Shown here: positions 1 through 64,000 of the stretch, piece by piece | Layout: every line of letters begins with the position of its first letter | Position numbering within the stretch: the first letter of the stretch is position 1 | NCBI RefSeq assembly: GCF_017916365.1 | Contig: NZ_JAFMSU010000002.1 | Span: forward strand, 124,001-188,000 | Reading direction: 5' to 3' | DNA: 64,000 nt | From: Rufibacter roseolus | GTDB taxonomy: Bacteria > Bacteroidota > Bacteroidia > Cytophagales > Hymenobacteraceae | Made by a program: the position numbers and the translations under genes | The notes under the pieces: generated by a model | What the model was told of the DNA's origin: nothing | What the model saw: only the letters and a program-made list of their open reading frames with translations | The model's database searches: none

Positions 1-648
1 TTAGGCGCTAACGTATTAGGCGTTGACATTGCCCGTAACCTGGTAGCCGCCGGGAACAAACGGGCAAAAGCCGAGGGACTCACCAACTGTACTTTTCAGG
101 AGGGAGATGCAACTGATTTGCATGACCTGCAGGACCACACCTTTGACCTAGTGGTCAGCATTTTCGGGGCGATGTTCGCTCCCCGGCCATATGACGTAGC
201 GCGGGAGATGGTCAGGGTTACCAAGCCAGGAGGGAGGATTGTCATGGGAAACTGGATTCCTGGCGACCCTACGTTGGTAGCGCAAATTCTGAGAATCAGT
301 TCTGCCTACACCCCGCCTCCGCCCGAAGGATTTGTAAGTCCCATGCTGTGGGGCCAGGAAGATCAGGTCATTGAACGTTTCGGGAAAGCAGGCATACCAA
401 AGGAAAACATCTCTTTTACCAGGGACACTTTTACTTTTGCAGCCCCATATCCGCCCTCAGAGTTCCTGGGGAAATTCAGGGATTACTACGGCCCCACCAT
501 GAATGCCTTTGAAGCCGCACAAAAGAATGGAAAAGCCCAGGACCTGCAGCGTGATTTAGAAGAACTGTTCAAAAGCCAGAACAAAAGCACCTCTGAGAAC
601 AGTACCTCTATTCCGGCTACTTACTTAAGGGTTACGGTGCAATGCTAA
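1..648 (+). CDS. class I SAM-dependent methyltransferase, 5' end outside window
   Basis: The frame is open from the first base to the stop at 646-648, so the gene starts upstream; 215 codons are visible. The first residues (LGANVLGVDIARNLV) match the end of the SAM-binding motif I region, where the strand-2 acidic residue contacts the ribose. EGDATDL and FDLVVSIFGAMFAP follow as motifs II and III of the Rossmann fold. A later VTKPGGRIVMGNW segment is the usual post-III strand of small-molecule methyltransferases of the UbiE/COQ5 kind. The first in-frame start-like codon in the window (TTG at 118) lies inside the SAM fold and is not the real start. The substrate cannot be told. The gene has host-like composition, unlike the AT-rich cluster that follows. 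Confidence 0.85.
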   Translation, partial: LGANVLGVDIARNLVAAGNKRAKAEGLTNCTFQEGDATDLHDLQDHTFDLVVSIFGAMFAPRPYDVAREMVRVTKPGGRIVMGNWIPGDPTLVAQILRISSAYTPPPPEGFVSPMLWGQEDQVIERFGKAGIPKENISFTRDTFTFAAPYPPSEFLGKFRDYYGPTMNAFEAAQKNGKAQDLQRDLEELFKSQNKSTSENSTSIPATYLRVTVQC

Positions 649-698
649 GTTAACAGGCTGTTCGACCTGTTTTCAAGCCGTTTTAAAGAAAATTACCC

Positions 699-760
699 AA
701 AGCAACCATGTAAACGGCGGCAAGTTCGTTGGCCATAGCTGCCGTTTACATGGTTGCTTT
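699..760. repeat. cassette repeat A, perfect 20-bp inverted repeat
   Basis: Arms 699-718 and 741-760 are exact complements around a 22-nt loop. The left arm carries TGTAAAC, the loop carries GGCC, and the right arm carries GTTTACA; repeats B and D have the same three blocks. The right arm contains the last codons and the stop of the GNAT gene, so the gene ends inside the repeat. It may act as a terminator, but the shared blocks suggest a recombination-type site. Confidence 0.75.
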
Positions 761-1198
761 ATTCTTTAGCTCCATCTGGTACAAGTCAAAATTTGGGGCC
801 CAGAAATCCTTTTCCACCTTGGTTAGGGTGAATCCCATCTTTTCATAAAACCTGTAAACCAATTGGGTGGTTCTTACCACTATCAACTCAATCAATTTAT
901 TATTTTTAAGGTGGTTGATCCTGTGTTCGGTTAGCTTTTTGCCAATGCCTTTCCCATGCAGATCAGGCTTAATGATGTCCCAAGAGATACGCGCAGTTCT
1001 TTCCTCGGGGAAATAGTTGATGCCACCTGCTCCAATGATCTCAGCATCTTCTTCCACCACAAAGTAATCCTCCACTTCATGGTCCAGGTAATGCTCCAAA
1101 TCCTTCTGCTCTGTAGGGTGGAAAAACTCAGGTGTGTTCAACTGTAGAAGGTTAATCACCGAAGCTTTGTCTGCTGTTTTATAGGTTCTTATTTTCAC
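746..1198 (-). CDS. GNAT family N-acetyltransferase
   Basis: A 150-residue single-domain protein. HGKGIGKKL (about residues 82-90) is motif A, the pyrophosphate-binding loop for acetyl-CoA, preceded by the beta-4 strand RISWDIIKPD. YRFYEKMGF near residue 117 is motif B. The start is GTG at 1198; no better ATG gives an intact N-terminal strand (MKIRTYKTAD). The acceptor substrate is unknown. It is the last of four minus-strand genes separated by related hairpin repeats, and its stop lies inside the right arm of repeat A. It is visibly more AT-rich than the genes around the cluster, which suggests transfer. Confidence 0.85.
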   Translation of the reverse strand: MKIRTYKTADKASVINLLQLNTPEFFHPTEQKDLEHYLDHEVEDYFVVEEDAEIIGAGGINYFPEERTARISWDIIKPDLHGKGIGKKLTEHRINHLKNNKLIELIVVRTTQLVYRFYEKMGFTLTKVEKDFWAPNFDLYQMELKNKATM

Positions 1199-1221
1199 GT
1201 TTCTTTAAAACTTATGCACAC

Positions 1222-1280
1222 GGTCTCATATAAACGACGGCGTGGCCGTCTGCCGGTGCTGACGTTTACACATTGATAGC
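1222..1280. repeat. cassette repeat B, nested hairpin
   Basis: The site opens with GGTCTCATATAAACG and closes with CGTTTACACATTGATAGC. Outer arms TAAACG (1231-1236) and CGTTTA (1263-1268) enclose an inner hairpin GACGGC/GCCGTC (1236-1241 and 1245-1250) with a three-base loop. It lies between the GNAT and SMI1/KNR4 genes and shares both ends with repeat D and the left end with repeat C. Confidence 0.7.
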
Positions 1281-1291
1281 AGCTGCTTTCT

Positions 1292-1903
1292 TTATACTTT
1301 TAGCCAATACTTTATTTTAGGAGCATTAGTAGGAGGATTCTCAAACTCTGAAATATTCTCAACATTATCGAATATCTCGTTCACAAGCATGTTAACAATA
1401 TTCTCAGACAAGTAAATAATATCGGTTCCGTACATAGACAAAATAGGACAAGTCGGTTCGTCCACTAGCATGAATCTATGCCCGCTGATTGGAAATATTC
1501 TTGAGATTCCTGCTTGGAGCATTGTTTCTTGTTCAATGTGGTTCTCTTCATAAATCCACGCAATCATCTCTTTGATTTGAGGTAAGTTCTCTGGGTAGGA
1601 ATAGTAAATTGGCTGATATTTAGGTTCACCTTTGTTGCTACCCGAGACATTAATTCCAGGTTTGTCCAACCCATTCATAGTGAGGTAGAAGTTAATTAAC
1701 GGGAGAGGAAACGTTAACCCCATTTCCTTCTCAAAATCTTTTATCTGTTCCTCTGTTAATCCTTCCTTCCACTTTGTCCCTTTCTGGACTTGGTAGCCGT
1801 ATACGCCAGGATTGATGTCAGTTTCAGACCAATACTTCCCACTCTCAACCTTTATAGCCATGAAGGTTTCAATATTTTCCAAAGAGGTTGGCAGCTTAAT
1901 CAT
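1292..1903 (-). CDS. SMI1/KNR4 (SUKH) family protein, probable immunity-type protein
   Basis: 203 residues from an ATG at 1903. The segment EEQIKDFEKEMGLTFPLPLI, then NFYLTMNGLD (about residues 54-84), is the SUKH signature: an amphipathic helix, an LG..LP turn, and Y...NG. In bacteria this fold is best known as the immunity protein of polymorphic toxins, but no toxin is visible here, so the role is inferred from the family only. No signal peptide or membrane segment. It lies between repeats B and C in an AT-rich minus-strand cluster that also holds a second immunity-type family (suppressor of fused). Confidence 0.8.
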   Translation of the reverse strand: MIKLPTSLENIETFMAIKVESGKYWSETDINPGVYGYQVQKGTKWKEGLTEEQIKDFEKEMGLTFPLPLINFYLTMNGLDKPGINVSGSNKGEPKYQPIYYSYPENLPQIKEMIAWIYEENHIEQETMLQAGISRIFPISGHRFMLVDEPTCPILSMYGTDIIYLSENIVNMLVNEIFDNVENISEFENPPTNAPKIKYWLKV

Positions 1904-1965
1904 TTCAAAAGAAGGTTCTTGCCAAAAAAAAATCTAAGGAAATATCCATTATTTATAAGTTACTA

Positions 1966-1981
1966 CTAACGGTCTCGTGTA
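1966..1981. repeat. cassette repeat C, conserved left end only
   Basis: CTAACGGTCTCGTGTA matches the left end of repeats B and D. The expected right partner (GTTTACA) is not recognisable before the WD40 gene stop at 2099, so this copy is degenerate or diverged in its right half. The stretch 1982-2098 otherwise holds nothing I can name. Confidence 0.5.
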
Positions 1982-2098
1982 TGAATTGTGGATAGGTTTC
2001 AAAGAAGTATCCTGTCCTATGTGGCAAAACGTATTTAAAAAACTACAAATGCTCACTGTATTCCATCCATGTTCTATAAACCATGTCATGCATAGGCT

Positions 2099-3214
2099 TT
2101 ACTCATTTTTCCAAATAATTACTTTCCCATTGTCATCTCCTGTAATAATGAACTGCCCATTAGGCGAAAAACCGATACTACTAATTTTACTGAACAATCT
2201 AATCTTTTCCCCTCGGAATGTCATTACCTCATTCCTGTCTTTGCCGAAAGTAGATAGGAGGTCTCCCTTTTCATTTATTACACGAATAAGTCCATCAACT
2301 CCAAGCAGTGCAAGTTTATTATTTGTGGGAGTACCAGTTAATGTGTAAAAACCATTTAAACTAAGTTCCTTTGAATGGGTTGTTGCAGAATTGTAAAGCT
2401 TTTCCTGTCTACTGTCATTATTATGATTGAAATGGAAATAGATTGCCGACCTAAAAGGAATGCTGGAATATCTCTCGAATCCTTTGATTATATGTGTACT
2501 GCTGTCCCTGATATTGAGGACAAGGTTCGGTTCAATGAAAATTGTAGAATCGGTAGAAAAGTAGATTTTGGTGTCCTTCTTATTGTTGAGTATTTTAAAA
2601 GAACTCTGAATTTCGTGATTCTGATTCCACGTCTTGAGGATATTAAACTTGTCTATAGATGCGATGGTCTTCTTGTCAGGCGTAACTGAAATTGACTGTA
2701 CTAATTCAATGTGTGATATTTCCCTACTTACCTGAGGTACTTCCAAATCTTTCTTTATGTTCAATTTAGGAAATGTAGATTTAACAGAACCAATAGCATT
2801 ACGAGCGCCAGTGACATTTTTATCAAAAGAAATATTAGCATAATCTTGAGTTAACCTTCTATCGATAAGCTCATATTCTATTTTCCCTAAACTGTTTAAG
2901 CATTTTATTACATGTCGATATATTTCATTGTTGTTCATTTCTGTAACCCCAACTAAAAGCGAATTGGAATTTGGAATAAATGACAATGAATTAATTTTTC
3001 CTTCAGCTAACTTGTAACTGTAAATGAATTTTCCATTATAGTCCCAAACGATAACTGACCTGTCATAACTACTAGTAGCAAAAAGAGAATCAGTTGTTGC
3101 TACTGAAATTATTTTTTCTGTATGCCTAGTTTTCAATTGATGTTTTTTGAAGTCCTGCCCATGAATATAAGAACAGGTAAAAAGCATTATTAGAAGTGCT
3201 AATATTCTACACAT
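2099..3214 (-). CDS. secreted WD40-repeat protein
   Basis: 371 residues from an ATG at 3214. The N-terminus MCRILALLIMLFTCSYIHGQ is a signal peptide. WD40-type blades are clearest at both ends: ISVATTDSLFATSSYDRSVIVWDYNG near residues 36-62, and ISSIGFSPNGQFIITGDDNGKVIIW at the C-terminus. The centre is poorly conserved, so only part of the propeller can be recognised. Likely a periplasmic or surface scaffold; partner unknown. It lies between repeats C and D and shares the AT-rich composition of the cluster. Confidence 0.75.
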   Translation of the reverse strand: MCRILALLIMLFTCSYIHGQDFKKHQLKTRHTEKIISVATTDSLFATSSYDRSVIVWDYNGKFIYSYKLAEGKINSLSFIPNSNSLLVGVTEMNNNEIYRHVIKCLNSLGKIEYELIDRRLTQDYANISFDKNVTGARNAIGSVKSTFPKLNIKKDLEVPQVSREISHIELVQSISVTPDKKTIASIDKFNILKTWNQNHEIQSSFKILNNKKDTKIYFSTDSTIFIEPNLVLNIRDSSTHIIKGFERYSSIPFRSAIYFHFNHNNDSRQEKLYNSATTHSKELSLNGFYTLTGTPTNNKLALLGVDGLIRVINEKGDLLSTFGKDRNEVMTFRGEKIRLFSKISSIGFSPNGQFIITGDDNGKVIIWKNE

Positions 3215-3237
3215 TATTTTTTAAGCTTTTGCATAAG

Positions 3238-3298
3238 GGTCTCGTGTAAACAGCATGCGAGGCCTTTGGCCGAAGTATGTTGTTTACATAATGTAAGC
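3238..3298. repeat. cassette repeat D, nested hairpin
   Basis: It starts GGTCTCGTGTAAACA and ends TGTTTACATAATGTAAGC. Outer arms TGTAAACA (3245-3252) and TGTTTACA (3281-3288) are exact complements; an inner GGCC-TTT-GGCC hairpin lies at 3261-3271. It separates the WD40 gene from the suppressor-of-fused gene. Confidence 0.7.
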
Positions 3299-3309
3299 TC
3301 CTGTGTTTT

Positions 3310-3870
3310 TTATTCAATTCTTTTTCTGTTCACGTTGTAAAGGTCAAAATTGGGGTGATGCCAAAATTTTTCAAGACCTACTTTATTAAATTTTTCTATC
3401 TCTGAGGAGTAAATCGGGTAAAGTCCAGCAAGATTAATTTTATAATCTTGTCCTACATCAATACCAAGATAATCCTCCTTGCCAAGTATTGAAGGCCCGA
3501 AAATCAGGAACGCGTCCATTCCCGAATCATCAGATATTTGCTCTTTGAAATTAATAGTATGTCCATAGGCAAAGCTTGATTTTCCCCGAAGGTGGTTCCC
3601 AATGTATCCGACTACTTGGCCCCAAGATATGTCATCTGATTCAACCGTGATACAGAGTTCAGGTCGCCCAGATTTCCAATCCTTATGCTCTGTGAGGGAA
3701 ACTCCGTAAGTCAATGCAGTAATCATCCCTTTTTCAGGTATGTCCCGGTATACAATGCTCGTTACTCCAGGAAGGTTTTCGTCCAATGACTCCTCAGTAA
3801 AGAATTCTGGCTCCACTTGAAATATAGAATCTAGATATTCAAGGTATTTTTCTATCGTGGTATTTGCCAT
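3310..3870 (-). CDS. suppressor-of-fused (SUFU) domain protein
   Basis: 186 residues from an ATG at 3870. The block ITALTYGVSLTEHKDW, then GRPELCITVES (about residues 50-78), is the SUFU domain signature, and the C-terminal INLAGLYPIYSSEI with GLEKFWHHPNFDLYNV is typical of bacterial members. Bacterial SUFU proteins are often immunity proteins in polymorphic toxin systems; the role here is inferred. No export signal. It is the first gene of the minus-strand cluster; upstream, 3871-4160 contains only a degenerate palindrome. Confidence 0.8.
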   Translation of the reverse strand: MANTTIEKYLEYLDSIFQVEPEFFTEESLDENLPGVTSIVYRDIPEKGMITALTYGVSLTEHKDWKSGRPELCITVESDDISWGQVVGYIGNHLRGKSSFAYGHTINFKEQISDDSGMDAFLIFGPSILGKEDYLGIDVGQDYKINLAGLYPIYSSEIEKFNKVGLEKFWHHPNFDLYNVNRKRIE

Positions 3871-4065
3871 TTCTTATTCTAACATTAGAGCTTACTATTG
3901 GCTAAACGGAGTTATTCGGCTTATCAGCATTATATCTGCAGTCAGACATACTGTTTAACAGCAATATAAACGGATAACTGAAACAGGGCTACCAAATGCT
4001 ATTTGCAAAAGCAATGTAATCAATTTTGGCTGTGGCTTAATACCCACTAGGCATTTCTGTATTAA

Positions 4066-4095
4066 GGCTGTTTTCCTGAAATCGGCTTGAAAACG
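4066..4095. repeat. dispersed intergenic palindrome, copy 1 (degenerate)
   Basis: It contains GGCTGTTTTCCTGAAA followed by a partly complementary CGGCTTGAAAACGG. It is the left-most recognisable member of the palindrome family found in most later intergenic gaps; the outer left arm is weak. Confidence 0.4.
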
Positions 4096-4203
4096 GAACA
4101 GCGGGTGGGGCTTGCTTCGTTATAGACAAATGCTATTCTTCGTTTCGGCAGGCTAAGGTTAGATGGAAAGCGCTGGCACTAGGAACGAAAGAGCAAAAAC
4201 CAG

Positions 4204-4211
4204 TATCTTTG
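4204..4211 (+). promoter_or_regulatory. -7 box TATCTTTG before ddl
   Basis: An exact match to the Bacteroidota -7 consensus TAnnTTTG, ending only six bases before the ATG at 4217. If used, the transcript would start at or next to the start codon and be leaderless or nearly so. No convincing TTG -33 element is placed upstream. Confidence 0.5.
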
Positions 4212-4216
4212 CCTTA

Positions 4217-6916
4217 ATGAAAATTGGAATCATCTTTGGTGGACCGTCCCGGGAGCGCGAAATCTCTTTCGCCGGTGGCCGCACCGTCTTCGATAACTTA
4301 GATAAATCCCTGTTTGAGGCCGTTCCGGTATTCGCCGACAGCCTGGGGAACTTCATTCTGCTGGACTGGCACTACATCTACAAAGGAACCATCCGCGATT
4401 TCTACCCACCGGTAGACGTGCTGCCCAACACCGAGCACGGCCTGCAGATGTACCTGGAGTCTTTGGGCCAACTGACCGAGGAAGAACTGAATGACATCGC
4501 CTCGCGCGTAGGAAAGCGCATCCATCCGCACCAGTTCAAGGAGCTGTTTGACTTCGCGTTCCTGACCCTGCACGGGCCATATGGCGAGGACGGCAGCATC
4601 CAGGGCCTGCTGGAGTGGTACGGCATTCCGTATTCCGGCTCGGGTATTCTGCCATCGGCCATTGGTATTGACAAGATCGCGCAGAAAGCCTTGTTGCAGC
4701 AGCACGGGTTCGCCACGCCAGATTACCGCATTCTGAGCTTGCAGGAGTGGCACGCCACCCAGGACCGCGCTGCGTTGCTGGACAGCCTGGTGGCTGATCT
4801 GGGTTTGCCGTTGGTCTTGAAGGCCCCGCACCAGGGTTCTTCCATCGGGGTGTCTATCATCAAGGAGAAAAACCTGCAACTGTTTGAAGAAGCCATCGCG
4901 CGCAGTTTGTTCACCCTAACCATCCGCAAGAGCGAGTGGAGCAGCAAGAGCGCCGCGCAGCAACTGAACTTCATCAAAACCTTGACCGATATCCGCGAGG
5001 GCATCGGCTTGCCGGTACAGACCCAGGACGGAAAACTGGTGTACGCCCCCGAGGAACTGCTGAGCCTGCTTTCGGCCACTTTTACCCAAAACGGCCCCGA
5101 AACGCTTACCCTTACCAACGTGGAGAGCGAGACGCAGGTACTCATTGAAGCCTTCATCAACGGTCGCGAGTTCTCGTGCATAGTGGTGCAGGACCAGGCC
5201 GGGCATCCTATTGCCTTACCCCCCACCGAGATCCGGAAAGGCGGCGAGGTCTTTGACTACCGCTCTAAATATCTGCCGGGCCTCAGCCGCAAGATCACGC
5301 CGATAGATTTGCCCACGGAGCAGATCCAGGAAATCAGGTTGCAGTGCGAGCGCCTGTACACCAGCCTGGGCTTCAACGTGTATGCGCGTCTGGATGGCTT
5401 CATCACCGAGGCTGGCGAGATTTTCCTCAATGACCCCAACACCACCTCGGGCATGTTGCCGTCGTCGTTCTTCTTCCACCAGGCCGCTGAGATCGGGTTG
5501 AACCCGTCTCAATTCCTGACCTACATCATCCGGACGTCTCTGGCTGAGCGGGTGAAAAGCGGAAAGAACACGGCGTACCTCACCGGCTTATTGAAAAGAT
5601 TAGACACGGCCATGGCCGATGAGCGCGCGCACCGCCACGACAAACTGCGGGTGGGCGTGATTATGGGGGGGTACTCCTCTGAGCGCCATATCTCGGTGGA
5701 AAGCGGCCGTAACATCTATGAGAAACTGTCTTCGTCCACCAAGTACGAGCCTATTCCTATCTTTTTGACCGGCGATCAGGACTCGCACCAGCTGTACCAA
5801 ATTCCGATCAACATCATGTTGAAGGACAACGCCGATGATATCAGGGAGAAGATTGAGGCCTCAGAGGCGGGTGTGCCTACGCACCCGGTTTTGGCCCAGA
5901 TCAAGGAAGCGGCCTCGGGCATCACGCGCCTGTACGCCGGTAACTCTTTGCAAAAGCCGCAGCGCCTGACCTATGAGCAACTGCAAGGGCTGGTAGACGC
6001 GGTGTTCATTGCTTTGCACGGCAGACCCGGCGAGGACGGTGAACTGCAGACCGAGCTGGAGAAATTCCATATCCCGTACAACGGATCAGGTATCCAGTCT
6101 TCGCAGGTGACCATCAACAAGTTTGAGACGAACAAGATCCTGCGCCAGAACGGCGTACCGGTGGCTGATCACATGTTGGCCTTCAAGAAAGACTGGCAGG
6201 AAAACCCCGAGGCGTTTTTCGCCCAAATTGAGCAAAGCTTCCGCTATCCGTTCATCGCCAAACCCGCCGATGACGGCTGTTCTTCGGCGGTGAAGAAGAT
6301 CAAGACCCGCGAGGAGCTGGAGGCGTTTGCCGAGCTGATTTTCCGGAACTCCATTGATATCCCGGAGACCCCGGCCCGTGTGCTGAAGCTGAGCTTTAAG
6401 GAAGAGGTGCCCCTGAAAGGCTATTTCCTCATTGAGAACCTCATCTCTCGTGAGGGCGCGAAGCACTTCCTGGAGATCACCGGCGGTCTGCTCACGAGCT
6501 ACGGCCCCAACGGGCGCACCGAGTACGAAATATTTGAGGCTTCAGAAGCGTTGGCCGAAGGAGAGGTTTTGAGCTTGGAAGAGAAATTTCTGGCCGGCGA
6601 GGGGCAGAACATCACCCCGGCCCGTTACGCCCGTGATCCTGAGGAGCGCCAGCGCATCTCAGACCAGGTGAAACAGGATCTGAAGCGGGTTGCCGAGATC
6701 CTTAGAATTGAGGGCTACGCCCGGATAGATGCCTTCGTGCGGGTGCACCCCGATGACAGCGTGGAGACCATCATCATTGAGGTGAACTCGCTGCCGGGCA
6801 TGACGCCGGCCACGTGTATCTTCCACCAGACCGCCATCAACGGCTACAAGCCTTACGATTTCATTGACCGCATCCTGCAGTTTGGGATGGAGCGCACCAA
6901 AAAAGTTATTTCTTAA
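4217..6916 (+). CDS. ddl: tandem D-alanine--D-alanine ligase fusion
   Basis: 899 residues, about 2.5 times a normal Ddl, because two ligase units are joined head to tail. Unit 1 (about 1-470) has IIFGGPSREREISF, LTLHGPYGEDGSIQ, YSGSG, and APHQGSSIGV as the ATP-grasp loop. Unit 2 (about 480-899) has VIMGGYSSERHISVESG, IALHGRPGEDGELQ, YNGSG, AKPADDGCSSAV and IIEVNSLPGMTPAT. The metal-binding E-V-N motif is intact in unit 2, but unit 1 has NDPNTTSGM, with Asp in the Glu position. The product would join two D-Ala for peptidoglycan. I use the ATG at 4217 because the Rossmann strand starts right there; an in-frame ATG at 4163 adds 18 unlikely residues. The PASTA gene follows after 3 bp. Confidence 0.9.
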   Translation: MKIGIIFGGPSREREISFAGGRTVFDNLDKSLFEAVPVFADSLGNFILLDWHYIYKGTIRDFYPPVDVLPNTEHGLQMYLESLGQLTEEELNDIASRVGKRIHPHQFKELFDFAFLTLHGPYGEDGSIQGLLEWYGIPYSGSGILPSAIGIDKIAQKALLQQHGFATPDYRILSLQEWHATQDRAALLDSLVADLGLPLVLKAPHQGSSIGVSIIKEKNLQLFEEAIARSLFTLTIRKSEWSSKSAAQQLNFIKTLTDIREGIGLPVQTQDGKLVYAPEELLSLLSATFTQNGPETLTLTNVESETQVLIEAFINGREFSCIVVQDQAGHPIALPPTEIRKGGEVFDYRSKYLPGLSRKITPIDLPTEQIQEIRLQCERLYTSLGFNVYARLDGFITEAGEIFLNDPNTTSGMLPSSFFFHQAAEIGLNPSQFLTYIIRTSLAERVKSGKNTAYLTGLLKRLDTAMADERAHRHDKLRVGVIMGGYSSERHISVESGRNIYEKLSSSTKYEPIPIFLTGDQDSHQLYQIPINIMLKDNADDIREKIEASEAGVPTHPVLAQIKEAASGITRLYAGNSLQKPQRLTYEQLQGLVDAVFIALHGRPGEDGELQTELEKFHIPYNGSGIQSSQVTINKFETNKILRQNGVPVADHMLAFKKDWQENPEAFFAQIEQSFRYPFIAKPADDGCSSAVKKIKTREELEAFAELIFRNSIDIPETPARVLKLSFKEEVPLKGYFLIENLISREGAKHFLEITGGLLTSYGPNGRTEYEIFEASEALAEGEVLSLEEKFLAGEGQNITPARYARDPEERQRISDQVKQDLKRVAEILRIEGYARIDAFVRVHPDDSVETIIIEVNSLPGMTPATCIFHQTAINGYKPYDFIDRILQFGMERTKKVIS

Positions 6917-6919
6917 TTC

Positions 6920-7714
6920 ATGAGTGGTTTTCTGAAGGCCCAAACGCTGGGCGATTTGTTTAAGCACCTGTTCATCATGGCGGCCATTGTGTTGCTGCTA
7001 TTGTTCCTGTTCTTCTTTGTTTACCTGCCCAGCACCACCAACCACGGCGAAACTATCTCGGTGCCCAACTTGGCGGGCATGAGCGTGGAAGAACTGGAGG
7101 ATTTCCTGGCCGACAAAGACCTGCGCTTCTACGTGAGCGACTCTACCTATGAGCAGGGCAAGCAACCGTTTACCGTGATCACCCAGGAGCCTAAGGCAGG
7201 GGAGAAGGTGAAGGAAGGCCGCAAAATCTACGTGAGCATCAACATGAAGAACCCGCCGCTCATCAAGATGCCCAAGCTGATTGAGGGATCGGTGAAGAAC
7301 GCCGAAATGATCCTAAAAAGCTATGACCTGAACCTGGGCGACATCAAATACGTGCCGGATCTGGCTGAGAACTCCATCCTGCGTCAGTTTGTGAACGGCC
7401 GCGAGATCAAACCCGGTGAGCCGGTAGCCAAAGGCTCACGCATTGACCTGGAAGTGGGCAATGGTCTGGGCAACACTGAACTTGAAGTGCCGCTTTTGGT
7501 GGGAATGCCCGTAGATGAGGCCACCATGCTGGTAACCGGACAAGGTTTGCAGATCGGGTCCGTTATCTACATGGAAGGGCCCAACGGAGAGCCCAACGGA
7601 ACCGTATTGAAGCAAAGACCCACCACCACAGACAGCGTCAAAACCATGATCCGGACGGGTCAGTTTATAGACATCTGGGTGGCCGGTCCGCAACCGGTAA
7701 CGCCAATCCAATAA
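6920..7714 (+). CDS. membrane-anchored PASTA-domain protein
   Basis: 264 residues. A short cytoplasmic N-terminus is followed by one membrane helix (about residues 18-37, rich in Leu/Phe). Three PASTA repeats then face the periplasm: ISVPNLAGMSVEELEDFL, IKMPKLIEGSVKNAEMIL and LEVPLLVGMPVDEATMLV mark their starts near residues 46, 113 and 188. PASTA domains bind peptidoglycan fragments or beta-lactam-like ligands in PBPs and kinases; here no kinase or transpeptidase domain is attached. It starts 3 bp after ddl and precedes a T9SS protein by 10 bp, so the three look co-transcribed. A role in cell-wall sensing or assembly is inferred from this context. Confidence 0.85.
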   Translation: MSGFLKAQTLGDLFKHLFIMAAIVLLLLFLFFFVYLPSTTNHGETISVPNLAGMSVEELEDFLADKDLRFYVSDSTYEQGKQPFTVITQEPKAGEKVKEGRKIYVSINMKNPPLIKMPKLIEGSVKNAEMILKSYDLNLGDIKYVPDLAENSILRQFVNGREIKPGEPVAKGSRIDLEVGNGLGNTELEVPLLVGMPVDEATMLVTGQGLQIGSVIYMEGPNGEPNGTVLKQRPTTTDSVKTMIRTGQFIDIWVAGPQPVTPIQ

Positions 7715-7724
7715 AAAGACCTCT

Positions 7725-9560
7725 ATGCGCAAGGGACTGACCATCTTTCTGATTTTAATCTTAGGGGGATGGACAGCCCGCGCACAGGTGCTGACTCCGC
7801 TCAACTCACTTCCCCGTTTAGGGGCAGATTTCGGGAAAACGGCCCTAAAACCCGTTACCGGCCCGCAACCGCTGGCCTCCGGTGATACCCTGGCCCTTCC
7901 TTTTTTTGATGATTTCGCGAAGGGCGAAGGCGCTCCCGATCCTGCACTTTGGATCTCCCGAGGCGGGGTCTCCGTGACCAACCGATACGCGGCCAATCCT
8001 CCCTCTATCTTCGCGGCAACCTTTGACGGCCTGCAGGCCGATGGTCAGCCCTACGGTGTAAGCACCAGCATCGGTCCTACCGATACCCTTACTTCCAAGC
8101 CCCTTCACCTGGGTGGTTTGCAGCCCCAGGACTCTATCTATCTCAGCTTTTATTGGCAGTCCGGCGGCTTGCTCGATGCCCCTGATTTCTCCAGTTCCAA
8201 CCTGTTTTACCTGCAGTTGGAGTTCAAAGACGCTAACGGCGCCTGGAACCCGGTCTGGACCCAGAAAGGAAACGGCCGCTCTACAGATTTTGCCGCAGTG
8301 ATGCTGGCTCTGAAAGAGAGCCGATATCTCTACAATGGGTTTCAATTCCGGTGGGTAAGCAGTGGGCGCCAAAGCGGCCTTAGGGATGTCTGGCAAGTGG
8401 ATTATGTGTTCCTGGATCGTAACCGCCGCATGAACCAACTACAGACTTTTGACGTAGCCTTAACTCAGCGATTGCCTTCCTTGCTGCAGCGCTATACCGC
8501 CATGCCGATCTGGCAATTCCTGGAGAACCCCGCCGCTGAGACCCGGGCACAGGTGGGTTCAGAGATGGGCAACCTCAGCAACGTGCCCGCGGCCATCAGT
8601 TGGCGGGCCTCGGTGCGGAACCTTACCACCGGCGTGGTAGATACTTTCCTGCGCGGCAATGCGCCTATTAACGCCGGGACCAGAACCCCTATCACGGCCG
8701 CGCCTTCCAGCGCTTTCCTGGGGAGCCAGAGCCAATCCTATTCCCTGGAGACTCTGCTGTTCCTGAACACCAAAGAGCCTAACTTCTACACCCGCTACAA
8801 CGATACCCTTCGGCGCCAGACCGATCTCCAGGACTACTACGCCTATGACGATGGTTCAGCAGAAACCGGTTTCAGCTATCCTTCAGGCACGGCCGTGCAG
8901 CTGGCTTACCAGTTTGACCTGAACAAAACTGACTGGATTAAGGCCGTCAGGATTTACTTTACCGGCACCAACACTCCTGGCACCGAGCTGTTCCTGCGTA
9001 TTTGGAACGACAACAACGGCCAACCTGGAGCCCAGCCTGTGTACGAGCAACGCTTCGTGCTGCCCGCCACGTCTGGCTTGAACAACTGGTTGGATATTAC
9101 CCTAGAGCGGCAGGTAGAAGTGCAGGGTCGGTTTTATGTGGGTTATCGGCAGCCTTCGGGCGGCGTGTTTGTGAACATCGGCTTTGACCTGAACGATAAT
9201 GCAGATGGAAAGCTGTTTGCCATGAACGGTGCTACGGCCTGGGGAACGGTGCCCAACTTAGGCGGCGCTGTGCTCATCAGGCCTGTCATGACCGGTACGT
9301 TGACCGCAGCCGGGGATGAGCTTGCGACGGTTGAAACGCTTCTCTATCCAAATCCCACCACAACGGGAGAATTTTACCTGAGCCAGCCTTTTGATAGCTT
9401 TGAGCTTTATTCCCTCACCGGTCAGATGCTGCAAACCTGGACTAAAGGAACAGCCAGCCAGCGGTTGACGTTACCTACAGGGTTGGCCTCGGGGATTTAT
9501 CTTGTAAAAGCCCGGAAAGGTGACCAACTTAGAACCGCTAAACTAATACTTCATAGATGA
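7725..9560 (+). CDS. secreted protein with type IX secretion C-terminal sorting domain
   Basis: 611 residues. MRKGLTIFLILILGGWTARAQ is a signal peptide. The C-terminal 75 residues (LLYPNPTTTGEFYLSQPF, then a SLTGQML turn, then GIYLVKARKG) match the type A T9SS sorting domain, which is removed on the surface. The central body has beta-rich repeats and no catalytic motif that I recognise. It overlaps the rhodanese gene by 4 bp (ATGA). Function unknown; export to the surface or medium by T9SS is the only supported statement. Confidence 0.85.
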   Translation: MRKGLTIFLILILGGWTARAQVLTPLNSLPRLGADFGKTALKPVTGPQPLASGDTLALPFFDDFAKGEGAPDPALWISRGGVSVTNRYAANPPSIFAATFDGLQADGQPYGVSTSIGPTDTLTSKPLHLGGLQPQDSIYLSFYWQSGGLLDAPDFSSSNLFYLQLEFKDANGAWNPVWTQKGNGRSTDFAAVMLALKESRYLYNGFQFRWVSSGRQSGLRDVWQVDYVFLDRNRRMNQLQTFDVALTQRLPSLLQRYTAMPIWQFLENPAAETRAQVGSEMGNLSNVPAAISWRASVRNLTTGVVDTFLRGNAPINAGTRTPITAAPSSAFLGSQSQSYSLETLLFLNTKEPNFYTRYNDTLRRQTDLQDYYAYDDGSAETGFSYPSGTAVQLAYQFDLNKTDWIKAVRIYFTGTNTPGTELFLRIWNDNNGQPGAQPVYEQRFVLPATSGLNNWLDITLERQVEVQGRFYVGYRQPSGGVFVNIGFDLNDNADGKLFAMNGATAWGTVPNLGGAVLIRPVMTGTLTAAGDELATVETLLYPNPTTTGEFYLSQPFDSFELYSLTGQMLQTWTKGTASQRLTLPTGLASGIYLVKARKGDQLRTAKLILHR

Positions 9561-9862
9561 TTACTTCTGATATCACCGCCGCCGAGCTGAAACAACGCCT
9601 GGCCAACAACGAAACACCTATCCTCATTGACGTGCGCGAGCCCTGGGAGTTTGAGGAACAAAGCATCCCCGGCGCCAAATTGATTCCCCTGGGGTCTTTG
9701 CCAGAGCAACTCCATGAACTGGAAGAATACAAAGACCAGGAAGTGCTGGTGCAGTGCCGCTCCGGCAAACGCTCTGCCACCGCCCAGGCCTTCATGCAAC
9801 AGCAAGGCTTCACCAACGTGCGCAACGTGTTAGGCGGTATCCTGGCCTACAACGAAGCTTAA
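9557..9862 (+). CDS. rhodanese-like domain protein
   Basis: 101 residues, a single rhodanese domain of the GlpE/PspE size. ILIDVREPWEFEEQSIPGA is the CH2A-type motif; the active-site loop is QCRSGKRS with Cys67 as the persulfide carrier. It has no signal peptide, so it is cytoplasmic. The start codon overlaps the stop of the upstream T9SS gene, which supports translational coupling, though a functional link is not obvious. A very strong terminator hairpin follows 18 bp after the stop. Confidence 0.9.
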   Translation: MITSDITAAELKQRLANNETPILIDVREPWEFEEQSIPGAKLIPLGSLPEQLHELEEYKDQEVLVQCRSGKRSATAQAFMQQQGFTNVRNVLGGILAYNEA

Positions 9863-9880
9863 GCAACTAACCTTTTATAA

Positions 9881-9940
9881 AAGAGAGAACCCGTTTGGGG
9901 TCTGTTTTTCAGAAAACAGTCTCCAAACGGGTTCTCTCTT
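9881..9940 (+). terminator. strong terminator hairpin after rhodanese gene, with embedded palindrome
   Basis: An 18-bp perfect stem (9881-9898 with 9923-9940) continues inward to CTGTTTT/AAAACAG. The inner part, CCGTTTGGGGTCTGTTTTTC with its complement, is the best-conserved member of the dispersed palindrome family. Confidence 0.8.
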
Positions 9941-10335
9941 TGTGGCCTGTAATAACTGGGTTAAGGATTGGTGGCTAAATAGCTTGGCTAGAAAAGCCTG
10001 GCGCTAGTCCATTCACCTAAAAACCTGGTTCAAGTTTTCAACTTGGACCCAACATGCCGGAAGTTTGCAAATCAGTGAGGCAAAGCCTCAAATGGGTTTT
10101 GCAGATGATGTCACCCACAGCCTCACACCAGAAAGATCCAGGTAATCTTAGCTGCGGTGGCAGGCGCAAGGGCAACCACAAGGGATTGCCTCTATAAAAG
10201 ATAAAGTCAGTAAAACCAACCAAACAGTTTAAAGGGGCAATGCTACCTTGAGCGTATTGATTCCCCTCCTAGGAGGGGTAGGGGAAGGTTCCATTTTAGC
10301 CCTACTTTCCTCAAAACAGCCCTAAAACAAGAATC
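9941..10335. other. gene-free stretch with two palindromes
   Basis: No supported gene. A perfect 16-bp palindrome CCCCTCCTAGGAGGGG lies at 10263-10278 and continues as GTAGGGGAAGG, a type of GC-rich repeat I recall between genes in this phylum. A degenerate copy of the dispersed palindrome lies at 10292-10328 (ATTTTAGCCCTA, then AACAGCCCTAAAAC), just after the stop of the convergent protease gene. The rest shows nothing. Confidence 0.6.
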
Positions 10336-11460
10336 TTAATCTATGATGAACGGGGCCGGGCTGAAGCAGAGCACAAAGACTACCAAGGCAAACCAACCCA
10401 GAATTAACCTTCCCCTGCTCAATGGCTCCTCGTTGGGGCTGGGTGGGTGGAACACGCCCAAGGCCCTGGACAGCACCAACCCGAATACGAGCCAACCATT
10501 GTAACCCTGCACTTGGGGCCAAATCGATTGTACGGCCAACTGACCGCTTAGCACCCCGGCGGCTACGAGCAGACCCCGGCGAGAATCCGGGAACAGCGGC
10601 TGGAACACAATAATCAGGTACAGCGCGTAACCTCCCCATTTCCACCAGTCCTCCTCCAGATTGACCTGCAACGGTAAAAGCCCCAGGCCGGCGTAAAACA
10701 CGAAAATGGTGAAGAGGATGGGAGACAACCGGTTGAAGCGTTCGTAGCCCATCATTCCGTACAGAATGTGGCCGCCGTCCAGCTGGCCGATAGGCAGCAA
10801 GTTAAGGGCGGTAAAAAACAGGGAGAGAAACCCCGCGAACAGGATGGGGTAATGCATGATCTCGTAGCGACTGGGCAGCAAGGCCGGATCGGCTATCAGT
10901 TCCTCAAAAAGCCAGAACAGCAGGTTTTTCCCAATGGCCAGGTCATCAGGCTGGAGATAGGCAAAGGCTTGATAATTCTCTCCCCAAGCGCGGTAATTTG
11001 GGTGGATGGCGTACAGGTACTCCATTGACGGCAGGTGGGTGAACCCGTAGCCCAGCAAACCCAAGGCTACCACAAAGCCGGCCAAGGGTCCCGCAATGCC
11101 GATGTCAAAGAACTCCTTCCGGGAGAAGATACGCTCTTTGATCTTGATGAAAGCCCCCATGGTTCCAATCCCGAAGGTGACGCCCAGCCAGACGGGGATG
11201 TAATAGGGCAGGGTCACGCGTACCCGGTAGAAGCGGGCAGTGAGATAGTGCCCGAACTCGTGGGCCGTGAGGAACCCCAGGAAAGCCAGGGAAAACACCA
11301 GGCCGCCGGCCACCTCCTGGACGGTGATCGTCGGGGGCCAGATGAATCCCTCCAGTCCGTAAAAGAAAGACCTCCCGTAACGCCATTCGGCCCCCGCAAA
11401 CGTGGTGGTGGCGAGGGTGATCAGAAAAAGTAGCGCATGCAGGAAAAGGTTACGCTTCAT
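10336..11460 (-). CDS. M50 family (site-2-like) membrane metalloprotease
   Basis: 374 residues, polytopic. TAHEFGHYL (His67, Glu68, His71) is the zinc-binding HExxH inside a membrane helix, and LNLLPIGQLDGGHILYG near residue 225 supplies the third ligand (the NPDG-like motif of S2P enzymes). At least six hydrophobic helices. No PDZ domain is inserted, which separates it from RseP-type enzymes. Its ATG at 11460 overlaps the stop of the HAD gene (ATGAAGCGTAA), so the two are translated together. The substrate, perhaps an anti-sigma factor or membrane regulator, is unknown. Confidence 0.9.
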   Translation of the reverse strand: MKRNLFLHALLFLITLATTTFAGAEWRYGRSFFYGLEGFIWPPTITVQEVAGGLVFSLAFLGFLTAHEFGHYLTARFYRVRVTLPYYIPVWLGVTFGIGTMGAFIKIKERIFSRKEFFDIGIAGPLAGFVVALGLLGYGFTHLPSMEYLYAIHPNYRAWGENYQAFAYLQPDDLAIGKNLLFWLFEELIADPALLPSRYEIMHYPILFAGFLSLFFTALNLLPIGQLDGGHILYGMMGYERFNRLSPILFTIFVFYAGLGLLPLQVNLEEDWWKWGGYALYLIIVFQPLFPDSRRGLLVAAGVLSGQLAVQSIWPQVQGYNGWLVFGLVLSRALGVFHPPSPNEEPLSRGRLILGWFALVVFVLCFSPAPFIID

Positions 11461-12094
11461 GCGCGGGCAGGGCCTCTTTCAGGGCTTGGTTGATGGTAAG
11501 GGGAGGAGCCAGGTGAAGCGTTTGCAGGCCCACTTGTTTAGCGCCCTCAATGTGCTGGATGCTGTCATCAATGAAAAGGGTCTCTTCGCGGTTCAGACCG
11601 TTTTCTGCTAAAATGTGCTCAAAAACCTCTCCGCCGGGCTTCCGCATCCGCACCAGGTGCGAGTAGTAGGTTTTATCAAAGAGGCTGTCCAGGCTGGGGA
11701 TCCCGAAGTTGTCTTCCACAATCTTGTTGAAGGCCAGCATGTGGATGGCGTTGGTGTTGCTGAGCAAGTACAGGTTGTAACGCTTTTTCAGCTCGCGGAG
11801 CAGTTCAATCCGCTCGGCCGGGATGTCCAGGAGCAGGCTGTTCCAGGCTTCGTCTATCTGCGCATCAGAGGCCTCAATGAAGTACTCGGCCCGGAGCCCT
11901 TCCCTGAATTCCTCAGAGGAGATATCTCCGCGCTCATAGAGGTCAAACAATTCAGATTGTTTCTTTTGGCTGAAATCTACGTTGGCGCCGGTTCTGCCGT
12001 AAGCTTTCAGGGCATCGGTTCCTTTGGCATAGTCAATGTTGATGATCACGCCGCCCAGGTCAAAGATGATATTTTTGATTGAAGAAAAGTCCAC
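11450..12094 (-). CDS. HAD-superfamily phosphatase, class IA
   Basis: 214 residues from a GTG at 12094. The motifs are IIFDLGGVI (motif I; the usual second Asp is Gly, as in many YihX-type members), LLSNTNAIH (motif II), and the C-terminal RKPGGEVFEHIL with ETLFIDDSIQHIEGA (motifs III and IV). The cap between residues 20 and 95 is helical. The open frame extends to 12181, but that would run into the tRNA gene and adds residues unlike the family, so the GTG just before the first strand is preferred. It probably hydrolyses sugar phosphates or FMN-like substrates. Coupled by overlap to the M50 protease. Confidence 0.85.
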   Translation of the reverse strand: MDFSSIKNIIFDLGGVIINIDYAKGTDALKAYGRTGANVDFSQKKQSELFDLYERGDISSEEFREGLRAEYFIEASDAQIDEAWNSLLLDIPAERIELLRELKKRYNLYLLSNTNAIHMLAFNKIVEDNFGIPSLDSLFDKTYYSHLVRMRKPGGEVFEHILAENGLNREETLFIDDSIQHIEGAKQVGLQTLHLAPPLTINQALKEALPAHEA

Positions 12095-12166
12095 GATTAT
12101 TGAGTCTATATTTTGCGATTTAAACGCAAATTTGTAGAATTGCACTCCCAAATCAAAGATTTGGCC

Positions 12167-12240
12167 GGGCCTATAGCTCATTCGGTTAGAGCAACTGACT
12201 CATAATCAGTAGGTGCTTGGTTCGATTCCAAGTGGGCCCA
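12167..12240 (+). tRNA. tRNA with CAU anticodon, probably tRNA-Ile2
   Basis: A 74-nt cloverleaf: acceptor GGGCCTA/TGGGCCC, D-arm GCTC...GAGC, anticodon stem ACTGA/TCAGT with loop CTCATAA (anticodon CAT), T-arm CTTGG-TTCGATT-CCAAG, discriminator A. CCA is not encoded. CAU could be Met or lysidine-modified Ile. The C4-G69 and C5-G68 pairs favour Ile2 by the TilS rules known from E. coli, but this is inference. It is divergent from the HAD gene. Confidence 0.9.
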
Positions 12241-12250
12241 CTTCATAATC

Positions 12251-12287
12251 AGCCACTTACGAGGTAAAACTTGTAGGTGGCTTTTTT
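12251..12287 (+). terminator. terminator after the tRNA
   Basis: Stem AGCCACTTAC with GTAGGTGGCT (one mismatch), followed by six T. Confidence 0.75.
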
Positions 12288-12440
12288 GTTTGCACACAAT
12301 TTGCACACCATTCAATATGTATTGGTTTATCTAAGTACTTCAAGTGCTGGTATATTACCTTAGGCAGAGGTATTTTAAATACTAGTCCATTCTCATAAAC
12401 TATATTTTCCTGCGTTTCTATCTGATTAAGTGCAGGGTGC
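12257..12440 (-). pseudogene. possible remnant of a mobile-element gene beside the tRNA
   Basis: A frame on the minus strand stays open for about 60 codons with no start, bounded upstream by an in-frame stop. Its translation has protein-like composition (for example LVFKIPLPKVIYQHLKYLDK, then PIHIEWCANC). On the plus strand, 12438-12526 another short open stretch reads LPSEAIKELVAKPADLTAYK before a stop. GCACACAATTTGCACACC at 12292-12309 is a short direct repeat of TTTGCACAC. A decayed integrase or phage gene at a tRNA attachment site would explain this, but I cannot match either fragment to a family. The rest of 12241-12677 shows nothing else. Confidence 0.25.
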
Positions 12441-12677
12441 TACAGAAGGGGCTTCCATCAGAAGCAATTAAAGAACTTGTTGCGAAGCCTGCTGATCTAA
12501 CAGCCTATAAGGTTGTATTGGGTTAGCCTCTTTTGCTTAACATGTGCCATGTCAAATTGGAATCCTTCCGGTTCATCTATATGATAGAAAAGAGCAGGTG
12601 GCTCTCGGGTGGCGAAATGCAATAAACAGCTACATGTTCAGGATGCGTTTCGGGGAATGCTTTCGTGGCTCTCTATT

Positions 12678-13760
12678 TTAGTAAGCCTGGAGTAGCGCCA
12701 ACATCTTTCTATCCAGTTGATGCCCTTTATAGTCTTCATAGGCAACATCAGCCCGGCCGCTGTCCAGCACTCCGAAATCGCCGCGCAGATTCCATAGTGA
12801 CCAACCCCACCCGTTTTCTTTCCAGATCTCCAGATTGTCTTTCATCCAGGCGAGGGACACATCGTGGGGCGTGTGTCTGTAAGCCCCCCATTCGCCCACA
12901 TGAACCCCTACGTTTTCATTTGATAACTTCTTCCAGGGTGCAAATATTTCGCGTTGCAGGCGTGCTTTGTCCCACACATCCGTTTCGCTTTGTTTATAGG
13001 GCCAGGTTGGCAGGGGCCATGTATCGGAGCCGGATACCCAAGATGCCTTGTAGTGGGTAAGCTGGAAAGGCCCGTAACCGCGGGTGCTCTGGCCCACCTG
13101 CAGGTCTTTGATGCCGAAAACAGGCTTGGTGCCGTAATGCATGCCATCGGCAATAATAAGGCGTTTCGGGTCCTCCGCCCGGATGGCTTCAACCAGTCGC
13201 GTTACCACGCGCACGTAATCGGGTTCCTCTACCTTGGAGGGCTCATTGATCAAATCGAAGCTCAGCCTTTTATTGGAGATGCCTTTGTAGCGCCTGGCAA
13301 ACGTTTGCCAGTGGAAAGCGGCGGCCTCCAGGGCTTTCTCATCTTTCCAGAGGTTAAGCGGCTCTTCCGGCGGATTCACGCAGTAGCCTGGAATGCGGTG
13401 GAGGTTCAGGTTTACGTGTATCTTGTACTTGCGGCCAATGGCAACAGCCTGGTCAATTTCCTTCAGCACCTTCTCATCCATCTGCAACCAATTATCGGGC
13501 TTGGACCAGCAATGGTACGACATAGGTAGGCGGGCAAAATCAAAACCCCATTCGGCCATCATCTGAAAGTCGGTTTCCCGGTAAGGCTGGTTATGGTCAC
13601 CGTTAAACTTCTCAAGCAAGTTAAAGCCTCGCCAGCGCGGCAAGTGGTTTGGGTTGGGATTATCGCGGGCGGCTAACGGGAAAGGCACTCCCGCCAGCGC
13701 AAAGGCAGTAGCACTTAGCCCTAATTTGATAAAATGGCGACGGTTCAGGTTTTCGAGCAT
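12678..13760 (-). CDS. glycoside hydrolase family 5 (cellulase-fold) enzyme
   Basis: 360 residues from the ATG at 13760; an upstream in-frame TTG is less likely. NRRHFIKLGLSATAFALAG looks like a twin-arginine signal, so export may be by Tat. The catalytic domain follows: FNLLEKFN, FDFARLPMSY, VNLNLHRIPGY, then FDLINEPS with the acid/base Glu173, and VGVHVGEWGAY with the nucleophile Glu290. A W-rich SLWNLRGDFG loop near the end is typical of clan A. Likely a beta-1,4- or beta-1,3-glucan or mannan endohydrolase; the subfamily cannot be fixed by eye. It is a single gene, facing away from GH39. Confidence 0.88.
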   Translation of the reverse strand: MLENLNRRHFIKLGLSATAFALAGVPFPLAARDNPNPNHLPRWRGFNLLEKFNGDHNQPYRETDFQMMAEWGFDFARLPMSYHCWSKPDNWLQMDEKVLKEIDQAVAIGRKYKIHVNLNLHRIPGYCVNPPEEPLNLWKDEKALEAAAFHWQTFARRYKGISNKRLSFDLINEPSKVEEPDYVRVVTRLVEAIRAEDPKRLIIADGMHYGTKPVFGIKDLQVGQSTRGYGPFQLTHYKASWVSGSDTWPLPTWPYKQSETDVWDKARLQREIFAPWKKLSNENVGVHVGEWGAYRHTPHDVSLAWMKDNLEIWKENGWGWSLWNLRGDFGVLDSGRADVAYEDYKGHQLDRKMLALLQAY

Positions 13761-14332
13761 CAGAGGCAATTAGGCATTATACAAACCTTTGGCTGACTAT
13801 ACCTTTAAATATAAGCAAGTGATTGTATCCTTCGGCAAGGTTACTAAGATATTTTGATGAGGTCTGATGCCAGGCCCTGAGAAGCTTGCGAAGCATCATT
13901 CAAGACCAGTTCCCAAACGTTCCTCCTACCTGGCTCACCTCGGGCTTTGAGCTGCCTGGTACCTCTGTTTTTGGCGTCTGCTTATTCAAGAATTCTACTG
14001 AATTTGTAAGCCGTTATAGAACAACGATGGGCCCTAAATCCACCAGGTTTAACAAGTAAATCCACAGGAAACTTTAAATGCCCTAATTCCAATGTTGTAT
14101 ATCCCGCTACCATGTATACATATTAGGTAGCAGGTTTCTTCATAGTATTCTGCTATTATTTTGGTGATTTATAAGCCATTTTTTGTAAAAAACTTAATAA
14201 GTGTCAAAAAAACACTATATTGCTTTAGAGAAACACTACAGCATACCTCAAATACCTCTGGCAGTAGAATAGACTTAGTAGAATAGACTTATTTAGATAT
14301 CAGATCAAAAGTTTAACTCACAAACAAAGGAC
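13761..14332. other. divergent regulatory gap between GH5 and GH39
   Basis: No gene is supported. A hairpin GCTACC/GGTAGC (14106-14131) encloses the palindrome ATGTATACAT. Two copies of AACACTAYA lie at 14210-14240. A 14-bp unit GTAGAATAGACTTA is repeated directly at 14264-14277 and 14278-14291, 41 bp before the GH39 start. Confidence 0.5.
14264..14291 (+). repeat. tandem 14-bp direct repeat upstream of GH39
   Basis: GTAGAATAGACTTA twice without a gap. It may be an activator site or a replication-slippage duplication in the GH39 leader. Confidence 0.6.
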
Positions 14333-16072
14333 ATGATACAAAGATTTATGACGGCTTGCATCTCAAGATTGGTCTTCATGGCCCTTACAGGGGTGATGGC
14401 TATAGGAATTTTCGCCCAGAACGGACACGCGCAGACGAGAAGCAGTAGCCAGGAGAAAAAGGTATCTGTGGAGATCGATCTCGCCAAACCCATCGGCAAA
14501 ATGTATCCGGCCTGGGCCTGGTTTGGCTATGATGAGCCAAACTATACCTATATGAAGGATGGCAGGAAGCTGCTGACCGAGATTGCCCAGCTAAGCCCTG
14601 TGCCGGTGTATGTCCGGACCCATAGTTTGCTGGTCACCGGCGATGGGGAGGCTGCCCTCAAATGGGGATCTACCAATGCCTATACCGAAGATGCGGCTGG
14701 AAACCCGATCTACAACTGGCGACTGATTGACAGCATCTTTGATACGTATGTCCAAAGAGGCATGAAGCCCTTGGCGCAGGTAGGGTTTATGCCCCAGGCG
14801 CTTTCCACCAATCCAGAACCGTACCGGCACTACTGGAAGCCCGGCGACCCTTACACCGACATCATTACCGGCTGGGCCTATCCGCCGAAAGATTACAACA
14901 AGTGGGCCGAACTGGTCTTTCAATGGGTGCGGCACTCGGTGGAGCGCTACGGCCAGAAAGAAGTAGAGAGCTGGTATTGGGAGCCCTGGAATGAGCCGAA
15001 CGGCCACTACTGGAAAGGCTCCAAGGAAGAGTTTTTCAAGCTGTATGATTATACCGCCGATGCGATTAAAAGAGCCTTGCCGTCCGCCAAAGTTGGGGGT
15101 ATCAATATTGCGGGCACTGGTGGGAGAGACGCGCAACGCTGGATGCACGCCTGGGCAAAGCACTGCCTGGAGGGTACCAACTACGCTACCGGTAAAAAGG
15201 GCTCTCCGGTAGATGCCATTCTTTTTCATGCCAAAGGAGCGCCGCGGATAGTGGATGGACACGTACGGATGAACATGGGGACTCAGCTAAGAGACATAGA
15301 GGCAGGCTTTAAGTTTGTAAAGGCTTACCCGCAGTTCAGGAATCTACCAGTCATCATAGGAGAGTCAGACCCTGAAGGATGTGCGGCCTGTGGGATGGCC
15401 ACAAACCCTGAGAACGCCTATCGCAACGGTACCATGTACTCCAGTTATACGGCTGCTTCGTTTGCCCGCAAGTACCTGCTGGCCGACCTGCACCAGGTAA
15501 ACTTTGCCGGGGCTGTTTCCTGGTCGTTTGAGTTTGAGAACCAACCCTGGTTTTATGGTTTTAGGGATCTGGCCACCAATGGCGTAGGTAAGCCGGTACT
15601 GAATGTGTTCCGTATGTATGGCATGATGAAAGGCGACAGAGTGGCGGTAACCTCAGCGCAGGGGTATGATTTGCGTACGGCCGTTGACTCCAGCTTTCGC
15701 AAACCCTTCACCGACATCAACGCGCTGGCCTGCAAAGATGCCAGGGAAGCCACTGTCATGCTCTGGAACTACCATGATGATGATGTCAAAACCGAAGCAG
15801 AAGCCATCGCGGTGCGCCTCAGCGGCGTTCCGGCTAAAAAAGTAAAACTGACGCAGTACCTCATAGACAGCCAGCACAGCAACTCTTATGAGCTTTGGAA
15901 AAAGATGGGGTCACCTCAGAATCCTACGGCACAGCAAATAAAAGAATTGGAGAAAGCCGGGCAGCTACAGATGCAGGGCTCACCCTGGATGGTTTCTGTC
16001 AGCAACGGAAAAGCGGTAGTTGATATGAAACTGGAACGGCAAGGGGTAGCGCTACTGAGACTACAGTGGTAA
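14333..16072 (+). CDS. glycoside hydrolase family 39 beta-xylosidase-like enzyme
   Basis: 579 residues. The signal peptide ends near GIFAQNGHAQ. The TIM barrel includes WYWEPWNEPNGHYW with acid/base Glu221, IAGTGG, and LPVIIGESDPEGC with nucleophile Glu344, the arrangement of GH39 beta-xylosidases and alpha-L-iduronidase relatives. The domain after residue 430 is a beta-sandwich accessory domain common in GH39. The N-terminal sequence MYPAWAWFGYDEPNYTYM is typical of the family. Probably removes xylose or a related beta-linked sugar in the periplasm; other GH39 activities exist (for example alpha-L-arabinopyranosidase). It lies outside the main locus and has its own 5' region with a tandem repeat. 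Confidence 0.85.
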   Translation: MIQRFMTACISRLVFMALTGVMAIGIFAQNGHAQTRSSSQEKKVSVEIDLAKPIGKMYPAWAWFGYDEPNYTYMKDGRKLLTEIAQLSPVPVYVRTHSLLVTGDGEAALKWGSTNAYTEDAAGNPIYNWRLIDSIFDTYVQRGMKPLAQVGFMPQALSTNPEPYRHYWKPGDPYTDIITGWAYPPKDYNKWAELVFQWVRHSVERYGQKEVESWYWEPWNEPNGHYWKGSKEEFFKLYDYTADAIKRALPSAKVGGINIAGTGGRDAQRWMHAWAKHCLEGTNYATGKKGSPVDAILFHAKGAPRIVDGHVRMNMGTQLRDIEAGFKFVKAYPQFRNLPVIIGESDPEGCAACGMATNPENAYRNGTMYSSYTAASFARKYLLADLHQVNFAGAVSWSFEFENQPWFYGFRDLATNGVGKPVLNVFRMYGMMKGDRVAVTSAQGYDLRTAVDSSFRKPFTDINALACKDAREATVMLWNYHDDDVKTEAEAIAVRLSGVPAKKVKLTQYLIDSQHSNSYELWKKMGSPQNPTAQQIKELEKAGQLQMQGSPWMVSVSNGKAVVDMKLERQGVALLRLQW

Positions 16073-16211
16073 GGAAGCCTTTGAAAAGCCGGCAGAGGAG
16101 TTGAACCAAACGGGGATCTTGTAAGGGAGGAAAAATAATCAATCTGGTTTGGTGACCAATTCAGAAAAATAGCCTCAAAAGAGCAGTAAGTAGTTAATGA
16201 TTTGTAAAGGG

Positions 16212-17543
16212 TTAAGGTTGTTGACTCTTATTGACATCATCCACCCAGCCATCATTCCATAAGAGCCTTATGGCACTAATGCTACCACCTGAATCTCTGA
16301 TAAATTCTACCTGGCTTTCATTGTCTACCTTAAAGAGACTTTCACTGATTGGTACCAGCAAGTCCATTTTATCTTTCTGATGCAGGTTTCTGCACCAAAG
16401 CTGGCCTTTTTCTACGGTAAATTGAAACTCTTCAAAGGTGCCGGTATACTGGGCAAGTGTCTTCTCAGGTAATGCCAGCTTCCTGGTTTTTGCCTGTAGG
16501 TCGTTCAGTAACCACTGGAATTTTCGTTTCTCAGCAGCTTCATTGGTACTACTCAGCAACTTGATTAAAATCAACTCCTGGGCTTTCAGGAAGGCACTGT
16601 CCTCAGGGATTGCAACGTTGGGAACAACCCCAATTCCTTCCCAATCTGTTTTCGTTTCTACATGCTCTAGCCGCGAGAAGGGGATAAACCCCACAAAGCC
16701 GTTTCCTAGGGCAAAGCTTCTGGTGGCATGGGCACCGCCCCGGGTGGTATCTCCTACAACTACAGCCTTTTTCAGGTGTTTCAGGTGATAGGCAAGGCCT
16801 TCGGCGGCAGAATAGGTTCTTTTGCTGGTCAGTATGTAGATTGGCATCTCAAGGTGAAAAGCATCCGGGCTTTCTGGCTTACTACCCACCCATTCTTCGG
16901 TCCAGCTATTGGTGATTCTATTGAAGGTTTTTCCGGCCAGTTGGGGTTGGCTGAAAAAGTATCGGGCTATCACCTGACCCATTTCTGGCCTACCTCCCAT
17001 GTTGTTGCGCAGGTCCAGGATAAGCGCATCTGCATTGGCTACAAACTGCATGGCGGCTTGCACGGTTTTCTTTGACAGATCATTGAGGTCCGCAAAGTTG
17101 TTGAACACCAGGTATCCGATGTTCCCGGGCAGGACCTCGGCTTTTTTGAAGTAAAAGTTCTGCTTTTTGTCTTTCTCCGCGTCCTTTTGGTCTGGTTGGG
17201 AGGTGGCTACAAACTTCCGGATTCTTTTCTCCAGTTCAGGGTCATATCTTACTACCAGATGTTTGTCATGGTGATGCGCTCTTAAATCCCTGGTGAGGGC
17301 ATTCGCCAGTTGAGGGTTGTCAGGCAGGTGGTCATATTCACCCTTTTTCAGCTTCTTTTGGATGCCTTTACTCATTTCATTGGCCTTCTCAGGGTACACG
17401 TAAACCCGCTTCAGAACACTGCTAAGGCTATCCACTACTTGCCTCCTGACAGTTCTATCCATTTTAGCGGCCTCCTGGGCAGTGGAAGGCCAGGAAAGTA
17501 AAACCCATAGCAAACCTGTGAGCACGGTTGATTTAAAGTTCAT
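16212..17543 (-). CDS. secreted S41 family peptidase
   Basis: 443 residues from the ATG at 17543, where MNFKSTVLTGLLWVLLSWPS begins a signal peptide; a more distal in-frame start gives no signal. A helical N-terminal domain (DSLSSVLKRVYVYPEKA) is followed by the tail-specific protease core: IGYLVFNNF, ALILDLRNNMGGRPEMGQVI, PIYILTSKRTYSAAEGLAYH with the nucleophile Ser in TYSAAE, VVGDTTRGGAHA, and GIGVVPNVAIP. No PDZ domain, so it is nearer the IRBP-like members than CtpA. It is divergent from a membrane-bound winged-helix regulator, with 143 bp between starts. Confidence 0.88.
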   Translation of the reverse strand: MNFKSTVLTGLLWVLLSWPSTAQEAAKMDRTVRRQVVDSLSSVLKRVYVYPEKANEMSKGIQKKLKKGEYDHLPDNPQLANALTRDLRAHHHDKHLVVRYDPELEKRIRKFVATSQPDQKDAEKDKKQNFYFKKAEVLPGNIGYLVFNNFADLNDLSKKTVQAAMQFVANADALILDLRNNMGGRPEMGQVIARYFFSQPQLAGKTFNRITNSWTEEWVGSKPESPDAFHLEMPIYILTSKRTYSAAEGLAYHLKHLKKAVVVGDTTRGGAHATRSFALGNGFVGFIPFSRLEHVETKTDWEGIGVVPNVAIPEDSAFLKAQELILIKLLSSTNEAAEKRKFQWLLNDLQAKTRKLALPEKTLAQYTGTFEEFQFTVEKGQLWCRNLHQKDKMDLLVPISESLFKVDNESQVEFIRDSGGSISAIRLLWNDGWVDDVNKSQQP

Positions 17544-17686
17544 AAGGATTTTTGTTGAGGTTAACAGTGGCCGTAAACATAAAGCAACATGCCCCTTCAC
17601 AGGCTTTAGAATTTCTTAAGCTATCCTGTAGATTTCACCATGGCTGGTCATCAATAACTTGTATATTTAGCTTAGGAGACATTTTT

Positions 17687-18409
17687 ATGGAACAGAAAGA
17701 CTTTCTTCTACAAGGCAGATATCTGGTGCGGCCCAACATTAATTCCGTTTCAGACACCTTTTCGCAAAATGAGGTGCGAATTGAACCCAGGCTGATGAAG
17801 ATTTTATGTATGCTGGCCAGCCATGCGAACCAGTTAGTGACCAGGGAACAGCTGGTGAAAGAGGTATGGGATAATTACGGGGGAGGCGAGGAGGGGCTGA
17901 CCTACGCCATCTCCTCCTTGAGAAAATTGCTCCATGACACCTCCAAGGAGCTGATAGAGACTATTCCTAAGAAAGGGTATATGCTTCATGCCCAAATCCA
18001 GGAGGCTGGTCAGCAGGAGCAGGTTACAAAAACAGAAAGGAAAGCAAGGCCCTTAAAGCCTGTGTTATATGGCTTGGTTTGCCTGGTGCTGGTCATGGGT
18101 ATATACCTAGTGAGGGCGCTACCTTCAAAAGAAAGTGCTGCAAAAGAGGAGCAAATGGCCCAGGGTAAACTGATGGAGGTACCATTTGCAGCGGTGAACA
18201 GGCCAATAGAGGAGACTCCTTACAACACCATCACCACCCTTGGAAATGATAGTACCCGGTATAAACTGAAAGTGGAGGGTGACCGCCGGCCTGAGTTTTA
18301 CATCAATGGCAGACTGCTTACTCCAGAGGAGATGGAAGGCCATCTAGATCTTATTCATCACCTCCGTAAAGAGTTAAAAAGGAGAAACGCTATTGGATTG
18401 AAAAACTAA
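17687..18409 (+). CDS. membrane-anchored winged-helix transcriptional regulator (ToxR/CadC-like)
   Basis: 240 residues from the ATG at 17687, 12 bases after GGAG. The N-terminal OmpR/PhoB-type DNA-binding domain spans about 10-105: FSQNEVRIEPRLMKILCMLA, LVTREQLVKEVW, then LTYAISSLRKLL as the recognition helix and IETIPKKGYML as the wing. A single transmembrane helix follows (about 125-142, PVLYGLVCLVLVMGIYLV), then about 100 extracytoplasmic residues without a known domain. This is a one-component sensor with its DNA-binding domain inside the cell and its sensor outside. Its likely target is the divergent S41 peptidase gene. There is no receiver domain. Confidence 0.85.
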   Translation: MEQKDFLLQGRYLVRPNINSVSDTFSQNEVRIEPRLMKILCMLASHANQLVTREQLVKEVWDNYGGGEEGLTYAISSLRKLLHDTSKELIETIPKKGYMLHAQIQEAGQQEQVTKTERKARPLKPVLYGLVCLVLVMGIYLVRALPSKESAAKEEQMAQGKLMEVPFAAVNRPIEETPYNTITTLGNDSTRYKLKVEGDRRPEFYINGRLLTPEEMEGHLDLIHHLRKELKRRNAIGLKN

Positions 18410-18452
18410 GTAAAGCTGAAAGCCCGGTTTTCCGGGCTTTCAGCTTTACTTA
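18407..18452. terminator. perfect hairpin at the end of the winged-helix gene
   Basis: 21-bp perfect arms (18407-18427 and 18432-18452) around TTTT. The left arm contains the stop codon. There is no clear T-run after it, so it may act as a stability element. The remaining gap to 18690 has no supported gene; TTCCTTTG at 18656-18663 is one mismatch from a -7 box for the kinase gene. Confidence 0.65.
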
Positions 18453-18690
18453 AGCTTATGAAGTTTTGTCTCCTTTTCTTCTAGGACACTTCAGTATTTG
18501 CACCAGAACTCCTTTACATAAGTCTCACATAGCAATTGATTTGAGAAAGGGAGAGAAACGGAAGATGGTTTCTAAAGGTAATTTACCGTGTTTCCCTCCT
18601 AAAATACCGTATTTGTTCATCAACCAGCGGAGGAATAACGCTATAAAGAATTATGTTCCTTTGTATATGTAATAAGTTCCAGACTTGAAT

Positions 18691-21600
18691 ATGAAGCCTG
18701 CCACTTTAGTGCCATTGGAAGTGTTGAAAGCGTTTGAGACCGTGCCAGACCTCTACCTGGTGCTGTCTCCGGAGTTGGAGGTACTAACGGCCTCAGATGC
18801 CTTTTTGTGGGCTTCAAGGTCTGGGCGGGAAGAGTGGATGGGCAAAAACCTGTTCGGGGGAGCCTTGCCTGGCAACCTGGAGCAGCATGTTTTTTCCCCC
18901 GCAAAAGTGGAAGATGCCTTCCGGCAGGTACTCTCCGGCAAAAAGCCGCACCAACTGTCCCTGCACCTCCACAGCGAATTCCCCTGCACCAACGGTACCA
19001 GTAAACCAGGGCAAAAGTTCCTGCGCCTGCACTTAACCCCCGGCTTCAACGGCCAGCAGGAACTCCAGTACCTGCTGGTAAAGGTGGAGGACCAGACCGA
19101 ACTGACTCTGTGCCGGGAAACGGTGCAGGCCATCACCTGTGACACCACCCAGCTCAAAAAGGCCGGAGAAGAACTAAAGCAGAACCAGCAATTGCTGCAG
19201 GCCACCCTGGACAGCTCCCTGGACATGATCCAGGTGTTTGAAGCCGTACGGGATGAAAGCGGCGAGATCATTGACTTCAGGTGGGTATTGAACAACCATA
19301 CCTCTGAGAAATGGTACGGCAACGTCATCGGGCAGAGCCTACTGCAATCAAACCCCGGGGTGCGGGAAGAAGGGATTTTTGACACCTTCAAACGCGTGGT
19401 GGAAACCTGCCGGCCCGAGCAGTCTGAGCGGCACTATGTGCACGAGCAGTTTAACGGCTGGTTTTTCCAATCTGTGGTGAAACTGAACGACGGGGTGGCC
19501 ACCACCACAACTGACATCAGCGAGCAGAAGAAAGCGGATAAACAAATAAAGATAGCCAAAGAGAACCTGCAGGCCGCGCTAGACAGCTCCCTTTACGTTA
19601 TCCAGGCCTTTGAGGCGGTGAGAAATGAAAGCGGCGAAATAGTGGACTTCACCTGGATTTTCACCAATAATGCATGGAATGAGCTTTATGGGGAAATGAT
19701 TGGCAAAAGCCTGTTGCAACAGAACCCCGCGGTTGTAGAAACAGGCTTGTTTGAAAAATTTGTGCAGGTAACAGAAACCGGCATTCCCGTAGACCACGAG
19801 CAATTTTACTCGCATGAACAGTTTCAGGACCAATGGTTTCATCAAACCCTGGTCAAGATGGGCGATGGCTTTGTGATGAACACAGAAGATATTACCCAAC
19901 GCAAAAAAGCCGAAGAGGAAATTAATCGTCTGAAAGATGAAATAGCGCAAAAAGCAACCGATAAATACAAGGCACTTTTTGATTCCATAGATGAAGGGTT
20001 TGCCATACAGGAGGTGGTTACAGATGAAAATGGAAACGTTACTGATGTGATTTACCTTGAGGTTAACAAAGCTTTCGAACAGATCTCCGGAATGAAGGAT
20101 GTGCCTGGCAAGAAGGCAAGTGAATTGCTTCCCCATCTCGAACAACACTGGCTCGATACCCAGACACATGTTTATAAGACAGGCAAGCCCATACGTGGCG
20201 AAAATTATTCAGTAGACCTGGGTCGCTGGATTACATATCAATTTTCACGGATAGGCGAGGCAGGCAGTCCGCTTGTTGGTGTCGTTTTCAATGACATCAC
20301 GGATCGCAAACAGCGTGAGCAACAGCAAGACTACCTGCTCCGGCTGAATGATGCATTGCGCCCCATTGCTGATCCGAAAGAAGTTCAACGGGTCGCAATG
20401 CAGGTTTTAGGAGAGCACTTAAATGTAGACCGGGCTATATATGCTGAGATAAACATTGAGGAAGACTGGTTTGAAACAACAGATAATTATACAAGCAAGT
20501 CCGTTCAAAAGGTAATTGGTCGTTTTCCTTTTACTGCATTTGGGCCTCCCGGCGAAAAACTCAAAAAAGGTGAAAGCCTCATCATACATGATGTAACTGA
20601 TGAGGTGGATGATGATTCAAAAAAGGCGTTTTATTCCATTAATGTGCATGCGGTTGTTGCAGTACCGCTTATTAAGCAGGGGAAGTTAGTAGCAGATCTC
20701 TCTGTTCACCAAACAACGCCCCGTCATTGGCTTGACCATGAAATCGCCCTCATACAGGAAACGGCTGAACGTACTTGGGCCGCAGTAGAAAGAGTGAACG
20801 CAGAAGCAGCGTTGCGCGAAAGCGAAGAAAAATACCGGACGCTGTTTGAAACAATCGAAGAAGCCTTTTGCATCATGGAATTGGTGCGAAATGAACAGGG
20901 CGATGTGGTAGATGTTATTTACAGGGAAGTAAACAAGGCTTTCGAACGCCACACCGGTCTTACCAATGTAGTAGGAAAAAGGTCCACCGAAACCATTCCA
21001 AACCAGGATCCTAATCGCTTCAAATTCTACCAGCGCCTTAGCGAAACAGGTGAAACAAGGCTGGATGAAGTGTATATAAATGACGTCAACAGGTGGTTGC
21101 GTCTTTATCGTATGCGCCTTGGCAGGCCAGAAAGCAATTTAATTGCAGCGGTGTTTGAAGATATTACCGAACGCAAACGCCGCGAACAACAACAGGAGTT
21201 TCTGCTACAGTTCTCAGATAATCTTCGTGCAGAACGAACAGCAGATGCAGTGGCTAATAGAGCGCTCCAAATGCTTATTGAATATTTGCGGCTTGATCGC
21301 AGCTATATCGTTTCTTATTATTTAGATAAGAACATCGCTTTACTTGATTACCAGATTGGCAATGAAACGGTGCCACCTTTGCCGGATACATTTGACCTTT
21401 CTCATTATCCTGAGGCTTACAAAGCGGTATTAGATCAGACCCTTGTGATAGAAGATGACTTTGAAAGACAAGGCTTATCAGAAAACGAAAAGCAAAACAG
21501 TGCCACGTTAGGAATGCGTGCAATGGTGGCTGCAACGGTACGTAAAAGGGAGAATAAGCCGCTTTGGTCAATGGTGGCTATCAACTCAAAGCCTCGGCAT

Positions 21601-24408
21601 TGGACACCAGATGAAGTGCGGTTGGTTGAAGAAGTAGCAGAACGTACCTGGGCTGCAGTAGAAAGAGCCAAAGCAGAAGAAGCGTTACATAAAAGCGAAG
21701 AAAAATACCGCAGCTTGTTTGAATCTATTGACGAAGGCTTTGCTATACAGGAAGTGTTAACAGAGCAAGGTGGAAATGTAGTTGATTTAATTTACCGTGA
21801 AGTAAACGAGGCTTTTGAGCAACACACGGGAATGAAAAATGCACTTGGCAAAAAAGCCAGTGAACTAGTTCCCCATCTTGAACAGCACTGGCTACATGCC
21901 TTAACCCAGGTTTACAAAACAGGTAAGCCGTTACGTAGTGAAAACTATGCAGCAGATTTAAATCGTTGGATTACGTATCAATATTCACGTATCGGCGGGG
22001 AAGGCAGCCGGCTTATTGCTGCAGTCTTCAATGACATCACCCAACGCAAGCAACAAGAGCAACAACAGGCTTTTTTGCTCAGGCTCAGCGATGCGCTGCG
22101 GGCCTTACCTGATGCGGCGTCCATCAAAGACCTGGCCGTCAGAATGCTTGCCGGGCACTTGCGCCTGGACCGCTGCTATATCAGCGAGGTCTTCGAGCAG
22201 AAAGGAATCTCCACCGTCGGCCCGGAGCATATTCGACTGGATCTTTCTCCCATGTCGGGCGTCTTTCAACTGTCGGATTATCCCGAGACGATGCGCCAGC
22301 TCGTGACGCACCCTATGGTCATTGAGGACGTGACCCACGATCCAAGCTTCTCTGACTCCGAGAAAGAACTGCTGGCCGGGTTAAAGCTGCGTGCCCTGAT
22401 GGTCGTTCCGCTCCGGAAGGGAGAGAGCCAGGTCATTTGGGCGCTCGCGGCCGCCATGGCCACGCCACGCTTCTGGACCTACCATGAGCGTATGCTGCTG
22501 GAGGAAACGGTTGAGCGCACCTGGGCGGCCGTGGAGAGAGCCGAGGCGGAAAGGGCCTTGGCCGACTCAGAGGAGCAGTTCCGCAGAGCCATAGAGGATG
22601 CCCCCATCCCGGTGATCATGCACGCCGAGGACGGGGAGGTGTTGCAGATAAGCCACTCCTGGACCGAGCTGACCGGCTACCGGCAGGAGGAGGTTCCCAC
22701 CTTTGACCACTGGCTCACCCAGGCCTACGGCGAAGGGGCTGAGAAAGTACGCAGCCACATGCAGCACCTGTTCACGGGCCACCGGCGCACCGTAGACATA
22801 GATTTCCCGGTCCGCACCCTGCGCGGCGAGGTGCGTCACTGGAGTTTCAGCGCCTCCTCGCCGGGTACGCTCAAAGACGGGCGCCGCTTCATTGTGGGCA
22901 TGGCCGTGGACATCACCGAGCGCCGCAGGGCCGAGGAGCAGCTGCAGGAGTTCAACGCCCAGTTGGAGTGGCAGGTAACCGAGCGCACCAAGGCCCTGCA
23001 AGAAAGCAAAGAACTGCTGGAAGCCTCCGCCAATACCTCCCCGCTGGGCATGGTAGTGGTGAAAAGCATTCGCAACGCCTCCGGCAAGCTCATTGACTTT
23101 GAGTACGTGTGGCTCAACGCCGTGAGCCGGGAGATGGCGGGCGAGGACGTGACCGGGCTCCGGATGCTGCAATTGTATCCGCATATAAAAGAAATTGGCC
23201 TGTTTGATGCCTATGTGAAAGCCGTGGACCAGAACGGCAGGGTAGACTTTGAAGAAAACTTCTCTTTAAGTCAGCGTTGGTTCCGGTGGCTGGCCGTTAA
23301 ACTAGACGATGGGTTGTTCATCTCTGTGGAAGACATCACCGAAAGGAAGAATGCCGAGAAGACCGTGGCGGAGCACCTCACCCTGCTGCGCCAGTCAGAG
23401 GAGGTGGTCCGCATGGGCAGCTGGGAGTACAACCTGCAAACCGGCGCCTATCGGTGGTCGGACGGCATGTACCGCCTGTTTGGGCTACCCCTGGGGACCA
23501 CTGTGCACCCCGAGACCTACCTGGAGTACGTGGTGGAGGAGGATCGGGCCATGGCCCAAGAGATGGTGGAGGGCCTGCGCCAGGGCCGCGAGCCCAAGGA
23601 AGACACCTTCCGGGTAAAGGTGGGCGAGGCGGAACTGCTCCTCAAGATCAAAGGCGTTGCCCTGCGCAACGGGCAGGGCGAGGTGGAGAAGGTGCTTGGC
23701 GTGGACCTTGACCTTTCTGAGGTACACCGCCTGGAGCAGGAGAACCTTCGGATGCGGCTAGAACAGCAGAAAGCCCTGCTGCTGGCCATCTTGGAGGCGC
23801 AGGAAGAAGAGCGCCGCCGGATCTCGGAGTCACTGCACAACGGCGTGGCCCAGATCCTGTACGCCACCAAACTGAATCTGGACCGGGCCAAAGAACAAGA
23901 GGTAGAAAGCGGCAAGGAAGAAAACCAACCGCTCCAGACCGTGGAAGATCTGCTCACCGAGGCCATCAACGAGACCCGGCGGGTGTCGCATGAGCTGGTA
24001 CCTATGCTCCTGCAGGAGTTCGGGCTACAAGTGGCCCTGGAGGGCATGTGCCGCAAGTTTGAGGACAGCGCCTTATTCCTGCAGTGCAAGGTGGAGGGTC
24101 TGGAGCAAAGGCTGGAGCCCTACCTGGAGATCGCCCTGTTCCGGATGAGCCAGGAGCTGGTCAACAACATCGTGAAGCACTCCGGGGCCACGGCCGCCAC
24201 GCTGTCCATCTGCAAGGAAGGAGAGCACATTCAGCTCCAGGCCAGGGACAACGGGCGCGGCATCAAGTCCGGGAAAAGCAACGGCAAGGGCATCGGGCTT
24301 AAGTCCATCCAGGACCGGGTGAAGCTCCTAAACGGCACGCTTTCCGTTTCCACGCCAAAATCCGGAAAAGGCACCTTAATCACCATTCAGGTGCCAGTCC
24401 GCTTTTGA
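18691..24408 (+). CDS. giant multi-PAS/GAF sensor histidine kinase (HisKA_3 type)
   Basis: 1,905 residues from the ATG at 18691; no membrane helix, so cytoplasmic. About nine PAS domains (starting near 10, 168, 295, 425, 714, 1006, 1295, 1442, 1567) and three GAF domains (near 567, 850, 1140) precede the kinase. The kinase is NarL-like: EERRRISESLHNGVAQILYA with phospho-acceptor His1716, then an ATPase domain with the N-box QELVNNIVKHSG and DNGRGI. There is no fused receiver, and no response regulator gene lies beside it, so its partner is elsewhere. Bases of about 19,540-22,060 (PAS3 to PAS6) are clearly more AT-rich than both ends and consist of PAS-GAF units repeating the linker ERTWAAVERxxAEExL, so the gene looks mosaic. 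Confidence 0.9.
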   Translation: MKPATLVPLEVLKAFETVPDLYLVLSPELEVLTASDAFLWASRSGREEWMGKNLFGGALPGNLEQHVFSPAKVEDAFRQVLSGKKPHQLSLHLHSEFPCTNGTSKPGQKFLRLHLTPGFNGQQELQYLLVKVEDQTELTLCRETVQAITCDTTQLKKAGEELKQNQQLLQATLDSSLDMIQVFEAVRDESGEIIDFRWVLNNHTSEKWYGNVIGQSLLQSNPGVREEGIFDTFKRVVETCRPEQSERHYVHEQFNGWFFQSVVKLNDGVATTTTDISEQKKADKQIKIAKENLQAALDSSLYVIQAFEAVRNESGEIVDFTWIFTNNAWNELYGEMIGKSLLQQNPAVVETGLFEKFVQVTETGIPVDHEQFYSHEQFQDQWFHQTLVKMGDGFVMNTEDITQRKKAEEEINRLKDEIAQKATDKYKALFDSIDEGFAIQEVVTDENGNVTDVIYLEVNKAFEQISGMKDVPGKKASELLPHLEQHWLDTQTHVYKTGKPIRGENYSVDLGRWITYQFSRIGEAGSPLVGVVFNDITDRKQREQQQDYLLRLNDALRPIADPKEVQRVAMQVLGEHLNVDRAIYAEINIEEDWFETTDNYTSKSVQKVIGRFPFTAFGPPGEKLKKGESLIIHDVTDEVDDDSKKAFYSINVHAVVAVPLIKQGKLVADLSVHQTTPRHWLDHEIALIQETAERTWAAVERVNAEAALRESEEKYRTLFETIEEAFCIMELVRNEQGDVVDVIYREVNKAFERHTGLTNVVGKRSTETIPNQDPNRFKFYQRLSETGETRLDEVYINDVNRWLRLYRMRLGRPESNLIAAVFEDITERKRREQQQEFLLQFSDNLRAERTADAVANRALQMLIEYLRLDRSYIVSYYLDKNIALLDYQIGNETVPPLPDTFDLSHYPEAYKAVLDQTLVIEDDFERQGLSENEKQNSATLGMRAMVAATVRKRENKPLWSMVAINSKPRHWTPDEVRLVEEVAERTWAAVERAKAEEALHKSEEKYRSLFESIDEGFAIQEVLTEQGGNVVDLIYREVNEAFEQHTGMKNALGKKASELVPHLEQHWLHALTQVYKTGKPLRSENYAADLNRWITYQYSRIGGEGSRLIAAVFNDITQRKQQEQQQAFLLRLSDALRALPDAASIKDLAVRMLAGHLRLDRCYISEVFEQKGISTVGPEHIRLDLSPMSGVFQLSDYPETMRQLVTHPMVIEDVTHDPSFSDSEKELLAGLKLRALMVVPLRKGESQVIWALAAAMATPRFWTYHERMLLEETVERTWAAVERAEAERALADSEEQFRRAIEDAPIPVIMHAEDGEVLQISHSWTELTGYRQEEVPTFDHWLTQAYGEGAEKVRSHMQHLFTGHRRTVDIDFPVRTLRGEVRHWSFSASSPGTLKDGRRFIVGMAVDITERRRAEEQLQEFNAQLEWQVTERTKALQESKELLEASANTSPLGMVVVKSIRNASGKLIDFEYVWLNAVSREMAGEDVTGLRMLQLYPHIKEIGLFDAYVKAVDQNGRVDFEENFSLSQRWFRWLAVKLDDGLFISVEDITERKNAEKTVAEHLTLLRQSEEVVRMGSWEYNLQTGAYRWSDGMYRLFGLPLGTTVHPETYLEYVVEEDRAMAQEMVEGLRQGREPKEDTFRVKVGEAELLLKIKGVALRNGQGEVEKVLGVDLDLSEVHRLEQENLRMRLEQQKALLLAILEAQEEERRRISESLHNGVAQILYATKLNLDRAKEQEVESGKEENQPLQTVEDLLTEAINETRRVSHELVPMLLQEFGLQVALEGMCRKFEDSALFLQCKVEGLEQRLEPYLEIALFRMSQELVNNIVKHSGATAATLSICKEGEHIQLQARDNGRGIKSGKSNGKGIGLKSIQDRVKLLNGTLSVSTPKSGKGTLITIQVPVRF

Positions 24409-24720
24409 GGTGTTTTCAGAAAAACGGAGGGAAATTGTTTGCTACTCCAGGCTTATCCTTTGTCTGTTGTAAACCAGCGTCTGCGTTTTAAGCGAACTAT
24501 AAATTTTATTATTTGAGGCATGGGGTTTTCCTGAAAGCAAACAGGATTAGGAAGGGTCAGTTAACTCCCCTTTGCAAGTCCGCAGATGAAGATGACCAAC
24601 TTTAAGTGGGAATGAGCCTCCTAAAAAACTATCGGACTTATGTTACGCAAGCGTTAAAGGCGGGAGCCAGATTTAACAATGGGTTAAAAGTGAACTAATG
24701 AAGGGGTAACAACAGGAAAA

Positions 24721-24728
24721 TACTTTTG
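24721..24728 (+). promoter_or_regulatory. -7 box TACTTTTG for the PhoX-like gene
   Basis: An exact TAnnTTTG match ending 23 bases before the ATG at 24752. No clear TTG is seen at the expected upstream distance. The rest of the gap 24409-24720 holds nothing else recognisable. Confidence 0.5.
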
Positions 24729-24751
24729 AGGTATAAACTCAACCCCTAGCC

Positions 24752-26254
24752 ATGAAACCTTTTGTTACCAGAAAATCAGCCTTTGCGGTGGGCCTAACCG
24801 CTCTCTTCTTTTTAAGCGCCTGCCAGGACGATGACTCCTCTGGGGAGACTACTCCGGTTTCACCAGCGTTGGAGATCAAGAACCAGTCTGTGACGCCCTC
24901 GCTAGTGAAGTTGCTGTCTGGGTTTGAGGGCGTGAAAATCAATACCCTCATCAGCAGCGATGACAAACTGGAGGGTTCTCCCTCCTTTATCTACGGTGCC
25001 CAGCCAGATGGCTCCGGCCTGCTGAAGAACCCCGATGGCGAAGGCTACGTCATGATCACGAACCATGAGATCCTGCAGTCTGTGTCACGGGTGTACCTGG
25101 ACAAAAACCTGAAGCCCACCAAAGGGGAGTACATCGTGGACGGTGCGGGCGGACGCTGGAGGCTTTGCTCGGCCACCTTGGCCACCCCGGAAGAGCATGG
25201 CTTCGGTCCCACGTTCCTGACTGCGGGCGAGAGCGGAATTGAGTCCATGATCCATGCCATCAACCCCTTCGGGTCCACCAATGACAAGAGCAACCCCAAC
25301 CGGGTTTTGCCGGCCCTTGGCAAATGCAGCGCAGAAAACGCAGTTCCGCTTCCCAAGACCGCTTATCCGGGGAAAACGGCCATCTTCATAGGGGAAGACG
25401 AAAGCAATGCGGCCAACAGCCTGGGCCAGGTGAATCTCTACCTCTCTAACACCACCGGCGACTTACAGAACGGTAAACTGTACATGCTGCGCCGGACAAA
25501 CAAGAACACCGTGGAAACCGATATGCAGGTAAACACGGCTTATGACGTGGAATTTGTTGAGTACAAAGACGTGGCCACCAGCACCGGTGCGCAACTAGTA
25601 GCCCAAACCGTGGAGCAGGGCGCCCTGCAGTTTGCCCGCGTAGAAGACCTGGACTACGGCAAAGGCACCGCCAACGCCAACAGAACCCTTTACTTTACTT
25701 CCACGGGCGTGAGCCAAGGAGACAAGATCACGCCGGTGACAGGCCTCACCATGTGGGGACGGGTGTACAAGCTTGAACTGGATGCCAATAACCCACTAGC
25801 CGGTAAACTCACCCCGTTGATTGACGGCTCGGTAGACCCGGGCAACAGCATTGTGAACCCAGACAACATCTGCGTGACGGATAACTTTGTGTACATCCAG
25901 GAAGACGGAGACTCTTATTATAAGAACAACAAGCATGACGGCCGTATCTGGCAATACAGCATCTCCACCAAACAGATCAAGCCCATGCTGGAGATGGACC
26001 ACCGCAGATCAGACCCCACCTTCAACGCCAAATACAACCCCGGCAATGATACCCGCCTGAGCTCCTGGGAGTACGGCGCCATGTATGATATCTCCAGCCT
26101 GGTGGGCGTGCCCGGCACGTTTGTAGTGAACATTCACCCCCATACCTGGACCAGCGATAGCTTCCTGCCCGGCGGCAAAGGAGCCGATGGCAGCGGCGTC
26201 ATCAACAACAAAGAAGGCGGCCAGACCGTGATCCTCACTGGGGTAGCCCGCTAG
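24752..26254 (+). CDS. PhoX-like (DUF839) lipoprotein
   Basis: 500 residues. The lipobox FLSAC puts the lipidated Cys near residue 24, followed by DDDSS, so surface or periplasmic anchoring is likely. The body resembles the PhoX beta-propeller: GYVMITNHE near residue 100, TAIFIGEDES, FARVEDLDYGKGT, NPDNICVTDNFVYIQEDGD and WQYSIST. PhoX enzymes are calcium- and iron-dependent phosphatases, but the full set of metal ligands cannot be checked by eye, so phosphatase activity is not certain. A terminator follows. The haem peroxidase gene downstream may be a separate unit. Confidence 0.75.
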   Translation: MKPFVTRKSAFAVGLTALFFLSACQDDDSSGETTPVSPALEIKNQSVTPSLVKLLSGFEGVKINTLISSDDKLEGSPSFIYGAQPDGSGLLKNPDGEGYVMITNHEILQSVSRVYLDKNLKPTKGEYIVDGAGGRWRLCSATLATPEEHGFGPTFLTAGESGIESMIHAINPFGSTNDKSNPNRVLPALGKCSAENAVPLPKTAYPGKTAIFIGEDESNAANSLGQVNLYLSNTTGDLQNGKLYMLRRTNKNTVETDMQVNTAYDVEFVEYKDVATSTGAQLVAQTVEQGALQFARVEDLDYGKGTANANRTLYFTSTGVSQGDKITPVTGLTMWGRVYKLELDANNPLAGKLTPLIDGSVDPGNSIVNPDNICVTDNFVYIQEDGDSYYKNNKHDGRIWQYSISTKQIKPMLEMDHRRSDPTFNAKYNPGNDTRLSSWEYGAMYDISSLVGVPGTFVVNIHPHTWTSDSFLPGGKGADGSGVINNKEGGQTVILTGVAR

Positions 26255-26299
26255 AAAACCAGCTTTAAATCTTCCATACACCATCGTCTGTCATGTCGC

Positions 26300-26329
26300 A
26301 AAAGCCTTCCGATTTTCGGTAAGGCTTTT
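26300..26329 (+). terminator. terminator after the PhoX-like gene
   Basis: AAAAGCCTT (26300-26308) pairs with AAGGCTTTT (26321-26329), with an additional CCGA/TCGG inside. Confidence 0.7.
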
Positions 26330-26350
26330 GTCTTTCACCTGTTCAAGCCC

Positions 26351-28141
26351 ATGAGACTAAACCTAAACCCTTCTCTTCTCTTACTCATAGCTTTTCTGTT
26401 TTGCGGCTGTTTTCCGGAAAAGAAGCCTGAAATACCCGCCAGAACAAAGGCGCATTTGCAGGCTCAGATTGATTCCCTGCAGCAGATCACCGAAGGGCAA
26501 TTACTCCTGAGCGCAGAAAAAGGGGACGGGCCAACCCTGCAAAAAGCTTTCCTGCAAACCCGGCGGGCGTATAAGAAAATAGAATGGTTCACGGAGTATT
26601 ATGCCCCCACCGCCAGCAAGGAACTGAACGGGGCGCCACTGCCCGAGATTGAGATTGAAGAAACGCGGGTTTTCCCACCCTCGGGGCTGCAGGTCATAGA
26701 AGAATATGTGTACCCAGAACCGCAGGCAAAGGACCGGGCAGCGCTGGTGCGGGAAATAAAAGCCTTTCTCTCTACCCTTAAAAGAACCCGCGTGATTCTG
26801 GACGAGACCGTGTTCACCGAGGGCCATATCCTGGATGCCACCAAGCAGGAGGTGTTCCGGACCATGGTCCTGGGCATTACCGGTTTTGACACTCCTTTGG
26901 CAAAAACAGGCGTAAAAGAGACAGCGGTGGCCTTGGCTGCGGTACAGAAAGTGCTTTCCTTTTTCGGGGAGAACACCCGGTTGCAAACGCTGCTACAGCA
27001 GGCCATCGTCTTCACCAACCAAAGCCCCGACTTTGATGCCTTTGACCGCATGACCTTCATCAGGCGGTACGCCAACCCTATTACCCGCGGCATGGTGGCC
27101 TGGCAGCAGGAACTCGGTATTCCGTTTGTGCCGCCGGCCTTGGCGCTGAACCCCACGGCCGCCACCTTGTTTGACCCCGATGCCCTCAACCTGAATTACT
27201 TTGTGGGCAATCTGGAGGCCCGGCCCACGCCCCAGAAGGTAGCATTAGGGAAAGACCTGTTCTACAACCCCATCCTTTCATCGGGCAGCCGTACCTGCAG
27301 CAGTTGCCACCAGCCTGACCTGGCCTTTACCGATGGTCTGCCCAAGAGCAATGCCTTGCAAAAAGGCCGGTTCGTGGGCCGCAACGCGCCCACGCTATTA
27401 TATGCAGGGTATCAGCACGCGCAGTTCTATGACATGCGCTCGCCCACCCTGGAAAACCAGGCGCTGGATGTCATCGCTAACAAAGACGAGATGCATGCCT
27501 CCGTGGAAGAAGCCGCCAGCAGGCTCAATAGCCAGCCTGCCTATGTACAGACGTTTAAGAAGGCATTTCCAACCATGGAGAATGAAATCCTGCCCCGGCA
27601 CGTGATGATGGCTTTGGCCGCCTACGTCAGGTCACTGGCTCCTTTCAACTCCCGCTTTGATTTGTATGTGCGGGGCGAGGAAGGCCAATTGAATAGCCAG
27701 GAGATTGCAGGCTTCAACCTCTTCATGGGCAAGGCCAAATGCGGTACCTGCCATTTTATGCCCGTCTTCAACGGTACGGCCGGTCCGGCCTTCACCAATA
27801 CCGAGGGCGAAGTTCTAGGCGTGCTCCAATCCCCCAAAGCCAAAAAGCCCACCCTGGACCCCGATAAAGGAAGATTCGTCCATAATAAGATAGACGAGCT
27901 GAAATTTGCCTTCAAGACGCCCACCGTCAGGAACATTGCCAGGACCGCTCCCTACATGCACAACGGCGCCTACAAAACCCTGGAGGAGGTGATCGACTTT
28001 TACAACCAGGGTGGGGGAGTGGGGCTGGGCCTTTCGCTGGAGAACCAAACCCTGCCCAGTGACCAACTCCAGTTGAGCGCCCAGGAGCAGAAAGCGATTA
28101 TAGCGTTTCTCCATTCCCTAACAGACCGCACGGAGTTGTAG
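26351..28141 (+). CDS. lipoprotein: imelysin-like N-terminus fused to di-haem cytochrome c peroxidase/MauG domain
   Basis: 596 residues. The lipobox FCGC places the Cys near residue 20. Residues of about 30-250 are helical (LQKAFLQTRRAYKKIEWFTEYY, RVILDETVFTEGHILDA), resembling the imelysin-like region found in front of some Bacteroidota peroxidases. From about residue 285 the di-haem peroxidase domain follows: CSSCHQPDLAF and CGTCHFMP are two CxxCH haem sites, with TPTVRNIARTAPYMHNGAYKTLEEVI as the C-terminal signature. It likely reduces peroxide or modifies a partner by a high-valent haem in the periplasm. It follows a PhoX-like lipoprotein, but the terminator between them argues against an obligate operon. 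Confidence 0.85.
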   Translation: MRLNLNPSLLLLIAFLFCGCFPEKKPEIPARTKAHLQAQIDSLQQITEGQLLLSAEKGDGPTLQKAFLQTRRAYKKIEWFTEYYAPTASKELNGAPLPEIEIEETRVFPPSGLQVIEEYVYPEPQAKDRAALVREIKAFLSTLKRTRVILDETVFTEGHILDATKQEVFRTMVLGITGFDTPLAKTGVKETAVALAAVQKVLSFFGENTRLQTLLQQAIVFTNQSPDFDAFDRMTFIRRYANPITRGMVAWQQELGIPFVPPALALNPTAATLFDPDALNLNYFVGNLEARPTPQKVALGKDLFYNPILSSGSRTCSSCHQPDLAFTDGLPKSNALQKGRFVGRNAPTLLYAGYQHAQFYDMRSPTLENQALDVIANKDEMHASVEEAASRLNSQPAYVQTFKKAFPTMENEILPRHVMMALAAYVRSLAPFNSRFDLYVRGEEGQLNSQEIAGFNLFMGKAKCGTCHFMPVFNGTAGPAFTNTEGEVLGVLQSPKAKKPTLDPDKGRFVHNKIDELKFAFKTPTVRNIARTAPYMHNGAYKTLEEVIDFYNQGGGVGLGLSLENQTLPSDQLQLSAQEQKAIIAFLHSLTDRTEL

Positions 28142-28359
28142 TCAATAAAGTATCACCTGTCTATTGAGCACCTAAACCTTCAGGTTTGCTGCCGTTCCTG
28201 TAATAAAGGCCCCTAAACGGGTCTGCCGGGCCTCTTGGGCTTGGCTGCTTCTGTATGCCCATCCATTTAAATGTCCCTGGTTAGTGGTGGTAAGTATTAT
28301 TTCCTGCCTTTAAAGCCTGCCTCAGTATTTCCTCTTTATGTGTGGGGTGTTAACCTATT

Positions 28360-28393
28360 GTTAATATAGTATCTGTATTAGATAATCCAGAAG
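28360..28393. promoter_or_regulatory. shared operator site 1 (direct repeat, 21-bp period), upstream of susC
   Basis: GTTAATATAGTAT at 28360 and GATAATCCAGAAG at 28381 are 21 bases apart. A further GTTAACCTAT lies 11 bases earlier (28349). The right half is weaker than in the other sites. The site ends 24 bases before the -7 box, where an activator would sit. Confidence 0.55.
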
Positions 28394-28416
28394 AGGAGTT
28401 GCATTAGAGTATATAG

Positions 28417-28424
28417 TAGATTTG
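28417..28424 (+). promoter_or_regulatory. -7 box TAGATTTG, probable susC promoter
   Basis: An exact TAnnTTTG match. GAGTTG at 28396-28401 could act as the -33 element, though its spacing is shorter than usual. It lies directly downstream of operator site 1. Confidence 0.5.
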
Positions 28425-29102
28425 TACAGGTGCCGCACTCAAAATATCAGATTAGGTAGAACAACAATTGTTAGACATCATAAACGCAGAAGCGATGGTG
28501 AATGCAGAAAACCTTGTCTTATTATCTGAAGAACTATAACCATTTTCTTAATTGACATGAGAAAGGGCGCAAAGGGCTGAAATTAATACGGTGAATTGTA
28601 TTCGCATTGACCTGCCCCAGGAAGGGTCGGTTATATGATGATTCAAATAACATGGAGCTGTTATTTGAACCTGTGATTTCTATGGATAATTGGATTATTC
28701 ATGGAGGAAGAATCGTTTGCCTTCTAACTTCCCTTGAAATTGCCCCTTGTTCTCTTTAAAGTTCATTAAAAACGGACTTGCCAATAAGAAATTCCACAAA
28801 AGAGGTCTGATAAAATCAGATGTTCCCTCTTCTTGTGCTCCTGCCTGTGTCCATAAAGTTTTAAGACAATAGGCTTTTCCATGCTTTTCCTGAGAGTTGG
28901 AGGTGTTCAGCAGCATTTCCATTCTCTTTGATACCCGCACTGCTGGCGGGTGTAGCTAAATCTAGCTTAGGCTGCTCGTTTTACAGCTTCTATCTGTCAA
29001 TTTCTCAGATGGCAACCCAGCGCCTCCTGGTTCTGGTAGAGGGCACCTCCATTTCTGGAGGGTAGGTGAGTTTTTTCAATTTGTAATTAAACAATTGACT
29101 TT

Positions 29103-32102
29103 ATGAAATGGAAATTTACGAATAGGGTACTCGCCCTGTCGGGTACTGTGGTATTGTACGCCCTCCTTCCCTGTTTGCCGCAGGAAAGTGCCTATGCTGG
29201 GGTAAGGGACCACCGGGTGGTCTCCAAGCAAGACAGATCCGTGTCTGGAACGGTGACTTCGGCGGAGGATGGCTCTCCGTTGGTTGGGGTTTCTGTCTCT
29301 CTCAAAGGCGGCACCGCGGGGGCTATGACCGATGTCAATGGCAAATACCAGATCTCGGTTCCTGGGAACGCGGTCTTGATTTTCAGTTACATAGGGTATA
29401 CTCCCCAGGAAGTATTGGTGTCTAACCAGTCCCAGTTGAATGTTCGCTTAAAGGCCGACCGCCAGGTATTGGAGGAAGTAGTGGTGATTGGTTATGGTAC
29501 CCAGAAGAAGGGTGATGTGACCAGCGCCGTGGCCGGGGTAGATCGTGAGGACTTCGTGCAGGGTGCCGTGCGTGATGCGGCCCAGTTGGTGCAGGGGAAA
29601 GTAGCTGGTCTGCGGGTAACCACCCCCAGCGGCGATCCCAATGCCACCACCCAAATCAACCTGCGGGGCATCAGCTCCATCCAGGGCAGTTCCGAGCCAT
29701 TGGTAATAATAGACGGTGTTCCCGGTGAAATTAACACTGTGGCTCCAGAGGATATTGAGTCAGTGGATGTGTTGAAAGACGGGTCAGCGGCTGCCATCTA
29801 CGGTACGCGGGCCACTGGCGGGGTAATCCTTATCACTACGCGCAAAAACCAGGGTGACCGCAGTACAGTGGAATACAACGCCTATACCAGCGTGCAGACT
29901 ATTGCCAGAAGACCTGAATTGTTGACTGGAGATGATTACCGCCGGTTGATCGCTGAGGAAGGCATTGACTATGAAGATTACGGCGGCAATACAGACTGGC
30001 TGGATGAAATCATGCAGACTCCAATCAGCCATAACCACAACCTGACCTTCTTCGGGGGAAACTCTGCCACCAACTTCACAGGCTCCCTCAACTACAGAAA
30101 CTGGGGAGGTATTATAAAAAGAACGGGGCAGGAGCGTTTTGTCGCCAGGGCTGATGTAAACCACGCTATGTTTGATGAGAAACTGAAGGCGAATATTCAG
30201 TTGATCAATACCATTGGTTCTTCTAAGCAAGGCGGTGGCGATGGTTATGCTTATCGGCAGGCGATTATCCGGAACCCTACGGACCGGGTAAGGACCGAAA
30301 CCGGTGAATGGCAGGAGCGAGATGGATACTTTTACCTCAATCCAGTGTCCAGGATAGAAGAATTCAACCGGGAGAGTACCACCCGGGAAATGAGAATGAG
30401 CGGAAGCTTGGATTATTCTCCTATTAAAGACCTGCATTTCAAAATACTAGGGTCTCATATCCAGGGGAGTTCTTTGTCTGGATATGCCTCCACGTTCAAC
30501 CACTCAGACACATGGTTGGATAACCGAAACAGCAATGCGGGCAGAAGCACGGGCGCTAGTCGGTCTAACTTGCTGGAGCTCACCTCTAATTACGCCAAAA
30601 CTTTTGGAGCCCATAGTTTCAGTGTGTTGGGTGGCTATAGCTGGCAAGATGAAACAAATGAATCGTTCTATGCTGATAACTGGAATTTTCCTACGGATGC
30701 CTACGGCTGGAACAATCTAGGGGTTGGCCAAGCAGTTCAGGCTGGTTTAGCAGGGATGGGTAGCTACAAGGAAAATTGGAAACTCATTGGCTTCTTCGGC
30801 CGCGTGACTTACGACTTCAATGACAAATACCTGTTTATGGCCAGCGTGAGACGTGAGGGTTCCTCTAAGTTTGGCGCTAACTCTAAGTGGGGTACCTTCC
30901 CGGCCGTATCGGTAGGCTGGAGAATAAGCCAGGAAGAATTCTTGAAATCCTTCGGCTTTATCTCAGACCTGAAGTTAAGAGCCGGTTACGGGGTAACTGG
31001 TACCATTGCTAACAGCGCCTATTTATCGCAGATCAGCTATAATTTTAGTCAAGCTGAAGGGGCATTTATTGGAGGAAAATGGGTGAGAGGCTTTTCCCCG
31101 GCCCGTAACTTCAACCCAGATCTGCGGTGGGAAAGAAAAGGGGAATACAACGTAGGTCTTGATTTTGGTTTCCTGAAAAACCGCATCAGTGGCTCCTTGG
31201 ATTTCTTCCGTCGGGACATTGAAGACTTACTGTACCAATTTGAGGTTCCATCACCTCCTTACCTGATTGGGTTTATGACCATCAATGCGGGTGCGTTGCG
31301 CAGCCAGGGATTTGAGGCATTGGTAAATTTTGTTCCCGTTGAAACCAAGAATTTTACCTGGAACTCCAATGTGACTTACTCAACGAACAAAACAGAGCTG
31401 GTTTCTTTGACCAATGACCAGTTTGATAATGCAATAGATTATTTTGACCAAGGTTATACCGGTGAACCCATCCAGGACTTCACCCACCGGGTAGCTGTAG
31501 GAGAGCCCATCGGCCGCTTCTATGTTTGGAAAACCGTGGGAGTGGATGCGAACGGCGGTTGGTTAGTGGAAAGCAAAACCGGCGAAGCTATTCCAATCAA
31601 TGACGCCACTCAGGAAGACCGTCAATACTACGGCAACGCCATTCCCAAGCACGTGCTAGGCTGGAACAACTCTGCCCGCTTCAAGAACTTTGACCTGACG
31701 GTAAACATCAGAGGTGCTTTTGGCCATGACATCCTCAACTTCCAGCGCATGTTCTATGAGAACCCAAAGAACCCATCTTACAACATGCTTAAGACCGCTT
31801 ATGACCCGGTTTACGGAAAACGACTCAATAACGACCTGGTGTATGTAAGTCATTACATTGAAAAGGGAGACTACGTGAAAATTGACAACGTCACCTTTGG
31901 CTATACTTTACCAAAGGACCTGATCAAGATTGTAAGGAATGCAAGAGTCTTCGTGTCTGGGCTAAATCTGGTGACCTTCACCGGCTACAAAGGATTAGAT
32001 CCGGAAGGGGTAAGCTACTCAGGATTTGCTCCTGGCAATGATGAGCGCGACAAATACCCTACCACCCGCACGTTTACGGCAGGCATTAATGTATCCTTCT
32101 AG
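29103..32102 (+). CDS. SusC/RagA family TonB-dependent outer-membrane transporter
   Basis: 999 residues. A signal peptide ends near AYAG. A carboxypeptidase-regulatory-like domain follows (VSGTVTSAEDGSPLVGVSVS to about residue 120), then VVVIGYGTQKKGDVTSAVAGV, the start of the plug, with the usual SusC sequence LRGISSIQGSSEPLVIIDGV. The C-terminal barrel ends in FTAGINVSF with the terminal Phe. It imports oligosaccharides or glycopeptides together with SusD using TonB energy. There is no STN domain, so signalling through an anti-sigma factor is not expected. SusD follows 17 bp later. Operator site 1 and a -7 box lie about 700 bp upstream. Confidence 0.95.
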   Translation: MKWKFTNRVLALSGTVVLYALLPCLPQESAYAGVRDHRVVSKQDRSVSGTVTSAEDGSPLVGVSVSLKGGTAGAMTDVNGKYQISVPGNAVLIFSYIGYTPQEVLVSNQSQLNVRLKADRQVLEEVVVIGYGTQKKGDVTSAVAGVDREDFVQGAVRDAAQLVQGKVAGLRVTTPSGDPNATTQINLRGISSIQGSSEPLVIIDGVPGEINTVAPEDIESVDVLKDGSAAAIYGTRATGGVILITTRKNQGDRSTVEYNAYTSVQTIARRPELLTGDDYRRLIAEEGIDYEDYGGNTDWLDEIMQTPISHNHNLTFFGGNSATNFTGSLNYRNWGGIIKRTGQERFVARADVNHAMFDEKLKANIQLINTIGSSKQGGGDGYAYRQAIIRNPTDRVRTETGEWQERDGYFYLNPVSRIEEFNRESTTREMRMSGSLDYSPIKDLHFKILGSHIQGSSLSGYASTFNHSDTWLDNRNSNAGRSTGASRSNLLELTSNYAKTFGAHSFSVLGGYSWQDETNESFYADNWNFPTDAYGWNNLGVGQAVQAGLAGMGSYKENWKLIGFFGRVTYDFNDKYLFMASVRREGSSKFGANSKWGTFPAVSVGWRISQEEFLKSFGFISDLKLRAGYGVTGTIANSAYLSQISYNFSQAEGAFIGGKWVRGFSPARNFNPDLRWERKGEYNVGLDFGFLKNRISGSLDFFRRDIEDLLYQFEVPSPPYLIGFMTINAGALRSQGFEALVNFVPVETKNFTWNSNVTYSTNKTELVSLTNDQFDNAIDYFDQGYTGEPIQDFTHRVAVGEPIGRFYVWKTVGVDANGGWLVESKTGEAIPINDATQEDRQYYGNAIPKHVLGWNNSARFKNFDLTVNIRGAFGHDILNFQRMFYENPKNPSYNMLKTAYDPVYGKRLNNDLVYVSHYIEKGDYVKIDNVTFGYTLPKDLIKIVRNARVFVSGLNLVTFTGYKGLDPEGVSYSGFAPGNDERDKYPTTRTFTAGINVSF

Positions 32103-32119
32103 GTTTTAAGAGCACAATC

Positions 32120-33712
32120 ATGAAAAAGAGATTAATAGTATATACCCTGGCTACCACCTTAGGGGCAGTAGGCGCTATCAGTTCCTGTACCAACCTGGAT
32201 GAAGAGGTTTACTCAGAGGTTTTGGCTTCCAGTTTTAAGCCCACTGAAAAAGACATCCCAGCCATCATCGCGCCAGTGTATGCCTCTTTTAGGGGGTTAA
32301 TGATGGGCTGGCAAGGATACTTTGATTTGCAGGAAGAAAGCGCAGATGCCATTGCCACACCGGCTCGTCCTAACGGCTGGTATGACGGTGGTACCTACCT
32401 CAGGATGCACACCCACACCTGGACCCCGCTGCAATGGCAACCCCAGAATACCTGGTTAAGCTCTTACCGGAGCATCACCCAAGCCAACCGCGTACTGGCG
32501 CAGATTGAGGCCGGGCAGATAGCCATGGAAAGTGGGAAAGAAGCGTTGGTGGCAGAACTAAGAGCCGCTCGGGCATTTGCCTATTACCTGTTATTGGATA
32601 ACCATGGAAATATACCCATAGTGACCGATTTTAATAACACCGAGTTGCCCGAACAGAAATCCCGCCAGCAGGTATACGAATTCGTGGAAAAGGAGCTTTT
32701 GGAAGTAGTGGACCTCTTGAGCGACGATCCTAAAGCCACCTATGGCCAGTTGAACAAGTGGGGAGTGAAAGCCTTGCTGGCAAAGATTTATCTTAATGCC
32801 GGGGTGTACACCGGCACGACACAGTGGGAAAAATGTATCCAGCAGGCCGATGAAATTATCAGTAGCCAGAAGTACTCCTTGGATCCCAACTACTCAGATG
32901 TCTTCACCTACACGAACCAGAATTCACCAGAGATCATCTTTGCCATTCCATATGACCAAATTTACGGTCAGGGAAATATTGTCCATATGAAAACGCTGGA
33001 CCCTGCCAGTAGATTCGTGTACAAAATGCAGGCTGGCCCTTGGGGAGGCAACGCCGCCGTACCGCAGTTCATAGACACCTATGATGCGCAGGATGGCCGC
33101 CTGAAAGACACCTGGATCATGGGACCACAGAAAAATGCGACCACTGGCGCTATCGCCATTGATTATGTGAAATTGATGCCTAGCATGGCTGCCACCGAGT
33201 CAAACGAGGGCTACCGCATTGGGAAGTATAAAATCAAGGAAGGAGCCACCGGAGCCCTGGACAATGACTTCCCTATGCTGCGCTACGCCGATGTGCTCAT
33301 GATGAAGGCAGAAAGCCTGCTGCGCATGGGCCGCGCCGATGAAGCAGCCGTGTTAGTGACCCAAGTGCGCCAGCGCGCTTTCCGGGATACCAATCCAGCA
33401 AAAGCTACTGTGACCGGCGATGACCTGAAGCAGGGCAGTACCTATGAGTACGGTCTTCAGGATGAGAACGGCAACGTGCTTTCTGGCCCCGGAAGCGGTG
33501 GTGCCGATATCCAGTTCGGGAGAATGTTGGATGAGCTAGGATGGGAGTTTGCGGCAGAGGCGCACCGCAGACAAGATTTGATCCGTTTCGGGGTATTTGG
33601 CACAAAAGCCTGGTTTAACCATAGCCCAAGCAGCCCTAGCAAAGCCCTGTTCCCCATCCCCGCCGAAGAGATCAATAAGAACCCTAAACTGGCCCAAAAC
33701 CCTGGATATTAA
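32120..33712 (+). CDS. SusD/RagB family surface glycan/glycopeptide-binding lipoprotein
   Basis: 530 residues. The lipobox ISSC places the Cys near residue 23. The TPR-like helical scaffold is visible in ELRAARAFAYYLLLDNHGNIPIVTDF (about 148-175), VKALLAKIYLNAGVYTG, and the C-terminal ADVLMMKAESLLRMGRADEAAVLVTQVRQRAF; the sequence WEFAAEAHRRQDLIRFG is the conserved end segment of the family. It forms the lid on the SusC transporter. Its ligand is not readable from the sequence; the downstream genes suggest arabinosylated or galactosylated Pro/Hyp-rich glycopeptides. Confidence 0.95.
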   Translation: MKKRLIVYTLATTLGAVGAISSCTNLDEEVYSEVLASSFKPTEKDIPAIIAPVYASFRGLMMGWQGYFDLQEESADAIATPARPNGWYDGGTYLRMHTHTWTPLQWQPQNTWLSSYRSITQANRVLAQIEAGQIAMESGKEALVAELRAARAFAYYLLLDNHGNIPIVTDFNNTELPEQKSRQQVYEFVEKELLEVVDLLSDDPKATYGQLNKWGVKALLAKIYLNAGVYTGTTQWEKCIQQADEIISSQKYSLDPNYSDVFTYTNQNSPEIIFAIPYDQIYGQGNIVHMKTLDPASRFVYKMQAGPWGGNAAVPQFIDTYDAQDGRLKDTWIMGPQKNATTGAIAIDYVKLMPSMAATESNEGYRIGKYKIKEGATGALDNDFPMLRYADVLMMKAESLLRMGRADEAAVLVTQVRQRAFRDTNPAKATVTGDDLKQGSTYEYGLQDENGNVLSGPGSGGADIQFGRMLDELGWEFAAEAHRRQDLIRFGVFGTKAWFNHSPSSPSKALFPIPAEEINKNPKLAQNPGY

Positions 33713-33817
33713 AGCGTAATTGGTTTGTTTGTTGAGGAACTGCTCATTTAAACCTTCTGGAAACAGGGGTGAGGATGGGCAGTTTTCTTTTCCTCTCCTC
33801 CCGTTTAATAAGCCGCT

Positions 33818-33853
33818 GTTAACATAGTATTACCATTGGCTAACATGCTGAAG
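33818..33853. promoter_or_regulatory. shared operator site 2, upstream of the GH127 genes
   Basis: GTTAACATAGTAT at 33818 and GCTAACATGCTGAAG at 33839, 21 bases apart. It lies about 230 bp before the GH127 remnant and is one of the two best copies. Confidence 0.65.
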
Positions 33854-33907
33854 CTTCTTTTAAGGTTTATAATGTTTATTGCATTAGAAGAAGATTTGAG
33901 GAGCGAT

Positions 33908-33946
33908 GCGTTTTAAGCGCGTTTTTCTGAAAAAAGGCCCAAAACT
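33908..33946. repeat. dispersed intergenic palindrome
   Basis: GCGTTTTAAGCGCGTTTTTC is followed by GAAAAAAGGCCCAAAACT. This is a degenerate copy of the family. Confidence 0.5.
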
Positions 33947-34086
33947 ATCCTTCAGATATAAGAAAGTGCCCTGACCCGCACACCCAAAGTCAGTCATTCC
34001 AGCAGGCGGTAAATCCTTTTTTGTACTAGCGATTGCCCTCAACGATTTCAGTATCATCAAGTAAGACCCCAACTTTATGAGCGAAA

Positions 34087-34468
34087 TGAAAAAATGGTCT
34101 ATTCTGCCTATACTCTTGGTAGTTTGATCTCCCTCAATCCCGCGCAGGCCCAATCCTATGTTCCGGAGTGGAACAACACCAAGATGCAGGTCAAGCCGGT
34201 GGTTGGCATTAAGGCTTACGCGTTCAACCTGCAGGACGTGAAACTCTTGGAAAGTCCTTTCAAGGAGGCCATGAACGCAGACGCCGATTACCTCCTGAAG
34301 GTTGAGCCTGACCGCTTGCTGTCTGATTTCCGGGCTCACGCCGGTCTCAAACCAAAGACGGCTAAGTACGGCGGCTGGGAGTCCTCGGGCCTGGCCGGGC
34401 ATAGTTTGGGGCATTACCTCTATGCATGCGCCATGCAGTATGCGGTGTTTATGCGCTGTTTTTTGTAA
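34087..34468 (+). pseudogene. GH127 beta-L-arabinofuranosidase remnant, frameshifted and truncated
   Basis: An ATG at 34087 starts a signal peptide (MKKWSILPILLVV) that hits TGA at 34126. The downstream part continues in another frame (open from 34094) as ISLNPAQAQSYVPEWNN and then VKAYAFNLQDVKLLESPF, KVEPDRLLSDFRAHAGL and YGGWESSGLAGHSLGHYLYA, which is the N-terminal region of DUF1680/GH127 proteins. About 110 residues remain of an expected 650-800. The frame then runs into unrelated codons and stops 12 bp before the intact GH127 gene. A deletion between two neighbouring GH127 genes would explain it. Confidence 0.8.
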
Positions 34469-34480
34469 AAGACCCCTAAA

Positions 34481-36451
34481 ATGAAGAAAAACCTACTTAG
34501 TCTACTGGCCATTTGCCTCGTACAGACGGGGGCGTTCGCGCAGGGCGGCATCAGGAACATCGCGCCAGTGAACTTCTCCCAAGTCACCATCAACGATGCC
34601 TTCTGGAAGCCCCGCATTGACCAGGTGGCCACCGTCACCATTCCGGTCTGTATTGAGCAAACCGAGGTGAAAACGCCCCGCATTCAGAACTTCGAGATCA
34701 TGGCGGGCCTGAAGAAAGGTGAGTTCAAGGGCATTTTCTACGATGACTCCGATGTTTACAAAGCCCTGGAGGCGATTGCCTATTCCATCAAAAACAAACC
34801 TTCCCCGGAGCTGGAGAAGAAGGCCGATCAGTGGATTGACCTCATCGCCAAGGCCCAGCAGCCCGACGGTTATCTGAATACCTACTACACGCTCCAGTTC
34901 CCCGAGAAGCGCTGGACCGACATGAGCATGCACGAGGATTACAACGGCGGGCACCTCATAGAGGCGGCCGTGGCGTACTATGAGGCCACCGGCAAGCGCA
35001 AGCTCCTGGACGTGGCCACCAAATTCGCCGATCATTTCGCCTCGCTTTTCGGGCCGGGCAAGCATCATTGGGTGACCGGGCACCAGGAACTGGAGCTGGC
35101 TTTGGTGAAGCTGTACAAAACCACCAAAAACAAAAAGTACCTGGACCTGGCCGATTGGCTTCTGGAGGAGCGCGGCCGTAAATTGGCCAAAGGCTACACT
35201 TGGACCGATTGGAAAGACACTGCCTACGCCCAGGATGTCATGCCTGTGAAACTGCAGAAGGAAATCACGGGCCACGCCGTGCGCGCCATGTACATGTACA
35301 CCGGCGCCGCAGATGTAGCCGCCCTGAAGGGCGATGAAGCCTACATGGGCGCCATGAAAAACGTGTGGGAAGACGTGGTCTACCGTAACATGTACATCAC
35401 CGGTGGCATCGGTTCCTCGGGCCGCAACGAAGGCTTCTCCAAAGACTATGACCTCCCCAACGAGCACGCGTACTGCGAAACCTGCGCCTCGGTGGGCATG
35501 GTGTTCTGGAACCAGCGCATGAGCTCCATGACCGGCGACAGCAAGTACGTAGACGTGCTGGAGCGCAGCCTCTACAATGGCGCTTTGGATGGTTTGTCGC
35601 TGAGCGGCGACCGGTTCTTCTATGGGAATCCCCTGGCCTCCCGGGGGCAGCACCAACGCAGCGAGTGGTTCGGGACGGCCTGCTGTCCGGCCAATATCTC
35701 CCGCCTCATCGCCTCGCTGGGCAATTACGTCTATGCGCAGTCCGACAACGGGGTGTGGGTGAACCTGTACATCGGGAGCCAGACCAACCTTAATACCCCC
35801 AACGGGAACCTGCCGCTGGAGATGAAAACCAATTACCCCTGGGAGGGCAAAGTGGATCTTACGGTGAATCCGGCCAAAGCCACCAATGCCACGTTGCACC
35901 TGCGCATTCCGGGTTGGGTACAGGGTGAGCCCGTACCCGGCGATCTGTATCGTTTCTCTGACAAAACCCCCTCAAAATTCACGGTGAAGCTCAACGGGAA
36001 AGCCATCCCCTACAAAATGGAGCGGGGCTACGCCGTCATCGACCGGAAGTGGAAAAAAGGAGACCGCCTGGAGTTGGACTTCCCCATGGAGGTAAAAAAG
36101 GTAGTGGCCAAAGACAGCCTGACTAACAACCAGGACAGGATCGCGCTGCAACGCGGGCCGCTGGTGTACTGCGTGGAAGGCGTGGACAACGGCCAGGAAG
36201 CCTGGAACATGGTGGTGCCCGAGGATACCCGTTTTAAGGCTACTTTCAACCAACAGCTCCTAAACGGCGTGGTGGCCCTGAAGGCCGAAGTACCAGTCAT
36301 TTCCGTAAGTGCCGATGGTTTGTCCACCGTTACCCAAAGAAAAACCATCACCGCCATCCCGTACTATTCCTGGGCCAACCGCGGCAAAAGCCCCATGCAG
36401 GTCTGGCTGCCCACCAGGATCAACGGCATCATGTTGAATTATACCCAGTGA
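34481..36451 (+). CDS. GH127 beta-L-arabinofuranosidase (HypBA1-like)
   Basis: 656 residues with a signal peptide ending AFAQ. The (alpha/alpha)6 barrel carries the GH127 residues known from Bifidobacterium HypBA1: Glu333 and Cys335 (CETCAS) and the pair Cys401-Cys402 (TACCPANISR) as zinc ligands and nucleophile. Glu317, 16 residues before the zinc-binding Glu, matches the acid/base position. C-terminal beta domains follow (HLRIPGW, then LQRGPLVYCVEGVD). The family removes beta-1,2-linked L-arabinofuranose from arabinosides on hydroxyproline. That fits the hydroxyproline catabolic operon only 5 kb downstream. Preceded by a GH127 remnant; followed by M1 and S9 peptidases on the same strand. 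Confidence 0.92.
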   Translation: MKKNLLSLLAICLVQTGAFAQGGIRNIAPVNFSQVTINDAFWKPRIDQVATVTIPVCIEQTEVKTPRIQNFEIMAGLKKGEFKGIFYDDSDVYKALEAIAYSIKNKPSPELEKKADQWIDLIAKAQQPDGYLNTYYTLQFPEKRWTDMSMHEDYNGGHLIEAAVAYYEATGKRKLLDVATKFADHFASLFGPGKHHWVTGHQELELALVKLYKTTKNKKYLDLADWLLEERGRKLAKGYTWTDWKDTAYAQDVMPVKLQKEITGHAVRAMYMYTGAADVAALKGDEAYMGAMKNVWEDVVYRNMYITGGIGSSGRNEGFSKDYDLPNEHAYCETCASVGMVFWNQRMSSMTGDSKYVDVLERSLYNGALDGLSLSGDRFFYGNPLASRGQHQRSEWFGTACCPANISRLIASLGNYVYAQSDNGVWVNLYIGSQTNLNTPNGNLPLEMKTNYPWEGKVDLTVNPAKATNATLHLRIPGWVQGEPVPGDLYRFSDKTPSKFTVKLNGKAIPYKMERGYAVIDRKWKKGDRLELDFPMEVKKVVAKDSLTNNQDRIALQRGPLVYCVEGVDNGQEAWNMVVPEDTRFKATFNQQLLNGVVALKAEVPVISVSADGLSTVTQRKTITAIPYYSWANRGKSPMQVWLPTRINGIMLNYTQ

Positions 36452-36533
36452 TAAAAGGTAGCTGCACGCTGGCTCAGGCGAATGCTTTTAGTTATTACTG
36501 AGCTTGTGTGTACATCTGTATTTTGCTTTACCT

Positions 36534-36569
36534 GTTTTGGGTCTGTTTTCTGAAAATCGGCCCTCAAAC
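36534..36569. repeat. dispersed intergenic palindrome
   Basis: GTTTTGGGTCTGTTTTC and GAAAATCGGCCCTCAAAC form the two halves, between GH127 and the M1 peptidase gene. Confidence 0.55.
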
Positions 36570-36585
36570 ACTTTATCAATTTTGT

Positions 36586-38250
36586 ATGAATCTTATATCA
36601 CTTAGCGTGAGAACCAGGTTTTTGTCGGTCATCTTTCTGTTGCTGTGGGGGACCGCCGCGCAGGCCCAGACCAAAACGTTTACCCGGCAGGACACTCTGC
36701 GGGGAAGTATCACCCCGGAGCGGGCCTGGTGGGATCTGGCGTATTATCACCTCAACGTGAAGGTGAACCCCGCGGACAGCACCATCAAAGGCATGAACGC
36801 CATCACCTACAAAGTCCTCACGCCCAACCAGCGCCTGCAGGTGGATTTGCAGCCGCCCATGCAGATTGAGAAAGTAACGCAGAGCGGGAAAGAACTCACC
36901 TTCACCCGCGACGGGAACGCCTGGTTTGTGCAGCTGGATCAGAAACAGACGAAGGACGCGGTGAACACCGTGGAGGTGTATTACGGCGGCAAACCGGTGG
37001 TGAGCAAGAATCCACCGTGGAGCGGCGGCATCACCTGGAAGAAAGACGCCAACGGCCAACCCTTCGTGGCGAACTCCAACCAGGGCGATGGTGCCAGTCT
37101 GTGGTGGCCCTGCAAAGACCACATGTATGATGAACCCGACAGCATGCAGATCAGCGTCACCGTGCCGGAGAACCTGATGGATGTCTCCAACGGGAAACTC
37201 CGGGGCATGACCCAGAATAATGACGGCACCAGAACCTTCCACTGGTTTGTGGCCAATCCCATCAACAACTACGGCGTGAACCTGAGCATCGGGGATTACG
37301 TGCACTTCTCTGAGAAATACAAGGGTGAGAAAGGCCTGCTGGATCTTGACTATTATGTCTTGAAAGAGAACCTGGAGAAAGCCAAAGTGCAGTTCAAAGA
37401 CGCTCCCCGAATGCTCAAGGCATTTGAGCACTGGTTCGGGCCGTACCCGTTCTATGAAGACGGTTTCAAACTGATTGAGGTGCCTTACACCGGCATGGAA
37501 CACCAGAGCGCCGTCACTTATGGCAATGGCTACAAAAACGGCTACCGGGGTAAAGATCCCAGCGGTTCCACCGGTTGGGGCATGAAGTTCGATTTCATTA
37601 TCATCCATGAATCGGGGCACGAGTGGTTCGCCAACAACATCACCTACAAAGACATCGCGGACATGTGGATTCACGAGAGTTTCACGAATTACTCTGAGAA
37701 CCTGTTTGTGGAATATTATTACGGGAAGAAAGCTGGCAGCGAGTACGTGATCGGGACCCGGGCCGGCATCGGGAACAAGCAGCCTATCATTGGCGAATAC
37801 CACGTGAACCACAAAGGCTCCGGCGACATGTACCCCAAAGGCGGCAACATGCTGCACACGCTTCGGCAGGTGGTGAATGATGATGCCAAATGGCGCAACA
37901 TCCTGCGGGGCCTGAACAAAGAATTCTACCACCAGACCGTCACCACGCAGCAGATTGAGAACTACCTGAGCAAGAAAGTAGGCCGTGACCTCACACCTTT
38001 CTTCAACCAGTACCTCCGTGACATCCGGATTCCCAAACTGGAGTACCAACTCGCCGGCAACACCCTCAAGTACCGCTGGAGCCACACCGTCGCCGGGTTC
38101 AACCTGCCCGTGAAAGTGTACCTAAACGGCAAGGAGAAATGGCTGGAGCCGGTGACCACCTGGAAAGAACTCAGCGGCATGAAACCCGGCACGGAGCTTA
38201 CCCTGGACCCTAATTTCTACGTGGAGTCCTCCCGCAAGGAAAGTATCTAG
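36586..38250 (+). CDS. M1 family aminopeptidase, secreted
   Basis: 554 residues from the ATG at 36586, which begins a signal peptide ending TAAQAQ; the longer open frame upstream is not needed. The gluzincin zinc site is HESGHEWF (His341, Glu342, His345) with the third ligand Glu364 19 residues later (IHESFTNY). The exopeptidase motif is GMEHQSAVTYGNGY, a variant of GAMEN. A short C-terminal domain replaces the long helical domain of APN. It removes N-terminal residues from peptides in the periplasm. It lies between a GH127 and an S9 peptidase, in keeping with glycopeptide breakdown. Confidence 0.9.
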   Translation: MNLISLSVRTRFLSVIFLLLWGTAAQAQTKTFTRQDTLRGSITPERAWWDLAYYHLNVKVNPADSTIKGMNAITYKVLTPNQRLQVDLQPPMQIEKVTQSGKELTFTRDGNAWFVQLDQKQTKDAVNTVEVYYGGKPVVSKNPPWSGGITWKKDANGQPFVANSNQGDGASLWWPCKDHMYDEPDSMQISVTVPENLMDVSNGKLRGMTQNNDGTRTFHWFVANPINNYGVNLSIGDYVHFSEKYKGEKGLLDLDYYVLKENLEKAKVQFKDAPRMLKAFEHWFGPYPFYEDGFKLIEVPYTGMEHQSAVTYGNGYKNGYRGKDPSGSTGWGMKFDFIIIHESGHEWFANNITYKDIADMWIHESFTNYSENLFVEYYYGKKAGSEYVIGTRAGIGNKQPIIGEYHVNHKGSGDMYPKGGNMLHTLRQVVNDDAKWRNILRGLNKEFYHQTVTTQQIENYLSKKVGRDLTPFFNQYLRDIRIPKLEYQLAGNTLKYRWSHTVAGFNLPVKVYLNGKEKWLEPVTTWKELSGMKPGTELTLDPNFYVESSRKESI

Positions 38251-38266
38251 GTTGTTCGGTAGGTCT

Positions 38267-38302
38267 GCTAATATGGTATCAGGACGTGCTAATATGCTGA
38301 AC
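38267..38302. promoter_or_regulatory. shared operator site 3, upstream of the S9 peptidase
   Basis: GCTAATATGGTAT at 38267 and GCTAATATGCTGAAC at 38288, 21 bases apart. It ends 57 bp before the S9 start codon. Confidence 0.65.
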
Positions 38303-38359
38303 AAAAATTGATTATATCAGATACATATTGCCATACATATCCACCAAAAACATCCAACC

Positions 38360-40672
38360 ATGCTTCTTTTCCCCCGCCTTACAATCTCACCTAGTGGGTA
38401 TTCCGCTGCGCTGAAACAGGTTCTGGTTTGTGCCCTTGTGCTTCTGGGTTCTGGCGCTGTGCAGGCGCAGGGAACCAAGGCAGATTATGAACGGGCAGAG
38501 AAGTTGAAGGTGGCCATGAATACCAAGGTGTACTATGCGCCGTCGCGTTTTAGTTGGGAGAAGGGGAAGGAGTCTTTCTGGTATGTGCGACAGACGCCCA
38601 GAGGAAAAGAATTTATGCTGGTCAACGCCCAAAAACGGTCCAAAAAACCTGCCTTCGATCAGCAGAAACTAGCGAAAGAACTGTCGGCGGCTTTAGGTAA
38701 AACGTTGGATTCCTACAACTTGCCCTTTACTGAGATCACCTTTGTGGAAGACGGCAAAGCCATGGAATTTGTAGCCGAAGGAACGAAGTGGCGAACCAAC
38801 CTGGGCTCTTACAAACTGCAGAACCTGGGCAAAGCCGAAGAGCAAAACAACCGCTATTGGGGTGACCGCTGGAGTGACCAAGGCAACAAGCCGGTGCTCT
38901 CGCCTGACAAACAATGGGAAGCCTTGATCAAGAACCACAACGTCTACATCCGCTCGGTGAAAGACAAAAAAGTGGAGCATCAACTGAGCTTCGATGGCTC
39001 GGCGGGGGAGTACTATTCTTCCTTCCTGGAGTGGTCCCCGGACTCAAAAAAACTGGCCACTAACCGGGTGAGGGCCAACAAGGAGCATTTACTGTACCTG
39101 ATTGAGTCCTCGCCTTTAGATCAGTTGCAGCCCAAACTACATACCCGCAATTACCTGAAGCCCGGCGATGCGCTGCCGCAGAGAGCTCCGCAGCTTTTCC
39201 TGGTGGAGGAAAAACGGCAGGTGGCTGTTGATCCGTCGCTCTTCGGGGTGGGGCAGCAGTATGATCTCTCTAATCCTAGCTGGCGGAAAGATGGACGGGC
39301 ATTCACGGTGGAGTACAACCAGCGCGGGCACCAGGCCTACAAAGTGCTGGAGGTAGATGCTGCCTCGGGCAAGGTGCGGGACCTGATCAAAGAAGAAAAC
39401 AAGACCTTTATTGATTACAGCGGCAAGAAGTTCCGGCAGGATGTAGCCGATGGGAGGGAAATCATCTGGGCCTCGGAACGCGACGGCTGGAACCACCTCT
39501 ACCTTATTGACGGCGCCACTGGCCAGGTCAAAAACCAGATCACCAAAGGCGATTGGGTTGTGCGTGAGGTGGTACACGTAGACGAGAAAAACCGGAGCAT
39601 TCTGTTTGAAGGCAGCGGCCGCGAAGCGGGGCAAGACCCCTACCTGGTGCAGTACTATCGGGTGAACTTTGACGGCTCCGGCCTCACGGCGCTCACCAAG
39701 GAAGACGCCCACCACACCGGCACTTTCTCTTCAGACTTCAAGTATTTCGTGGACAATTACTCGCGGGTAGATAGTCCGCCGGTAGCGGTGCTCAGAAGCG
39801 CCACCGACGGAAAAGTGGTGATGGAACTGGAGAAAGCCGATGCCTCTGAACTACCCAAATCTGGCTGGAAAGCGCCGGAGGTATTTACCGCCAAGGGACG
39901 CGACGGGCAAACCGATATCTGGGGCATTGTGGTGCGACCCACCAACTTTGATCCTGCCAAGACTTACCCGGTTATTGAATACATCTACGCCGGTCCGCAC
40001 AGTGCGTTTGTGCCAAAGACGTTTAACTCCGGCGCCCGGCACATGCAGGAACTCGCGGAGCTGGGCTTTGTGGTGGTGCAGATTGACGGCATGGGTACCT
40101 CTAACCGGTCCAAAGCTTTTCAGGATGTTGCCTGGAAAAACATCAAAGACGCGGGCTTCCCGGACCGCATTGCCTGGATGAAGGCTGCCGCCCAGAAATA
40201 TCCGTCTTTGGACTTGAGCCGGGTTGGCATCTACGGAACTTCCGCTGGAGGACAGAGCTCGGCCGGGGCCCTGCTGTTCCACCCGGAGTTCTACAAAGTA
40301 GCGGTTTCTTCGGCGGGTTGCCATGATAACCGCATGGACAAAATGTGGTGGAATGAGCAGTGGATGGGCTTCCCCATCGGGCCGGAATACGCTGCCTCCT
40401 CTAACGTGGTCAACGCCCACAAACTACAGGGTAAACTGATGCTAATCTTAGGCGAACTGGACGATAACGTAGATCCAGCCTCCACGCTGCAACTGGTAGA
40501 TGCACTCATCAAAGCCAACAAGAACTTTGACTTCCTGATGGTACCCGGCATGGGCCACTCGTCCGGAGGGGAATACGGGGAGCACAAGCGACGCGACTTC
40601 TTCGTGAAGCACCTGCTGGGCATAGATCCGCCTGCCTGGGAGATAAAAGGCCAGGAAAAGGCTAAAAGCTGA
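38360..40672 (+). CDS. S9 family (DPP IV-like) serine peptidase
   Basis: 770 residues. A signal peptide ends near GAVQAQ. An N-terminal beta-propeller (DPPIV_N; blades such as [20 protein letters not shown]) is followed by an alpha/beta hydrolase domain from about residue 515. The triad is Ser628 in [11 protein letters not shown], Asp in GELDDNVDP (701 or 702) and His733 in GMGHSSGG. The family cleaves X-Pro or X-Ala dipeptides or Pro-containing oligopeptides. Pro/Hyp specificity is inferred from the neighbours. It has operator site 3 directly upstream and ends 71 bp from the convergent AraC gene. Confidence 0.9.
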
Positions 40673-40682
40673 TTTGCGCCTG

Positions 40683-40708
40683 AAAACCCAAAAACAGCCC
40701 TTAAACAG
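40683..40708. repeat. dispersed intergenic palindrome (partial)
   Basis: GAAAACCCAAAAACAGCCCTTAAAC is the right half of the family, between the convergent S9 and AraC genes. Confidence 0.4.
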
Positions 40709-40742
40709 AAATCGCCAGGTGGCTTAGGCTATTGTCCAAGCT

Positions 40743-41651
40743 TTACACCTGGGTTGTTTCCATCAGAGAAAAGTCGCTGGTGAACTTGGTGTTGTGGAGC
40801 TTCACAAACTCAGTAGGGGTGAAGTTGGTGATGTCTTTGAACTGGCGGTTGAAATAGGAGATGTTGTCATACCCGCATTCAAAAGCCGTCTCCCGGATGT
40901 TCCATTTGTCCTCAATCAGGAGCTTGCAGGCGTGGCCAATCCTGATTTCGTTCAGAAACTGGGAATATGTTTTTTGGGTGTGTTGCTTAAAATAGCGGCA
41001 AAACGCATTCACACTCATGTTGGCCACATTGGCGGCATCGCTGAGCTTGATGTCCTCGGTGAAGTTGTTCATGATGTAGTTGAAGACATCATTGATCTTG
41101 CGGTTATCAGATTCGTTGAGGTTCGCGTTGAAACCCACCGAGGACAGCATTTCCAGTTCATGGGAGTGGGAGAGAAGGTTTAGAATGATGAGCACCTGGA
41201 TGATGCGCTCAAACCCTTTCATGGCGCGCATGTCCTGGATCAGGGTTGATACCTTGTCCCGGGTTTCTCCTTCTATAAGTAACCCCCGCTTGCTGTTGAG
41301 TAATAATTTTTGGATCGCGTGCGCCTCAGGAAGGGAGAAAAGATTATCTTCAAAAGCCGCAAGGTCCACAAAGACCGAGATGTTTTTGGCTTTGAGCTCA
41401 GAGTCTGGTTCGTAGTACCTTTTATCGTTCCGGAATACGTGCGGCAGGTTAGAGCCCAGGACAATGATGTCGCCGGCATTGAAGTTACCAATGCTGTCAC
41501 CAATGAAACGGGTTCCGGTGCTTTCACAAATCACCATGATCTGCAGTTCTGGGTGGAAATGCAGGTTCTCATAGAAATGGCGCTGTTCGTCATACTGAAT
41601 CCGGACGGATTCGCCTGACGTCTTCGGGATTTTGAAATGTAGGGGTTTCAT
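40743..41651 (-). CDS. AraC family transcriptional regulator
   Basis: 302 residues. The N-terminal cupin-like sensor domain (FYENLHFHPELQIMVICES to about residue 95) matches RhaR/AraC sensors of small ligands. The C-terminal double helix-turn-helix has LSDAANVANMSVNAFCRYFKQ and IRETAFECGYDNISYFNRQFK, ending NFTPTEFVKLH. It is divergent from the hydroxyproline operon with 210 bp between starts, so it probably controls that operon with a pathway intermediate as inducer. AraC proteins bind direct repeats with a period of about 21 bp, the period of the four operator-like sites in this locus; that it binds those sites is a hypothesis. Confidence 0.9.
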   Translation of the reverse strand: MKPLHFKIPKTSGESVRIQYDEQRHFYENLHFHPELQIMVICESTGTRFIGDSIGNFNAGDIIVLGSNLPHVFRNDKRYYEPDSELKAKNISVFVDLAAFEDNLFSLPEAHAIQKLLLNSKRGLLIEGETRDKVSTLIQDMRAMKGFERIIQVLIILNLLSHSHELEMLSSVGFNANLNESDNRKINDVFNYIMNNFTEDIKLSDAANVANMSVNAFCRYFKQHTQKTYSQFLNEIRIGHACKLLIEDKWNIRETAFECGYDNISYFNRQFKDITNFTPTEFVKLHNTKFTSDFSLMETTQV

Positions 41652-41703
41652 GGTCTGGGTAAAGAAAAAGAAAAAGGAGAACGTACTTAAATTTAACTAA
41701 CAT

Positions 41704-41738
41704 AATTGATAAATCGGTACAAGCAGTCCAATTGATAA
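41704..41738. promoter_or_regulatory. direct repeat AATTGATAA in the AraC/hydroxyproline operon gap
   Basis: AATTGATAA occurs at 41704-41712 and 41730-41738 (period 26). A partial ACTAACATA lies just before the first copy (41696), resembling the half-site of the shared operator. A candidate AraC binding region, 53 bp before the -7 box. Confidence 0.4.
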
Positions 41739-41790
41739 TCTTGTATCACCAATGGGTAAAATGTAGGAATTCCCTTCAAACCCGATAGGG

Positions 41791-41798
41791 TAGTTTTG
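41791..41798 (+). promoter_or_regulatory. -7 box TAGTTTTG of the hydroxyproline operon
   Basis: An exact TAnnTTTG match 63 bases before the ATG at 41862. A clear TTG -33 element is missing, as expected for an activator-dependent promoter. Confidence 0.55.
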
Positions 41799-41861
41799 TT
41801 AAGCTCTTATACAGGTTTAGAAATCATAAAATCAAATACAGTAACATTAAAAAAGCACGCC

Positions 41862-42794
41862 ATGAATGTACAATGGAAAGGAGTTTTCCCTGCTGTCACC
41901 ACCAAGTTCACGGAGCAAGACAGACTTGATATACCTGCGTTTCTGAGCAACATTGAGGCTCAACTGAATGCCGGGGTGGACGGGATCATATTAGGAGGGA
42001 CCCTAGGGGAAGCCAGCACCTTAACAGATGAGGAAAAAGCAACGTTGGTAAAGGAAACCGTTGCGTTTGTAGACGGCAAGGTGCCCGTGGTGATGAACAT
42101 AGCCGAGCAGTCTACTGCCAAGGCGATTCAGGCGGCCGAAGAAGCCCGGAAAAACGGGGCCAGCGGACTCATGCTGCTGCCCCCTATGCGTTACAAAGCC
42201 GATGCCCGGGAGACTGTGACCTATTTTAAGGCCGTTGCCCAGTCTACGCCGCTTCCTATCATGATCTACAACAACCCCATTGATTACCGCATTGAGGTAA
42301 CCTTGGATATGTTTGAAGACTTGGCTTCTGAGGAGAACATTCAGGCAGTAAAAGAATCTACCCGCGAGGTAGGCAACATCACCAAAATGAAGAACCGCTT
42401 CGGAGATAGGTTCAAGATCCTTTCCGGCGTGGATACCCTGGCTTTGGAGAGTTTGGTACTAGGTGCCGAAGGTTGGGTAGCCGGTTTGGTCTGCGCTTTC
42501 CCCGCTGAGACCGTGGCCATTTACCGACTGGTAAAAGCCGGCCGCTTAGAGGAAGCCGTGAAAATCAACCGGTGGTTCTATCCGCTGCTGGAACTGGATG
42601 TGCATCCTAAACTGGTGCAGAACATTAAACTGGCCGAAGTCTGCACAAACCTGGGCACCGAGGCCGTACGGCAGCCCCGCCTGCCCTTGGAAGGCGCAGA
42701 GCGTGAGCAAGTGCTGGCCATCATCCATGAGGCCCTGGAGAACCGTCCGGTTTTGCCTGACTTTAAAACAGAAAAAGAACTTATATCCTTGTAG
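41862..42794 (+). CDS. DHDPS-family 1-pyrroline-4-hydroxy-2-carboxylate deaminase (predicted)
   Basis: 310 residues from the ATG at 41862; MNVQWKGVFPAVTTKFTEQD is the typical first strand, and the longer frame adds nothing plausible. GGTLGEASTLTDEE is the family's TxGE-type loop; PIMIYNNP holds the Tyr of the proton relay; Lys164 in IQAVKESTREVGN is the Schiff-base Lys. Class I aldolase-fold members include DapA, but the setting with hydroxyproline epimerase, D-amino-acid dehydrogenase and a semialdehyde dehydrogenase points to the deaminase that turns cis-4-hydroxy-pyrroline-carboxylate into 2-oxoglutarate semialdehyde. It is the first gene of the operon. Confidence 0.88.
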   Translation: MNVQWKGVFPAVTTKFTEQDRLDIPAFLSNIEAQLNAGVDGIILGGTLGEASTLTDEEKATLVKETVAFVDGKVPVVMNIAEQSTAKAIQAAEEARKNGASGLMLLPPMRYKADARETVTYFKAVAQSTPLPIMIYNNPIDYRIEVTLDMFEDLASEENIQAVKESTREVGNITKMKNRFGDRFKILSGVDTLALESLVLGAEGWVAGLVCAFPAETVAIYRLVKAGRLEEAVKINRWFYPLLELDVHPKLVQNIKLAEVCTNLGTEAVRQPRLPLEGAEREQVLAIIHEALENRPVLPDFKTEKELISL

Positions 42795-42832
42795 AAGCCT
42801 AAGCCTATGTGCATGCACATAGGCTTAGGCTT
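42795..42832 (+). terminator. 38-bp perfect palindrome inside the hydroxyproline operon
   Basis: 19-base arms (42795-42813 and 42814-42832) with no unpaired base in the DNA, centred on TGCA. It begins directly after the TAG at 42792-42794 and is followed by TTATAGGG. It probably acts as a partial terminator or mRNA stabiliser between the first gene and the rest. Confidence 0.65.
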
Positions 42833-42899
42833 TATAGGGCCATCTGGTAAGATGGCTTGCGCCGAAAGGACTAGTATTCATTTAAACGGAGGATAATTA

Positions 42900-44363
42900 A
42901 TGCCAAGCATGTCGCTAGACCAGGTGCTTCAAACCGCCGAGGAAGCATTCCATACCTACAAAAAAACACCCGCCCAGGTAAAAGCCAACTTTCTGCGGGC
43001 CATTGCCACGGAAATTGAGAGTTTAGGTGAGGAGCTGTTACAAGTAGCCAGCCAGGAATCCAATCTGCCCTTGGCGCGCCTTACCGGGGAGCGGGGCCGG
43101 ACCATGAACCAGCTCAAAGCCTTCGCCGATCTGCTGGAGCAGGGCGGCTGGCTGGAAGCCACCATTGACCCCGCTCTGCCCGATAGAAAACCCCTGCCCA
43201 GACCGGATTTGCGCCGCATGCTTTTCCCGCTGGGGCCGGTAGTGGTGTTTGGGGCCAGCAATTTTCCCTTGGCTTTCTCCACCGCCGGAGGAGACTCAGC
43301 CTCGGCATTGGCGGCCGGTTGTCCGGTGGTGTACAAAGAGCATCCGGGGCACCCCAAGACCTCCCAAATGGTGTTCGGGGCCATCCAACAGGCGCTGGGT
43401 TCATGCGGTTTGCCCGCTGGGCTTTTCCAGCACGTAAGTGGCGGCATTGAGGTGGGGCAGGAACTGGTAAAGCATCCTAAAACCAAGGCGGTGGCGTTCA
43501 CGGGTTCTTACAAAGGCGGCAAAGCCATCTTTGACCAGGCTTGTCAGCGTGAGCAACCTATTCCGGTGTATGCCGAGATGGGAAGCATTAACCCGATTTT
43601 CGTGCTGCCCGAGAAAGCGGAAGCTGAAACCACTACTTTGGCAGAACAGGCGGCAGCCTCTGTGTTGCAGGGTGTAGGGCAGTTCTGTACCTGTCCGGGC
43701 TTGGTGTTTTATCCGCAGTCCACAACCACCGAAGCTTTTTTAGACCTACTTTCCCAAAAACTAGGTGAATCTGCCGGCGACAAAATGTTGCATGAAGGTA
43801 TCTCCCGCAACTACTACCAGGGTTTGACCAGGCTGTTGACCGAAAGCGGTGTGGAAACCCTAGTGACGGCGGAGGAAGATGTCTTGACCGGCCACGCCGC
43901 CTTAGCCAGAACCAACGTGCAGGAGTGGCTTAAAAACACCGCGTTGCAGGAAGAGGTTTTCGGGCCGTTCACCCTGGTGGTGACCTATAATGACATGGTA
44001 GAACTGGAGCAGGCGGCCGAAGTACTGCAGGGCCAGCTCACCTGTACAATCTGGGGAACTACAACTGAATTAGCAGCTGCCGGAAACCTGGTAGACACGG
44101 TACGCGAGAAATGCGGTAGGCTGTTGTTCTCCGGCGTACCGACGGGCGTGGAGGTAAGCCCGGCCATGACCCACGGCGGACCGTTCCCGGCTACCTCAGA
44201 CAGCCGCAGCACGTCAGTGGGTACCAACGCCATCAAACGGTTTGCCCGGCCTATTACTTTCCAATCGGCGCCGCAGGACTTGCTGCCCGATGAATTAAAA
44301 GATCAGAACCCCCTTTCCATCTGGCGTACCGTGGATGGACAGTTCACCAAAGACCCCATTTAA
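42900..44363 (+). CDS. 2-oxoglutarate semialdehyde dehydrogenase (aldehyde dehydrogenase family)
   Basis: 487 residues, with a clear GGAGG eight bases before the ATG. The ALDH fold is shown by LFPLGPVVVFGASNFPLAFS (cofactor domain), GCPVVYKEHPGHP, AFTGSYKGG, the general base Glu226 in YAEMGSINP and the nucleophile Cys263 in VGQFCTCPGL. FGPFTLVV and the C-terminal HGGPFPAT match the 2,5-dioxovalerate dehydrogenase subgroup. It oxidises 2-oxoglutarate semialdehyde to 2-oxoglutarate, the last step of hydroxyproline breakdown. Six bp before the epimerase gene. Confidence 0.92.
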   Translation: MPSMSLDQVLQTAEEAFHTYKKTPAQVKANFLRAIATEIESLGEELLQVASQESNLPLARLTGERGRTMNQLKAFADLLEQGGWLEATIDPALPDRKPLPRPDLRRMLFPLGPVVVFGASNFPLAFSTAGGDSASALAAGCPVVYKEHPGHPKTSQMVFGAIQQALGSCGLPAGLFQHVSGGIEVGQELVKHPKTKAVAFTGSYKGGKAIFDQACQREQPIPVYAEMGSINPIFVLPEKAEAETTTLAEQAAASVLQGVGQFCTCPGLVFYPQSTTTEAFLDLLSQKLGESAGDKMLHEGISRNYYQGLTRLLTESGVETLVTAEEDVLTGHAALARTNVQEWLKNTALQEEVFGPFTLVVTYNDMVELEQAAEVLQGQLTCTIWGTTTELAAAGNLVDTVREKCGRLLFSGVPTGVEVSPAMTHGGPFPATSDSRSTSVGTNAIKRFARPITFQSAPQDLLPDELKDQNPLSIWRTVDGQFTKDPI

Positions 44364-44369
44364 CCCTTT

Positions 44370-45371
44370 ATGGCAAGAAAAACCTTCTTCTGTATTGATG
44401 CCCACACCTGCGGGAACCCCGTGCGCCTGGTAGCCGGGGGCGGACCCGTTTTGCAGGGCGCCAACATGAGCGAAAAGCGCCAGCACTTCTTACAGGAATT
44501 TGATTACATCCGGAAAGGCCTCATGTTTGAGCCGCGCGGCCATGATATGATGTCGGGGAGCATTCTGTACCCGCCGCATGACCCAGAGAACGATGTCGCC
44601 GTTTTATACATTGAGACCAGCGGTTGCCTTCCCATGTGCGGTCACGGCACCATCGGAACCGTCACCATTGCCATTGAAGAGGGCCTGATTACACCCAAAA
44701 CACCCGGCGAACTGCGTTTGGAGGCACCGGCCGGCCTTGTGAAAATTCAATACACCCAAGAAGGCAAAAAGGTAAAATCGGTGAAGCTGACTAACGTGGC
44801 TTCCTATCTGGAAGCCGAAGGTCTGACGATAGAATGCCCGGACTTAGGCGAGCTGAAAATTGACGTGGCCTACGGCGGAAACTTTTACGGCATCATTGAT
44901 CCGCAGGAGAACTTCCCCGGTCTGCAGGAGTTCACCGCCGATAAACTCATTTCCTGGAGTCGGGTGATAAGGGAGCGGATGAATGAGAAATATAGCTTCG
45001 TGCATCCGGAGAACCCCACCATCAAAGGCATGAGTCACGTCCTCTGGACCGGCGATACCCTGCAACCTACCTCCACCGCCCGCAACGCGGTGTTCTACGG
45101 CGACAAAGCCATTGACCGCTCGCCCTGCGGCACCGGAACCTCGGCGCGTATGGCCCAGTGGTACGCCAAAGGCAAGTTGAAGCCCGGCGATGTGTTTGTG
45201 CATGAAAGCTATATCGGGTCCATCTTCAACGGCACCATTGAGGGCGAAACCACGGTTGCCGGCAAACCCGCCATTCTGCCCGGCATTGAAGGTTGGGCCA
45301 TCGTTACAGGGCTAAACACCATCTTCTTTGATGATGAAGACCCTTATGTTCACGGATTCCAAGTGATTTGA
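44370..45371 (+). CDS. 4-hydroxyproline 2-epimerase (proline racemase family)
   Basis: 333 residues, cytoplasmic. Both catalytic cysteines are present: Cys90 in LPMCGHGTIGTV and Cys253 in RSPCGTGTSARMA. Dehydratase members have Thr at the second site, so this is a true epimerase or racemase. IDAHTCGNPVRLVAGG is the N-terminal signature. It converts trans-4-hydroxy-L-proline to cis-4-hydroxy-D-proline, the entry step of the pathway. It is followed after 1 bp by the FAD dehydrogenase that uses this product. Confidence 0.93.
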   Translation: MARKTFFCIDAHTCGNPVRLVAGGGPVLQGANMSEKRQHFLQEFDYIRKGLMFEPRGHDMMSGSILYPPHDPENDVAVLYIETSGCLPMCGHGTIGTVTIAIEEGLITPKTPGELRLEAPAGLVKIQYTQEGKKVKSVKLTNVASYLEAEGLTIECPDLGELKIDVAYGGNFYGIIDPQENFPGLQEFTADKLISWSRVIRERMNEKYSFVHPENPTIKGMSHVLWTGDTLQPTSTARNAVFYGDKAIDRSPCGTGTSARMAQWYAKGKLKPGDVFVHESYIGSIFNGTIEGETTVAGKPAILPGIEGWAIVTGLNTIFFDDEDPYVHGFQVI

Positions 45372-45372
45372 T

Positions 45373-46620
45373 ATGAGTAGAGTTACCATTGTGGGGGGCG
45401 GCATCATCGGCCTTTTTACCGCGTACTATTTGTCTGAAGAAGGCTTTGAGGTCACCATCCTGGATAGGGGAGATTTGTCTAACAGCTGCTCCATCGGGAA
45501 TGCCGGCATGATCGTGCCCAGCCACATCGTGCCGCTGGCCTCGCCGGGCATCATCGCCAAAGGAATGAAATGGATGCTTTCCTCCACCAGCCCGTTTTAC
45601 ATCCATCCCAAGCTGGATCTGCGCCTGGCGCAGTGGTGCCTGCTTTTCTACAAGGCGGCCACCAAAAAGCACGTGGAATACAGCATCCCGTACCTGAAGA
45701 ACCTGAGTCTGTACAGCAAAAACCTGTACGTTGATTTTGCCGGTAAGCACAACTCGCCGGAGGTAGGTTTCCAGGAGAAAGGCCTGCTGATGCTGTATAA
45801 ATCGGAGGAGGCAGCCCACGAGGAAGTAGAGTTTGCGCACCTGGCCCGCAAGCACGGTTTGGAAACCGAGATCCTGTCGCCGGACGAGGTGAAGCAACTG
45901 GAACCGCATGCCGGCATGGATGTGCGCGGCGGGGTCTTTTTCCCCGGCGATGCCCATTTGAATCCCTCGCAACTGCACGCCTACCTGGTGCGGCACTTAG
46001 AAAAGAAAGGTGTGAAGATCGTGCGCCACGCCGAGGTGCTGGACTTTGCCACCTCCGGTAGAACCGTCACCTCCGTCATCACCGACAAAGGAGAATTTTC
46101 CTCAGACCAGGTCATCATTGCGGCTGGTAACTGGGCCGGTGAGGTGGCCCGCAAACTCAAGATCAACATGCCCATGCTGGGCGGCAAAGGCTACAGTTTC
46201 CTCACCAAAAATTCCCCCGCCATTCAGCGCCCGGCCATTCTCACCGAGGCCCGGGTGGCGGTGACGCCTTTCGGGGAGCAGGTCCGGTTTGGCGGCACCA
46301 TGGAAATCACCAATGATAACACCAGCATCAACCTGAACCGGGTAAAAGGCATCCACAATTCTATCTCCAAGTACTATGGTGGTTTTCAAGCCGATTTTCC
46401 GGAAAAGGATAAAATCTGGAGTGGCCTGCGGCCGTGCTCGCCGGATGGTCTGCCCTACATCGGGGCTACCTCTCGCTGGAACAATGTGTTGTTTGGCGCC
46501 GGCCACAGCATGATGGGCCTCAGTTTGGCCCCGGCCACCGGCAAGTTGCTCACCGAGGAACTCATGAACCGGAAATCATCAGTGGGCATTGACGCCTTCT
46601 CTCCTGACCGGTACAGTTAA
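45373..46620 (+). CDS. FAD-dependent cis-4-hydroxy-D-proline dehydrogenase (D-amino-acid dehydrogenase family)
   Basis: 415 residues. TIVGGGIIGLFTAYYLSEEGFEVTILDRGD is the FAD-binding beta-alpha-beta with GxGxxG and the acidic end. NAGMIVPSHIVPLASPG is typical of DadA-like enzymes; VIIAAGNWAG and WSGLRPCSPDGLPYIG are the later flavin-contact motifs. A single-subunit dehydrogenase, not the three-part LhpBEF oxidase of pseudomonads. It oxidises cis-4-hydroxy-D-proline to the pyrroline substrate of the deaminase. Its start is 1 bp after the epimerase stop. Confidence 0.9.
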   Translation: MSRVTIVGGGIIGLFTAYYLSEEGFEVTILDRGDLSNSCSIGNAGMIVPSHIVPLASPGIIAKGMKWMLSSTSPFYIHPKLDLRLAQWCLLFYKAATKKHVEYSIPYLKNLSLYSKNLYVDFAGKHNSPEVGFQEKGLLMLYKSEEAAHEEVEFAHLARKHGLETEILSPDEVKQLEPHAGMDVRGGVFFPGDAHLNPSQLHAYLVRHLEKKGVKIVRHAEVLDFATSGRTVTSVITDKGEFSSDQVIIAAGNWAGEVARKLKINMPMLGGKGYSFLTKNSPAIQRPAILTEARVAVTPFGEQVRFGGTMEITNDNTSINLNRVKGIHNSISKYYGGFQADFPEKDKIWSGLRPCSPDGLPYIGATSRWNNVLFGAGHSMMGLSLAPATGKLLTEELMNRKSSVGIDAFSPDRYS

Positions 46621-46710
46621 CATCTTAGTAGGTTCCTTCCTGCCAGGCAGGCGAGTGACTCTGACTGCGCTTACCATGTTCACCCCAGACCTTTAAGCCT
46701 TATCAAACCC

Positions 46711-48483
<1,773 letters not shown>

Positions 48484-48530
48484 AAGAGTAAGAGCTGGAA
48501 AACCAAAGCCACGGCATCCAATTTCAAACC

Positions 48531-48567
48531 CGTTTTCGGGCTGTTTTCAGGAAAGTAGCCCGAAAGC
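48531..48567. repeat. dispersed intergenic palindrome (good copy)
   Basis: CGTTTTCGGGCTGTTTTC pairs with GAAAGTAGCCCGAAAGC; the GGGCT/AGCCC core is exact. Confidence 0.6.
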
Positions 48568-48643
48568 AAGGTTTGTCTAATCCAGCCACTTGGAGACTCA
48601 TCTAAAATACACGATACTGCAGATGAATCATCATCAACCATCT

Positions 48644-50857
48644 ATGAACAGGGTACAATACACTTCCGGGAAACCGGTTTTCTTCTTCTTCATTCTGCTG
48701 CTGGTTTTATGTGCTCCGGGCTTCGCGCAGCAACGCGGCGGCGTCTTTTGGCTCAAGTCAGGGAATACCTATGTGGTGCCGGAGGAGGGGAACATCACCG
48801 CTTATACCTTGCCGGGTAAAACCAAACAGGTACTGGTGGAGAAAGGACAGTTAGTGCCCTCCGGGAAAACCGAACCACTGAAAGTGCGCAGTTTCGCTTT
48901 CTCAGACGACGAGCAGAAAGTGCTGCTCTTTACCAATACCCAGAAAGTATGGCGCTACCACACCCGCGGCGACTACTGGGTCTATGACCGGCAAACGAAG
49001 AAACTGCAGCAGTTGGGCGCGGGTCGTCCGGTTTCTTCGCTGATGTTCGCCAAGTTTTCGCCAGACGGCAAGCAGATGGCGTACGTGAGCGAAAACAACA
49101 TTTATGCGGAGGACCTCGCCTCGCAACAGGTAAAACCACTCACCACCGACGGAACCCGCAAGCGCATCAACGGCACTTTTGACTGGGCCTATGAAGAAGA
49201 GTTCGCCTGTCGCGACGGCTTCCGCTGGAGCCCCGACAGTAAGAAGATAGCGTTCTGGCAGATAGACGCCTCCGACGTGAAAGACTATTTCATGTTCAAC
49301 CTCACCGATGGCGTGTATTCCAAAGTGTTACCGGTAGAATATCCTTCGGCGGGAGAGGCACCCTCGCCCTATAAGATTGGGGTGATTGACGTGGCGGCCG
49401 GCGCTACCAAATGGATGGACGTGCCCGGAGATCCCCGCCAGCATTATGTGCCTCGTATGGAGTGGGCGGCCAACGCCAACGAGATCATCCTGCAGCAACT
49501 GAACCGCAAGCAGAATGAAAGCCGTTTGTTTCTCTGCAACGCCGCTTCCGGCAAAGCCACCAACATCCACACCGAGAAAGACCAGGCCTGGATTGACGTG
49601 ATCTCTACCTGGGACAGCAATTACAACAACGGCGGCTGGGACTGGCTGAGCAACGGGAGAGAGTTTTTGTGGGCGAGCGAGAAAGACGGCTGGCGCCACC
49701 TGTACCGCGTGAGCCGCGACGGCAAAAAGGAAACCCTCATCACCAAGGGCGCCTATGACGTAATGTCCATCGTGAACGTGAACGAGCCGGAAGGCTATGT
49801 GTATGTGATGGCCTCGCCGGAAAACGCCACCCAGAAATACCTGTACCGCGTGAAGCTGAACGGCAAAGGCAAACTGGAGCGGCTTTCCCCGACTTCGCAA
49901 CCGGGCACGCACCAGTACGCCGTGTCGCCCAACTCCAAATTTGCTTTCCATAGCTTCTCTAACCATTATACTAGACCTGCCTCTGAATCTATTTCCCTGC
50001 CAGATCATAAAGCACTGGGCGGTGCCAGTGCCGTAGAGCAGGCGCTGGCTCAGTCCAACAAAGCCAATTCCCCAGTGGAGTTTTTCAAGGTGAAATCTGC
50101 TGAAGGAGTGGAAATGGATGCCTGGATGGTAAAACCCACCAACTTTGATCCGAAGAAGAAATACCCTGTGGTGTTCCAGGTCTACACTGAACCTGCCGGG
50201 CAAACAGTGCTGGATTCTTACGGCACCGGCATGAACAATCTATACCGCGGCAATATGGCCCAGGACGGTTATGTGTACGTCTCCGTGGATAACCGAGGCA
50301 CTCCGGCACCGAAGGGCAGAGAATGGCGCAAAAGCATCTACCGCAAAGTAGGAAATCTCAACATCAAAGACCAGGCGATGGCCGCGCAAGAGATCCTGAA
50401 GCAACCGTTCATAGACACTTCCCGCGTGGCGGTATGGGGCTGGAGCGGCGGCGGCTCGGCTACGCTCAACCTCCTGTTCCAGTATCCCCAGATTTACAAG
50501 ACCGGGATTTCCGTGGCGGCCGTGGGCAACCAGCTCACCTATGACAATATCTACCAGGAACGCTACATGGGGCTGCCGCAGGAGAACCTGGAAGATTTCG
50601 TGAACGGATCGCCCATCACGCATGCCAAAAACCTAAGAGGCAACCTGCTCTACATTCACGGCACCGGCGACGACAACGTGCATTACAATAACGCCGAGCA
50701 ACTCATCAACGAGTTGATCAAGCACAACAAGCAGTTCCAGATGATGCCGTACCCCAACCGCTCGCACAGCATCTCAGAGGGCGAAGGCACCTCTCAGCAC
50801 CTGGCCACCTTATTCACCAATTACCTGAAGCAGTACTGTCCGCCGGGTGGGCGCTAG
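48644..50857 (+). CDS. dipeptidyl peptidase IV (S9B)
   Basis: 737 residues from the ATG at 48644; the ATG at 48623 is also possible, since both keep the signal peptide ending PGFAQQ. The propeller holds GTFDWAYEEEF, whose Glu pair binds the free N-terminus of the substrate in DPP IV and makes it a dipeptidyl, not oligo-, peptidase. The hydrolase domain has Ser601 in VWGWSGGGSA, Asp in GTGDDNVHY (676 or 677) and His708 in NRSHSIS. It releases X-Pro (and X-Ala, perhaps X-Hyp) dipeptides. Pro-directed cutting fits the GH127/Hyp context. Confidence 0.92.
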   Translation: MNRVQYTSGKPVFFFFILLLVLCAPGFAQQRGGVFWLKSGNTYVVPEEGNITAYTLPGKTKQVLVEKGQLVPSGKTEPLKVRSFAFSDDEQKVLLFTNTQKVWRYHTRGDYWVYDRQTKKLQQLGAGRPVSSLMFAKFSPDGKQMAYVSENNIYAEDLASQQVKPLTTDGTRKRINGTFDWAYEEEFACRDGFRWSPDSKKIAFWQIDASDVKDYFMFNLTDGVYSKVLPVEYPSAGEAPSPYKIGVIDVAAGATKWMDVPGDPRQHYVPRMEWAANANEIILQQLNRKQNESRLFLCNAASGKATNIHTEKDQAWIDVISTWDSNYNNGGWDWLSNGREFLWASEKDGWRHLYRVSRDGKKETLITKGAYDVMSIVNVNEPEGYVYVMASPENATQKYLYRVKLNGKGKLERLSPTSQPGTHQYAVSPNSKFAFHSFSNHYTRPASESISLPDHKALGGASAVEQALAQSNKANSPVEFFKVKSAEGVEMDAWMVKPTNFDPKKKYPVVFQVYTEPAGQTVLDSYGTGMNNLYRGNMAQDGYVYVSVDNRGTPAPKGREWRKSIYRKVGNLNIKDQAMAAQEILKQPFIDTSRVAVWGWSGGGSATLNLLFQYPQIYKTGISVAAVGNQLTYDNIYQERYMGLPQENLEDFVNGSPITHAKNLRGNLLYIHGTGDDNVHYNNAEQLINELIKHNKQFQMMPYPNRSHSISEGEGTSQHLATLFTNYLKQYCPPGGR

Positions 50858-50867
50858 GCTTCCTAAC

Positions 50868-50875
50868 TAGCTTTG
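50868..50875 (+). promoter_or_regulatory. -7 box TAGCTTTG before GH97
   Basis: An exact TAnnTTTG match 82 bases before the GH97 ATG, just after the DPP IV stop. It is followed by ATTAAA, as is a similar ACTTTGATTAAA 9 bases before the GH2 start. Confidence 0.4.
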
Positions 50876-50882
50876 ATTAAAT

Positions 50883-50920
50883 CCTTTTAAGGCAGTTTTT
50901 CAGAAATCAGGCCTAAAACA
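50883..50920. repeat. dispersed intergenic palindrome
   Basis: CCTTTTAAGGCAGTTTTTC and GAAATCAGGCCTAAAACA are the two halves, between DPP IV and GH97. Confidence 0.55.
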
Positions 50921-50957
50921 GCTCGGGCCAAGCCTTGGGCAAACAAAACGATACTCC

Positions 50958-52942
50958 ATGCAACGCAATCTCCTCGGGAAAATTCTGGTCCTGTTACTGT
51001 GTCTCTGGTTCACCAGCACCGCCGCCTTCGCGAAAGACTACCTGCTTACTTCACCCGATAAAAACATTCAGGTGAAGGTGTCCGTGACCGATGTCATCAA
51101 ATGGTCGGTGACCCGGAAGGGGGAGACGGTGCTGTTGCCCAGTCCGTTGAGCATGACCTTAATCTCGGGAGAAAAGTTGGGCGTGAACCCGGTGGTGCAA
51201 AAGGACAGCCGGAAATCAGTGAAGGAAACCATTACGGCGGTGGTGCCCGTGAAGAACCGCTCCATTCCGGATATCTATAACGAACTGAAGCTGCAGTGCA
51301 AAGGCGGCTACGTGGTGCATTTCCGGGCGTACAACGATGGGGCCGCTTACCGGTTTGAGACTAATCTTCCCGTCAAGGAAATAGAGGTGCAGCATGAAAC
51401 CGCCGATTTTCAGTTGGGCGGCAATTACCAGGTGTACTGGCCCCAGGAAACCGATCCGGAGTTCCAGTTGCATTACGAGGCTACGTTCAAAGACACCACG
51501 CTGGCCTCTATCGGGAGCCAGCAGTACGGGTACCTGCCTCTGCTGTTCACCTCGGGCAAAGGAACCAAAGTGCTCCTCACGGAATCTGACCTGTACGATT
51601 ACCCCAATCTGTTTCTCTTCGGGACGGGTGGAACCGGTTTGAAGTCAGTCTTCCCCAAAGTAATCCTGGAATCCCAACTGAAACCCCGCAGCGACCGAAG
51701 CGAACAGATCACCCGCAAAGCCGGGTACATCGCCCGTACCTCCGGGAAAAGAACCTTCCCCTGGCGCACGCTCATCGTCACCGATGACAAAGGGCTGCTG
51801 GAAACGGAACTAGTGTACAAACTGGCTTCGCCCAACGCGCTGCAGCAAACCGCCTGGATCAAACCCGGCAAAGTGGCCTGGGACTGGTACAACTTCAACA
51901 ACGTGTACGGCGTGGATTTCAGGGCCGGCCTGAACACCGATACCTATAAATACTACATTGACTTCGCTTCTAAATACGGCCTGGAGTACATCATCCTGGA
52001 CGAGGGCTGGTCGGCGGCCACCACCAACCTGATGGCGCCCAACCAAGACCTGGACCTGAACGCGCTGGTGCAGTACGGCAACAGCAAGAACGTGGGCGTG
52101 ATTCTGTGGGGGCTGTGGAATACCCTGGACAAAGACATTGACGGGATTCTGGACCAGTTTGTGAAATGGGGCGTGAAAGGCGTGAAGGTAGATTTCATGG
52201 CCCGCGGCGATCAGTACATGGTTAACTATTATGAGCGCGTGGCCAAAGCAGCCGCCCAGCGCCAGTTGCTGGTGGATTTGCACGGCGCCTACAAACCCGT
52301 CGGGCTGAATCGGAAATACCCCAACGTACTGAGCTACGAGGGCGTGAAAGGCCTGGAGAACAACAAATGGAGCGACATCATCACGCCCACGCACAACGTT
52401 ACGGTGCCTTTTACCCGCATGGTGGCCGGACCCATGGATTTCACGCCCGGCGCCATGGTGAACTCCACCAAAGTGGGCTTCAAGGACGTGTTCAACCAAC
52501 CCATGAGCCAGGGCACCCGCGCGCACCAGGTGGCCATGTACGTGGTCTACGAAAGCCCGCTGCAGATGCTCGCCGATAGCCCCACCAACTACCTCAAAGA
52601 CCCGGACTGCACCAAATTCATCAGCCAGATCCCCACTACCTGGGACAGAACGGTGGCCCTGGCCGGAGAATCAGGCAAGTACGTGTCCCCATGGCCCGGC
52701 AGCACGGCAAGAATTGGTACATCGGGGGCATGACCAATTGGGATGCCCGGGACCTGAGCCTTCCTTTGACTTTTCTGGACGGAAAGACCTACCAAATGGA
52801 AATCCTGAGGGATGGCATCAACGCCGACCGCCATCCGCAGGACTACAAAATCGAAACTAAAACTGTGAAGGCCGGGGAGACGATCCAGGTGAAAATGAGC
52901 GGCGGGGGCGGCTGGGCAGCCATCCTCCGGCCGGTGGAATAA
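50958..52942 (+). pseudogene. GH97 retaining alpha-galactosidase-type enzyme, frameshifted near the C-terminus
   Basis: The first frame (50958-52733) gives 591 residues: a signal peptide ending AAFAK, the N-terminal beta-supersandwich, and a TIM barrel with VKVDFMARGDQ. Asp412 and Glu467 (KGLENNKW) are 55 residues apart, as are the nucleophile and acid/base of the characterised retaining alpha-galactosidase BtGH97b. The end diverges after SGKYVS; the expected C-terminal domain (ARQHGKNWYIGGMTNWDAR) continues in the frame from 52691. The switch lies at CCCC (52687-52690) and fits a 1- or 2-base indel. All catalytic residues precede it, so the truncated protein may keep some activity, but the C-terminal sandwich is lost. 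It may remove alpha-galactose from extensin serines. Confidence 0.85.
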
Positions 52943-56471
<3,529 letters not shown>

Positions 56472-56481
56472 CGTTGAAAGG

Positions 56482-56520
56482 CGTTTTATGTCTGTTTTTG
56501 AAAAATTTTCCTAAAACGGC
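56482..56520. repeat. dispersed intergenic palindrome
   Basis: GCGTTTTATGTCTGTTTTTG with GAAAAATTTTCCTAAAACGG. Confidence 0.5.
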
Positions 56521-56578
56521 CCCGCGTCATCGGCACTCAACGGCAGCAGTATTCAGAAAGAATTTGAAGAAATAAGTT

Positions 56579-56622
56579 GTGCCCGAGTATCAGCGTGAGC
56601 GTTTCCGGTGATACTCGGGCAC
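56579..56622 (+). promoter_or_regulatory. 14-bp hairpin close upstream of the M24 peptidase start
   Basis: GTGCCCGAGTATCA (56579-56592) pairs exactly with TGATACTCGGGCAC (56609-56622) around a 16-base loop; the ATG at 56641 is 18 bases later. It may be the terminator of GH2 (no T-run) or a leader structure of the M24 gene. Confidence 0.55.
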
Positions 56623-56640
56623 CTGACAAGAGATAAAAGT

Positions 56641-58026
56641 ATGTTCAACAAAGAAACGTATGTAAGCCGGAGAGAACGGCTGAAAAAGCAGGTAGGAAGC
56701 GGGTTGATTGTGCTGCTGGGCAACGAGCAGAGCAGCATGAACTACAAAGACAACTGGTACCCTTTCCGACAGGACAGCACCTTCCTGTACTTCTTCGGGA
56801 TTGACCGGGCCGGGCTGGTGGCGGTGATAGAAGTAGAGGACGATGCCGAGGTGATCTTCGGGGATGAACTGACGCCGGATGACATTGTCTGGATGGGGCC
56901 GCAGAAATCAATCCAGGACCAGGCCAGCGAAGTAGGGGTTTTCGCGACCAATCCACTATCCTCGCTGGAATTCTATTTCCGGGAAGCTTTAGCGAAAAAG
57001 CGAGAAATCCATTTTCTACCCCCTTACCGTCCGGAGAACCTGCTGAAGTTAAGTTCCTGGCTGCAAACCTCACCGGCTTCCATCAAGTCCATGGTTTCGG
57101 TGCCGTTGATCAAAGCCATCGTGGCGCAGCGGTCCATTAAGACTCAGGAAGAGGTGGTGGAAATTGAGAAAGGCATCAACACCACCGGCGAGATGCTGAA
57201 AACGGCCGCCCTCCTAGCCCGAGCCGGGATGACGGAGGCCGAGCTGGCGGGACAACTGCAGGCCATTGCTATTAAGGACGGCGGAAACCTGGCCTTCCCT
57301 ACCATCCTGACGGTAAACGGCCAGATTCTGCATAACCATTACAGCCCCACCCAACTGCGGGAAGGGCAACTGGTGCTGGTAGACTGCGGCGCGGCCTCGG
57401 CCATGCATTACTCTGGCGACATGACCCGTACATTCCCAGTGAACCAGACTTTCTCCAGCCAGCAAAAGGAAATGTTTGACGTAGTACTGACCGCCTATGA
57501 ACAAGTCGTTGCCAGGCTGAAACCCGGTGTGTTATACAAAGATGTGCATCTGCAGGCCTGCGCTTCTTTGGTAGACGGACTCAAGCAATTCGGCCTCATG
57601 AAAGGCGACACGCAGGAGGCAGTAGCCCAAGGTGCGCACGCCTTGTTCTTCCCCTGCGGGCTGGGCCACATGCTGGGCCTGGACACTCATGACATGGAAG
57701 ACCTGGGCGAGGAATACGTGGGCTACGCCGAGGACCAGCAAAAGAGCACCCAATTCGGGTTGAAGTCCCTGCGGCTGGCCCGCGCCCTGGAGCCCGGTTT
57801 TGTATTGACGGTGGAACCCGGCCTCTACTTCAACCCTGATCTAATTGATCTGTGGGCGGGGGAGAAGATGCACACAGACTTCATTAATTATGACAAGGTT
57901 GCGGGCTACAAAGACTTCGGTGGCATCAGAATTGAAGAGGATTTTCTGATCACCCCTGAGGGAAGCAGGCTGCTGGGAAATCCAGTCTCAAGGAATATGG
58001 AGGAATTAAGAAGTTCAGGGGGGTAA
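56641..58026 (+). CDS. M24B Xaa-Pro aminopeptidase (aminopeptidase P)
   Basis: 461 residues from the ATG at 56641; the longer frame starts inside the hairpin. An N-terminal AMP-N domain (SRRERLKKQVGSGLIVLLGNEQ, FLYFFGIDRAG) is followed by the pita-bread fold. The metal ligands are in VLVDCGAAS (Asp), SGDMTRTFP (Asp), GLGHMLGLDTHD (His), LTVEPGLYF (Glu) and GGIRIEEDF (Glu). No signal peptide, so it acts in the cytoplasm. It removes the first residue before Pro, finishing imported Pro/Hyp peptides. It lies between GH2 and GH127. Confidence 0.92.
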   Translation: MFNKETYVSRRERLKKQVGSGLIVLLGNEQSSMNYKDNWYPFRQDSTFLYFFGIDRAGLVAVIEVEDDAEVIFGDELTPDDIVWMGPQKSIQDQASEVGVFATNPLSSLEFYFREALAKKREIHFLPPYRPENLLKLSSWLQTSPASIKSMVSVPLIKAIVAQRSIKTQEEVVEIEKGINTTGEMLKTAALLARAGMTEAELAGQLQAIAIKDGGNLAFPTILTVNGQILHNHYSPTQLREGQLVLVDCGAASAMHYSGDMTRTFPVNQTFSSQQKEMFDVVLTAYEQVVARLKPGVLYKDVHLQACASLVDGLKQFGLMKGDTQEAVAQGAHALFFPCGLGHMLGLDTHDMEDLGEEYVGYAEDQQKSTQFGLKSLRLARALEPGFVLTVEPGLYFNPDLIDLWAGEKMHTDFINYDKVAGYKDFGGIRIEEDFLITPEGSRLLGNPVSRNMEELRSSGG

Positions 58027-58104
58027 TAGCACCTCGGCAATCACCAGACTTTGTCGCAAATTATAAGGTTGCTTCCCCTTAGGTAAGTATTCAGATGGTA
58101 ACCT

Positions 58105-58140
58105 GGTTTTCGCCTGTTTTTCAGGAAATTGCCTAAAAAC
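58105..58140. repeat. dispersed intergenic palindrome
   Basis: GGTTTTCGCCTGTTTTTC with GGAAATTGCCTAAAAAC. A second copy lies at 58220-58256 in the same gap. Confidence 0.55.
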
Positions 58141-58165
58141 GGAACACCCATAAAAAGTTAGAAAT

Positions 58166-58200
58166 GGTCACTTATACATGCGTAGGTGACCGTTTTGCTT
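58166..58200 (+). terminator. possible terminator after the M24 gene
   Basis: GGTCAC (58166-58171) pairs with GTGACC (58186-58191), followed by GTTTTGCTTTT. Confidence 0.4.
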
Positions 58201-58219
58201 TTCAGCATTTTGCTCAACT

Positions 58220-58256
58220 GGGTTTTAAAGGTGTTTCCAAAAAGTAAGCTAAAAAC
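58220..58256. repeat. dispersed intergenic palindrome, second copy in this gap
   Basis: GGGTTTTAAAGGTGTTTCC with AAAAAGTAAGCTAAAAAC. Confidence 0.45.
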
Positions 58257-58295
58257 AGTCTGGAGGTATTTGGCGGAGGTCGATGTTATCACCAT

Positions 58296-58331
58296 GTTAA
58301 TATGGTGGAAGCATCGGCTAATATCCGGTCA
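58296..58331. promoter_or_regulatory. shared operator site 4, upstream of the second GH127
   Basis: GTTAATATGGTGG at 58296 and GCTAATATCCGGTCA at 58317, again 21 bases apart, 127 bp before the start codon. Confidence 0.6.
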
Positions 58332-58458
58332 GGGGAAGTGGTTGGGGAAATCTAAATTTGGTTAGATGAAAGGTGTCTTTGAGACACGATTTCCTGCTGG
58401 CAGACCTGTTCCGGTTTTCCATTCTTCCCCAGTATCCAGAGCCTTAACGTTTGACCCA

Positions 58459-60864
58459 ATGTCCTTAACCAGATTCATGGCCGTTGCCCTCACCGGGTTG
58501 GTGGTTCTCGCAAAACCCGTGTTGGCGCAGCATCAGCACAATGACTATCCCATCCAGCCGGTGCCGTTCACGCACGTGCATGTGCACGATGAGTTCTGGG
58601 CGCCAAAGATGCTGGTCAACGCCACGGTGACCATTCCGCATACGCTGGAGAAAAGCCGGGAGCAGGGCCGCATCGACAATTTCCTGAGGGCCGCAGGAAA
58701 GCTGGAAGGCGATAAACTCAGCCAGTTCACCTTCGATGATACCGATATCTACAAAGTCATCGAGGGGGCGTCTTACGCCATGCAGGTGCAGAAAAACCCC
58801 AAGCTGGACGCCTACGTGGATTCCCTCATCACCATCATCGGGGATGCGCAGGAGCCCGATGGGTACCTCTTTACTTTCCGGACAGTGAAGGCGGCAAAGC
58901 CCCATGAGTGGATCGGGAGTAAGCGCTGGGAGAAGGAGGAGGAACTCAGCCATGAGCTGTACAACTCGGGGCACTTGTTTGAGGCGGCGGTGGCGCATTA
59001 CCAGGCCACCGGGAAGAAAACGCTGCTGAACATCGCCTTGAAGAATGCCGATTTGCTGGTAAAGGACTTTGGGTACGGCAAAGAGGAAAAGTACCCGGGT
59101 CACCAGGTGGTGGAGATCGGATTGGCGAGACTGTATAGAATCACGGGCAAGAAAGAGTACCTGGACCTGGCCAAGTTCTTCCTGGACGTGCGCGGGCCCA
59201 AAGGAACCGAGTACAACCAGGCGCACGCCCGGGTGGTGGACCAGCAGGAAGCGGTGGGCCACGCCGTACGGGCCACCTACATGTACACCGCCATGGCCGA
59301 TATCGCGGCGCTCACCGGCGACAAAAGCTACCTGAAAGCCATTGACGCCATCTGGAACGATGTGGTAAACAAAAAGCTGTACATCACCGGCGGCATCGGG
59401 GCGACCGGAGCCGGGGAGGCCTTTGGGAAGGCGTATGATCTGCCCAACATGTCGGCTTACGCCGAGACCTGCGCCTCCATCGCCAACGTGTACTGGAACA
59501 ACCGCATGTTCCTGCTGCACGGTGACGCCAAATACATTGACGTGCTGGAAAGAACGCTGTACAATGGGCTGCTGTCCGGCATTTCCCTTACCGGGAACCG
59601 CTTTTTTTATCCTAATCCGTTAGCCTCCATGGGGCAGCACCAGCGGGGCGAGTGGTTCAGCTGCGCCTGCTGCATCTCCAACATGACGCGGTTCCTGCCC
59701 TCGGTGCCGGGCTACGTGTACGCGCAGAACAACAATGACCTGTACGTGAACCTGTTCATGACCAGTGCCAGCGACATCAGCCTGCCCGCGGGCCAGGTGA
59801 AAGTGAAACAAACCACCAATTACCCCTGGAACGGCACCGTGGACCTGGAGGTAGACCCGCAGAAAAACAAGGGCTTCACCCTTAGGGTGAGGATTCCAGG
59901 ATGGGCGCAGCAACAGCCAGTGCCCGGTGACTTGTACACCTTCGCCGATGCCACCAGGAAGCCCATTGTCTTGAAGGTGAACGGAAAACCCATCCAATAC
60001 AGCACCGAGAAAGGCTATGCCGTTTTGAAGCGGAAATGGAAAAAAGGGGACAAAATCACGCTGGACCTGCCCATGGAAACCGAGAAAGTGCTGGCGAACA
60101 AAAACGTGAAAGACGACCTCGGGAAGTTCTCTTTCCAGCGCGGTCCTTTGGTGTACTGCTTGGAAGGTCCCGATAACAAAGACAACCTGGTGCACAACAT
60201 TCTAGTGGACAAAAACGCCCCCGTGGAGGAGGCCTTCGAGGCGAGTCTGCTGAAGGGTGTGCCGGTGATCAAAACCAACGGGGTAGGTACCAAACGGCAG
60301 GCTAACACTACTGCCCTGTTGCGAACCGAGCAGGCAGTAAAAGCCATTCCGTATTTCTCCTGGGCGAACCGCGGCTCGGTAGACATGACGGTGTGGGTAC
60401 CCTATGAGGCATCGGCCGCCAAGCCGCAACCGGCTCCTACCATCGCGTCCACCAGCAAGATCTCGGCCTCCCTTAAGAACGCCAGAACTTTAGCCGCTTT
60501 GGTAGACCAATATGATCCGCAGGATTCCCGCGACTCCAACTACCCGTACCTGCACTGGTGGCCGAATAAAAACACCAAAGAGTTTGTGCAGCTGGATTTT
60601 GACGGGGAGCATACCGTGTCTGAGTCGCAGGTGTACTGGTTCGATGACAGCCCATGGGGCGGTTGCACCATCCCGGCCTCTTACCAGATCTTCTACAAGC
60701 AAGGCGACAAGTGGCTTCCGGTGAAAAACACCACTGCCTATGAGGTTTCCAAGGACAAGTACAATATGGTCAAATTCGCTCCGGTGAAAACCACCGCCCT
60801 CCGGATGGAAATCCAATTGCCCAAGGAAGCCGCGACCGGTATCCATGAATGGGCAGTGAAGTAA
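58459..60864 (+). CDS. GH127 beta-L-arabinofuranosidase with C-terminal discoidin/CBM-like domain
   Basis: 801 residues from the ATG at 58459, which begins the signal peptide ending PVLAQ; the open frame upstream is longer but has no signal. Residues of about 25-650 are the GH127 unit: Glu336 and Cys338 in YAETCAS, the pair Cys404-Cys405 in SCACCISN, and the acid/base Glu 16 residues before Glu336 (GEAFGKAYD). The last 120 residues (QLDFDGEHTVSESQVYWFDD, IPASYQIFYKQGDKWLPV, TALRMEIQLP) form an F5/8-type-C-like sandwich, probably carbohydrate-binding. It is well diverged from the other GH127, so a different arabinoside is likely. Operator site 4 precedes it. Confidence 0.9.
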   Translation: MSLTRFMAVALTGLVVLAKPVLAQHQHNDYPIQPVPFTHVHVHDEFWAPKMLVNATVTIPHTLEKSREQGRIDNFLRAAGKLEGDKLSQFTFDDTDIYKVIEGASYAMQVQKNPKLDAYVDSLITIIGDAQEPDGYLFTFRTVKAAKPHEWIGSKRWEKEEELSHELYNSGHLFEAAVAHYQATGKKTLLNIALKNADLLVKDFGYGKEEKYPGHQVVEIGLARLYRITGKKEYLDLAKFFLDVRGPKGTEYNQAHARVVDQQEAVGHAVRATYMYTAMADIAALTGDKSYLKAIDAIWNDVVNKKLYITGGIGATGAGEAFGKAYDLPNMSAYAETCASIANVYWNNRMFLLHGDAKYIDVLERTLYNGLLSGISLTGNRFFYPNPLASMGQHQRGEWFSCACCISNMTRFLPSVPGYVYAQNNNDLYVNLFMTSASDISLPAGQVKVKQTTNYPWNGTVDLEVDPQKNKGFTLRVRIPGWAQQQPVPGDLYTFADATRKPIVLKVNGKPIQYSTEKGYAVLKRKWKKGDKITLDLPMETEKVLANKNVKDDLGKFSFQRGPLVYCLEGPDNKDNLVHNILVDKNAPVEEAFEASLLKGVPVIKTNGVGTKRQANTTALLRTEQAVKAIPYFSWANRGSVDMTVWVPYEASAAKPQPAPTIASTSKISASLKNARTLAALVDQYDPQDSRDSNYPYLHWWPNKNTKEFVQLDFDGEHTVSESQVYWFDDSPWGGCTIPASYQIFYKQGDKWLPVKNTTAYEVSKDKYNMVKFAPVKTTALRMEIQLPKEAATGIHEWAVK

Positions 60865-60879
60865 TTCGTTCACTTTATT

Positions 60880-60922
60880 CTGACTTGGGAAACTCAAAAA
60901 GATTTTGAGTTTCCCAAGTCAG
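60880..60922 (+). terminator. perfect 20-bp terminator hairpin after GH127
   Basis: Arms 60880-60899 and 60903-60922 are exact complements with a 3-base loop, and the left arm ends in AAAA. A weaker copy of the dispersed palindrome (60922-60958) follows directly. Confidence 0.75.
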
Positions 60923-61000
60923 GTTTAGGGTTCCTTTCCTAAAAACAAGCCCTAATCCTACACCTCTTTCCGCCATGAATTCTAAAAGACAGTTTTGCGT

Positions 61001-63568
61001 ATGAACGCTAGAGTTGGAACCCTTCTTCTTTGGTTCGCTTCGTTTTCGGTCTGTTTTGGTCAGAGGCAGGCTTCCATCTCTATTGATGCCCAGAAGCGTG
61101 AAAAGAAGGTGTCGCCTACCCTGCACGGGATCTTCTTTGAGGAAATCAGCCACGGGGGCGAGGGCGGTCTGTACGGCGAGCTGATCCAGAACCGAGGGTT
61201 TGAGGAAGTCCGCATCCCGAAAGGCACCACCCTGCAGAACGGGTTCCTGGTCCCTAATCCGGCGCCGCACTACAACCTGCCCAACGGACAGGCCAGCGAC
61301 TGGAAAATGCCCTGGGCCTTGAAATCGGATTGGCCGGCCTGGTCGGCCCAGACCAGCGGGGGAGCCACCGTGACGCTGGCCTTAACGCAGGAAAAGCCCC
61401 TGAATGAAGCCACGCCCAACTCGCTGAAGATAACGGTTTCCGGTCTGGAGAAATCGGGCCAAGCCAGTCTGGTCAATGAAGGGTTCTGGGGCATCAAGGT
61501 GGACCAGGGCAAAGCCTACAAGCTCAATTTCTATGCCCGCTCTGAGAAGAAATACAAGGGGCCGCTGACCGTGGCGCTGCAGAGCGAAGACGGGAAAATC
61601 CTGGCCAGCCACGTGTTCAATAACCCGCTCAAAGCCGGAGACTGGCAAAAGCTTAGTTGCGATCTGGTTGTGAAAGCTTCTGACCCGAAAGCCAAATTCG
61701 TTATCAGCTTTGGAAGTACGGGTACGCTGTTTCTGGACTTTGTTTCGCTTTTTCCAGCTGAGACCTTCAAGAACCGGGAGAACGGCTTGCGTCCTGATTT
61801 GGCGCAGTATCTGGCTGATCTAAAGCCTTCCTTCATCCGGTGGCCGGGTGGTTGCTTTGTGGAAGGCATCACTGTGGAGAGTGCACCTAACTGGAAACAG
61901 AGCATCGGGCCGGTGGAGAAAAGACCGGGCACCTTCAGCCCGTGGGGCTACTGGTCCAGCGACGGCCTGGGGTACCATGAGTTCCTGCAGTTCTGCGAAG
62001 ACACCGGCGCCGGTGCCATGTACGTCTTCAATGCCGGCGTGGCCTGCGAGTTCAGGAGCGGCACCTTCCTGCCCGATGCCCAACTGCCCGTGGTGATAGC
62101 CGATGTGCTGGACGCCATTGAGTACGCCGTAGGCCCTGCTGATTCTAAATGGGGGAAAGTAAGAGTTGCCAACGGGCACCCGGCGCCTTTCCCGCTGAAA
62201 TACGTGGAGGTGGGAAACGAGCAGCACGGTCCCTGGTACGCCAACCGGTTCAACCTTTTCTACGACGCAATCAAAGCCAAATACCCGGACCTGAAGGTGA
62301 TTGCCAGCATGGGCATTGCGGATGTGAACCGGCATACCCTGGACGGGATGAAAAAGCTGGACATCGCCGATGAGCACGCCTACAAATCGGCGTACTGGGC
62401 CATGAACAACTACGACCACTTTGACAAATACAAACGGGGCGATTGGGAACTGTACGTGGGTGAATACGCCACCAATGCCGGGGTAGGGAGCGGGAACATG
62501 CTCGCAGCGCTCAATGACGCAGTGTACATCCTGGCCATGGAGCGCAACGGCGACCTGGTGACCATGTCCAGCTACGCCCCGCTGCTGGTAAACACCAACG
62601 ATGTGGACTGGCCGGTGAACCTGATCAACTTCAACAACTCGCAGAGTTTCGCGCGGATCTCCTACTACGCCATCCAGATGTTGAACAAGCACCGCGCGGA
62701 TCAGAACCTGGCCACCACGGTTCAGGTACAGCCCGCCCAGATAACCAAGCCGGCTTTCGCCGGGGGCATCGGCTTGAGTACCTGGGATACCCAAACGGAG
62801 TACAAAGACATCCAGGTCATCCAAAAGGGCAAAGTGGTCTACAGCAGCAATTTTGAGAAAGCCGAGGGCGAATGGGAAAAGGTGCGGGGCACCTGGGGCG
62901 TGAAGGAAGGCGCCATGGGCCAAACCGCTGAGGGAGCACAGCTTTTCGCGATGCTCAAAGACAAGTCTTATGACACCTACACCCTCAAACTGAAAGGTCG
63001 AAAACTTAGCGGGTACAATGCATTCATCATCCCGTTTGCGGTGAAGGATGGGGGCAAAACGCAGGTGCGGGCGCACATAGGCTCTTACTGGAACCAGTAC
63101 GGCGTCTTCGAGCAGGTCACCGAAGGCACGGAAGTGGCGAACTTATCATCCTCCACCAAACTGCCGGAGAATATAGAAACCGGCAAGTGGTACGATATCC
63201 GGCTGGAGGTGGGCCTCAATAAAGTGGACTGCTACCTGAACGACCAATTCCTCATGAGTTACACCATCCCGGATATGTTCTACAGTATCTCGGGGGTAGA
63301 CGAAAAAACCGGCGACATCATCGTGAAAGTGGTGAACGGCTCCCCGGAAACCTTCCAGACCAACCTCAACCTGAAAGGCGCCACAAACTTATCTCCGGTT
63401 GGGGAGGTGGTAACCTTATCGGCAGAGAACTACCAGGCGGAGAATTCCTTTGAGACTCCTACAAAGTATGTTCCCCAGACTTCCAGATTAACTAATGTCA
63501 CCTCCTCCTTTAAGGTGGGCGTGAAGCCGTATTCTATCTCGGTTTACCGGCTCAAGACAAAGAAGTGA
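61001..63568 (+). CDS. GH51 alpha-L-arabinofuranosidase, secreted
   Basis: 855 residues from the ATG at 61001; an in-frame TTG lies 6 bases before it. The signal peptide ends SVCFGQ. LHGIFFEEISHGGEGGLYGELIQNR is the family's N-terminal strand, then an inserted CBM4/9-like sandwich (about 85-250), then the barrel: FIRWPGGCFVEG, KYVEVGNEQHGPWY with acid/base Glu407, YVGEYATNAG with nucleophile Glu488. A further LamG/jelly-roll-like region is inserted near 600-740 before the C-terminal domain. It removes alpha-1,2/1,3/1,5-linked arabinofuranose, including the terminal alpha-1,3 residue of extensin tetra-arabinosides. CAGTTTTG (one mismatch to TAnnTTTG) lies just upstream. Confidence 0.93.
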   Translation: MNARVGTLLLWFASFSVCFGQRQASISIDAQKREKKVSPTLHGIFFEEISHGGEGGLYGELIQNRGFEEVRIPKGTTLQNGFLVPNPAPHYNLPNGQASDWKMPWALKSDWPAWSAQTSGGATVTLALTQEKPLNEATPNSLKITVSGLEKSGQASLVNEGFWGIKVDQGKAYKLNFYARSEKKYKGPLTVALQSEDGKILASHVFNNPLKAGDWQKLSCDLVVKASDPKAKFVISFGSTGTLFLDFVSLFPAETFKNRENGLRPDLAQYLADLKPSFIRWPGGCFVEGITVESAPNWKQSIGPVEKRPGTFSPWGYWSSDGLGYHEFLQFCEDTGAGAMYVFNAGVACEFRSGTFLPDAQLPVVIADVLDAIEYAVGPADSKWGKVRVANGHPAPFPLKYVEVGNEQHGPWYANRFNLFYDAIKAKYPDLKVIASMGIADVNRHTLDGMKKLDIADEHAYKSAYWAMNNYDHFDKYKRGDWELYVGEYATNAGVGSGNMLAALNDAVYILAMERNGDLVTMSSYAPLLVNTNDVDWPVNLINFNNSQSFARISYYAIQMLNKHRADQNLATTVQVQPAQITKPAFAGGIGLSTWDTQTEYKDIQVIQKGKVVYSSNFEKAEGEWEKVRGTWGVKEGAMGQTAEGAQLFAMLKDKSYDTYTLKLKGRKLSGYNAFIIPFAVKDGGKTQVRAHIGSYWNQYGVFEQVTEGTEVANLSSSTKLPENIETGKWYDIRLEVGLNKVDCYLNDQFLMSYTIPDMFYSISGVDEKTGDIIVKVVNGSPETFQTNLNLKGATNLSPVGEVVTLSAENYQAENSFETPTKYVPQTSRLTNVTSSFKVGVKPYSISVYRLKTKK

Positions 63569-63667
63569 GTAAGTAAAAACATGGAGCATTTAGCGCCTCC
63601 TTATTTATAATTGGCTACTAAACGAAGCCTACCTAACCTAAATGAATTTCCCCTAAATCTATACCCT

Positions 63668-64000
63668 ATGGCAGATTTACACTCCCTGGAAAAACAGAAA
63701 CTGGAGAGCCTTCTCAGGATGAAGCAGGGTTTTCTCCTGAATTTCACAGATGTCTCTTTGCAGGCCTTTGTTATCAAGAGTGTAGGGCTGGATTTCAACC
63801 ATGAGAAGTATAGGAATGGCTCAGGGTCAAAGGCCAGCCGGATGCGGGAGTTATGGAAGGTGGAGCCTAACTTTATAGTGGCCAAACTGATATTTGACCT
63901 TTGTCAGTATATCAAAGACCTGAAAGAAAGAAAGGGAGAAGCGCTCCTGCCCGATGAACAACGGCTTTTGGAAGAATGCTTTGGCATAAGCAGACGGTTG
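63668..64000 (+). CDS. abortive-infection-like protein, N-terminal part, 3' end outside window
   Basis: An ATG at 63668 opens a frame that runs 111 codons to the window edge. LEKQKLESLLRMKQGFLLNF, FVIKSVGLDFNHEKYRNGSG, and SKASRMRELWKVEPNFIVAK resemble the N-terminal region seen in front of Abi_C-type (abortive infection) proteins; the C-terminal domain that would prove it is not visible. It is more AT-rich than the GH51 gene and may begin a defence or accessory segment. Confidence 0.5.
   Translation, partial: MADLHSLEKQKLESLLRMKQGFLLNFTDVSLQAFVIKSVGLDFNHEKYRNGSGSKASRMRELWKVEPNFIVAKLIFDLCQYIKDLKERKGEALLPDEQRLLEECFGISRRL

Follow-up and report, generated by a model that had tools for sequence, protein, structure and literature searches.

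A locus of Rufibacter roseolus appears to form one regulon for growth on hydroxyproline (Hyp)-arabinosylated plant glycoproteins, most likely of the extensin type, a reading from sequence to which we give a probability of about 0.72. Conserved gene linkage, GH127 genes that share gene runs with the Hyp operon, and an operator common to the units of the locus together support the single regulon. The locus lies in a stretch of 64,000 nt (GCF_017916365.1, contig NZ_JAFMSU010000002.1, positions 124,001–188,000 of the forward strand), hereafter the window, to which all coordinates refer. Bacterial breakdown of plant Hyp-rich wall glycoproteins (extensins and arabinogalactan proteins, AGPs) was called little known in the consulted part of a 2015 report (PMC4454575).

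Profile searches with Pfam and NCBIfam found 17 genes at 29103–63568, and the gene list of an earlier note on this DNA (SusC/SusD, two GH127, GH51, GH97, GH2, two S9, M24, M1, DUF885 and the Hyp genes) was recovered in full, each gene at the position claimed for it. The remnant of a GH146 gene and the 21-bp repeat sites, which are also listed below, were absent from that note.

28358–28391, +, operator upstream of SusC (711 bp); outside the training set, score 15.3
29103–32102, +, SusC/RagA TonB-linked outer membrane protein; TIGR04056, 748.5 bits
32120–33712, +, SusD-family lipoprotein; PF07980, PF14322
33816–33849, +, operator before the GH146 remnant and GH127a, in the SusD–GH127a gap; training site
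34077–34447, +, GH146 beta-L-arabinofuranosidase gene, broken, a remnant of ~124 N-terminal codons out of 799; tblastn, 85–90% over the main piece against intact sibling genes
34481–36451, +, GH127a, beta-L-arabinofuranosidase-like, signal-peptide-like N-terminus; profile match, site alignment
36508–38250, +, M1-family metallopeptidase; profile match, HExxH motif
38265–38298, +, operator before S9a; training site
38360–40672, +, S9a; DPPIV_N and Peptidase_S9 (Pfam)
40743–41651, −, AraC-family regulator, transcribed away from the Hyp operon; profile match
41732–41765, +, operator in the interval between the AraC and DHDPS genes, ahead of the Hyp operon; held-out site, score 20.5
41796–42794, +, DHDPS-fold enzyme, probable Hyp-pathway deaminase (HypD-like), start likely 41862; fold family, function by operon context
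42900–44363, +, aldehyde dehydrogenase (ALDH), probable 2-oxoglutarate semialdehyde dehydrogenase; profile, function by operon context
44370–45371, +, 4-hydroxyproline 2-epimerase HypE; NF010578, 599.8 bits (cut-off 376)
45373–46620, +, FAD oxidoreductase (DAO), probable D-Hyp dehydrogenase; profile, function by operon context
46711–48483, +, DUF885 protein, putative peptidase; profile match
48590–50857, +, S9b, DPP IV-like; profile match, DWAYEEEF motif
50958–52733, +, GH97, retaining alpha-galactosidase-like; profile match, site alignment
53286–56471, +, GH2 LacZ-type beta-galactosidase; beta_gal_Bga2A, 1053.5 bits (cut-off 999)
56608–58026, +, M24 aminopeptidase P-like, start likely 56641; profile match
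58294–58327, +, operator before GH127b; training site
58366–60864, +, GH127b; profile match, motifs; at the C-terminus an F5/8-type match, weak and under the Pfam cut-off
60995–63568, +, GH51 alpha-L-arabinofuranosidase-like; profile match

SusC and SusD are adjacent and the glycoside hydrolases are linked to them, as in a PUL. The start of the locus is placed at the operator site near 28358. In the adjoining downstream stretch (L156), the six ORFs scanned encode redoxin, PALP, TPR, AI-2E transporter, carbohydrate phosphorylase and MFS proteins, and none belongs to a locus-type family.

Within the genus, HypE is present in 6 of 16 genomes; a single conserved locus holds both GH127 genes in every one of the six, and the other ten lack HypE and both GH127 genes. 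A patchy distribution of this kind is what any island would show, and could be read as a chance neighbourhood in this strain; the gene order is, however, kept in all six genomes, and in other genera, across three families, the genes are rearranged yet still linked. Such a coincidence is thus extremely improbable, and chance adjacency of the Hyp operon and the PUL, which the earlier note had named as the finding that would overturn its proposal, is ruled out by genome comparison as far as sequence allows.

The wider comparison covered 140 HypE-bearing genomes of three families, with linkage defined as a GH127 gene within 35 kb of HypE. Linkage was seen for 25/38 matches in the closest GH127 score class, 18/52 and 2/23 in the two intermediate classes, and 1/53 in the distant class. 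By family, the GH127 matches linked to HypE numbered 23 of 29 in Hymenobacteraceae against 0.39 expected, 13 of 54 in Sphingobacteriaceae against 0.73, and 10 of 83 in Spirosomaceae against 0.88. The 600–900-bit GH127 class was linked in none of 25 Spirosomaceae cases, and it also occurs in 12 of 64 genomes lacking HypE. In several Sphingobacteriaceae, GH127 heads the Hyp operon. A single gene run (intergenic gaps of at most 200 bases) of the order GH127-(GH27)-DHDPS-ALDH-HypE-DAO was found in G296, G616, L111, G372, G583 and G610, and a run DAO-GH127b in G387, G403 and G479. The HypE-linked GH127 proteins fall into three groups, and the alpha-galactosidase family varies: it is GH97 here, whereas five further loci have GH27, and four of these five belong to the genus of a Mucilaginibacter MAG.

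The upstream regions of SusC, S9a, GH127b and the Hyp operon and the SusD–GH127a gap share a direct repeat with two half sites 21 bp apart. In a weight-matrix scan of the window, further stretches (L156, L157, L195 and L196) and ~800 kb of background from the same genome, 0 of 798,680 background positions scored at least 15. A held-out site scoring at least 14 precedes the DHDPS gene in 10/10 loci of two genera, and an operator precedes SusC in all seven testable loci (this strain, G003, G004, G011, G017, G022 and G521). For genus g6, the operator is weak or missing, reaching 14 in one of four loci. The AraC-type regulator presumably binds these repeats and would thereby switch the units jointly.

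These results bear on the possibility that collagen or mixed Pro/Hyp peptides are the target of the Hyp operon and the peptidases, and that the glycosidases form a separate arabinan/galactan PUL sharing only the site and the operator. HypE occurs without such a GH127 in 17 of 31 HypE-bearing Hymenobacteraceae (32/80 overall), in G082 and G097 HypE has M1 and DUF885 neighbours but no GH127 match, and an arabinan-type cluster lies elsewhere in the genome: L-arabinose isomerase (araA) is on another contig with GH43 and GH51, beside a protein that is GH146-like by its domains (PF07944/DUF6805). This division of labour is nonetheless quite improbable, given that several genera have GH127 inside the run of Hyp genes, that one operator is common to GH127b, S9a and the Hyp operon, and that the distant GH127 class is unlinked.

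For the Hyp operon, HypE is firmly assigned by its profile score, and it retains both catalytic Cys residues (MCGHG and SPCGTG). The ALDH carries GQFC and AEMG motifs, and families fitting D-Hyp dehydrogenase, the deaminase and KGSA dehydrogenase share a single gene run with HypE. The description of a full Hyp catabolic operon stands as regards the families for all four steps and the identity of HypE; the other three substrates are read from context, the DAO, DHDPS-fold and ALDH proteins being probable Hyp-pathway enzymes whose exact substrates are not fixed by sequence. In G017, no ALDH was found within 40 kb around HypE.

Both GH127 proteins have intact sites, as had been noted: in GH127a, the Glu, Glu-x-Cys and Cys-Cys positions are in register with HypBA1, and GH127b has the same motifs. 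We take these to be the catalytic residues, namely the Glu acid/base and the Zn-binding set of a beta-L-arabinofuranosidase. The best NCBIfam name for both is that of the aceric acid hydrolase (NF049879, BT1003 type), an identity that was rejected because the scores of 465.8 and 479.5 bits are about half the cut-off of 950. For GH97, the retaining alpha-galactosidase spacing given in the earlier note was confirmed: the presumed nucleophile (Asp in KVDFM) and acid/base (Glu in YEGV) are in register with those of the alpha-galactosidases of known structure 3a24 and 5e1q, although 5e1q differs at the Asp position and the NCBIfam score (643.9 bits) is below the equivalog cut-off of 800. A search for GH51 found nothing in the locus of G012, and its match in G011 is limited to the first 77 residues.

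The extensin/AGP target named by the earlier note is not established, because the enzyme assignments are family-based and GH127 holds other activities; in the literature as partly consulted, the family also contains an AGP-active enzyme, an aceric acid hydrolase and anhydrogalactosidases. The same joint regulon might be aimed mainly at AGP or at an algal Hyp-rich glycoprotein instead of extensin. The GH2 beta-galactosidase would fit such a target, as would BT3674, which we take to be the best solved relative of GH127b, of the same GH127 group, and which is described, in the portion of the source available, as active on larch arabinogalactan. We consider this shift of target unlikely: GH2 is not found in the sibling G002 locus, and no galactanase family appears among the locus genes or the 27 gene clusters recurring in at least 4 of 37 loci; the scan covered these clusters, two of which have no Pfam match, and a minor part of the rarer genes. 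In addition, 15 of the 37 loci have GH146, a family that, in the part of the literature covered, includes members demonstrated to cleave Araf-Hyp; in G004 the GH146 match is short, and none was seen in the locus of G011.

Of the two S9 peptidases, S9b bears the DPP IV Glu pair (DWAYEEEF, with G-x-S-x-G) and S9a lacks this motif, in agreement with the earlier note. No signal peptide was seen on the M24 protein. The term "complete" use is too strong, because GH146 is only a remnant and there is no inner-membrane transporter for Hyp or peptides among the locus genes; an SNF symporter is present in two sibling loci and was not found in this strain's genome.

Taken as one regulon for a Hyp-arabinosylated glycoprotein, with the substrate inferred from these families, the locus would work as follows. 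SusCD would import glycopeptides. In the periplasm, GH51 may take off terminal alpha-Araf; GH127a and GH127b, originally together with GH146, may clear the beta-Araf residues as far as Hyp; and GH97, replaced by GH27 in relatives, may release the alpha-Gal on Ser. The S9, M1 and DUF885 enzymes, with the probably cytoplasmic M24 enzyme, would trim the bare Pro/Hyp peptide, and HypE, DAO, the DHDPS-fold deaminase and ALDH would convert free Hyp to 2-oxoglutarate by the established pathway. The core of the original proposal, a single system for deglycosylation, Pro/Hyp proteolysis and Hyp breakdown, is supported by linkage in three families, joint operons and a common operator, and its suggested search for the gene set in relatives found the link kept in 6/6 HypE-bearing genomes of the genus and in those families.

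It seems rather likely that such loci are a widespread, unrecognised Bacteroidota class, in which a single regulon under AraC control unites deglycosylation, Pro/Hyp proteolysis and amino-acid catabolism, the PUL uses not only the sugar but also the protein backbone, which it takes to 2-oxoglutarate, GH97 and GH27 are exchanged, three GH127 groups are linked, and the operator is recognisable in Hymenobacteraceae and Sphingobacteriaceae. If so, the genes are named and the switch and its site predicted, HypE adjoining GH127 would be a marker for finding such bacteria, and the PUL idea, framed for glycans, would come to cover an entire glycoprotein together with its characteristic amino acid.

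The bacterial 4-Hyp catabolic operon comprises an epimerase, D-Hyp dehydrogenase, deaminase and KGSA dehydrogenase. The families for all four steps are likewise in one gene run here, whereas the operator here is common with glycosidases; to our knowledge, this operon is not known elsewhere inside a PUL. The arabinogalactan PULs of Bacteroides thetaiotaomicron are SusCD-based, and we know of no Hyp operon in them. As partly described, those of BT3674 target arabinogalactan and work with galactanases, whereas the present locus includes a Hyp operon. The open literature, in the text searched, yielded no paper joining GH127 or GH146 with a Hyp operon, matching the earlier statement that the two are known separately and not joined in one PUL. 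In Latescibacteria single-cell genomes, GH127 and AGP enzymes were likewise proposed for Hyp-rich glycoprotein use, in contrast as a gene inventory; the text available describes neither a linked locus nor a regulon (PMC4454575). The Xanthomonas euvesicatoria system (XeHypAA/XeHypBA2/XeHypBA1) also removes Hyp-arabinosides and has a putative prolyl oligopeptidase gene beside xehypAA (PMC6085000). It differs in using GH43, GH121 and GH146; in PMC6085000 its oligopeptidase gene is described as broken, and the accessible text contains no "catabol-" term. Bifidobacterium longum HypBA1/HypBA2/HypAA shares the GH127 beta-L-arabinofuranosidase for Araf on Hyp-rich glycoproteins and an alpha-Araf removal step. 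Its cluster, in the excerpts consulted, has GH121, GH43 and an ABC transporter (PMC6085000; PMC7263609), whereas neither the GH121 beta-L-arabinobiosidase nor the GH43 HypAA is among the 17 genes here, each of which belongs to another family, and the locus combines SusCD, GH51, GH97, peptidases and Hyp catabolism.

The simplest account of the sequences is that the 17 genes at 29103-63568 belong to one regulon, in which the glycosidases would strip Hyp-linked arabinosides and Ser-linked galactose, the peptidases would trim Pro/Hyp peptides, and the Hyp (4-hydroxyproline) enzymes would burn Hyp. All 17 gene identities in the earlier note were borne out by Pfam and NCBIfam placement; the host genome is 5.5 Mb, and the window corresponds to 124001-188000 of its contig 2. 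For GH127a, the first of the two beta-L-arabinofuranosidase-like proteins, the Glu, Glu-x-Cys, and Cys-Cys elements aligned in register with those of HypBA1 (3wkw), and GH127b carries the same motifs, in agreement with the intact sites described for both. Their best solved relatives were 4qjy, presumably Ara127N, for GH127a (560 bits) and 6ex6, which we take to be BT3674, for GH127b (743.5 bits). The retaining alpha-galactosidase residues attributed to GH97 were confirmed, as the Asp and Glu of 3a24 are kept, and the DPP IV Glu pair claimed for one S9 peptidase was assigned to S9b, which contains DWAYEEEF, a motif absent from S9a. Both Cys are present in HypE, the Hyp 2-epimerase. As judged by eye, signal-peptide-like N-termini are present in the glycoside hydrolases, S9a, S9b, M1, and DUF885, and absent from M24 and the Hyp enzymes. 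Outside the locus, the window also holds a GH39-family gene (14333-16072), a PAS/GAF sensor histidine kinase of 1907 aa (18685-24408), and a gene at 4163-6916 whose 917-aa product contains several D-Ala-D-Ala ligase domains (two N-terminal and three C-terminal stretches).

In the host genus, HypE was found in 6 of 16 genomes. The same six carry GH127a (93-100% identity) and GH127b, neither of which was found in the 10 HypE-negative genomes, one of which (G009) has a more distant GH127 (39%). The earlier note had proposed a search for the same gene set in relatives; the gene order proved identical in all six HypE-positive genomes, apart from the GH146 changes described below, an SNF symporter in the G002 and G012 loci, the absence of GH2 from the G002 locus, and GH51, which was not found in the fetched G012 stretch. 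Just upstream of the locus, a gene for a MauG-like di-haem protein (26351-28141) is kept in G004 and is not in the fetched G003 and G011 stretches; those of G002 and G012 end short of that position. In the Pontibacter genus, four loci (G017, G022, G026, and G521) have the Hyp genes together with S9a, S9b, and M1, and all except G026 also have SusC, SusD, and a GH127, in differing orders; no ALDH was seen in the 40 kb of G017. The G521 locus (L166-L167) additionally contains a second SusC/SusD pair, ThuA/DUF7133, MFS, GFO/IDH/MocA, and sugar-isomerase-like genes.

Glycosidase and HypE genes share one gene run, with gaps of up to 200 bases, in 17 of 37 loci, a fraction that is not a rate, since the loci were mostly chosen for being linked; G480 gave no HypE ORF. 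The clearest runs were GH127-GH27-DHDPS-ALDH-HypE-DAO (G296, G616, and L111), GH127-DHDPS-ALDH-HypE-DAO (G372, G583, and G610), DAO-GH127b (G387, G403, and G479), and DAO-DUF885-S9b-GH97 (all six HypE-positive genomes of the host genus). The GH27 alpha-galactosidase, present in loci G208, G296, G616, G632, and L111, would fill the role predicted for GH97 in the host locus. The 40 GH127 proteins of the compared loci formed three groups and one single.

Alignment of the six genomes of the host genus revealed a block common to the S9a and GH127b upstream regions, also present in the SusD-GH127a gap. The window has three exact sites of this direct repeat, GYTAAYAT-N13-GYTAAYAT. With up to two mismatches, three sites were found against 0.27 expected (reached in 0 of 100 shuffles), and with three mismatches, seven against 2.5 (1 of 100). 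Among half-site spacings of 15-44, only 21 was enriched (18 sites, versus 0-5 at the others). Each of the six genomes contributed three sites to a matrix (18 in total); in 800 kb of the host's own genome, two positions reached a score of 14 and none reached 15. Held-out sites scored 14.5-24.9 before the Hyp operon in all 10 loci scored, six from the host genus and four from the Pontibacter genus, and 15.3-29.9 at 288-865 bases before SusC in all seven testable loci (the G002 and G012 stretches are too short, and G026 has only a piece of SusD); such sites, inherited from common ancestors, are not independent of one another. Scores of at least 14 occurred inside genes three times (G022, G026, and G521), and in genus g6 only one of four loci attained that score. 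Across 28 upstream regions of 13 additional loci (L111 and 12 from Sphingobacteriaceae), a relaxed operator was found in 15 at spacing 21, the only enriched spacing, and in at most four at the other spacings of 14-35. The type of repeat and the position of the AraC gene at 40743 suggest that its product is probably the protein that binds these sites. In G521, several operator-like sites lie between the GH127 and Hyp parts. Far from the host locus, a site with a held-out score of 20.7 precedes a lone LamG-GH127-type gene (L196:5496-8744; contig 2, about 1449496), which adjoins a DUF5695 protein gene and is a possible distant regulon member.

The comparison covered three families, which we take to be Hymenobacteraceae (with Pontibacter), Sphingobacteriaceae (with the Mucilaginibacter MAG G208 and Desertivirga G556), and Spirosomaceae (with Emticicia G832). 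At E up to 1e-60, HypE was found in 31/204, 115/251, and 146/200 genomes, respectively, and in 22/295 of a class-wide draw. The GH127b query (E up to 1e-80) covered 31/31 HypE-positive Hymenobacteraceae and 49/115 Sphingobacteriaceae (together 80/146), and 60/146 Spirosomaceae. Within 35 kb of HypE lay 46 of 166 GH127 matches, against about two expected from nominal genome sizes, ignoring relatedness and contig breaks. The linked fraction was 25/38 at 900 bits or more, 18/52 at 600-900 bits (0/25 in Spirosomaceae), 2/23 at 400-600 bits, and 1/53 below 400 bits, the class serving as internal control. In Hymenobacteraceae and Sphingobacteriaceae, the class of at least 900 bits occurred in 23 of 80 HypE-positive versus 0 of 64 HypE-negative genomes, counts that ignore relatedness. 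Against the linkage, 32 of these 80 genomes have no GH127 match, and the 600-900-bit class occurs in 12 of the 64. In a survey of 80 HypE loci, ranked by HypE identity only and spanning up to 10 kb per side, many ended by contig ends, 12 had a GH127 with at least 48% identity, and four had a 24-27% match of a type identified as GH146 in L103, L105, and L112; the L076 match, over 8% of the query, was left out of the count.

Extensin fits better than AGP as the target, because no galactanase recurs among the loci compared. For uptake, an APC permease occurs in 7 and an SNF symporter in 5 of the 37 related loci; neither is in the host locus, and no SNF symporter was found in the host genome. L-arabinose use by the host is possible, since contig 3 has an arabinan-type cluster (L195:1861-19981) in which araA is accompanied by genes for two GH43 proteins, GH51, GH97, a GH146-like protein, an FGGY kinase, an aldose epimerase, and an SSF transporter.

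The host locus is not the fullest form of its type, as it retains the following feature:

34077-34447, GH146 gene remnant in two pieces that differ in reading frame, one matching codons 1-14 and the other codons 14-124 of the sibling gene

The main piece is 85-90% identical to the sibling GH146, and the remaining codons were not found in the gap holding it. GH146 is whole in G002, G003, and G012, reduced in G004 to some 45 matching codons (44-53%), and without a match at the corresponding place in G011. In G011 (L047, 2747-2977), the GH51 match is limited to the first 77 residues; this may be another glycosidase gene of the locus in decay. The relatives' GH146 matched 5opj, presumably BT0349, with 512 bits. 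Among known systems, Araf-beta-Hyp cleavage is reported for two GH146 enzymes, Bll4HypBA1 and XeHypBA1 (PMC10850190), and Ara-Hyp cleavage for HypBA1, a GH127 (PMC6085000). Because HypBA1 also cuts Ara-Hyp, the host strain may, by analogy, still be able to finish Hyp-arabinoside removal using GH127.
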